The notes under the pieces are model-generated. The model worked only from the letters and a program-made list of their open reading frames with translations. It did not search any database and was not told the origin of the DNA. This document shows, one piece after another, positions 1 through 36,353 of a stretch of DNA of 36,353 nt (position 1 is its first letter; each line of letters starts with the position of its first letter). A program made the translations under genes and the position numbers. The DNA lies in NCBI GenBank assembly GCA_024401305.1, contig JAKSLI010000034.1, forward strand, positions 1-36,353, read 5' to 3'. The stretch is from Bacteroidaceae bacterium. GTDB lineage: Bacteria > Bacteroidota > Bacteroidia > Bacteroidales > Bacteroidaceae.

Positions 1-11
1 GAACTTAAATT

Positions 12-39
12 AAAAATGAAAAGTGAAAAATGAAAAGTA
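12..39 (+). repeat. Tandem 14-bp repeat at the start of the first gene
   Basis: Two adjacent units, AAAAATGAAAAGTG at 12-25 and AAAAATGAAAAGTA at 26-39, differ only in the last base. Each carries an ATG. The first (16) opens a five-codon frame, MKSEK, whose TGA overlaps the ATG at 30, which is the real gene start. The mini-frame may simply be a by-product of the duplication. Confidence 0.8.
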
Positions 40-752
40 AGGATATAGAAATATTGATAGAGAAGTATCTCAACGGCGAGACAACTCCCGAAGAGGAGAA
101 GGCTCTGGCTGCGGAAGTGTCTCGTGATGATGCTCCACAGGAATGGAAGATCATCGCCGAGATGCTTGGGGAACTGACTGTTGACGAAGCTCTCTACGAC
201 AATATGATGGCAGAGCGCAACAAGAAGTCTCGCATCATGAAGCTATGGCCATGGGTAGCAGCTGCGTGTGTGGCGGCAATACTTTTGATGATTCCTACAC
301 CACCGAAAAGCCCGCTAACCCCAGAACGTGGGGAATCTGTTGCTAAGGTAGAGGAAGTTAAATCAGAAACATCTAAAAGCCCCCTAACCCCCGAACGGGG
401 GAATTCTGTTGCAAGACAGGAGGCTACCGTTATTGGTGGAAAGGCTGAATCAGCAAGTGTTACCAAGCCAAAAGTCAATACGGTAATGAAAACTACTACG
501 ACAAATCTGATTGCGAAGGTTGAATTGACAGAAGAAACATCGCAACCGACGGAGCTAGCTTCCGAACCAGCAACCGCAAATCCTTCTTCCGAACCTTCCC
601 AAGCAGCAGAAGATATTTTTGATGCTACCCTTGCAAATGTCAGACGCGCAGCATTACAGAAGATGATGTCTTGTGATATGCAATGCATGAACGAGGACAT
701 CAACCTACGCGCCACCCATTTGTCCACTTTAATCCAAGAACAAAACCAATGA
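30..752 (+). CDS. Anti-sigma-factor-like single-pass membrane protein
   Basis: This 240-residue protein has an acidic N-terminal segment with a YLNGETTPEEEKAL motif at residues 13-26. That motif resembles the cytoplasmic head of Bacteroidetes anti-sigma factors that pair with ECF sigma factors. A basic stretch (64-71) precedes one hydrophobic segment at about 72-88, which suggests an N-in, C-out inner-membrane topology. The remaining 150 residues are low-complexity and rich in Ser, Thr, Glu and Pro. They end in a short helical part with two cysteines (MSCDMQC). Residues 93-105 and 116-128 are two copies of a palindromic DNA repeat read in frame. No FecR domain is visible. An ECF sigma gene would be expected just upstream, outside the window. 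The function is inferred from architecture only. Confidence 0.6.
   Translation: MKSKDIEILIEKYLNGETTPEEEKALAAEVSRDDAPQEWKIIAEMLGELTVDEALYDNMMAERNKKSRIMKLWPWVAAACVAAILLMIPTPPKSPLTPERGESVAKVEEVKSETSKSPLTPERGNSVARQEATVIGGKAESASVTKPKVNTVMKTTTTNLIAKVELTEETSQPTELASEPATANPSSEPSQAAEDIFDATLANVRRAALQKMMSCDMQCMNEDINLRATHLSTLIQEQNQ
306..412 (+). repeat. Two palindromic 38-bp repeats inside a coding frame
   Basis: Copies at 306-343 and 375-412 are offset by exactly 69 bp, so both are translated in the same frame as KSPLTPERG followed by E/N-S-V-A. Each can fold a GC-rich hairpin around a GAACG loop. The innermost pair is A323-T329 in copy one and C392-G398 in copy two, a change that keeps pairing. They resemble interspersed palindromic repeats more than a protein domain. 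Confidence 0.75.
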
Positions 753-802
753 TATTTGGCAATTATATGCAACCAGGCACATAAACCACTGATTATATTT
801 TT

Positions 803-946
803 AACCGCAGATTCAACCAAATTCACGCAGATTGAACCAAATTTATATTTATAATTGAACCAAATTATGCTACGCGGCAGCATCTTTTGAATTATAAAAA
901 AGAATTATCTGCGTCAATCTGCGTGAATTTGGTTGAATCTGCGGTT
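803..946. repeat. Perfect 32-bp inverted repeat with 80-bp spacer
   Basis: The arm at 803-834 is exactly complementary to 915-946. The left arm overlaps a tandem 20-bp unit, with 806-825 and 826-845 both of the form CGCAGATT-S-AACCAAATT-Y-A. A further partial copy (ATTGAACCAAATT) sits near 855. There is no T-run after the right arm, so this does not look like a simple terminator. It fills most of the 214-bp gap between the first two genes. It may be a short non-autonomous element or an interspersed repeat. Confidence 0.8.
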
Positions 947-966
947 TAATATTAAGTCACTTACTT

Positions 967-1596
967 ATGAAAAAAACAATATTTATAATAATATCAATCC
1001 TCTCCAGCATCCCGATGTTTGCCCAAACCTCCCTGAATGAAGAGTTTTGGAACCTCCTTCCATTATCCGAGGAGATGTCCAACGTCGAATGGGAAATTTT
1101 TGGAGAGAATGGCGACAGTCTGCATCTCTATGTGTTCGTTGAGCAGTTTGATGACTCTGTTGATCCAATGCTGTATCTTAACAATGACAGCGTAGACATC
1201 AGCCGTTTTGCTGCCAAAGACAAGATGGGAAACATCATCACTCAGGCAAAGGACCTTGCCGAACAGATAAAACAGCAGAAACGACAAGTTAACGAGACGT
1301 ACGACAAAATAATGGCAACGCTGCATAGAATCTCCAAAATGGCATATACACAGAACCATTGGGAAAGACATCAGGGCGGCAAAGACGAGATTCTCTGGAC
1401 AATGAAACTGAAGGAAGGTGACGCGGAGATAAAGTTCAAGCTGTCGCCTCTTGACGGAACTTCCCTACACCCAGAACTGCTCTGGCTCCTACCTAAAAGC
1501 AGCGGTTGCGTAGAAGTTATATGCAAACTGGCAGAGCCTGCCATAAAATACGATGAAAACAACGAACGTTACTTAAAAATAATCTTAGAAAAATGA
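967..1596 (+). CDS. Secreted protein of unknown function (209 aa)
   Basis: The N-terminus MKKTIFIIISILSSIPMFAQ is a clear type I signal peptide, with cleavage likely after FAQ, so the protein is probably periplasmic. No catalytic motif is recognised. Residues about 80-125 are charged and likely helical, followed by a segment reading KDEILWTMKLKEG that suggests a beta-rich C-terminal half. Its TGA overlaps the next ATG (1593-1596, ATGA), so the two genes are probably translationally coupled. The two proteins look alike in layout and the second may be a longer paralogue. Position behind an anti-sigma-like gene suggests a small envelope-related operon, which is inference. Confidence 0.7.
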   Translation: MKKTIFIIISILSSIPMFAQTSLNEEFWNLLPLSEEMSNVEWEIFGENGDSLHLYVFVEQFDDSVDPMLYLNNDSVDISRFAAKDKMGNIITQAKDLAEQIKQQKRQVNETYDKIMATLHRISKMAYTQNHWERHQGGKDEILWTMKLKEGDAEIKFKLSPLDGTSLHPELLWLLPKSSGCVEVICKLAEPAIKYDENNERYLKIILEK

Positions 1597-2699
1597 AACA
1601 AATACTTACAATAATATCCCTCTTTTGCTGCATCAGTATGGCAGCACAGGACAGAACACCGTTGGACAAGGTGTTTGAGGAAATCTCCGCAATCTTATCT
1701 GTTCCGAGTAATAATTATAAGCAGAAGATAAACCATGGAGATGGCGTTGTCATGTACGTTCATAATGATGTGATTGGAAAGCATTTTCTTTGTACCAAGG
1801 AATGTGGTACATCCAACGATTCTGGCGATATGACAACAGAAGAGGTGGAACTGGCAAATGCCAAAAACGGAAAAATCTTTGATGCTATATTCAAAGTAGT
1901 TGGCGACAATCTTGACTCTCTGATGCAAATCTCGGAAGAGAGCTACCACTATGAGTCGCACATTAATGGCAACGACACCATTATATACGACATCTGCTTG
2001 AAGAATGGCGAGGATACGGTCAAGGCTATAAAGGCAAGTAACGGTTCGATGATCTTTCCAAATGCTCTGGAAACAGTATCCCTGAACTTTACTACCAGCA
2101 AGAAAGCATGCGGAAAGCACGTTAGTGGAATGGAAATACTCTCTTTCTACAAGAATGTGTATCTGCCAGAAAGGAAAAGCTATCTTTTTGAGAAGGAGCC
2201 ATATCTGAAAAAGATTATTCCCCTATTGAAGCAGAAGGGCATAAAATCATGGAAATTCACTTGGGCACAGGGCGCAGATTTTGATGTCGATGCCAATATG
2301 GGTAAGGAGATTGCATGGGGTGAAAGTGTGGCATTCACAAACGAAGGTCACACCACTGGTACGATGTTTTTCATTCCTCGTGAGAAGAAAGAACTTGCAG
2401 AAGCTATCTTTACATCAATAGACAGCATCACGCTTGCCCATACTGACCTCCATCCTGAGCAGAGATTTAGTTATGCATATAATGCTCCAGAAAGAGTGTT
2501 ACAGAACGTAGAAGCTAAACACATCACTCAGATGTTCAACGGCCGTACTGGAGAAGAGCATGTATCAACAAAGGTATTATTAGGAGCAACTCCAGATGGC
2601 TACTACATAGCTGTGATGGATGTCACAAACAGCCTCTTTGTACCACATGAATGGTATAAGCTCAAGAGCTTTGTTGACGGCAAGAAGAAGTATATATAG
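1593..2699 (+). CDS. Secreted protein of unknown function (368 aa)
   Basis: The signal peptide MKQILTIISLFCCISMAAQ directs export. The mature protein has about 350 residues and is not recognised. Residues about 85-140 (helical stretch, then SYHYESH and an IIYDICLKNGED segment) line up loosely with the middle of the preceding gene's product. This suggests paralogy plus an extra C-terminal domain here. The start overlaps the previous stop by 4 bp. A strong stem-loop terminator at 2721 lies 21 bp after the stop, so this is the last gene of its operon. No enzyme signature or metal site is evident. Confidence 0.7.
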   Translation: MKQILTIISLFCCISMAAQDRTPLDKVFEEISAILSVPSNNYKQKINHGDGVVMYVHNDVIGKHFLCTKECGTSNDSGDMTTEEVELANAKNGKIFDAIFKVVGDNLDSLMQISEESYHYESHINGNDTIIYDICLKNGEDTVKAIKASNGSMIFPNALETVSLNFTTSKKACGKHVSGMEILSFYKNVYLPERKSYLFEKEPYLKKIIPLLKQKGIKSWKFTWAQGADFDVDANMGKEIAWGESVAFTNEGHTTGTMFFIPREKKELAEAIFTSIDSITLAHTDLHPEQRFSYAYNAPERVLQNVEAKHITQMFNGRTGEEHVSTKVLLGATPDGYYIAVMDVTNSLFVPHEWYKLKSFVDGKKKYI

Positions 2700-2720
2700 T
2701 AGATTAAGCTATTAAGACCT

Positions 2721-2753
2721 AGCCCCTCCCAAGTTTAGCGGGAGGGGCTTTTT
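2721..2753 (+). terminator. Rho-independent terminator
   Basis: A ten-base arm AGCCCCTCCC (2721-2730) pairs perfectly with GGGAGGGGCT (2740-2749) around a 9-base loop, followed by a T-run. It ends the operon of the two secreted proteins and insulates the promoter at 2829. Confidence 0.9.
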
Positions 2754-2828
2754 GTAATATGAAGATTGCAAAATGAGTGATAAAGGATTGGGCTTCATTT
2801 TTTATAATTAACATTTCTTTTGATTTAT

Positions 2829-2859
2829 TTTGGGTTATGCTTAAAATACCATAAATTTG
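2829..2859 (+). promoter_or_regulatory. Canonical Bacteroidetes housekeeping promoter
   Basis: TTTG at 2829-2832 is separated by exactly 19 bp from TAAATTTG at 2852-2859. This is a perfect match to the known Bacteroidetes -33 TTTG / -7 TAnnTTTG consensus. Transcription should start around 2866, giving a leader of about 135-140 nt before the ATG at 3004. The spacing and the preceding terminator make this the best-supported promoter in the window. Confidence 0.85.
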
Positions 2860-2887
2860 CCGCGTAAAATTAATCTTTAAACTAACC

Positions 2888-2957
2888 TTAAACCATAAAC
2901 CTTAAACCATAAACCTTAAACCTTAAACCATAAACCTTAAACCATAAACCTTAAACT
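2888..2957 (+). repeat. Ten tandem heptamers in the 5' leader
   Basis: From 2888 the sequence reads as ten consecutive 7-mers of the form TTAAACC or ATAAACC, the last being TTAAACT. A half-matching ACTAACC precedes them. They lie wholly inside the predicted leader of the 1121-residue protein. Such an array is prone to slippage, so leader length could vary. The heptamer length and lack of spacers exclude CRISPR. Confidence 0.9.
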
Positions 2958-3003
2958 ATAATTTATACTTTTAACTTTATAAAACTAATTTAAATCTAAC
3001 CGT

Positions 3004-6000
3004 ATGAGAAAATTTTTCTTTTTGATCGGTGCGCTTGTTTCTGTATTCTCTACAGCTTCGGCATGGGAGAAGCCAGCTGCTCCTGCAGTTCAGGCTCTCG
3101 CTACTGACGGAGAAACTGAGCAGTACATTTACAACGAAGGCACTGGAGGTTTCCTTGTAGGTGACAACAACTGGTTCACTCGTGCATCAGCGTTGAAGAC
3201 CCTTGGTTACAAATGGAAGGTTTTGATCGTTGACGAAACCATGCCTTACTATGCTCTCATGGACAATGTAGAGCGCAACAATGACGGAAAGCCAGCAGAT
3301 TGGGGCTACCGCCGCATGTTCTGCGACAATGCTTCTGCCATTTGGGTGGACAATGACAATGGTCTGAACAATGCTACATGGAAGATTGACTTCCTCGCTG
3401 GCAACAAGTTCACTATCAGCAACGACGGTGCTGACGCTGACGGTAATCCTATCGATGGTCTTTTCGGTGTTCGTGACGCTTCTACTAACGACACTCGTTG
3501 CTACTTCTCTTCTGCTTACCCAGAGGAAACCCTCAACACAGTTTGGTATGCAACTTCAATTGCTGAGTACGAGAGATATTCATCAGCTATCGCCATTTAT
3601 GACGCTGCTATGGAGCTCAAGAGTGAAATTGACAAGGCTAAGGCTAAGTATCCTTCACTTGACATCTCTGCTCAGGAGGCTGTTTACAATAACTCAAACT
3701 CTACACTTGACGAGCTCAAGGCTGCCATCGAGGCTGTTAAGGAGGCTGTTCGCAAGGCTGACGCTGCTGCAAACGAGGCTGCTGCAACTTGGGATTCTCC
3801 AATCGACCTCACTTCAATGATCGACAACCCAAGCTTCGAGACAGGTGAGATGGGTGCTTGGACAACAGCTGGTTCTGGTGGTGACACTGGCGTTAAGGCT
3901 ATCGGCGAGGTAGGCTCAACTTACTATTGCGCTAACTCTGACGGTACTTACGTGTTCAACACTTGGGGTCGCACACCTCTCGTAGTTAACCAGAAGCTCG
4001 AAAACATGCCTAAGGGTGTTTACAAGCTCACTGCTCTCTATGCTTCTGACCATGGTAACATCGGTCGCCTCCTCGCTAATGCCGACACTCTCGACATCGC
4101 TGCTGGCGCTGACAAGTTCGATATGGTTGAAGGTACATTGACAGCTGCTTCTGCTGATGGTGTTCTCAACATCGGTATGACTTCAAACGAATGGTTCAAG
4201 GCTGACAACTTCCGCCTCATGTATCACGGTAACAACAAGGAAGCTGCTCAGGCTTACTTCCAGGCTGCTGCTCCTGCTTACAGTGAGGATGAGCTTATCA
4301 CAGAAAGCCTTCTCAACACTTACAACGAAACTGTAAGCTCTGCTCTCGCAGGCATCACTTCTGTAGAGTCAGCTATCAGCGCTTTGGCATCTCTCCAGGA
4401 TCTCGTTGGCCAGATTGCTGTGAACAAGGAAACTTGGAAGACATACCAGGATAAGCTCAAGACAGCTCAGGAAACTCTCCAGGACCCTAACATCGACCAG
4501 AGTGCTTCTGCTGTATTGGCTCTCAGCGACTACCTCATGGAGTCTGAGGACTACATCAACAACAAGGAGTTCACCACAGACGAACTTCTCCAGGAGATCG
4601 CTAAGCTCGACCAGATGATCAAGGACGCTATGCAGTGTCTCAAGGGTGGTGCAGACTTCACTCACTTCCTCAAGAATCCTGAAATGGATGCAGCTGCTGG
4701 TTGGAACGGTTCACCTACAATCAACGCTAAGTGTGGTGAGAAGTACGGTCTCAACGCTGACTTCGATGTATATCAGGAAGTAGAAAATGTTCCTGTAGGT
4801 CTCTACGAAATCTCTATGCAGGGCTTCTATCGCGAATTCCGTGATGACGATGCCAACAAGACAGCTTGGTACAATGTATTCGAGAATACTGAAGACGCTC
4901 GCACATTCAAGGCTGGCGCTCCAAAGCCAATCGCATTCGTTTACATGAACACTAACAAGAACCCTCTCAACTGCGTTTACGAATACGCTCAGGCTGGTTC
5001 TTACGATGCTGACACTCAGGTCTTCACTTGTGATTTCTATGGTTCAGGCTTCTCTACAGACCCATACAACCTCTACGCTTATCCAAACGATATGGCAACT
5101 GCTGCAAAGGCATTTGCTGAAGGCGCATACAAGGTTTCTGCTTACGGTCTCGTAGCTAAGGATGGCGACAAGCTCCGTCTCGGTGTGAAGGGTCATCTCG
5201 GTAGTTCTGACTGGGCTATCTTCGATAACTTCAAGCTCACATTCCGTGCTAAGGACGAAGCTATTATCAACAAGCTTCTCCCAGACGCAAAGGCTTCTCT
5301 CGACCTCACAGGCAAGAAGGTTGGTAAGGATGTAAAGGAACTCGTTGCCAACACTATCAAGGCTGCTGAAAGCGCATCTACAGTTGACCAGAAGTTCGAC
5401 GCTCTCGCTAAGTGCTTCGAGCTCGGTGATGTAATCGAAGCTTCTGTTGCATTGTTCAACAACCTTGAGGCTGCTCTCGGCGATCTCCAGACAGCTATTA
5501 ACAACGCAAGCTCTATCGGCGTAGCTGAATCTACAATGACTGAAGCAGGCGTTCTCATGAACAACGCTTACGAAGGTTGGGATAAGGGTACTTATACTGA
5601 CGCTGAAGCAGAGGAAGCTATCAAGGCTATCCAGGAAATGATCAACAAGCTCCAGATTCCTGAGTTCATCGGTTCTGACGAAACTCCTGGTGACTTCACA
5701 GGCTTCATCAAGGATGCTGGTCTCGACGGTCTTACAGTAGCAGACAGCAACTTCGGTGCTTGGTCATTCACAAAGAACGGTGGTAACGGCCCTATGTTCC
5801 CTTACGGTGCTGCTTCAAGTACAGCAGTAGAGTTCTGGAACGCTACAGCTGCTAACCTCCAGTTCACTCTCACTCAGAAGATCCTTGGTCTCCCTGCAGG
5901 CAAGTATGGTCTCTTCGTTGACGCTGCAAACAGCTACAACGCTCAGGCACATGTTGGTGACCCAGGTCGTGCTTATCTCTTCGCTGAAACTGAAGGCAAG

Positions 6001-6369
6001 ACAGTAGTTCCTTCTGTAGCTATCGAGCCTAAGGAAGACGATGCAACAGTTTACGACATTTACTGCGTAATCTTCACAGTAGAAGAAGGTGATGTAGTAA
6101 CAGTAGGTATCAAGACTGTTAGCCCAATGGACGCTCGCTGGTTCAGCTGCGACAACTTCCGTCTCGAATGTTACGGCAAGAACAGCTCTAAGACTGATAC
6201 ACCAGACAACATGAACGGTGCTACAGCTATCCAGAACACAGTTTCTGAATCAGTTGCTACTCCAGTTGCAATCTACAACATGTCAGGTGTTCAGATGCCA
6301 AGTCTCCACAAGGGTCTTAACATCGTTCGCATGAGCGACGGTAAGGTTCGCAAGATTATGGTTAAGTAA
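3004..6369 (+). CDS. Large modular secreted protein with T9SS-like tail
   Basis: This is a 1121-residue protein with a signal peptide (1-20, ending ASA). Residues about 38-180 look like a beta-trefoil or lectin-like domain beginning YIYNEGTGGFLVGDNNW. Three jelly-roll modules resembling carbohydrate-binding domains follow at about 267-410, 549-752 and 896-1062. Each closes with the same signature (WFKADNFRL, WAIFDNFKL, WFSCDNFRL). Alanine-rich helical spacers separate them (about 195-265, 415-545, 755-890). The last 50 residues (IYNMSGVQM ... KGLNIVRMSDGKVRKIMVK) resemble a type A sorting domain for type IX secretion, so the protein is probably surface-attached or released. No catalytic domain is seen. 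Codon use is strongly restricted (CTC Leu, AAC Asn, GCT Ala), which suggests high expression. It has its own promoter and terminator. A role in glycan or matrix binding is inferred. Confidence 0.8.
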   Translation: MRKFFFLIGALVSVFSTASAWEKPAAPAVQALATDGETEQYIYNEGTGGFLVGDNNWFTRASALKTLGYKWKVLIVDETMPYYALMDNVERNNDGKPADWGYRRMFCDNASAIWVDNDNGLNNATWKIDFLAGNKFTISNDGADADGNPIDGLFGVRDASTNDTRCYFSSAYPEETLNTVWYATSIAEYERYSSAIAIYDAAMELKSEIDKAKAKYPSLDISAQEAVYNNSNSTLDELKAAIEAVKEAVRKADAAANEAAATWDSPIDLTSMIDNPSFETGEMGAWTTAGSGGDTGVKAIGEVGSTYYCANSDGTYVFNTWGRTPLVVNQKLENMPKGVYKLTALYASDHGNIGRLLANADTLDIAAGADKFDMVEGTLTAASADGVLNIGMTSNEWFKADNFRLMYHGNNKEAAQAYFQAAAPAYSEDELITESLLNTYNETVSSALAGITSVESAISALASLQDLVGQIAVNKETWKTYQDKLKTAQETLQDPNIDQSASAVLALSDYLMESEDYINNKEFTTDELLQEIAKLDQMIKDAMQCLKGGADFTHFLKNPEMDAAAGWNGSPTINAKCGEKYGLNADFDVYQEVENVPVGLYEISMQGFYREFRDDDANKTAWYNVFENTEDARTFKAGAPKPIAFVYMNTNKNPLNCVYEYAQAGSYDADTQVFTCDFYGSGFSTDPYNLYAYPNDMATAAKAFAEGAYKVSAYGLVAKDGDKLRLGVKGHLGSSDWAIFDNFKLTFRAKDEAIINKLLPDAKASLDLTGKKVGKDVKELVANTIKAAESASTVDQKFDALAKCFELGDVIEASVALFNNLEAALGDLQTAINNASSIGVAESTMTEAGVLMNNAYEGWDKGTYTDAEAEEAIKAIQEMINKLQIPEFIGSDETPGDFTGFIKDAGLDGLTVADSNFGAWSFTKNGGNGPMFPYGAASSTAVEFWNATAANLQFTLTQKILGLPAGKYGLFVDAANSYNAQAHVGDPGRAYLFAETEGKTVVPSVAIEPKEDDATVYDIYCVIFTVEEGDVVTVGIKTVSPMDARWFSCDNFRLECYGKNSSKTDTPDNMNGATAIQNTVSESVATPVAIYNMSGVQMPSLHKGLNIVRMSDGKVRKIMVK

Positions 6370-6386
6370 TCTGTAATATATCCATA

Positions 6387-6428
6387 AAGGAACTGGAGAA
6401 GGTCAATCCTTCGCCAGTTCCTTCTTTT
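6387..6428 (+). terminator. Rho-independent terminator
   Basis: The arm AAGGAACTGGAGAAGG (6387-6402) pairs with CCTTCGCCAGTTCCTT (6408-6423) with one A-G mismatch, a 5-base loop and a following T-rich tract. It isolates the 1121-residue gene as a single-gene transcript. Confidence 0.9.
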
Positions 6429-6429
6429 C

Positions 6430-6790
6430 ATTTCTTCATAATTAAAACAAAAACAATAAAAACCGCATAAAAGAGAAGATGGCTTTGCCATTGATGCTTT
6501 GCCTTCGTGATTTTCCTAGTGAGCAAGCTCACAGACAAAATCCCAAATTCAAACCATCACTCTACGAGTTTCTTCTCTTTCATGCAAAAAACAGGAAAAA
6601 CATTCCTATGTCGCCAATGTATCTAATGTTGACCGTGGTTGCTTGTTTTTAGCGAAGCGTTGTTTTTTGTTTTTGTTAAAAGAATCCAAGGTTAAAACCT
6701 ATATAAAAGAAGAGGGTAGAGGAAAACTCATGAGCTCACGCTCCACCTGTTTGACAATTCTTATAATGCAATATATAAATACTACCAAAT
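6430..6790 (+). other. Noncoding leader region of the FAS1/SusCD operon
   Basis: These roughly 360 bp should hold the operon promoter, but no good TTTG-N19-TAnnTTTG match was found. A perfect palindrome GTGAGC-AA-GCTCAC lies at 6519-6532. AT-rich DNA follows, with T-runs near 6648-6677. A TTTG at 6751 followed by TATATAAA about 20 bp later is only a weak promoter candidate. No credible small gene was seen here. The region may hold a regulator site or a long leader. Confidence 0.45.
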
Positions 6791-9508
6791 ATGAGCAAAA
6801 CAAACGCTACAACGAAACATGCATCTGTAAGACGGAGGTCTAGGCAACAGCTGCTGAAGATGCTTGCTGCTGCGGGATTGTTCCTTGGCTCAGGATTTCT
6901 ACAGTCTTGTGAGAAGGACATACTCGAAGGACAACCTGAGTGGTTGGGCAACTCTATTTACGAGCGTCTGCAAGAAGGTATTGAGACGAACGACGGACAA
7001 GTCCGCTCTTTCAATACCACGCTGAGGTTGATTCAAGACCTTGGCTATGAGGAAACCTTGGGACGCACAGGTTCAAAAACTCTTTTCGTCACGCCTGATG
7101 ATGTTTATTCAAAATGGTTCGCGGAGAAGGGCATCTCTTATGAGCAGATGACAATGGCTCAGAAGAAGCAGATGTTCCACAATTCAATGATCAACAATGC
7201 CTACCTCATTGGCTTGATGTCGAATGTAAGTGGAAATCCGCCAGAGGAAGGAAACTGTATGCGTCGCGAAACGGCAAACACGGTCTATGACTCTATCCCA
7301 ACAATCAATGTATCGGATATGCCTGTCAATCCGATGGGCAACTTCTCGAAGGATGTATGGGCTGAGTTCAGGGAAGAAGGCAAGGGAATCCGCGTCTGCA
7401 AGGATGAATCTACTGCCCCAATGATTCACTTCCTCCCAGCTTTCATGGAGAAGAACAACATTACCGCAGAAGACCTTACCATCATCTCCAACGGAGAATC
7501 GAACACGACTACCGACAGTTGGATCAGCGGAAAGAAGGTCATCAGCAAGGAGCAGACTTGCAAGAACGGCTATATCTATGTCATCGACGGTGTGATAGAG
7601 AGTGCCTCAAACATGGCTCAGGCTATTCATGACCAGCCGAACACAAAGATGTGGGCGCAGGCTATCGACCGCTATTCTTGTCCTGTGAGAATAACTGGCA
7701 ACACTCTCAAGAATTTCCAGGATGCCTACAACACCCAGGATAATCTTTACAGCCTTCGCTATTTCACCGGCTATAATAAGAATAATGTAAGGGCACCTTT
7801 CCTGAAGGGTGGTTCGCTCGAGGACGAGCTCAACGCTCGCGGTACTCTTCGCTTTGACCCGGGATGGAACCAGTATCAGGTGCCTACCTCTACACAGACA
7901 ATGGCTCACGACGCTGCGATGATGATTGTGCCTACTGACGAAGCCATCAAGGAATGGCTCGAGAATGGCGCTGGTAAGGACATCAACGAGCGTTTCGGCT
8001 CTTGGGAGAACATCGACTACGAAACTCTTGCTACGCTCATCAACGTGAACATGCTCGAGTCGTTTGTAAGTTCGGTTCCTTCAAAGTTCTCTGCCGTTCT
8101 TGACAACACTTCCCAGCGTGAGCTCGGCATCAAGAAAGAGCATATCGTGAAGTGCATAATGTGCTGTAATGGAGTTGTTTACATCGTCAACCAGGTTTAT
8201 TCTCCTGACTCATACGACTCTGTAATCTATCCTGCTGAACTTCAGACACATGGTACTTATAGCGTAATCAACCATGCTCTCACAGGTTATTACAGTACAT
8301 ACTCTTCAGCAAACGATTTCAGCCCATATCTTTCTTCTATGGAATCTCGTTTTGCGCTTATCATTCCTTATAACACTACAACATCGAAGGCTGCAACGGT
8401 TCAGGCAAAAAGTAAGGTGTTCCGTATCATCGACCCTTGCTCTTACGGTTTGCCAACACAGAGAATCATTGAGTTCTTCTATTCGGAAGACAAGGTTCAG
8501 GGCATTTCGTACGAGTTTGATCCAAATGCTGCTGAGATTATTCCGCAAACAGTCACAAACCTTCCTGAGCGCGTAGTTCAGAACCGTCTGTATGACCTTA
8601 TCGACAACAACATCATCGTTGGTGATATCGTTGATGGTCAGCGCTTCTACAAGTCAAAGACTGGTAGCATCCTCGAGGCTTACAAGAAGAACGGCCAGCA
8701 GTATATCAATGGCGGTTACCAGATAGAGAAGGGTGAAGAGCTGCTCTTCCCAGACTCTTGTATCGTGCACAAGGGTAATGGTGTGACTTACGGCGCTGCT
8801 TGTGCGGATGTTGCCGGCGACAAGATCGTTGCTGTTCCAATGACTGCCACAAAGTCTGTTTACCAGATTCTCCAGGAAGAAAAGTCGGACACTCTCTTCT
8901 ATCATCTTCTCTCTGCCTCAGACCTTCTCTCTACAAAGGAAGGTGCCAACGAACCTGCCGGCAGCGATAACAAGAACATCAATATCTTCGACAGCTACAA
9001 CTATACTGTCTATGTTCCAGAAGATGCAAAGATAAAGGACCTCATCGACAAGGGCTATCTCCCAACATGGGAAGATTACGATGCTCTCGCTGATGCGGAA
9101 GATGCAGGCAATGCCGACGCTAAGAAGATGCGCGAGGTCATCAAGAACCGCATCAACAATTTCTTGCGCTACCATATCCAGGATAACTCTGTGCTTATCC
9201 ATGGCGAGAATGTGTCGCAAAGCTATGAAACCGGTAAGTTGAATCCTAAAAACAACCGATTCTTCACTCTCAATGTTACTGCCAACGCTTCAAGCTTGAC
9301 CGTGGTTGACAACATCGGCAATAAGTGCAATGTGGTCAAGGACGGAAACCTCTACAATAAGCTTGCTCGCGAATACTGGATTTCAAACAAGGGAAAAGCG
9401 AATGCCGAACTCACTTCTTCTTCACATGCCGTGATTCACAAGATTGATGGCGTTCTCCTTTTCGACAAGAGCCAGCTTACAAGTTGGAGAGACGAAGCTA
9501 GAAAGTAA
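6791..9508 (+). CDS. Multi-domain fasciclin (FAS1) lipoprotein
   Basis: This is a 905-residue lipoprotein. A long basic n-region (RRRSRQQLLK), a hydrophobic core and a lipobox ending LQSC place the lipidated cysteine at 40. The next residues, EKD, are acidic, as in Bacteroidetes surface-export signals. FAS1-like units can be seen from their core motif: KTLFVTPDD near 96, MMIVPTDEAI near 376, RFALIIPYNT near 520 and YTVYVPEDAKI near 736. The last unit ends in the usual AVIHKIDGVLLF strand. FAS1 domains generally mediate protein or surface contact and have no known catalysis in this setting. The stop is 3 bp from the next ATG (TAATAAATG), so it is coupled to the SusC gene. It is probably the first gene of the 18-kb operon. 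Confidence 0.85.
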   Translation: MSKTNATTKHASVRRRSRQQLLKMLAAAGLFLGSGFLQSCEKDILEGQPEWLGNSIYERLQEGIETNDGQVRSFNTTLRLIQDLGYEETLGRTGSKTLFVTPDDVYSKWFAEKGISYEQMTMAQKKQMFHNSMINNAYLIGLMSNVSGNPPEEGNCMRRETANTVYDSIPTINVSDMPVNPMGNFSKDVWAEFREEGKGIRVCKDESTAPMIHFLPAFMEKNNITAEDLTIISNGESNTTTDSWISGKKVISKEQTCKNGYIYVIDGVIESASNMAQAIHDQPNTKMWAQAIDRYSCPVRITGNTLKNFQDAYNTQDNLYSLRYFTGYNKNNVRAPFLKGGSLEDELNARGTLRFDPGWNQYQVPTSTQTMAHDAAMMIVPTDEAIKEWLENGAGKDINERFGSWENIDYETLATLINVNMLESFVSSVPSKFSAVLDNTSQRELGIKKEHIVKCIMCCNGVVYIVNQVYSPDSYDSVIYPAELQTHGTYSVINHALTGYYSTYSSANDFSPYLSSMESRFALIIPYNTTTSKAATVQAKSKVFRIIDPCSYGLPTQRIIEFFYSEDKVQGISYEFDPNAAEIIPQTVTNLPERVVQNRLYDLIDNNIIVGDIVDGQRFYKSKTGSILEAYKKNGQQYINGGYQIEKGEELLFPDSCIVHKGNGVTYGAACADVAGDKIVAVPMTATKSVYQILQEEKSDTLFYHLLSASDLLSTKEGANEPAGSDNKNINIFDSYNYTVYVPEDAKIKDLIDKGYLPTWEDYDALADAEDAGNADAKKMREVIKNRINNFLRYHIQDNSVLIHGENVSQSYETGKLNPKNNRFFTLNVTANASSLTVVDNIGNKCNVVKDGNLYNKLAREYWISNKGKANAELTSSSHAVIHKIDGVLLFDKSQLTSWRDEARK

Positions 9509-9511
9509 TAA

Positions 9512-12500
9512 ATGCGAAATTGTATGGAAAACATAATAAATAGATTAGCAAGTCATTACAGGATGCTGCTCATGGCATGCATGCTGTTTGTCTGCTCCTC
9601 TGCAGTGGCGCAAATAACCTCTGTTCACGGTACCGTAAGCGATGACTTCGGACCGCTGATTGGTGCTTCTGTATGTGAGGTGGACGGAAATAACCGTATC
9701 ATCGAGTCTGCTCTTACAGACTTGAACGGTAACTTTACCATGAAGGTGAAGAATCCAAAGGACAAACTTCGTATTTCATATATCGGTTACAAGACCTTGT
9801 TCTTGAAGTTCGACCGTTCTACATACGAAGTGAAAATGGAAGAAGAAGGCCAACTTCAAGAGGTTGTTGTTACTACAACACGAAGAATGAATGGTAACGG
9901 TCTCGCAATTCCTGAACGAGAGGTTTCATACGCTTACCAGGGCTTGAGTACAAAGGACTTTGAAGGTCTCGGTCTCAACACGGTGGATGAAGCTCTCCAG
10001 GGTCGTATTGCCGGTCTCGATATTGTAGGAAACTCAGGTAACCTCGGTTCCGGTTCTACAATGCGTCTTCGTGGTTCTGGTTCACTTTCTTCTCTCACAG
10101 ATGCCAACCCGCTTATCGTTGTCGATGGCAATGTTCGTGAAGTTGACCTCTCAAGCTTTGATGTTGCCTCTGCAAGCGACGAGAAGTTTGCCGAACTCCT
10201 TAACATCAATGCTGACGATATCGCGGAAATCCGCGTGCTCAAGGATGCTTCCGCAACAGCTGTTTACGGTTCGCAAGGTGGTAATGGTGTTATCGAGCTT
10301 ACTACAAAGCGTGGTTCAAAGGGCAAGCCAAAGGTGACTTATACAGCCAAGATGACTGCCACTTACCAGCCTCAGGGCATGAAACTCCTTAATGGTGACG
10401 ACTACACGATGCTCCTTAAGGAAGCTTACTTCAACCCTGAGCAGAACGACGCGGCAAGCAACATCCCAGAAATCAGCTATTTGCCTCTTTCTAGTTTCTC
10501 TGAAGCAAATCAGTATAACGACAACACCGACTGGCGTGATGCCGTAACACAGTGGGGTCTTCGTCAGAATCACTATGTTTCCCTTCGTGGTGGTGGTGAT
10601 AAGGCGCAGTTCTCTATTTCTGCCGGTTACGACCATGAGACAGGTACAGTCATAGCACAGAAGCTTCAGCGTTTCTCTACTCGTGTGAACCTTGACTATA
10701 ACATCAGCCAGCGTATCCGAGTTTCAACAAACTTCTCCCTCATCCGTACCCAGAATCATCAGAACTCTGATAATCTTCTTGCCATCGCACAGAAGAAGAT
10801 GCCTAACATGAGTATCTATGAGGAAGACATCTACGGAAACGATATTCCTGGACATTATTATAATATGATCCAGAGCGGTCCTCATATCGGCAGCGAAATC
10901 TTCAAGGACGACCAGCGCGGATATGTGAACCCTGTGGCAAGTGCATATCTCGCCAAGAATGTTTCCACCAAATTCGACATCAACCCAGAGTTGATCATCA
11001 ACTACGAGCTTCTTGGCATGGACAATGAGCACCATCGTCTTACTTGGAACGGACGCGTCTATACCAATGTGTTCAATAACTACAACGACAAGTTCTACCC
11101 TGCAGAACTCGTTACTACTGCTTGGTCAAGTGGTCATAACACTTCTGACATCTACAGTTCAAAGAGCGTAAGCTTCACCACAAAGCACTCTCTTACATTT
11201 ACTCCATACTTCAAAAACAAGGATCATTCGGCAATGTTCCTCGGTCGTTTTGAGATGACTTCCGGTTCTTCAAGTTGGCAATCTACTGCAGGCAAGGGTC
11301 TTCCTTCTGGCGGTATTGAGAACCCTATTGCTGGTGGTCTTGTTACTGGTCTTGGTTCAAGCTATTCACAGTGGCGTTCAATGTTCTTCACTTTCCTTGC
11401 ACACTACGCATTCAAGGATGGTCGCTATAGTGCAGACGTTTCCGCTCGTGCCGATGGTGTGACAAAGTTTGGTCCGAATAACCGTTGGGGATATTTCCCA
11501 GCAGTCTCTCTCCGTTGGAATGTTATCGACGAGCCTTTCATGAAGCCTTTGCGCTCTTGGATGTCAATGCTTTCAATCCGTCCTTCTTGGGGTGTTGTAG
11601 GTACTGCGCCAAACCAGAACTATCTCTATACTTCAAAATATGGAGCAAGCAGCATGTATCTCGATATGTCTGCAATGTCTCCTCTTAACCTCCGACTCAC
11701 AAAACTCAAGTGGGAGATGGTTAACCAGTATAACCTTGGTTTCGACCTCGGATTCATGAACGACAGACTCAAGCTCGTATTTGAGGTGTTCAATTCTACT
11801 CGTTCAAACATGCTTATGGGTAACTACAGAATCCCTTCAAATGCTGGTTACTCTTCTGTAGCTTACTATAACACAGGTAAGCTTCGTAACACAGGTTGGG
11901 AGTTCCATATCAATACAAACCGTCTTATAAAGATTGGCAAGGATTTCACTACCGATTTCAATGTGAACTTCTCTAACAACAGAAGTGAGCTCCTTGAAAT
12001 GGATCCTACCGTATTGGAGAACATGAACTCTACATTCAACAATGACAACAGACAGGTTCTTTCTCGCGTCCAGTTGAACAACCCTCTCAATGCAATCTAC
12101 GGTTTCCGTTCAAAGGGTGTCTTCATGTATCAGTATGAGACAATCAAGAATATGCCAGCTGAACAGCAGCAAGCATTCATTGATGCCGGAAACACAGCTC
12201 CTGTAGCTCTCAATGCTGACGGCAAGATCATCCGCGACGATAAGGGCGATCCTATCCAGATGATGTTCAACTACAACAATGACGGAACAGGACGTAACTA
12301 TAAGTTCAAGGGTGGTGATGCCATTTACGAGGATATCAACAATGACGGTCAGATCAATGCACTCGACATTGTATATCTCGGCTCTTCACTTCCTAAGCTT
12401 ATGGGTGGTTTCGGCTTGAACATGAACTACAAGGCTTGGCGTTTGGCAGCACAGTTCACTTATCGTATCGGTGTTGACATCATCAACCTTGCTCGTCTTG

Positions 12501-12886
12501 ATGCAGAGGCAATGAGTACCAACAACAACCAAAGCCAGGCTGTGAACTATCGTTGGCGTAAGGAGGGTGATATTACTTCAATCCCTCGTGCCATGTATGG
12601 TGTAAAGACCAACTATAACACTCTTATCAGCGACCGCTTTGTAGAGGATGGTTCTTATCTCCGTATGTCATACATCCAGCTTTCTTACTCTTTGAACAGC
12701 AAGCAGTTGAAGTCGCTCGGACTTGGCAGAATCAGTTTCCACCTTTCTGCTAACAACCCATTGATCTTGACAAAATATACGGGTGTTGACCCTGATATCT
12801 CTGCAGGTCTCTATAATCCTGCACAAGATAATGGCCAGACTCCTCGTGCTCGTTCTTATACATTAAGTCTTGGAATTGAGTTCTAA
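9512..12886 (+). CDS. SusC/RagA-family TonB-dependent outer-membrane transporter (first)
   Basis: This 1124-residue protein has a signal peptide ending SSAVAQ. A carboxypeptidase-regulatory-like domain (about 35-110) is followed by a TonB-box-like stretch LQEVVVTT. The plug domain carries the SusC signature DANPLIVVDG (about 197-206) and KDASATAVYGSQGGNGVIEL (about 241-260). The rest is the 22-strand barrel expected of the family, with DINNDGQINALD near 942 and an aromatic C-terminal end (LGIEF) suited to Bam insertion. Family members take up large ligands such as oligosaccharides or peptides through a SusD lid, using TonB energy. The ligand cannot be read from sequence. Another Met at codon 5 (9524) is an equally possible start. 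Confidence 0.95.
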   Translation: MRNCMENIINRLASHYRMLLMACMLFVCSSAVAQITSVHGTVSDDFGPLIGASVCEVDGNNRIIESALTDLNGNFTMKVKNPKDKLRISYIGYKTLFLKFDRSTYEVKMEEEGQLQEVVVTTTRRMNGNGLAIPEREVSYAYQGLSTKDFEGLGLNTVDEALQGRIAGLDIVGNSGNLGSGSTMRLRGSGSLSSLTDANPLIVVDGNVREVDLSSFDVASASDEKFAELLNINADDIAEIRVLKDASATAVYGSQGGNGVIELTTKRGSKGKPKVTYTAKMTATYQPQGMKLLNGDDYTMLLKEAYFNPEQNDAASNIPEISYLPLSSFSEANQYNDNTDWRDAVTQWGLRQNHYVSLRGGGDKAQFSISAGYDHETGTVIAQKLQRFSTRVNLDYNISQRIRVSTNFSLIRTQNHQNSDNLLAIAQKKMPNMSIYEEDIYGNDIPGHYYNMIQSGPHIGSEIFKDDQRGYVNPVASAYLAKNVSTKFDINPELIINYELLGMDNEHHRLTWNGRVYTNVFNNYNDKFYPAELVTTAWSSGHNTSDIYSSKSVSFTTKHSLTFTPYFKNKDHSAMFLGRFEMTSGSSSWQSTAGKGLPSGGIENPIAGGLVTGLGSSYSQWRSMFFTFLAHYAFKDGRYSADVSARADGVTKFGPNNRWGYFPAVSLRWNVIDEPFMKPLRSWMSMLSIRPSWGVVGTAPNQNYLYTSKYGASSMYLDMSAMSPLNLRLTKLKWEMVNQYNLGFDLGFMNDRLKLVFEVFNSTRSNMLMGNYRIPSNAGYSSVAYYNTGKLRNTGWEFHINTNRLIKIGKDFTTDFNVNFSNNRSELLEMDPTVLENMNSTFNNDNRQVLSRVQLNNPLNAIYGFRSKGVFMYQYETIKNMPAEQQQAFIDAGNTAPVALNADGKIIRDDKGDPIQMMFNYNNDGTGRNYKFKGGDAIYEDINNDGQINALDIVYLGSSLPKLMGGFGLNMNYKAWRLAAQFTYRIGVDIINLARLDAEAMSTNNNQSQAVNYRWRKEGDITSIPRAMYGVKTNYNTLISDRFVEDGSYLRMSYIQLSYSLNSKQLKSLGLGRISFHLSANNPLILTKYTGVDPDISAGLYNPAQDNGQTPRARSYTLSLGIEF

Positions 12887-12911
12887 TAATGGCAAAACAC
12901 AATATACATAT

Positions 12912-14705
12912 ATGAAATACAGTACATTATATAATAAGACCAAGAATTTCGGATTATCGGCAGCCCTGCTTATAGGTGGAATGTCACTCTCTGGCTGTAG
13001 CGATTTTCTTGAAATAAAGCCACAGAATGAGATTATTCTCGAGCAGTTCTGGAATGAGCAGAAGGATGTTGAGAATATCGTCACTGGCTGCTATTCTGCC
13101 ATGCAGAGCTATGGTATGATCAGTCGTATGATGATTTGGGGTGAATTCCGTTCGGAGAATATCGTGAACAACGGTACGATTACGGATGACATCAATCTCG
13201 AGCGTCTTCTGAAGGAAAACATTACTGCCAACAATATCTATACCAACTGGTCGGAATTCTATGGCATAATAAATCGTTGCAATACTGTCATCAAGTATGC
13301 TCCTATCGTAGCAGAAAAGGATCCAGCCTATACTACAAGTCAGTTGAACGCGCATATTGCAGAGGTTACGGCTATCCGTTCGCTTTGCTACTTCTATCTC
13401 ATCCGCACTTTCCGCGATGTTCCTTACTCTGATGAGCCTTTCCTCGACGATGACCAAACGCTGAATCTGCCTGCTACTTCGTTCAACGAGATTCTTCCAA
13501 AGCTCATTACTTCACTCGAGAATGTTGTAAACAATTCCCTGAACAAGTATCCTGAAAAGAATACTACTGCCTATTGGGACTACAATTGCAATAGAGTGAC
13601 AAAGCCTTTGATCTATTCTCTTCTTTGTGAGATGTATCTTTGGCAGAAAGACTATGCAAATTGTGTCAAGTATGCTGACCTTATAATTGAATCAAAGAAG
13701 AAGGACGCTAAGGAAGCAGGCTATCTGTCAAGTGATTTTGAGAACTTCTACGGATATCCTCTCATCTCTTCTCGTTCAAGAGGCTCAAATGAATATGGAA
13801 ATGCGTTCAATCAGATTTTCGTAAAAAACAACAGTATGGAATCCATATTTGAACTCAATTTCCGTAAGGATGACAACGACGGTCGCTTGAATTGCAACGG
13901 TCCTGTATGCTTCTTCTATGGTGGTGGTACAAGAGTTCCTTTCGTCAAGCCTTCTACTTACGTATCTAACGACGAACGTGATAAGCTTTACAATGTATAT
14001 GCTAAGGAGAACGAAGGTTATGATGGCCGTTCATACGAGAACATCCGTTTTGATACCGGTGGCTCTCCTACAGGAATAAACAAATATGCTACACGCGGAA
14101 GTGTAACGCTTACAAGTACAACAACACCATACAAGAATCCTACTGCTTATGGTACACTTTGGCCTACTTACGACAACAACAAGCAGTCGCGTAACAAGTC
14201 AAACTATATCTTGTATCGTCTCACAGACATCATGCTGTTGAAGGCAGAAGCTATCGCACAGATGATTTCTACAGATGGAACTCTCGTTGAAGGAACTCCT
14301 GATTACGACCTCTTGTTGGAGGCATTTGAACTTGTTGATGCCGTTAACAAACGCTCGCTTATCGAGTCAACTCCTTACAAGCATGTATTGGATATCACAA
14401 ATTACGCTTCAAAGCAACAGCTCACAAACTTGATCTTTGATGAACGTAACCGTGAATTGATGTTTGAAGGAAAACGCTATTTTGACCTTGTTCGTCGCTC
14501 TTGGCGTGAAGGCGATACTGAGTATCTCAGCAATAAGGTTACAAACAAGGATCCTCAAACGGCTTCTGTCGTTAAGAGTAAGATGCAAAAGATGGATGCT
14601 ATTTTCTGGCCTTATAATCTTGATGAACTTAAGGTTAACCACAATCTCAAGCAGAATGCAGCCTTCGGTAGTGGTGAAAATGGTAACTTTGAACATTCTA
14701 AATAG
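12912..14705 (+). CDS. SusD/RagB-family surface lipoprotein (first)
   Basis: An ATG at 12912 is preferred over the upstream in-frame ATG at 12870, which would overlap susC. It places a clean signal peptide at the N-terminus, with lipobox SLSGC and lipidated Cys29 followed by SDFLE. The 597-residue product has the helical TPR-like layout of SusD. It also has the conserved C-terminal block RNRELMFEGKRYFDLVRRSW at about 507-526. SusD proteins sit on the outer face as a lid on their SusC partner and bind the ligand. It lies 25 bp after the susC stop and pairs with it. The next gene starts 9 bp downstream. Confidence 0.95.
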   Translation: MKYSTLYNKTKNFGLSAALLIGGMSLSGCSDFLEIKPQNEIILEQFWNEQKDVENIVTGCYSAMQSYGMISRMMIWGEFRSENIVNNGTITDDINLERLLKENITANNIYTNWSEFYGIINRCNTVIKYAPIVAEKDPAYTTSQLNAHIAEVTAIRSLCYFYLIRTFRDVPYSDEPFLDDDQTLNLPATSFNEILPKLITSLENVVNNSLNKYPEKNTTAYWDYNCNRVTKPLIYSLLCEMYLWQKDYANCVKYADLIIESKKKDAKEAGYLSSDFENFYGYPLISSRSRGSNEYGNAFNQIFVKNNSMESIFELNFRKDDNDGRLNCNGPVCFFYGGGTRVPFVKPSTYVSNDERDKLYNVYAKENEGYDGRSYENIRFDTGGSPTGINKYATRGSVTLTSTTTPYKNPTAYGTLWPTYDNNKQSRNKSNYILYRLTDIMLLKAEAIAQMISTDGTLVEGTPDYDLLLEAFELVDAVNKRSLIESTPYKHVLDITNYASKQQLTNLIFDERNRELMFEGKRYFDLVRRSWREGDTEYLSNKVTNKDPQTASVVKSKMQKMDAIFWPYNLDELKVNHNLKQNAAFGSGENGNFEHSK

Positions 14706-14714
14706 TTTTGCAAA

Positions 14715-16784
14715 ATGAAAAAGTTTATATTCAACATATTGTTTTTCGTCGGAGTCACTTCTTTGGTGATGCCAACAGTGATGTCATGTTCTGACGAACC
14801 TGATGCGGAAAACTACTACACTTTCACCGGCAAGATGATGAGTCAATATCTCAAGACAAATGAGGATTTGAGTCAGTTTGCTTCTGTAGTGGAACGCGCA
14901 GGACTTATGGATCAGCTTTCGGCTTACGGTAAATATACTTGCTTCGCACCTAACAATCAGGCAATCGATAAGTATCTCCAATCTATTGGAAAGAGTTCCA
15001 TCGAACAGCTTTCTGATGCCGATTGCGATACTTTGGCAAGAACTCACCTTGTGAACTCTCTCTATTCTACATCCGACATGAGTAGATTTGATAACGGTAT
15101 CCTTACTACTCAGAACATGATGCGCCGAAACATCAGCGTATCGCACGATAGGGATGCAGAAGGAAATACTGTTATCGTTCTCAATAAAGATGCGCAGATC
15201 TATTTCATCCATCAGGATGACTCTGTAGAGAATGGTATTGTTCAGCAGATCAATGCTGTCATTCCTAACTCGGTGAAGTCAATTGCCAATCTCATCAAGA
15301 ACGATGAGAAGGTAAGCATCTTCTACGAGGCGTTGAAGCGTACTGGTATTGAGATGGTTCTCGATACAATGATCTCAGACAAGACCTACAACAAGGATGC
15401 TTATCGCGAATACTACAGCTATGACACTGGTGCTGAAGGTGCTGAATGGGCTATCGTCCCAAAGACAAAGAACTATGGATTCACAGCATTCCTTGTGCCA
15501 AACGAAACTCTCAAGGAGAAGTACGGTATTACAGATGTGGAAGGACTTTACAATCTGGCTTGTAAGATTTATGACCCGATGTATCCAGAGGATGCAAATG
15601 CTGAAGGTCATGACTTCAACCAGCTTGACAATCCTGTAAACCCATTGTATCGCTTCATCTCTTATCACCTCCTTGACCGTAATGTGCAAGGTCTGAACTA
15701 TCTTACTGTACGCGAAGACCTCGGTGTTGATGCTGATTTGGCAAATACTACTGACTGGTACACTACTATGCTGCCAGGAACAATGATCAAGGCTGAGCAC
15801 CTTATCAATCTCAAGTGGGTTGGTGCGGATGATGTCAAGAATGGTTACTACATCAATCGCCGTTATGACAACACTACTTACTTTGAACCAGGTGTAAATG
15901 TTTATAATCCTGATGAGACAGTTGATGCCATCAACGGTATTTACTTCTATGTAACAGACATCCTGAAGTTTGACAAGACTACACAGGAAGTAATCGACAA
16001 CTGCCGCATCCGCATGGATTTCTCAACTATCTTCCCAGAGATTGCTACAAACAATCTTAGAATGAACGGAAAGTGGAGCGACTACTCTCGTAAGAATCTT
16101 ACAGATGATGATATCGGCTACAACTATATCTTCCCTGATGGATATCTGAAGGGCGTCAAGGTTGCCGGTACGGATGCCAAGTTCGTTTATCGTCGTCCTC
16201 GTTTGAACTTCTATTCTATGCATGGCGATGAGATGGTAGCAAATGGTGTGTTTGACATCACATTCAATCTTCCACCTTTCCCATTTGAGGGTGAGTGGCA
16301 GCTTCGTCTTGGCTTTGCTCCAATGACAACAGCTCCTCGTGGTGCTATTCAGATCTTCTTTGATGGCCAGGCTACTGGTATTCCTTTGAATATGGACTTG
16401 CTCATCAACTCTCCTGAAATCTATGGCGGTTCTTCATTCCCTTCATATTCTTCAATACGAGAAGACGACGAAAAGCGCCAGGCTGACTTTAAGATCTTAA
16501 AGAACAAAGGCTATTACCGCGGTCCTTTCTCAATCTTCCACGGAACTGATAATGATGCTTCAAAGGGTGAGAAGTTCGCCCAGCAGCCATCTACCGTTCG
16601 TAAGGTGCTTTGTAATGTTACCGTTACTAAGGAAAATCTTGGTAAAATACATACTCTTCGAATAAAGAACGTTTCCCAAAAGAACGCAAGCAATAAAGAG
16701 GCTATGCTCGACTATCTCGAACTTGTGCCAAAGAGCGTTTATGGCGTTGGTGGAGAAAGCGGTCAATCTGAAGACGATCTATAA
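14715..16784 (+). CDS. FAS1-domain lipoprotein with C-terminal beta-sandwich
   Basis: This 689-residue lipoprotein has lipobox VMSC and Cys25 followed by SDEPD. A first FAS1 domain (about 40-190) shows YTCFAPNNQAIDKYL and ARTHLVNSLYS. A second (about 195-420) includes YGFTAFLVPNETL and a long insertion. Residues about 440-680 form a probable beta-sandwich with FDITFNLPPFPFEGEWQLRL and the closing strand MLDYLELVPK. That arrangement recalls the C-terminal domain of Bacteroidetes FAS1 proteins annotated as DUF5108, though the family number is from memory. It probably sits with the SusC/SusD complex at the surface. A 12-bp palindrome (16787-16798) follows the stop. Confidence 0.8.
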   Translation: MKKFIFNILFFVGVTSLVMPTVMSCSDEPDAENYYTFTGKMMSQYLKTNEDLSQFASVVERAGLMDQLSAYGKYTCFAPNNQAIDKYLQSIGKSSIEQLSDADCDTLARTHLVNSLYSTSDMSRFDNGILTTQNMMRRNISVSHDRDAEGNTVIVLNKDAQIYFIHQDDSVENGIVQQINAVIPNSVKSIANLIKNDEKVSIFYEALKRTGIEMVLDTMISDKTYNKDAYREYYSYDTGAEGAEWAIVPKTKNYGFTAFLVPNETLKEKYGITDVEGLYNLACKIYDPMYPEDANAEGHDFNQLDNPVNPLYRFISYHLLDRNVQGLNYLTVREDLGVDADLANTTDWYTTMLPGTMIKAEHLINLKWVGADDVKNGYYINRRYDNTTYFEPGVNVYNPDETVDAINGIYFYVTDILKFDKTTQEVIDNCRIRMDFSTIFPEIATNNLRMNGKWSDYSRKNLTDDDIGYNYIFPDGYLKGVKVAGTDAKFVYRRPRLNFYSMHGDEMVANGVFDITFNLPPFPFEGEWQLRLGFAPMTTAPRGAIQIFFDGQATGIPLNMDLLINSPEIYGGSSFPSYSSIREDDEKRQADFKILKNKGYYRGPFSIFHGTDNDASKGEKFAQQPSTVRKVLCNVTVTKENLGKIHTLRIKNVSQKNASNKEAMLDYLELVPKSVYGVGGESGQSEDDL

Positions 16785-16823
16785 TAAGGTTATAACCTAC
16801 CAACCTCAAAACCTTAAAAAATT

Positions 16824-18605
16824 ATGAAAATCAAAAATACAATATTAGCCGTTTCTCTATTCATGAGTGCTGCAACTGCATGCACCGATGAATGGAACGA
16901 GCATTATTCTGCTGCTCAACTTGGCGATGGTGTGACATTGTGGACTACAATCAACAATGACGAGTCACTGTCAAACTTCAAGCAGGTGCTTCAGGCAGCT
17001 AACTATGATGCTTCGCTCAATGGAAGTCAGATCTTTACTGTCTTTGCTCCAACGAACGATGAACTCACAGCAGAGATGCGCGATAATCTCATACAGCAAT
17101 ATAACGCGGAAAAGACTGCTGGCGTAAAGGAAAAGGAAAACTCTGTCGTTAAGGAATTCATCCAGAACCATATCGCACTTTACAATTATTCCGTTTCTGA
17201 TGCCATGAAGGATACTACCATCCGAATGATGAATGGTAAACGAGTGGCATTCACAAAGACGCAGTTCGACGGTCGTGATTATATCTCAAAGAACACCCCT
17301 AACAAGAATGGCGTGCTCTTCAAGATAAATGATGTTGCTGAATATGTCCCTTCTGTTTACGAGGCACTTGCAAAGGCTGAGAAAGCAGAAAACGTTTGGC
17401 AGTATCTTAAACTTTTCCATGAAGACAAGTTCGATTCAAAGAACTCTGTTCCTGGCAATATCATTGATGGTAAGACACACTATCTTGACTCTGTAACGAA
17501 TAAAAGAAACAAGTTCTTCTCTGAGATGCTGAAAAAAGCGGAAGTTCTCAATGAAGACTCTACTTATTGGATGGTTGTTCCTACAAGTGAAGATTGGGAA
17601 AATCTTGTTACCGACTATTCAAAGTACTATCAGTATGATCAGAAGGTAGCGGAACGAGATTCTTTCCAGTATCATTTCCCTCGTTTTGCCGTGCTTGAAG
17701 GTACTGCTTTCAGCAAGTCTGCCAATCCAAAACTCTTCAACTCAGGAACAGCATCTGCTTCGGACTCTCTAATGTCCACAAACGCTCTCTCTTATTTTGA
17801 TCGTCAAAGCAAATTCGGTTCTTATAATTTCAAGTACTATCAGTATGACGATCCTTTCGGAACTGATGGTGTTTTGGCAGATTGTGAAGCTTTCTCTTGC
17901 AGTAATGGTAAGCTCTTTATTGCAAACAAGTGGAATATCTCTCCTCGCCAGACATTCCTTCGTGATATCGTGATGGAGGCTGAGAGCGCATCTACAATTG
18001 ACTCTCTCAATGTGAAGTCTGATAACAACCGTGCTGGTGACACTAACCAGGGAAAGGTTGTTAAGATTACTTCTGACAATCCTTATTACAATAAGATTTC
18101 AGGCAACTCTTATCTTGAGATTACTCCAAGTGGTGTTACCAACTTCAGCAAGGCGCTTTTCGATGTCCGTAATGTTCTTTCAAATGTACCTTACGACGTT
18201 TATGTTGTAATAGCACCAGCTGAAGCAGGCGATGTTGACGCTACGGATATCCAGAAGCTTCCTGTAACATTCCGTTGTGCTCTCCAGTGCCATAATGAAG
18301 AAGGTGAAGCTTACTATATTAATATTGCTGACGGCAAACTCCAATATCCTGTGGCAGATAAGTCGGGAACAATAAACACAAACTATACAAAGAGTGCTGT
18401 CTATGGACAGAACAGACAGAATGATCCAACAAAAGTCGATTCTGTATTCATTGGCACAGTGACATTCCCTACTTGCTCAAGCGAAGTTGCTGAACCTCAG
18501 GTTAAGTTGCTCTTCCAAAGCTATGTTACAAGTTCTGCGTTTGAAAAAACTGCAAACAGAACATTGCGTCTCGACTGTATTGTGTTCAGACCTCATGAAG
18601 ATTAA
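16824..18605 (+). CDS. FAS1-domain lipoprotein with C-terminal beta-sandwich (second)
   Basis: This 593-residue lipoprotein has lipobox ATAC with Cys20 followed by TDEW. The first FAS1 domain is clear: SLSNFKQVLQAANYD leads to FTVFAPTNDEL at 71-81. A degenerate second domain may span about 175-330. The C-terminal third begins about residue 375 with LRDIVMEAESAST and closes with TLRLDCIVFRP. This parallels the terminal beta-sandwich of the previous gene, although overall similarity looks low. Order suggests that it opens the second FAS1-SusC-SusD module. It is spaced 39 bp from the gene before and 38 bp from the SusC gene after, consistent with one transcript. Confidence 0.8.
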   Translation: MKIKNTILAVSLFMSAATACTDEWNEHYSAAQLGDGVTLWTTINNDESLSNFKQVLQAANYDASLNGSQIFTVFAPTNDELTAEMRDNLIQQYNAEKTAGVKEKENSVVKEFIQNHIALYNYSVSDAMKDTTIRMMNGKRVAFTKTQFDGRDYISKNTPNKNGVLFKINDVAEYVPSVYEALAKAEKAENVWQYLKLFHEDKFDSKNSVPGNIIDGKTHYLDSVTNKRNKFFSEMLKKAEVLNEDSTYWMVVPTSEDWENLVTDYSKYYQYDQKVAERDSFQYHFPRFAVLEGTAFSKSANPKLFNSGTASASDSLMSTNALSYFDRQSKFGSYNFKYYQYDDPFGTDGVLADCEAFSCSNGKLFIANKWNISPRQTFLRDIVMEAESASTIDSLNVKSDNNRAGDTNQGKVVKITSDNPYYNKISGNSYLEITPSGVTNFSKALFDVRNVLSNVPYDVYVVIAPAEAGDVDATDIQKLPVTFRCALQCHNEEGEAYYINIADGKLQYPVADKSGTINTNYTKSAVYGQNRQNDPTKVDSVFIGTVTFPTCSSEVAEPQVKLLFQSYVTSSAFEKTANRTLRLDCIVFRPHED

Positions 18606-18643
18606 TATTGACAGTCTATCCCTAAACAAATAAGTATATAGCT

Positions 18644-21600
18644 ATGAAACGATATATTATATTCGGATTATCACTGCTTTTGGCATGTCCTACTTTTGTG
18701 CATGCGCAGGACGACTCTGGCAATGCTAAGGTAAAGACTGTTAAGCGTGATGTTAACAAAAAGTACGAAACTCGAACCGTCAAGGGAAAAGTTGTAAATG
18801 CAGCTACAGGAGCTCCTATTTCTGGTGCCATTGTTGGTGCACACGGTCTTGACGGCTATAGTGGTCTTACTAACGATAATGGTGAATACACAGTAAAAGT
18901 ACCAACATTCTCTTCTGCTATCTTTGTTTCATGTCCTGATTACAATTCTGTAATGTTGGGATTGTCTAATGGTGAGGAGCAACAGACAGCAAAGTTGTTT
19001 GCTTCAAATTTCACTGCAGATTACGACAAGCAGATAAATGTTACTTCAGACAAGCATGCTAACGATTTTGATTATAGTAGTGCAATAAACATCAAGGACG
19101 AAGTTCAAGGCAAACTTGGTGCCTACGCATACACAAAGTCTAATAACGGCACGCCAGGTGTTGGCTCTACAATATTTATTCAAGGCTTGAATTCCCTTAA
19201 TGTCAATGCTCAGCCACTCGTTGTAATAGATGGAGTCATTCAAGAGCAGCAGTATGGCAGGGAACTCCTGCATGATGGTTTCGTCAATGACATTCTCTCT
19301 AATATCAATCCTGCAGATATAGAAGACGTCACTGTTATGCGAAACGGAACAGCTTTGTATGGAGCACGTGGTGCAAATGGCGTTATCGTTATCAAGACAC
19401 ATCGTGCCAAGTCTATGGCAACACGCATTACAGCAAGCGTTTCTGGTGGTGTTGTCATGAAACCTAAGTTCTACGACATGATGGATGCTGAACAATATCG
19501 TGGTTATGCATCTGAAATGCTCAAGACAACTGGCACCAAGATAACAAGTTTCAAGTTCTTGAACCCTGATCCTTCTTACTATTATTACAAGCAGTATCAT
19601 AATAGCACAGATTGGAAAGAAGGCGTTTATCGCAATGCGTCAACTCAGAATTATGGCGTAAAGGTTGAAGGTGGAGATGATGTCGCTCAGTATAATCTCT
19701 CCGTTGGTTACACAGCAGCCAATAGTACGCTTAAATGTAACGATATGAGTCGTTTGAACATCCGCTTCAACACCGACATCAATCTCGGCAAGAAGTTTGA
19801 TGTTCGTTTCGACGCATCGTTCTCTGACCTTACTCGTGATATCCGTGATGATGCTGCACCAAAAGGCTATGATGAAGGCACACCTACAGCTCCTTCTTTC
19901 TTGGCATACGCAAAGGCTCCTTTCATGAGCCCATTCTCTTATGGCAACGGCATGATTTCTGACTCGTTCCTTGATATCAATGACGAATCATATCTTGACG
20001 AGGTTCTTTCCGGTTACAGAAACTATAACTATCGTCTTGCCAATCCTTACGCATTGAACGAATATGCTGAGGCAGAAAACAAGAACCGTTTTGAGAATTC
20101 AATTCTTAATCTTGCTGTAACACCAAAGTGGAAGTTCAATAATAACTTGTCTCTCTATTCACACTTTAGCTATACTCTTGTAAATACTAACAACAAGTAT
20201 TACATTCCTGTAAACGGTGTGCCAAGCTATTATGTTTCTTCTGTTTCAGGAACACGCGAGAATCAGGTTGAATCATTGGCATCAAAGCAGAACTCAATCT
20301 ATAGTGATACTCGTCTTACATGGGAAAATCGCTATGATGCTCATGATCTGAGTGTCTTCGGTGGTTTCCGTATGAGCATTGAGTCATACACTCGCAGTCA
20401 GCAGATTGGTTATAACACGGGTAGTGATAAAACTCCATTCATGAGTGCTGCACTTTCAAACCCACAGGCTTTTGGTGTTGACGAGTCATGGCGTACTCTC
20501 GATGCTTATCTTCAGGCAAACTACAACTATGCAGGTCGCTACTTCGCTCAGCTTAACTTGACATCAACAGCATCTTCTCGCTTTGGTGTTGAGGCTGACG
20601 GTTTGAGCCTTCTTGGTGTAAAATGGGGCTTGTTCCCATCAATTCAGGGCACTTGGATTGTTTCAAACGAATCTTGGTTCCCTAAGAGCAGCGCTATCAA
20701 TAATCTCTCTCTTACTGCTGGATATGACATTAGCGGTAATGACAATATTGATGTTTATGCTGCACGCACCTTCTTCGGTTCGTCATTGTATCTTAACTCT
20801 ATTTCAAGTCTTACTGTTCAAGGTGTAGGTAATAAGAGTATCAAGTGGGAAACTACAAGCCGCTTCAACGCTGGTATTCAGGGCAAGTTCCTCAATAACC
20901 GTTTGAGTGCTGGTTTCAATTTCTTCAAGTCAAAGACTTCTGACATCCTTACTCTGCAGTCACTTAGTTTCCTTACAGGTATAGAGAACAACTGGTCAAA
21001 TAATGGCGAGCTGGAGAATACAGGCTTTGATGCTACTCTTCTCGGCAAACTCGTTGCTACAAGAAACTGGTCATGGGAACTTGGAGGTAGCATCGGCCAC
21101 TATAAGAATAAGGTAACTTCCCTTGGCCTTGGCGCTGGAAAGGATTCTTTTACTACTCAGGTTGGAACAGCAACTATCCTTACAAAAGAAGGCGAAGCTG
21201 CTAACCTTTTCTATGGTTATCGCACAAAAGGCGTTTTTGCTACTACCGAACAAGCTCAGCAAGCAGGTCTTTACATAATTGACCAGAATGGTGTTGACAA
21301 GCATTACTTCGCAGCCGGTGATGTAATCTTCGATGATGTAAACGGAGATGGTGAAATCAATGACAAAGACCGTGTTGTTATCGGCGACCCTAATCCGGAT
21401 TTCTACGGAAACATCTTCACTTCTCTGTCATGGAAGAATCTCACACTTGCCGTGAATTTCAATTATTCTTATGGCAACGAAGTGTTCAACTATACGCGTT
21501 CACAGCTTGAAGGTGGTTGTCGTTTCCTCAATCAAACCACAGCACTTACACAGCGTTGGCAGATGGAAGGACAGGAAACATCGGTTCCTAAGCTTTCTTT

Positions 21601-21883
21601 CCAGGACGAGATGGGCAACGCTCGTTTCTCTGATCGTTGGATAGAAGATGCTTCTTTCCTGAAACTTAAGTCTATTACGCTTAGCTACAATCTCCCTATC
21701 AAGTCTTCTTTCCTTCAGGGACTTGAGTTCTGGGTTCAAGGAAATAACCTTCTCACCGTTTCAAAGTATCTCGGCACTGATCCGGAGTTCTCTTCATCAG
21801 CATCTGTAATCGGTCAGGGTATTGACTATGGTTCACTCGGTTCAAGCCGCAGCATAGTCGGAGGCATTAAGATTAAGCTCTAA
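18644..21883 (+). CDS. SusC/RagA-family TonB-dependent outer-membrane transporter (second)
   Basis: This 1079-residue protein has signal peptide MKRYIIFGLSLLLACPTFVHA. A regulatory-like domain (about 44-115, VKGKVVNAATGAPISGA) precedes the plug, which shows AQPLVVIDG at about 189-197 and RNGTALYGARGANGVIVIKT near 233-252. The barrel contains the typical DVNGDGEINDKD near 899. It differs from the first SusC in two ways. No EVVVTGYG-like TonB box is obvious between the regulatory and plug domains, and the protein ends in IKIKL rather than an aromatic residue. The ligand is unknown. It is paired with the SusD gene 56 bp downstream. Confidence 0.95.
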   Translation: MKRYIIFGLSLLLACPTFVHAQDDSGNAKVKTVKRDVNKKYETRTVKGKVVNAATGAPISGAIVGAHGLDGYSGLTNDNGEYTVKVPTFSSAIFVSCPDYNSVMLGLSNGEEQQTAKLFASNFTADYDKQINVTSDKHANDFDYSSAINIKDEVQGKLGAYAYTKSNNGTPGVGSTIFIQGLNSLNVNAQPLVVIDGVIQEQQYGRELLHDGFVNDILSNINPADIEDVTVMRNGTALYGARGANGVIVIKTHRAKSMATRITASVSGGVVMKPKFYDMMDAEQYRGYASEMLKTTGTKITSFKFLNPDPSYYYYKQYHNSTDWKEGVYRNASTQNYGVKVEGGDDVAQYNLSVGYTAANSTLKCNDMSRLNIRFNTDINLGKKFDVRFDASFSDLTRDIRDDAAPKGYDEGTPTAPSFLAYAKAPFMSPFSYGNGMISDSFLDINDESYLDEVLSGYRNYNYRLANPYALNEYAEAENKNRFENSILNLAVTPKWKFNNNLSLYSHFSYTLVNTNNKYYIPVNGVPSYYVSSVSGTRENQVESLASKQNSIYSDTRLTWENRYDAHDLSVFGGFRMSIESYTRSQQIGYNTGSDKTPFMSAALSNPQAFGVDESWRTLDAYLQANYNYAGRYFAQLNLTSTASSRFGVEADGLSLLGVKWGLFPSIQGTWIVSNESWFPKSSAINNLSLTAGYDISGNDNIDVYAARTFFGSSLYLNSISSLTVQGVGNKSIKWETTSRFNAGIQGKFLNNRLSAGFNFFKSKTSDILTLQSLSFLTGIENNWSNNGELENTGFDATLLGKLVATRNWSWELGGSIGHYKNKVTSLGLGAGKDSFTTQVGTATILTKEGEAANLFYGYRTKGVFATTEQAQQAGLYIIDQNGVDKHYFAAGDVIFDDVNGDGEINDKDRVVIGDPNPDFYGNIFTSLSWKNLTLAVNFNYSYGNEVFNYTRSQLEGGCRFLNQTTALTQRWQMEGQETSVPKLSFQDEMGNARFSDRWIEDASFLKLKSITLSYNLPIKSSFLQGLEFWVQGNNLLTVSKYLGTDPEFSSSASVIGQGIDYGSLGSSRSIVGGIKIKL

Positions 21884-21939
21884 TAGTTTCTTGATATCCA
21901 ATAAAACCGAATACACGAAAACTTGAAAATTATAAACTT

Positions 21940-23865
21940 ATGAAACTCATTAATAATATAATAAAGCGAGTTCGTCCTCTAGCATTTGTTGCTGTGGCAT
22001 CCATGTTTACTGCGTCTTGTGAAGACTTCCTGGATGTTAGCTCAAACACAGTCATTGATGCCAATGACAATCACCTTTCTTCAGCTCGCGACTCTATTTA
22101 TTCAGTCATCGGTGTGCTCAACAAGATGCAGGCTATTGCAGACCGCACGGTTCTTCTTGGCGAAGCTCGCGCTGACTTGCTGGATATCACATCATCTACT
22201 TCAAAGGATCTTCGTGACCTTGCACTCTTTAATGTAGGTGATGACAACAAATACAATTCTCCACGCGACTATTATGCCATCATCAACAACTGCAACTATT
22301 TCATTGCTAATGTTGATACTGCGATGACAAACAACCGTAATGAGAATGTTTATCTTAACGAATATGCCGTTGTCAAGGCTGTTCGCGCTTGGACTTATCT
22401 CCAGCTCGTTACAACCTACGGCAAAGTTCCTTTCGTAACAGAACCTATTCTTTCAAAAGATGAAGGTGAGGCAAACTATCCAATGTATGGCATAAAGGAA
22501 ATCTGCGACTTTTTCATAGACAAGGATGGTTTACAACTTCTTGCTGACAATCCTAACATCACTTATCCTTGGTATGGCGACATTAAGGGAACTCCGTCTC
22601 GTCTGTTCTATATTCAGATGAATCTTATACTTGGTGACCTTTATCTTTGGCGTGCATCATTGACAAATTCAAAGTCAGATTACCTGGAATCAGCTAAACG
22701 TTACTATGATTATCTCTCAAAGCGAAACGGTATAACTACAAGTTCCGCTTATCCAACAACCAGTGGAAGAGTGTATTGGACAAGTGAGTCTTGGGATATG
22801 GCTAACGATAGCTGGTCATCATTTATTGTTGACGAGACTAACGGTGCAAATTCGGAAATTATCACTATTATTCCAATGGACTCAATTAAGTCAGAAGGTT
22901 ATTATAGTGAACTTCGTAGCATTTTCTGCTCTAACTATAATGATGAGCAGAATGTAGGTCTTGTTCCATCACAATCACTTCAGGAACTCTCTGCTGCTCA
23001 GGAATATTGCTATTTCGATGAAAATGCAGTGAAATTCACTTATGCACCAAAGGGATTGAATAATTATCTTGACGGTGACCTGCGTCTTGCTGCTAGTTGG
23101 TACACAAATGATAACGCGACAAACGATAAGGGTGAGCGTTTCACAACGCAAACCATCTCAAAGTTTGCATATCCAAAGAACGGCAACATCTCACTTTATC
23201 GTCGCGGTCAAGTATATCTCCGTTTGGCAGAAGCAATAAATCGTGCTGGCTTCCCACGCTTTGCTTACCAGATACTCTCTTCTGGCGTAAACGATCAAGT
23301 AATCAATTATTGCGTTTCCATTTTTGCTGACGAAGAAGATTACGAAACACTCGATTACTTCTCATTCCCACAAGGTAGATATAATGTTGCAATGTGGAAA
23401 TCGCCAATCCCGGGTGTTCAGCAGATCATGTACGGTAATTTTGATGCAACAAGATATTCTATCGGTATTCATAGTCGTGGTAGTGGCGTTTCTCCTTTCA
23501 ATGAATTCTATCAAATGCCTTATGGCGAAGCGATCATAGATACAATTGAAATTCGTAACGATGAAGGCGAACTCATCGACTACAACTATAACATCCATAA
23601 AGACAGTGAAACACCAGGACTTGTAGAAAAGCAGATGGAAGCTGTTGAGGAAATGATTGTCAACGAGCAAGCCCTTGAAACAGCATTCGAAGGCTATCGT
23701 TTCTATGACCTCATGCGAGTTGCATATCGTCGTAATGACCCTTCATACCTTGCCAATAAAGTATATTCACGCAGAGGAAATAAGGGAAGTGCAGACATAA
23801 ACACAAACCTTCTTGATCCAAACAATTGGTTCTTGAAGTGGAATGGTCAGATAGGTATCTACTAA
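21940..23865 (+). CDS. SusD/RagB-family surface lipoprotein (second)
   Basis: This 641-residue lipoprotein has lipobox TASC with Cys27 followed by EDFLD, a very common SusD beginning. The N-terminal region (ARDSIYSVIGVLNKMQ, then NNCNYFIANVDTAM) and the C-terminal block EQALETAFEGYRFYDLMR (about 577-594) are diagnostic. It is somewhat longer than the first SusD. It should form the lid of the second SusC and determine which ligand is captured. Two hairpins lie between its stop and the last gene of the run, which may lower expression downstream. Confidence 0.95.
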   Translation: MKLINNIIKRVRPLAFVAVASMFTASCEDFLDVSSNTVIDANDNHLSSARDSIYSVIGVLNKMQAIADRTVLLGEARADLLDITSSTSKDLRDLALFNVGDDNKYNSPRDYYAIINNCNYFIANVDTAMTNNRNENVYLNEYAVVKAVRAWTYLQLVTTYGKVPFVTEPILSKDEGEANYPMYGIKEICDFFIDKDGLQLLADNPNITYPWYGDIKGTPSRLFYIQMNLILGDLYLWRASLTNSKSDYLESAKRYYDYLSKRNGITTSSAYPTTSGRVYWTSESWDMANDSWSSFIVDETNGANSEIITIIPMDSIKSEGYYSELRSIFCSNYNDEQNVGLVPSQSLQELSAAQEYCYFDENAVKFTYAPKGLNNYLDGDLRLAASWYTNDNATNDKGERFTTQTISKFAYPKNGNISLYRRGQVYLRLAEAINRAGFPRFAYQILSSGVNDQVINYCVSIFADEEDYETLDYFSFPQGRYNVAMWKSPIPGVQQIMYGNFDATRYSIGIHSRGSGVSPFNEFYQMPYGEAIIDTIEIRNDEGELIDYNYNIHKDSETPGLVEKQMEAVEEMIVNEQALETAFEGYRFYDLMRVAYRRNDPSYLANKVYSRRGNKGSADINTNLLDPNNWFLKWNGQIGIY

Positions 23866-23866
23866 T

Positions 23867-23951
23867 AGCAGTTCCTACTGCTCAGATTTCCACATATTTC
23901 AGAATGATATATTAGTGTCCGGGAGAATGCACACGCTATCTTCTCGGACAC
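23867..23951 (+). other. Two hairpins between susD and the last operon gene
   Basis: The first is perfect, AGCAGT-TCCT-ACTGCT (23867-23882). The second pairs GTGTCCGGGAGAA (23915-23927) with TTCTCGGACAC (23941-23951), leaving a two-base bulge and a 13-base loop. Neither is followed by a T-run, so they look more like mRNA processing or stability elements than terminators. Attenuation is possible but unproven. Confidence 0.6.
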
Positions 23952-23980
23952 ACAATTAATAATCCCCAAAACACTAAGCT

Positions 23981-24604
23981 ATGAAAAAACAGATTCTTTT
24001 GGCATTGGCAATATTGTTCTGCGCACAGATAGTCAGTGCTTCCAACATCTTGGAAAACAGCGGAAATTCTATCACAGAAAGTGAACTTTCCAATGTGTCG
24101 CTCGACCAAGTGCAAAAAGTGCCTCTTGTTGGTACGTGGAAAGACAATGGAGATCTTACCTCAATGTTCATGAGTGCTGATGATGGCGAAGATAATGTTG
24201 ACATGAAGGATGCAAAGATATATTTGACCTTCACTGCAAACAAGATGACTATGAAGATAGATACTTCCATGGATGCAGATGGCATAGCAATGTCAATGAA
24301 GATGACTGCTGATTTCAGTTACACTCGTTCAGGCAAGGTCTTGAATGTGAAATTCATTTCAGCAAAACTCACATCTATTGATATCAACCTCAATCCTGAG
24401 ATGAAATCAGCATTTGCTGCCCAAGGAATTAACAAGTCACAGCTGAACGAAATGTTCATGCAGCAGTTAGGTCCTGAGTTCGAGAAAGAAATGGCAGATT
24501 CTGGCTTAAAACAATGGGATAAACTGACTATCACAAAGCTCACCAACAAGCAGTTGGTACTTAACGATGACACAACATCCATTACATTAACTCGCGTAAA
24601 ATAG
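23981..24604 (+). CDS. Secreted lipocalin-like protein of unknown function
   Basis: This 207-residue protein has signal peptide MKKQILLALAILFCAQIVSA and no lipobox, so it is probably periplasmic. PLVGTWK near 50 is typical of the first strand of lipocalin-like barrels. The rest alternates short beta-type stretches (KIYLTFTANKMTMKI, TADFSYTRSGKVLNVKF), a helical part at about 140-175 and a closing TSITLTRVK. These features suggest a small beta-barrel that could bind a hydrophobic ligand, which is inference. It is the last gene before the strong terminator, 115 bp after susD, and might be separately tuned through the hairpins upstream. Confidence 0.7.
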   Translation: MKKQILLALAILFCAQIVSASNILENSGNSITESELSNVSLDQVQKVPLVGTWKDNGDLTSMFMSADDGEDNVDMKDAKIYLTFTANKMTMKIDTSMDADGIAMSMKMTADFSYTRSGKVLNVKFISAKLTSIDINLNPEMKSAFAAQGINKSQLNEMFMQQLGPEFEKEMADSGLKQWDKLTITKLTNKQLVLNDDTTSITLTRVK

Positions 24605-24650
24605 GAGACGATAATAACTTTTCTCTCAAAAACTTATGGAGAAAAACAAT

Positions 24651-24690
24651 AACTGCCGCGTTTTTTTAAAAACGCGGCAGTTTAGCTTTA
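24651..24690. terminator. Strong bidirectional terminator
   Basis: A perfect 15-bp stem (24651-24665 with 24668-24682) has A/T runs at the loop side and T-rich DNA after it. It lies between the convergent FAS1/SusCD run and the GH2 gene and can serve both. Confidence 0.9.
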
Positions 24691-24705
24691 TACTACAAAC
24701 ATGAA

Positions 24706-27111
24706 CTACAAACTAATCTGCTTCTTGATTCCCTTGCCAGTTACGATGAGCGTTGCCTTGCCGCCCTTGCCGTTTGAGCGAACGACAGCAAGAGCCATGC
24801 CCTTGTAAGTCTTGCGGGTTGGGGTGGTGTATGAAACGGTGTCCTTGAGATCGCCTGTACCAGTGGCTATGAGAATGGCATTGCCCTTAACCTCAAAGCG
24901 GAGATCCTGCTCAGCGTCCTGCACGCGGATGCCGTTCTTGTCGATGAGTTCCACATTTATATAAACGATGTCATCTGAAGTGCTATTCTTGCCAAACTTG
25001 CCGTCAGTAGTGAAGCGGATGTCGGCAACGTCGCCAGATGTGGTGAGAGTGCGTTCCTCTACTTCCTTACCCTGGCTGTCCACGCCCACCGCCTTCAGTG
25101 TGCCTGGCTCGTAAGGAATGCCGAAGACAGCCTTGAACTCCTCTGCGCGAGTTGTAGGACGTTCGCCGATGAGTTTGCCGTTAAGGTAAAGGCGCACCTT
25201 AGGATAACTTGAGCAAATCTCCACATCGATGTTCTTGCCTTCGTGACCTTTCCAGTTCCATGACTCCCATGTAGGCCATACCGACCACATTGTCTCGCGT
25301 ACCTTGCCGTTGTAGCCGTCTGGTTCCTTCACTGCCATGTAGAGCTTCTCGTGATCAGGATAATAGAGCATCTCGCGATAGTGTGAGATAGGTTTGCGCC
25401 AACCGATGAGGTCGATGTCGCCGCAGTAAGCGCCATGCCAAGGGAACTGCTGCTTCATCCATGGCTCGCCGTCGGTTTCGCCTTCATAGAAGAAACGACC
25501 GATGCCTGATTCACCGAGATAGTCGATTGCTGTCCATACGACATCGCCAATGACATAAGCATTGTCATGTACCATCTCCCAGTTCTTGAATGCGTCGCGA
25601 GGATAACTTTCCGTCTGCCACATCACGCGCTCCGGCACACGCTCATGGTCGCCTTTTGCCTTGAACATCATATAGTTTAAACCTGTGATGTCGAGAACTG
25701 CTGCGTGAGGATCATAGATTTCCCAGTCGCTGTCCCATGCGCAGAGAGCTTCAGTAACAGGGCGTGTGTTGTCGTGCTTGAGAATGGCGTTCTTCAGGCG
25801 CTGTGCAGTGGTTACGCTGCTGATGTGCTTGCGCTCGATAATCTCGTTGCCGATGCTCCATGAGATAATGCTTGGGTGGTTGCGGTCGCGGAGAACCATT
25901 GCTGCTACATCAGCGCTGCTCTCCTGCTTGAAGCGGAGGTGATAGTCGAAGGTATTCTTCTGGTCAGCCCATCCGTCGAAAGCTTCGTCGATGACCATGA
26001 TGCCGACCTCGTCACATGCAGAGAGAAAATCTTCTGAAGGAGGGTTATGGCTTGTGCGCACGAGGTTGAATCCAGCTTCCTTCATGAGCCTTGCCTTGCG
26101 ATATTCTGCGTTACGATATGTTGCAGCACCGAGGATGCCGTTGTCGTGATGAGCACAACCACCGTTGATGAGAGTCTTCACGCCATTGATGCGAAGACCG
26201 TTCTGTGCGTCGTATTCCACGGTGCGGATGCCGAAGCGCTCTGTCTTTTCGTCAATTACCTTGCCGTCTTCTATGATTTCCACCTTTGCCTCGTAGAGGT
26301 TTGGAGTATCAGTGTTCCAGAGCTTTGGGTTGCTGATGGTGAGCTGCTGTGTCACCTTGTTATAGACACTATTTGGCTTGATTGTTACCTCTGGACTTTC
26401 CTCCGAAACTTCTGAAACCTTTGAAACTTTTGAAACCGCTGAAGCCACTGACACTCTCACTTTGATGTTTCTTGGAGCATCGCCTTCGTTCTTCAGGTCT
26501 GTCTGCACGATGACGACTGCCTCGCTCTTCTCCACCTTCGGAGTGGTAACGGCTACGCCCCAAGGAGCGATGTGAACAGGGTCGCTGACGATGAGCTGCA
26601 CCTTGCGGTAGATGCCCGAACCTGAGTACCAGCGGCAGTTTTTCTGCTGCGAGTTGTCCACGCGAAGGGCAATCACATTATTGCCCACCTTCAATTGCTT
26701 CGTGATGTCAACAACGAAAGGCGTATAACCATAGAAATGACTGCCTACGGAGTCGCCGTTCACATATAGCTTTGAATCCTGATATACGCCGTCGAACATG
26801 AGCTTCACTGCCTTGCCCGCCCATTCCTTAGGCATGTTGAGTTGCTTGCGATACCAACCAGTTCCGGCAGGCAGATAACCGCCCTCGTTGCCCATGGCGT
26901 TGTCCTTCTTGAAGTCGCTGTCTATGCTCCAGTCGTGAGGCACGCAGACGGTCTTCCATGCCTTGTCGTTGAAGTCAGCGTCCTTCGCCTCCTTGATGTC
27001 CTGAAGAGAGAAGCGCCAATCGGCGTTCCAGTTCTTTTCAATGCGAGCCGACTGCGCCATAGCTGCAACGGCTGTCAGCAGACAAACTGCCATGATCAAT
27101 GTCTTTTTCAT
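24706..27111 (-). CDS. GH2 family beta-galactosidase-type glycoside hydrolase
   Basis: This 801-residue enzyme has signal peptide MKKTLIMAVCLLTAVAAMAQ, so it is periplasmic or exported. The order is GH2: sugar-binding jelly-roll (about 25-178, with PHDWSID and GTGWYRK), immunoglobulin-like domain (about 182-297), TIM barrel (about 298-600) and C-terminal beta domains. The acid/base is Glu423 in SWSIGNEI and the likely nucleophile is Glu501 in WQTES. RTSHNPPSE (352-360) is the usual GH2 signature. Beta-galactosidase is the likeliest activity, but other GH2 specificities are possible. A V-S-K/E low-complexity insert lies near 226-236. The gene is convergent with the FAS1/SusCD run and 47 bp downstream of an acyltransferase gene, so a functional link to the SusCD locus is uncertain. 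Confidence 0.9.
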   Translation of the reverse strand: MKKTLIMAVCLLTAVAAMAQSARIEKNWNADWRFSLQDIKEAKDADFNDKAWKTVCVPHDWSIDSDFKKDNAMGNEGGYLPAGTGWYRKQLNMPKEWAGKAVKLMFDGVYQDSKLYVNGDSVGSHFYGYTPFVVDITKQLKVGNNVIALRVDNSQQKNCRWYSGSGIYRKVQLIVSDPVHIAPWGVAVTTPKVEKSEAVVIVQTDLKNEGDAPRNIKVRVSVASAVSKVSKVSEVSEESPEVTIKPNSVYNKVTQQLTISNPKLWNTDTPNLYEAKVEIIEDGKVIDEKTERFGIRTVEYDAQNGLRINGVKTLINGGCAHHDNGILGAATYRNAEYRKARLMKEAGFNLVRTSHNPPSEDFLSACDEVGIMVIDEAFDGWADQKNTFDYHLRFKQESSADVAAMVLRDRNHPSIISWSIGNEIIERKHISSVTTAQRLKNAILKHDNTRPVTEALCAWDSDWEIYDPHAAVLDITGLNYMMFKAKGDHERVPERVMWQTESYPRDAFKNWEMVHDNAYVIGDVVWTAIDYLGESGIGRFFYEGETDGEPWMKQQFPWHGAYCGDIDLIGWRKPISHYREMLYYPDHEKLYMAVKEPDGYNGKVRETMWSVWPTWESWNWKGHEGKNIDVEICSSYPKVRLYLNGKLIGERPTTRAEEFKAVFGIPYEPGTLKAVGVDSQGKEVEERTLTTSGDVADIRFTTDGKFGKNSTSDDIVYINVELIDKNGIRVQDAEQDLRFEVKGNAILIATGTGDLKDTVSYTTPTRKTYKGMALAVVRSNGKGGKATLIVTGKGIKKQISL
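26400..26453 (-). repeat. Period-9 tandem repeat inside the GH2 gene
   Basis: Six adjacent 9-mers on the plus strand (CCTCCGAAA, CTTCTGAAA, CCTTTGAAA, CTTTTGAAA, CCGCTGAAG, CCACTGACA) encode a run of V-S-K/E triplets in the immunoglobulin-like domain. The nine-base period keeps the frame, so copy-number change would only lengthen or shorten a loop. Confidence 0.75.
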
Positions 27112-27158
27112 ATTATTTTGGTTAACAGTACAATATACATTAAGGTAATTTTTCTATC

Positions 27159-28064
27159 CTATCTTTTCCGTCTCTTTTCCCATTCCTCGCGTGTTCGCTT
27201 CCAGCGCTTGTGGGTCCATAGCCATTGTGCGGGGTAACGATGGAGATGTTCCTCCACGAGCTTGAAATATTGCTCCGTTATGGCGTTTTCTGGGAGTTGT
27301 GAGCAGTCGGGGGTTATCTCGTGGAATTCCGCTTCATAGACGGAGCGCTTCACCTTTCGCAAAGACATGAAAAAGACGGCGCTGTCTGTGCGGCGTGCTA
27401 TCTTCTCAGTGCCTGTAAATACAGGCGTGTCTTGGTGCATGAAATCAAGCCAATGGTGGATGGCTTCCCATTTTGGAGTTTGGTCGGCAACGAATCCTAT
27501 GCAGAAATGCTTGCCAGCCTTCTTCATCTCCACAATCTGTCGGAGAGTGCTTTTCATCGGTATGCTTATGCTGCCGTATTGCTCGCGAAGATTAAGGAAA
27601 AGACGATCGAAGACCTTGTTGTAGAGAGGGTGATAAATCTGTCCGAAGATGATGGATTTGTCCTGTAGGAAGAGTGGGAGAGAGGTTATCCATTCCCAGT
27701 TAGGAGAATGGGCTATATAGACAACCACCGAGCGCCCTTGGTTAGCGTATTGCTCAACCTTTTCCATACCCTTGAACGACATGTGCTTGCGCATCGTGTC
27801 TGGCTTCATGTCGGCAAGTTTTACGGTTTCCACGAAATAATCGCACAGAAGATGGTAGAACTCGCGTTCTATGGAGAGACGTTCGTCGGCTGTTTTCTCA
27901 GGGAAAGAGTTCTTGAGATTGTTTCGCACCACCTTTTTGCGATAGCCTGCCACATGATAGAGAACGGGGTATATGAGATAATCGCTCAAGAAATATTGCA
28001 TCTTGAACGGAAACTTCGAACCGAGATTCCAAAGTGAGCGCGTGATTGTGTATAAAATGTCCAT
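27159..28064 (-). CDS. LpxL/HtrB-family lipid A late acyltransferase
   Basis: The start is placed at the ATG at 28064 rather than 28085, because MDILYTITRSLWNLGSKFPF matches the family's usual beginning. The 301-residue product has an N-terminal hydrophobic region (about 21-38, FKMQYFLSDYLIYPVLYHVA) and the family's GYRKKVVRNNLKNSFPEKT. The catalytic H-x4-E is His119 to Glu124 in AHSPNWEW. Family members transfer a secondary acyl chain onto lipid A at the inner membrane. The C-terminus is very basic (WTHKRWKRTREEWEKRRKR). Upstream lies a TAnnTTTG element only a few bases from the start. The GH2 gene follows 47 bp downstream and may be co-transcribed. Confidence 0.85.
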   Translation of the reverse strand: MDILYTITRSLWNLGSKFPFKMQYFLSDYLIYPVLYHVAGYRKKVVRNNLKNSFPEKTADERLSIEREFYHLLCDYFVETVKLADMKPDTMRKHMSFKGMEKVEQYANQGRSVVVYIAHSPNWEWITSLPLFLQDKSIIFGQIYHPLYNKVFDRLFLNLREQYGSISIPMKSTLRQIVEMKKAGKHFCIGFVADQTPKWEAIHHWLDFMHQDTPVFTGTEKIARRTDSAVFFMSLRKVKRSVYEAEFHEITPDCSQLPENAITEQYFKLVEEHLHRYPAQWLWTHKRWKRTREEWEKRRKR

Positions 28065-28073
28065 TCTTTGGTG

Positions 28074-28104
28074 CAAATGTAGCATATTTTTCCCTTATTT
28101 GAAA
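28074..28104 (-). promoter_or_regulatory. Likely promoter of the acyltransferase gene
   Basis: Read on the minus strand, TACATTTG (28081 to 28074) matches the -7 TAnnTTTG element. At the expected 19-bp spacing lies TTTC (28104 to 28101), one base off TTTG. Transcription would begin only about 3-5 nt before the ATG at 28064, which predicts a nearly leaderless mRNA. Confidence 0.6.
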
Positions 28105-28175
28105 CGAATGAAACAATAAATAAAAGCGAAAAGGCGTTTTTGGGGCGATTATTCTTTATTTAGCAAAAAATATGC

Positions 28176-28183
28176 TAATTTTG
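28176..28183 (+). promoter_or_regulatory. Candidate -7 element of the rlmL gene
   Basis: TAATTTTG at 28176-28183 fits TAnnTTTG and lies 19 bp before the ATG at 28203. No good TTTG is present at the expected -33 position, so the assignment is moderate. It is divergent from the acyltransferase promoter. Confidence 0.5.
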
Positions 28184-28202
28184 CGCGCAAATATCTCTTT
28201 TT

Positions 28203-29693
28203 ATGGCAGAATATATAGCTAAAACATTTGTCGGCTTGGAGAATATCCTTGCTGAAGAACTAACGAATCTTGGTGCAAACGATATAGAAATCGGTCGCAG
28301 AATGGTGAAGTTCTCCGGTGATAAGGAGATGATGTATCGTGCGAACTTCTCTTTGCGCACGGCATTACGCATCCTGAAGCCTATCAAGACCTTCAAGGCG
28401 AAGACTCCTGAGGAGGTTTACAATGTGATAAAGGCGTTCGACTGGAAGCAACTCATGACGGTGAAGACATCCTTCGCTGTCGATACGGTTGTCTATTCAG
28501 AAGAGTTCACGCACTCAAAGTTCGTGGCATATAAGGTAAAGGATGCCATCGTCGATAAGTTCATGGAAGAATACAACGAGCGTCCTAATGTGAGCATATC
28601 AAACCCAGACCTCCGCATCCACCTTCACATAGCAGGCACGGAATGTACACTTGCGCTCGACTCAAGTGGCGACAGCTTGCATCGTCGTGGCTATCGTCAG
28701 GAGGCAGTGGAAGCGCCATTGAACGAAGTGCTTGCAGCTGGCATTATCCTTCAGACAGGATGGAAGGCAGATTGCGACTTCATTGACCCAATGTGTGGTT
28801 CAGGTACATTCCTTATCGAAGCAGCCCTTATCGCGAAGAACATCGCTCCGGGCGTTTTCCGCAAGCAGTTTGCCTTTGAGAAATGGAACGATTTCGATGA
28901 GGATCTCTTTGACAAGATATACAATGACGACTCACAGGAACGCGATTTCAACCATAAGATATACGGTTATGATGTTGACCCTAAGGCTATTGGAATAGCA
29001 CGCGCAAATGTGAAGGCGGCAGGCTTGTCGAACGACATTGAACTCAAGCTCCAGAACTTTGCTGATTTCGAGCAGCCAAAAGAGAAGGCCATCATGATAA
29101 CAAACCCTCCTTACGGCGAGAGAATCTCTACTCCAAACCTGCTTGAGACCTATAAGATGATAGGCGAGAGATTGAAGCACGCTTTCGGTGGAAACGACGC
29201 TTGGGTGCTCAGCTATCGCAAGGAATGCTTTGATGCCATCGGCTTGAAGCCTTCTATCAAGTATCCGCTCTACAACGGCGCTCTCGAATGTGAACTTCGC
29301 AAGTATGTTTGCTTCGATGGCAAGACAAAGAACTTCCTGAACGAAGGACACGAGGTGAAGACTGACCGCGAGCGCAAGGAAATGGCTCAGACACACAGAT
29401 TCAAGAAGTCGCGCGAGTTCAAGGAGCGTCTCCAGCATATTGAGGAAATGGAAGAATCGGACATTCTTTCGTTCACTTTCCGCAAGTCTTCTCGACCACT
29501 TTTCTCTGAAGGAGAAAGCAAGGGCAAGGGTCCACGCAAGTTCCGCGACAATGAAGAGCGTGGCGGCAAGTCAGGCAAAGGCGGCTACAAGGGTGGCAAG
29601 CGTGATTCCGACAGAAAAACAGGTGGCTTCAAGAAAGATGGTTTCAAGAAGGAAGGCTACAAGAAGGATGGTGGCTTCAAACGCAAGAAATAA
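28203..29693 (+). CDS. rlmL: 23S rRNA guanine-N2 methyltransferase (THUMP, RlmL type)
   Basis: This 496-residue protein has an N-terminal THUMP RNA-binding domain (about 45-160). A Rossmann methyltransferase domain follows, with SAM motif DPMCGSGTF (about 194-202) and the catalytic N301-P-P-Y. By family, it methylates the N2 of a 23S rRNA guanine equivalent to G2445 of E. coli, using SAM. Unlike the E. coli RlmKL fusion, only the RlmL half is present. The last 70 or so residues are a Gly/Lys/Arg-rich tail with repeats such as GGFKKDGFKKEGYKK, probably disordered and RNA-binding. The tail is close in style to those of Bacteroidetes RNA helicases. Start ATG is 19 bp after the -7 element. Confidence 0.9.
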   Translation: MAEYIAKTFVGLENILAEELTNLGANDIEIGRRMVKFSGDKEMMYRANFSLRTALRILKPIKTFKAKTPEEVYNVIKAFDWKQLMTVKTSFAVDTVVYSEEFTHSKFVAYKVKDAIVDKFMEEYNERPNVSISNPDLRIHLHIAGTECTLALDSSGDSLHRRGYRQEAVEAPLNEVLAAGIILQTGWKADCDFIDPMCGSGTFLIEAALIAKNIAPGVFRKQFAFEKWNDFDEDLFDKIYNDDSQERDFNHKIYGYDVDPKAIGIARANVKAAGLSNDIELKLQNFADFEQPKEKAIMITNPPYGERISTPNLLETYKMIGERLKHAFGGNDAWVLSYRKECFDAIGLKPSIKYPLYNGALECELRKYVCFDGKTKNFLNEGHEVKTDRERKEMAQTHRFKKSREFKERLQHIEEMEESDILSFTFRKSSRPLFSEGESKGKGPRKFRDNEERGGKSGKGGYKGGKRDSDRKTGGFKKDGFKKEGYKKDGGFKRKK

Positions 29694-29723
29694 TTGTAAA
29701 ATTGTAAATCCGTAAATTGTAAA
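29693..29723 (+). repeat. Short tandem repeat before the DPP IV gene
   Basis: ATTGTAAA occurs at 29693-29700 and 29701-29708, followed by TCCGTAAA and TTGTAAA. These four units of 7-8 bp fill the gap between rlmL and the next ATG and begin within the rlmL stop codon. Confidence 0.75.
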
Positions 29724-29731
29724 TTCACTTG

Positions 29732-31960
29732 ATGAAACGCATATTACTATCACTTTCTGTATTTTTTGCGCTAACATCTATGGCACAGAACTCTCCAAAT
29801 AATCCGTTAGACCAGGCTGTTGACGAGAAACTCTTTACCGAGGAACAGATTTACTGGACAGGAAACGAAGCGCAGAATTATGCAGTGAAAAACAAGACGC
29901 TTGCGTGGTGGGGCGATGAACTTATCCGCCTCGACAGAAACGAATGTTTTGTTGTTGACAAGAAGACAGGCAAGGAGAAGTCGCTTTTCACATTAAAGGA
30001 ATTCAACTCATGGATGTCTCCTGATGTGACATTCAAGGCGCAGAACCTTCGCACCCTGTCGTTCCCATACGCCGACAAACCGCTTGCACTCGTGGAAAGC
30101 GAGCAAGGCATGGCTCTCGTTGATTTCAAGCAGAAGAAAATAACTTGGAAACTCCTGGAGAGCGACTATGTGGCAAGCAAACTCTCACACGAAAGCCTTA
30201 ACTTTGCATACGTGAAAGATGGCAATTTGTTTGTGAAGGTTTCAGAGGGTTCAAAGCAACTTACTACTGATGGCGACGATGATGAAATCGTTTACGGCCA
30301 AGCAGTTCATCGCAACGAGTGGGGCATAGAGGAAGGCTTGTTCTGGAGTCCTGACGGTAAGAAGCTTGCTTTCTATCGCATGGATCAATCAATGGTGCAG
30401 AACTATCCTTTGGCATCTTATCTCAAAGGCGATCGCGTTGTTGACGACCACACACGCTATCCTATGGCAGGAGATGTGAGCCACAAGGTTACGATAGGCA
30501 TCTATGATACGGAAACAGAGCAACTCCAATATCTTGATTGTGGTGACCCTACAGACCGTTTCTTCACGAACATCTGTTGGAGCCCTGATTCAAAGACCGT
30601 TTATCTTTTCGAGGTAAACCGCGAACAGAACAAGGCAAAGCTCGACTCATACTCTGCCATAACAGGAAAGTTCAACAAGACTCTCTATACCGAGGAAAGT
30701 ACAAAGTATGTTGAGCCTTGCACGCCAATAACTTTCCTTCCATGGGACAACAACCAGTTCATCCTTCAGACAAGAGCCGATGGCTACAACCATCTTTACC
30801 TCTACAATGTGAATGGCGAACTCATAAAGCAGCTTACAAAGGGCTATTATGAGGTGACGGAACTTGTTGGTTTCTGTCCAAGCACACATTCCATCGTTTA
30901 CAAGAGTCGCGAGGCTGGCCCAATCTTCGAGAACCTCTACTCAGTAAGCGTGGACAAGGCTACTGTTACGAAACTTGACAACGGCTACGGAAAGCATGGC
31001 GGCGGTTATACGAAGATTCTTTCTGCTTCGGGCAAGTATCTGTATGACTCTTGGAGTTCTCATGATGTTCCTCGTATGATTGATGTAATCACAATCTCGA
31101 ATGTTGCAGCCATGAAGCGCAAGTCGGATGTGAGCTATGGAGTAACAATCCTTAATGCCGACGACTCTTGGGCTACAAAGTTCCAGCCAACATTCGAAAC
31201 CGGTACTATCAAGGCAGCAGATGGCATAACAGACCTTTGCTATCGTATCGTTAAGCCTTACAACTTCGACGAGACAAAGAAATATCCGGCTGTAGTTTAT
31301 GTTTATGGTGGTCCTCACGCTCGTAATGTTGACGACTCTTGGCATTATGCTGCACGCCCATGGGAAACAGTGATGTCGCAGAAAGGTTACATCTGCTTCA
31401 TCCTTGACAATCGCGGAAGTGAAGGTCGCGGATTGGCTTTTGAACAAGCTACTTGGCACCAGCTCGGCAAGGTTGAGATGGAAGACCAGGTAAAGGGCGC
31501 AGAGTTCCTTCAGTCGCTTCCATACGTTGACGGCGAGCGCATTGGCGTTCACGGTTGGAGCTTCGGCGGATTCATGACTTGCTCTCTCATGTGCGATTAT
31601 CCTGAAATCTTCAAGGTTGGTGTTGCTGGAGGTCCTGTAATCGACTGGAAGTGGTATGAGATAATGTATGGCGAGCGCTATATGGGAACACCTCAGAACA
31701 ATCCGCAAGGATACAAGAACTCATCCCTGCTCAACAAGGCTGGCAAACTCAAGGGTCGTCTTCTTGTTATTACCGGCGGTAGCGACCCAACGGTTGTTCC
31801 TCAGAACTGCCTCAGCTTCCTTGATGCAGCGGAAAAGCAAGGCAAGCAGGTTGACTTCTACAACTATGCTGACGAGGGTCACAACATGCGCGGACACAAG
31901 CAGGTCACTCTCCACAAGCGCATCACGCAGTATTTTGAGGATTTCCTGAAGACCCGCTAA
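29732..31960 (+). CDS. Dipeptidyl peptidase IV (S9B serine peptidase)
   Basis: The ATG at 29732 is preferred over the TTG just before it. The 742-residue product starts with signal peptide MKRILLSLSVFFALTSMAQ. An eight-bladed propeller (about 40-480) contains NEWGIEEGLFWSPDGKKLAF and FYRMDQSMVQNYPL, which resemble DPP IV of Porphyromonas and Prevotella. Glu residues in this EEG region bind the substrate N-terminus. The alpha/beta hydrolase domain has Ser610 in GWSFGGF, Asp685 in GGSDPTV and His717 in DEGHNM. It releases Xaa-Pro or Xaa-Ala dipeptides, probably in the periplasm, to feed peptide catabolism. It is 38 bp after rlmL and may share its transcript, although the repeat between them could interrupt coupling. 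Confidence 0.92.
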   Translation: MKRILLSLSVFFALTSMAQNSPNNPLDQAVDEKLFTEEQIYWTGNEAQNYAVKNKTLAWWGDELIRLDRNECFVVDKKTGKEKSLFTLKEFNSWMSPDVTFKAQNLRTLSFPYADKPLALVESEQGMALVDFKQKKITWKLLESDYVASKLSHESLNFAYVKDGNLFVKVSEGSKQLTTDGDDDEIVYGQAVHRNEWGIEEGLFWSPDGKKLAFYRMDQSMVQNYPLASYLKGDRVVDDHTRYPMAGDVSHKVTIGIYDTETEQLQYLDCGDPTDRFFTNICWSPDSKTVYLFEVNREQNKAKLDSYSAITGKFNKTLYTEESTKYVEPCTPITFLPWDNNQFILQTRADGYNHLYLYNVNGELIKQLTKGYYEVTELVGFCPSTHSIVYKSREAGPIFENLYSVSVDKATVTKLDNGYGKHGGGYTKILSASGKYLYDSWSSHDVPRMIDVITISNVAAMKRKSDVSYGVTILNADDSWATKFQPTFETGTIKAADGITDLCYRIVKPYNFDETKKYPAVVYVYGGPHARNVDDSWHYAARPWETVMSQKGYICFILDNRGSEGRGLAFEQATWHQLGKVEMEDQVKGAEFLQSLPYVDGERIGVHGWSFGGFMTCSLMCDYPEIFKVGVAGGPVIDWKWYEIMYGERYMGTPQNNPQGYKNSSLLNKAGKLKGRLLVITGGSDPTVVPQNCLSFLDAAEKQGKQVDFYNYADEGHNMRGHKQVTLHKRITQYFEDFLKTR

Positions 31961-31962
31961 AA

Positions 31963-31993
31963 TTGCACAAAAGGGTCAGACCCCTTTGTGCAA
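31963..31993. terminator. Palindrome after the DPP IV gene, probable terminator
   Basis: TTGCACAAAAGGGT (31963-31976) pairs with ACCCCTTTGTGCAA (31980-31993), with one mismatch and a CAG loop. A short A-run but no T-run follows, so terminator strength on the plus strand is uncertain. It resembles an interspersed palindrome. It would form part of a spurious N-terminal extension of purD if an ATG near it were used. Confidence 0.6.
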
Positions 31994-32035
31994 AAATGCA
32001 AGCAAAATCTAATTATTAACAATAAAAGTCCTAAA

Positions 32036-33307
32036 ATGAACATTCTTCTCCTTGGCTCTGGCGGCCGCGAACATGCTTTGGCTTGGAAAATAGCACAAAG
32101 TCCAAAAGTAGATAAGCTTTACATTGCACCAGGTAACGCTGGTACAGGTAGTTGTGGTGAAAACGTTGCTTTGAAGCCAACTGACTTTGAGGCTGTTAAG
32201 CAGTTTGTACTTGACAACGGTGTGAACATGGTTGTTGTTGGTCCTGAAGATCCACTCGTAAAGGGTATCTACGACGAGTTCAAGAACGATCCAAAGACAG
32301 CCAACATTCCTGTTATCGGTCCTTCGAAGGAAGGTGCTCAGCTCGAAGGTTCAAAGGATTTCGCCAAGGCTTTCATGATGCGTCATGACATTCCAACAGC
32401 AAAGTACCAGACTTTCACAGGCGAAACCCTTGAGGAAGGCTTGAAGTTCCTCGAGACTCTCAAGGCTCCATACGTTCTTAAGGCTGACGGTCTTTGCGCA
32501 GGTAAGGGCGTACTCATCCTTGACACCCTTGAGGATGCAAAGAAGGAACTCAAGGAAATGCTTGGCGGTATGTTCGGAACAGCTTCTGCAAGCGTTGTCA
32601 TCGAGGAATTCCTTAGCGGTATAGAATGCTCTGTGTTCGTGCTTACAGACGGAAATGACTACAAGATTCTCCCTGAGGCAAAGGATTACAAGCGCATCGG
32701 CGAAGGCGATAAGGGCTTGAACACTGGTGGCATGGGTTCCGTTACTCCTGTTCCTTTCGCTACCAAGGAGTGGATGCAGAAGGTGGAAGACCGCATCATC
32801 CGTCCTACTGTGGAAGGTCTTAAGGCAGAGAACATCTGCTACAAGGGCTTCATTTTCTTCGGACTCATCAATGTTGCCGGCGAACCAATGGTTATCGAGT
32901 ACAACTGCCGTATGGGTGACCCAGAGACAGAAAGCGTTATGCTTCGTATCAAGAGCGACCTCGTGGAACTTCTCGAAGGCGTTGCAGAGGGCAATCTCAA
33001 GGAGCGTGAAATCGTGTTCGACGAGCGTGCTGCCGTTTGCGTAATGCTTGTTTCAGGCGGTTATCCACAGGAATACAAGAAGGGTTATGAGATTACGGGC
33101 ATCGAAGATGTTGACGGCTCAATCGTATTCCACGCAGGAACAGCTCTCAACGACGAAGGCAAGGTTGTTACTGCCGGCGGTCGCGTAATCGCAGTTTCTT
33201 CTTACGGAAAAGACAAGGCAGAAGCTCTTGCTAAGTCATTCCAGGAGGCACAGAAGCTCAACTTCACAGACAAGTACTTCCGTTCAGACATCGGTTTTGA
33301 TCTATAG
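32036..33307 (+). CDS. purD: Phosphoribosylamine-glycine ligase (GAR synthetase)
   Basis: The start at 32036 ([14 protein letters not shown]) is the family's usual beginning. An upstream in-frame ATG at 31988 lies in the palindrome and is rejected. The 423-residue length is typical for PurD. ATP-grasp features are plain: [32 protein letters not shown] and [12 protein letters not shown], the last carrying metal-binding acidic and Asn residues. It joins phosphoribosylamine and glycine with ATP in the second step of purine synthesis, in the cytosol. No other purine genes are adjacent in the window. Confidence 0.97.
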
Positions 33308-33308
33308 T

Positions 33309-33422
33309 TCGTGACTTTGTCACGAGGCTACAGACAGCAAACTACAGACTACAAGCACCATTCGGAATGAAAGCCTGTACTCTGTAGTCTTTACCCTGTA
33401 GCCTCAAGTTTCGTGAAACTTG
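33309..33422. repeat. Nested inverted repeats between purD and a membrane gene
   Basis: An outer pair, 33325-33352 with 33377-33404, matches in blocks (AGGCTACAG, ACTACAGA). Two small hairpins flank it, CGTGAC-TTT-GTCACG at 33310-33324 and CAAGTTTC-GT-GAAACTTG at 33405-33422. Together they could fold into one branched structure or a cruciform. No T-run follows. It may be a mobile palindromic repeat or an mRNA element. Confidence 0.7.
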
Positions 33423-33431
33423 AACCCTAAT

Positions 33432-34361
33432 ATGCGCAGAATCCAAAAAGAAATATCAACGAGCAGGTTGACATGGCCAATAACAGCCTTGATAACCCTT
33501 TTGTTCTGGTTCATAGCATGGCTGGAGGATAATGTAACATTCCTTCCCCTAGTCTTGCTCATTGCAACCGGAATGCTCATGATGTGGATAAACCACCTGT
33601 TCGCGCTCATAAAGGTTTTCAGTCGAATGATAGCAAGTTCATATCTTGCTTTCACGACAGCCTTCTTGATAGTCCCCGATATTGGCGGATCACAGCTGCG
33701 AGCGGTATTTGTCCAGTTCTGTCTGGTTTCATTCCTGATATTGTTCTTCTCCTGTTATCAGTATCGGAAGGCACAAGGAATCATTCTCTACGCATTCCTG
33801 ATGATAGGAATAGCAAGCCTGTTTTTCAAGCAGATGCTGTTCTTCGTGCCTTTGCTATGGATACTTACCGGCTATTGCATGGTAACTTTCAGTGCCAAGA
33901 TTTGGATGTCGTCCATGTTTGGAATTGGACTTCCATATCTCTTTACCTACACCTACTACCTTCTTGCAGGAGTTCCTTCCGCAGAGCAAACCTTGATCCA
34001 CAATTGGGAGTTCTGCCGAGCTTTTGATTTTAGCGATGTGAGCTCTAATTTGAAATTGTCGTTCGTTTCCGCTACGCTATTGACCATCGTAGGTCTCATT
34101 CATCTTATAAAGGAAGGACATAAGGATAAGGTTCGCACCCGTCTGATGTATCAGATATTCATAGTGCTTGCAATCTTTGCCTTCCTGTTGTGCTTCCTTC
34201 AGCCGCATCACATGGCAGCTTATGTAGGTGTCATGCTAGTCTCGGTAAGCGCCATGATAGGACATTTCTGCGCAATGACAGATTCAAAACGAACAAACTA
34301 CATATTCATCGGTATTGTAGCATTCAATTATCTGATAACTCTATATAACCTGATTTATTAG
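33432..34361 (+). CDS. Polytopic inner-membrane protein of unknown function
   Basis: The ATG at 33432 is preferred to a TTG at 33420, which falls in a hairpin. The 309-residue protein (MRRIQKEISTSRLTWPITAL...) has about ten hydrophobic stretches over its whole length, with short basic loops such as KEGHKDKVRTR. No transporter or enzyme motif is recognised. It is followed after 23 bp by a YqaA/DedA-type gene and then pyrK, so the four genes to 36166 are probably co-transcribed. A role in envelope or lipid handling would be a guess. Confidence 0.75.
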   Translation: MRRIQKEISTSRLTWPITALITLLFWFIAWLEDNVTFLPLVLLIATGMLMMWINHLFALIKVFSRMIASSYLAFTTAFLIVPDIGGSQLRAVFVQFCLVSFLILFFSCYQYRKAQGIILYAFLMIGIASLFFKQMLFFVPLLWILTGYCMVTFSAKIWMSSMFGIGLPYLFTYTYYLLAGVPSAEQTLIHNWEFCRAFDFSDVSSNLKLSFVSATLLTIVGLIHLIKEGHKDKVRTRLMYQIFIVLAIFAFLLCFLQPHHMAAYVGVMLVSVSAMIGHFCAMTDSKRTNYIFIGIVAFNYLITLYNLIY

Positions 34362-34384
34362 AGCAAAAAAATATAGCATTTTTA

Positions 34385-34825
34385 ATGGAATTTCTCATAT
34401 CTCTAGGCTATTGGGGCATGCTGCTCTGCGGTTTCCTTGCCGGAAGTTTCTTTCCTTTCAGCAGCGAGGCCGTGATGGTTGCTTTGCTTGCTATGGACTT
34501 GGATCCAGTGCAACTTATCGTTTACGCGAGTATCGGTAATGTTGCGGGCGGAATGTTCAATTATTTCGTTGGCAGAATGGGCAATCTTCAATGGATAGAG
34601 AAGCATTTGCATGTAAAGGAAAAAGACCTGGCAAAGGCACAAAGGTTCATGGCTGGTCATGGCGCTTGGATGGGCTTCTTCGCTTTCATTCCTGTTCTGG
34701 GTAGCGCTATAACAATCGCCCTCGGACTTATGCGTGCCAACATACCGATTTCAATAACCTCAATCTCCATTGGCAAGATTCTCCGATATGTTGTCCTTGT
34801 CTATGGAGCACAATTCGTAGTATAA
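34385..34825 (+). CDS. YqaA/DedA (VTT-domain) family membrane protein
   Basis: This 146-residue protein resembles YqaA-type members of the SNARE-associated/VTT family. It has a first hydrophobic segment MLLCGFLAGSFFPFSSEAVMVALL, the glycine-rich IGNVAGGMFNYFVGR (about 55-69), and the re-entrant-type GHGAWMGFFAFIPVLGSAITIALGLMR (about 90-116). Family members are thought to act in lipid flipping or membrane homeostasis. The exact role of YqaA is not established. pyrK begins one base after its stop, so translation is probably coupled. Confidence 0.85.
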   Translation: MEFLISLGYWGMLLCGFLAGSFFPFSSEAVMVALLAMDLDPVQLIVYASIGNVAGGMFNYFVGRMGNLQWIEKHLHVKEKDLAKAQRFMAGHGAWMGFFAFIPVLGSAITIALGLMRANIPISITSISIGKILRYVVLVYGAQFVV

Positions 34826-34826
34826 A

Positions 34827-35609
34827 ATGAAAAAATACCAACTCGACCTTACCGTAAAATCCATTGAGCATGTCAACGAGAAATATGTGCTCATAAAACT
34901 TACTGACGAAAAACCGCTGCCAGAGATGCTCCCTGGTCAGTTTGTGAACATTCGCATAGATAATGCAGAGACATTCCTTCGTCGTCCTATTTCAATAAAC
35001 TTTGTGGATGTTGAGAAGAACGAACTCCATCTGCTTGTTGCTGCAATTGGCGAAGGTACGAAATGGCTTGCATCACGCGCTGAAGGCGATAAGATAAACA
35101 TGCTCCTTCCTCTTGGCAACGGCTTTACGAATCCATCGGAACTCGATAAGGACAAGGCAGTTCTGCTTATCGGTGGCGGTGTAGGTGTAGCTCCTTTGCT
35201 CAACTATGGTAAGGTGTTGAAAGACAATGGTATAACTCCAATCTTCCTTCTTGGCGCACGCTCTGCCAAGGATCTTCTTCTCCTTGACAGTTTCAAGGCT
35301 ATTGGCGATACTTACGTCACAACCGAGGATGCCACTCTTGGCGACAAGGGATTCGTGACAAACTCATCATACGTGGAGGGCGATCTGGCAGCAAAGGTTG
35401 GCAAGATTTCTTGTTGTGGACCAAAGCCGATGATGGTTGCCGTGGCACGAATGGCAAGGGAGAAAGGCGTTGCTTGCGAAGTGTCTTTGGAGAACATGAT
35501 GGCTTGCGGTCTCGGCGCTTGTCTCTGTTGCGTTGAGAAGACTGTCAAAGGCAATGTCTGCGTCTGCAAGGAAGGTCCTGTATTTGATATTGAGGAACTC
35601 AATTGGTAA
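34827..35609 (+). CDS. pyrK: Dihydroorotate dehydrogenase B electron-transfer subunit
   Basis: This 260-residue protein is of the ferredoxin reductase type. The FAD-binding RRPISI motif is at 52-57. A pyridine-nucleotide segment GGGVGVAPLL is at 117-126. A [2Fe-2S] site is formed by Cys227, Cys232, Cys235 and Cys247, in MACGLGACLCCV and CKEGPVF. This spacing fits PyrK, which passes electrons from the PyrD FMN to NAD+ in pyrimidine synthesis. PyrD is often next to pyrK but is not seen here before the window end. Extra cysteines (196, 197, 217, 234, 245) are present. A related flavoprotein with another partner cannot be excluded. Confidence 0.88.
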   Translation: MKKYQLDLTVKSIEHVNEKYVLIKLTDEKPLPEMLPGQFVNIRIDNAETFLRRPISINFVDVEKNELHLLVAAIGEGTKWLASRAEGDKINMLLPLGNGFTNPSELDKDKAVLLIGGGVGVAPLLNYGKVLKDNGITPIFLLGARSAKDLLLLDSFKAIGDTYVTTEDATLGDKGFVTNSSYVEGDLAAKVGKISCCGPKPMMVAVARMAREKGVACEVSLENMMACGLGACLCCVEKTVKGNVCVCKEGPVFDIEELNW

Positions 35610-35629
35610 TACAAACAAATCCAACCAAC

Positions 35630-36166
35630 ATGATACTCAACGAACGCGACAATAGACACGCAGCTATTCTTCAGGCAGCAACGGCTATAATGGCAGCTGC
35701 AAGAACAGCACCTAAAGGAAAAGGTGTTGATGTGATAGAGATAACAACCGTATCTGGCGATGACCTTTTGCCTATAGCGGCAGAGATGCGCAATATATCG
35801 GAAAAGACAGGTTTCAAGTTCTTTCTTCGTGATGCCGATAATATTGAGATTGCAGATGCAGTGGTGTTCATTGGCACAACAGATCATCCGCACGGATTGA
35901 ACTGCGGACAATGTGGATTTGCGGAGTGTGGCAAGCGTACGGCAGAAGTACCTTGTGCCATCAACTCCATTGATGTGGGCATAGCACTCGGCTCAGCATG
36001 CAGCAAGGCAGCCGATATGCGCATAGACACTCGAATCATGATGTCTGCCGGATTGGCTGCGCAGAATCTAGGATTGCTTGGAGAATGCCGTCAGGTTATA
36101 GCCCTGCTCCTCTCTGTCAGCAGTAAGAACCCGTTCTTCGATAGAAAACCGAAAGAACAAGCATAA
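35630..36166 (+). CDS. DUF2148 ferredoxin-like protein
   Basis: The ATG at 35630 is chosen over a TTG at 35603 that overlaps pyrK. The 178-residue product shows a cysteine set Cys92-x2-Cys95-x4-Cys100-x8-Cys109 (NCGQCGFAECGKR, VPCAINS), plus Cys124 and Cys153. It is otherwise rich in Ala and Ile. This matches the DUF2148 ferredoxin-domain family as I recall it, and the four close cysteines could bind an iron-sulfur cluster. It starts 20 bp after the flavin and [2Fe-2S] protein PyrK. That placement makes a redox role plausible but not shown. Confidence 0.8.
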   Translation: MILNERDNRHAAILQAATAIMAAARTAPKGKGVDVIEITTVSGDDLLPIAAEMRNISEKTGFKFFLRDADNIEIADAVVFIGTTDHPHGLNCGQCGFAECGKRTAEVPCAINSIDVGIALGSACSKAADMRIDTRIMMSAGLAAQNLGLLGECRQVIALLLSVSSKNPFFDRKPKEQA

Positions 36167-36194
36167 GGGCTCCAGGTTCATCTGTTCATATTAT

Positions 36195-36251
36195 TTGAAT
36201 GAATGATTGAATGAATGATTTTTTCGTTCATTCACTCACTCATTCACTCAA
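36195..36251. repeat. Imperfect palindrome of TGAA-type repeats
   Basis: TTGAATGAATGAT plus TGAATGAATGA (36195-36218) pairs with the TTCATTCACTCA-type arm (36227-36251), with about three mismatches and a T-rich loop. It starts 29 bp after the DUF2148 gene and could end its transcript, although the T-run lies in the loop. Confidence 0.65.
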
Positions 36252-36303
36252 GTAAGCAGCATACATTGTTCTTGCGTACATATATATATTTATATTTTAA
36301 TTC

Positions 36304-36353
36304 ATTAGTGTCCACTAAAAATTAGGGACGAGTTAAAATTTAATTTTTTCAAA
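36304..36353. other. Possible mobile-element end at the window edge
   Basis: The last bases start ATTAGTGTCC and contain a small hairpin: GTCC (36310-36313) and CTAA (36315-36318) pair with TTAG and GGAC (36322-36329). AT-rich DNA follows and is cut by the window end. It recalls terminal inverted repeats of Bacteroidetes insertion sequences. No transposase is visible here. Confidence 0.3.

What the first reader, a model, noticed from the sequence alone, without database searches (positions are those of the whole stretch)
6791..24604. Two SusC/SusD pairs interleaved with three FAS1 lipoproteins in one co-directional run
The order FAS1-SusC-SusD-FAS1 / FAS1-SusC-SusD-lipocalin-like looks like two related modules in tandem. 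Gaps are 3 to 115 bp. No CAZyme, ECF sigma factor or hybrid two-component regulator lies in the run, unlike a typical polysaccharide-utilization locus. FAS1 domains are known for adhesion and protein contact, so the FAS1 lipoproteins may be accessory ligand-binding subunits of the SusCD complexes. The ligand could be a protein, a host matrix glycan or another cell's surface.
Basis: partly seen in the sequence, partly recalled or inferred. Interest (0 to 1): 0.75.

Follow-up and report, generated by a model that had tools for sequence, protein, structure and literature searches.

The report
Seven-gene glycan-uptake cassette with FAS1 proteins
This run of genes is a conserved seven-gene outer-membrane uptake unit, most likely used by gut bacteria to catch and import pieces of plant pectin; its surface-binding proteins are built from FAS1 domains, and one of its two transporters seems to lack the usual connection to the cell's power source.

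Summary
The genes are as described, but they are one seven-gene unit, not two tandem modules: FAS1a-SusC1-SusD1-FAS1b-FAS1c-SusC2-SusD2. The genome holds a second copy in the same order with FAS1 proteins only 28-32% identical, and I found the strict order in 63 loci from several families of the order and from other orders of the class. The lipocalin-like gene is not part of it; a CBM-like secreted protein upstream (3004-6369) is often linked. Some relatives lie beside hybrid two-component regulators and rhamnogalacturonan lyases; in L211 the next gene is a lyase with the Pfam domain BT_4170-like_C. Gene order thus fits the rhamnogalacturonan-I PUL of B. thetaiotaomicron (BT4163-BT4170), where a review names BT4167 as the RG-I-binding protein. 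The FAS1 lipoproteins are best read as surface glycan-binding proteins; a protein ligand is not supported. New here: FAS1b joins FAS1 domains to a CBM-like domain, and SusC2 lacks the canonical TonB box that SusC1 has. An asymmetric SusC1D1/SusC2D2 machine is a testable proposal. RG-I for this copy is inferred: the window holds no rhamnogalacturonan lyase.

The parts
3004..6369 (+). large secreted protein with CBM-like modules, possibly T9SS-exported; linked upstream gene
   Evidence: Homologue directly upstream and co-directional in 35 of 69 loci with more than 2.5 kb upstream. AF2 pLDDT 85.7, pTM 0.55; modules resemble CBM61 2xon (E 4.7e-6, TMt 0.64) and CBM16. T9SS-like tail read by eye only; no Pfam or NCBIfam match.
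6791..9508 (+). FAS1a lipoprotein, 905 aa, probably several FAS1 domains
   Evidence: Pfam Fasciclin 35 bits; family profile matches TGFBIp/periostin; followed by SusC1 in 79 of 80 genome-contig loci
9512..12886 (+). SusC1, with canonical TonB box (QLQEVVVT)
   Evidence: TIGR04056 669 bits; TonB-box matrix score 26.0
12912..14705 (+). SusD1 (ORF opens at TTG 12870; ATG 12912 is the likelier start, my reading)
   Evidence: PF07980 75 bits
14715..16784 (+). FAS1b lipoprotein: FAS1 part (probably two domains) plus C-terminal beta-sandwich, DUF5108 in some relatives
   Evidence: Pfam; AF2 pLDDT 88.9, pTM 0.85; Foldseek to TGFBIp/periostin, xanthan-binding module 7ehg, CBM35 2w47; PF17133 in FAS1b of L040 and L214, not in the window copy
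16824..18605 (+). FAS1c lipoprotein, positional counterpart of BT4167 (inferred)
   Evidence: Pfam Fasciclin 40.3 bits; conserved position
18644..21883 (+). SusC2, canonical TonB box missing between NTE and plug
   Evidence: TIGR04056 559 bits; TonB-box matrix score 1.2, in the range of shuffled linkers
21940..23865 (+). SusD2
   Evidence: PF07980 and PF14322 above cut-off
23981..24604 (+). small secreted lipocalin/DUF5640-like protein; not part of the conserved unit
   Evidence: Sub-threshold Pfam matches; best label in no other locus
24706..27111 (-). GH2 enzyme, beta-galactosidase-like, convergent neighbour, possible partner
   Evidence: PF02837, PF02836, PF18565; best NCBIfam matches GalB and GalA, both below cut-off

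Best explanation
Genes 6791-23865 form the outer-membrane core of a polysaccharide utilization system for pectin-type glycans, most likely rhamnogalacturonan-I with galactan side chains. Shown by sequence: seven genes kept together as one unit; five lipoproteins with acidic residues just after the cysteine; two SusC barrels, only SusC1 with a canonical TonB box. Inferred: the FAS1 lipoproteins stand on or around the SusC barrels as surface glycan-binding proteins; FAS1b presents a CBM-like domain; the secreted protein 3004-6369 gathers galactan-rich polymer; oligosaccharides enter mainly through TonB-powered SusC1/SusD1, with SusC2/SusD2 as the partner half of an asymmetric complex. The confidence below is for the glycan-uptake module with FAS1 binding proteins; for RG-I as the substrate of this very copy I would say about 0.5.
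For: Strict order in 63 loci: 30 of 41 (one, L056, with a short SusC2 ORF), 22 of 40, 11 of 18 (the other 7 being flanks). 70 of 80 genome-contig loci agree as far as the contig reaches. Distances of the seven genes correlate at r 0.89-0.97 over 29 cassettes. Rhamnogalacturonan lyases directly beside SusD2 in L211 (PL9 with BT_4170-like_C), L213, L226, L062, L063 (PL11) and L187 (PL4). HTCS in L073, L074, L084. In the window's own clade L107 has an arabinofuranosidase-type protein directly before FAS1a. B. theta RG-I PUL: two SusCDs BT4164/65 and BT4168/69, SGBP BT4167, lyase BT4170 (PMC8002723 passages); a DUF5108 protein within BT4164-69 (PMC10434189 passage); RG-I as primary substrate of BT4145-83 (PMC3243724 passages). 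CBM-like folds.
Against: No rhamnogalacturonan lyase in the window. Five 3' neighbours scanned in loci like the window's (L058, L059, L061, L065; L066, which is not in the tree) were not pectin enzymes. Other cassettes sit near GH98, GH43/GH97, GH51 or GH5, so substrates may vary. PL11 excess near cassettes is modest: 7 of 61 within 10 kb (2.4 expected, P 0.011), 8 within 15 kb (3.0, P 0.012), 8 within 20 kb (3.6, P 0.033), under a crude uniform model. No direct comparison with B. theta proteins was possible, and one paper's table lists the substrate of PUL77 (BT4163-65) as unknown (PMC13088901 passage). Fold matches are to single modules, with low query-normalised TM.
Confidence: 0.75

Rival explanations
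1. Same seven-gene module and same FAS1 binding role, but the window copy takes a different plant polysaccharide (arabinan, arabinogalactan, xylan or another hemicellulose), since paralogous cassettes have diversified.
For: Up to five cassette loci in one genome (G022); neighbours with GH98, GH43/GH97, GH51, GH5. The window and C49 cassettes fall in different clades.
Against: RG lyases beside cassettes in distant lineages make a pectic substrate the simplest ancestral state; CBM61-like modules and the GH2 neighbour fit pectic galactan.
Confidence: 0.4
2. FAS1 lipoproteins are adhesins for a protein, host-matrix or cell-surface ligand, and the SusCDs import peptides or glycoprotein fragments.
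For: FAS1 parts match periostin and TGFBIp in sequence and fold, which bind matrix proteins (recalled). Some SusCDs carry peptides: a passage of PMC7782687 mentions the Bt2263/64-peptide complex.
Against: HTCS, PL, GH and CE neighbours across the family; CBM-like fold in FAS1b; the review's RG-I-binding protein BT4167; many of the 80 closest named relatives are MAGs titled from ruminant or horse samples.
Confidence: 0.07
3. SusC1D1 and SusC2D2 are two independent TonB-dependent importers, as the review states for BT4164/65 and BT4168/69.
For: Both SusCs are full-length members of TIGR04056. Part of the SusC2s, the window's included, have an extra N-terminal stretch before the NTE that could hold a relocated box (40 sequences printed). 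Review statement.
Against: No canonical TonB box in SusC2: 0 of 65 reach the SusC1 5th percentile and the median equals shuffled linkers; 10 of 10 full-length non-cassette SusCs of this genome show one. Several SusC2s start directly at the NTE.
Confidence: 0.35

Closest known systems
Rhamnogalacturonan-I PUL of Bacteroides thetaiotaomicron (BT4145-BT4183), OM core BT4163-BT4170
   Same: Two SusCD pairs (BT4164/65 and BT4168/69) with two genes between them, one (BT4167) called the RG-I SGBP, and lyase BT4170 after them; a DUF5108 protein somewhere in BT4164-69; L211 repeats the whole order with a BT_4170-like PL9 next to SusD2. BT4163 is listed with decreases like those of BT4164/65.
   Different: The window has no lyase, HTCS or GH28/GH105 set beside it; it has the CBM-like upstream protein and a GH2. 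Neither the review nor the iron paper holds the word fasciclin.
Levan and dextran utilisomes of B. theta (SusCD + SGBP + surface GH)
   Same: SusCD in a complex with extra surface lipoproteins of the same locus (PMC7618045 passages)
   Different: Dimers of one SusCD with an Ig-type SGBP and a surface GH; here two different SusCDs, three FAS1 proteins and no GH in the operon
Tandem SusCD xylan PUL of Segatella copri (NQ_13805-13865)
   Different: GH10 in the PUL; the paper does not hold the word fasciclin
TGFBIp / periostin multi-FAS1 proteins
   Same: FAS1 fold, repeated domains
   Different: Animal secreted proteins with no SusCD partner; no lipoprotein anchor or CBM-like domain (recalled)

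Membership tests
SusC/RagA | TIGR04056 above cut-off | tested here: met
   669 and 559 bits against 368
SusC/RagA | TonB box between NTE and plug | tested here: not met
   Met by SusC1, not met by SusC2; a relocated box in SusC2 is not excluded
SusD/RagB | SusD Pfam domains and lipobox | tested here: met
   lipobox Cys in 138 of 143 SusD1 and 66 of 66 SusD2 sequences
FAS1 (Fasciclin) | PF02469 over cut-off and FAS1 fold | tested here: met
   Three window proteins over cut-off; fold tested for FAS1b only
Polysaccharide utilization locus | SusCD with linked CAZymes and regulator | tested here: inconclusive
   Window: only a convergent GH2. Relatives: PL, GH, CE and HTCS neighbours
B. theta RG-I PUL core | same gene order | tested here: met
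   Order of the window and 62 other loci against the order stated in print
B. theta RG-I PUL core | adjacent rhamnogalacturonan lyase | tested here: not met
   Not met in the window; met in 6 of 39 three-prime neighbours scanned, not a random sample
B. theta RG-I PUL core | sequence homology to BT4163-BT4169 themselves | not testable with these tools
   No named B. theta genome could be fetched
Surface glycan-binding protein | measured binding of polysaccharide | not testable with these tools
   Only fold resemblance to CBMs and the review's word on BT4167
T9SS cargo (3004-6369) | match to a T9SS sorting-domain model | tested here: not met
   No match; tail similar by eye only

The most novel reading that the evidence does not exclude
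The cassette builds an obligate asymmetric outer-membrane machine: a TonB-powered SusC1D1 paired with a SusC2D2 that has lost its TonB box and serves as a non-transporting docking platform, the two bridged by FAS1 lipoproteins that hold long branched pectin over the single active gate. If so, the second SusCD of the B. theta RG-I PUL is not an importer as stated in print.
Probability: 0.35. Interest if true: 0.78.

Novelty: new variant of a known kind. Interest (0 to 1): 0.52.

Why it matters
If true, it gives FAS1 and DUF5108 proteins of this phylum a role as glycan-capturing surface subunits, ties a widespread seven-gene block to pectin uptake in gut Prevotella, and predicts that one of two paired SusCs works without the standard TonB link. 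That questions the view that every SusCD is an independent powered importer, and it can be tested in B. thetaiotaomicron.

Tried and rejected
Two tandem modules: rejected, because the seven genes recur as one block.

Lipocalin-like gene as a member: rejected; best label in no other of the 41 loci.

DUF5108 (PF17133) as a general marker: insensitive. It misses the window FAS1b and hit 4 of 392 phylum, 7 of 295 order and 17 of 249 family genomes.

Generic Fasciclin search over the phylum: 68 of 148 genomes, and the listed matches (a capped list) are largely short or standalone FAS1 proteins. L194-L196, L201 and L205-L207 are FAS1 loci without a cassette; L038 and L039 have a FAS1b-like gene without Sus genes.

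PL11 as sole partner: only a modest excess near cassettes. That test used 96 rows typed with second fragments of a gene left out by hand, and some cassette ends were estimated; the Bacteroides-like genomes were not in it.

Promoter: no TAnnTTTG in the 421 bp before FAS1a; one at 2852, before 3004. Not used as evidence.

TonB box: a loose pattern gave 112 of 136 SusC1 and 12 of 54 SusC2. A scored 11-mer matrix gave 0 of 65 SusC2 at or above the SusC1 5th percentile; an 8-mer gave 1 of 65. Both matrices were trained on SusC1 (124 of 149 sequences), which favours SusC1; the 149 include two non-cassette SusCs (L193, L224). In the control, one non-cassette SusC with a visible box (L235, EVMV) scores only 7.6, close to the 7.2 of the window SusC2, whose best match lies in a plug motif; so the control rests on where the motif sits as well as on the score.

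Lipobox finding took wrong cysteines in some rows; redone. No control set of other lipoproteins was run for the acidic tails.

Fold search of 3004-6369: the top-ranked hits are insecticidal Cry proteins at TM 0.13-0.14, rmsd over 25 A and about 10% identity; I take these as chance chains of similar beta-sandwiches, not kinship.
Full report
OBSERVATION. The eight ORFs are where the finding puts them, with the stated gaps. Pfam gives Fasciclin in three proteins, plug and NTE-type domains in two and SusD domains in two; the last gene has only sub-threshold matches. NCBIfam confirms both SusCs. The window is the complete contig C44 of a 3.2 Mb, 86% complete genome.

THE UNIT IS SEVEN GENES. A six-frame search of the genome with the Fasciclin family finds four hits, in two places only: this window and contig C49. 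C49 repeats FAS1a-SusC1-SusD1-FAS1b-FAS1c-SusC2-SusD2 exactly, with FAS1 proteins only 28, 32 and 31% identical to those of the window. A FAS1b profile hits 17 of 60 relatives, 15 of them among the 36 genomes of the same genus, this one included. Gene calling found the complete strict order in 30 of 41 loci (L056 among them has a short SusC2 ORF; the others were cut by contig or locus ends, were flanks, were unrelated or had a gene that did not call), in 22 of 40 loci of wider samples that included deliberate FAS1 loci without a cassette, and in 11 of 18 loci of the same family, the other seven being flanks. SusC1 follows FAS1a in 79 of 80 (L102 ends first). 70 of 80 keep the expected order as far as the contig goes; of the ten that do not, four lack a called SusD1, four lack a called FAS1c and two have an extra FAS1b. 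L171, L172 and L178 lack FAS1b. Distances of the seven genes correlate at r 0.89-0.97 across 29 cassettes: they are inherited together, even where one genome (G022) holds five cassette loci.

SPREAD. With a FAS1a profile, matches of 100 bits or more occur in 25 of 247 genomes of the order and 6 of 247 of the phylum, this genome included in both; only three candidates per genome were scored. Five of the latter are in other orders of the class, and all five show the strict order (L187-L191). A SusC1 tree places the window with Prevotella-type MAGs (70% identity to L091) and the C49 copy in a different clade.

PROTEINS. FAS1b, modelled from 72 sequences (pLDDT 88.9, pTM 0.85), matches TGFBIp and periostin by Foldseek, and also the xanthan-binding module 7ehg (TMt 0.64-0.68) and more weakly CBM35 2w47, solved with an anhydrogalacturonate, and a CBM6. 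The output gives no aligned range; I assign the latter to the C-terminal beta-sandwich (about 430-680), which in some relatives is DUF5108. Query-normalised TM values are low (0.11-0.27), as expected for single modules of a long protein. The five lipoproteins carry a lipobox and acidic residues just after the cysteine: at least one D/E at +2 to +6 in 137 of 147 FAS1a, 121 of 138 SusD1, 123 of 144 FAS1b, 133 of 136 FAS1c and 63 of 66 SusD2, like the surface-export signal of this phylum (recalled; no control set). The upstream protein 3004-6369 has a homologue directly upstream of FAS1a in 35 of 69 loci. Its modules resemble CBM61, solved with beta-1,4-galactotriose (2xon, E 4.7e-6, TMt 0.64); by sequence the family profile hits a galactanase at 3.2e-5, but the window protein alone reaches only 0.19 with 2xom.

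TWO UNEQUAL SusCs. SusC1 has the TonB box between NTE and plug; SusC2 has none there. A matrix gives SusC1 a median of 28.4 (149 sequences) and SusC2 -0.7 (65), equal to shuffled linkers; 0 of 65 SusC2 reach the SusC1 5th percentile, 1 of 65 with a shorter matrix. Of this genome's 16 SusCs over the family cut-off, four are the cassette ones, 10 are full-length others and two are short (L240, L244). All 10 show a box such as EVVV, QVVV or EVMV, though one scores only 7.6; the short ones do not; both SusC2s (4.9 and 7.2) score only at a plug motif. Deleting or mutating the TonB box left the levan SusC strain with the defect of a SusD deletion (PMC7782687 passages). Caution: part of the SusC2s, the window's included, have an extra N-terminal stretch before the NTE that might hold a moved box (40 printed).

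SUBSTRATE. I scanned the first 3' neighbour of 39 cassettes, the window's included; they were taken as convenient, not at random. Six are rhamnogalacturonan lyases (L062, L063, L187, L211, L213, L226; the one of L062 is convergent). Others are HTCS regulators (L037, L054), GDSL/SASA esterases (L051, L189), GH2 (L188), GH51-type (L208), GH5 (L041), proteins with carbohydrate-binding-type domains, unknowns, and unrelated genes (for example L058, L059, L061, L065, L066, L068). L215 and L216 have a pectate-lyase-family gene just before FAS1a. In the window's clade, L107 has an arabinofuranosidase-type protein there. Bacteroides-like cassettes lie in regions with PL11, GH28, GH88, GH106, GDSL esterase and HTCS. 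PL11 genes lie within 15 kb of 8 of 61 cassettes in 33 genomes against about 3.0 expected under a crude model. Other cassettes sit near GH98 or GH43/GH97, so paralogues may have other substrates.

WHAT IS KNOWN. Passages of a review (PMC8002723) describe the B. theta RG-I PUL BT4145-BT4183: two SusCDs BT4164/65 and BT4168/69, SGBP BT4167 and surface lyase BT4170. A table in PMC10434189 (passage) lists a DUF5108 protein within BT4164-69. PMC3243724 (passages) gives RG-I as primary substrate of BT4145-83. PMC13088901 (passage) lists BT4163-65 with similar decreases, substrate unknown. L211 has the full cassette followed by a PL9 with the Pfam domain BT_4170-like_C. I therefore read the window as a homologue of BT4163-BT4169; this is inference, since the B. 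theta proteins could not be fetched. In the held library, searches for fasciclin with SusC and SusD, FAS1 domain with SusCD, and fasciclin with polysaccharide utilization, Bacteroid- and lipoprotein found two papers, both holding fasciclin only in the reference list. Two searches on SusC and TonB box were judged from listings, apart from passages of two of the papers. The main research paper on that PUL is not held.

VERDICT. A real and widely conserved seven-gene uptake unit, best read as a pectin-type PUL core with FAS1 glycan-binding lipoproteins. The kind is known; the FAS1/CBM build of its binding proteins, the breadth of the block and the unequal SusCs are the points I did not find in print in those searches.

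Noticed in passing
30-752 (+): Looks by eye like an anti-sigma-factor-type membrane protein; no Pfam match. A partner ECF sigma gene, if any, would lie off the contig end.
   Followed up: partly
L001:17895-19175 (-): The second cassette in this genome is followed by two similar genes that look by eye like deoxynucleoside kinases, not CAZymes.
   Followed up: no
L121:6064-9729: The homologue of 3004-6369 here ends in a Dockerin_1 domain.
   Followed up: no
L149, L154: Cassettes with a duplicated FAS1b, giving four FAS1 proteins.
   Followed up: no
L171: Two FAS1a genes flank a hybrid two-component regulator, and FAS1b is missing.
   Followed up: no
flanks of L174, L185, L200, L208 and others: Several cassettes are flanked by large secreted proteins with a T9SS sorting tail: Por_Secre_tail over the Pfam cut-off in L185, L200, L208, below it in L174; others by eye only.
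   Followed up: partly
G620, G556, G624: Five FAS1a matches reported with one TAA inside the matched stretch.
   Followed up: no
27159-35609: Genes of other functions: lipid A acyltransferase, RlmL-type methyltransferase, DPP-IV-type peptidase, GARS (PurD), dihydroorotate-dehydrogenase-B-type iron-sulfur protein.
   Followed up: no
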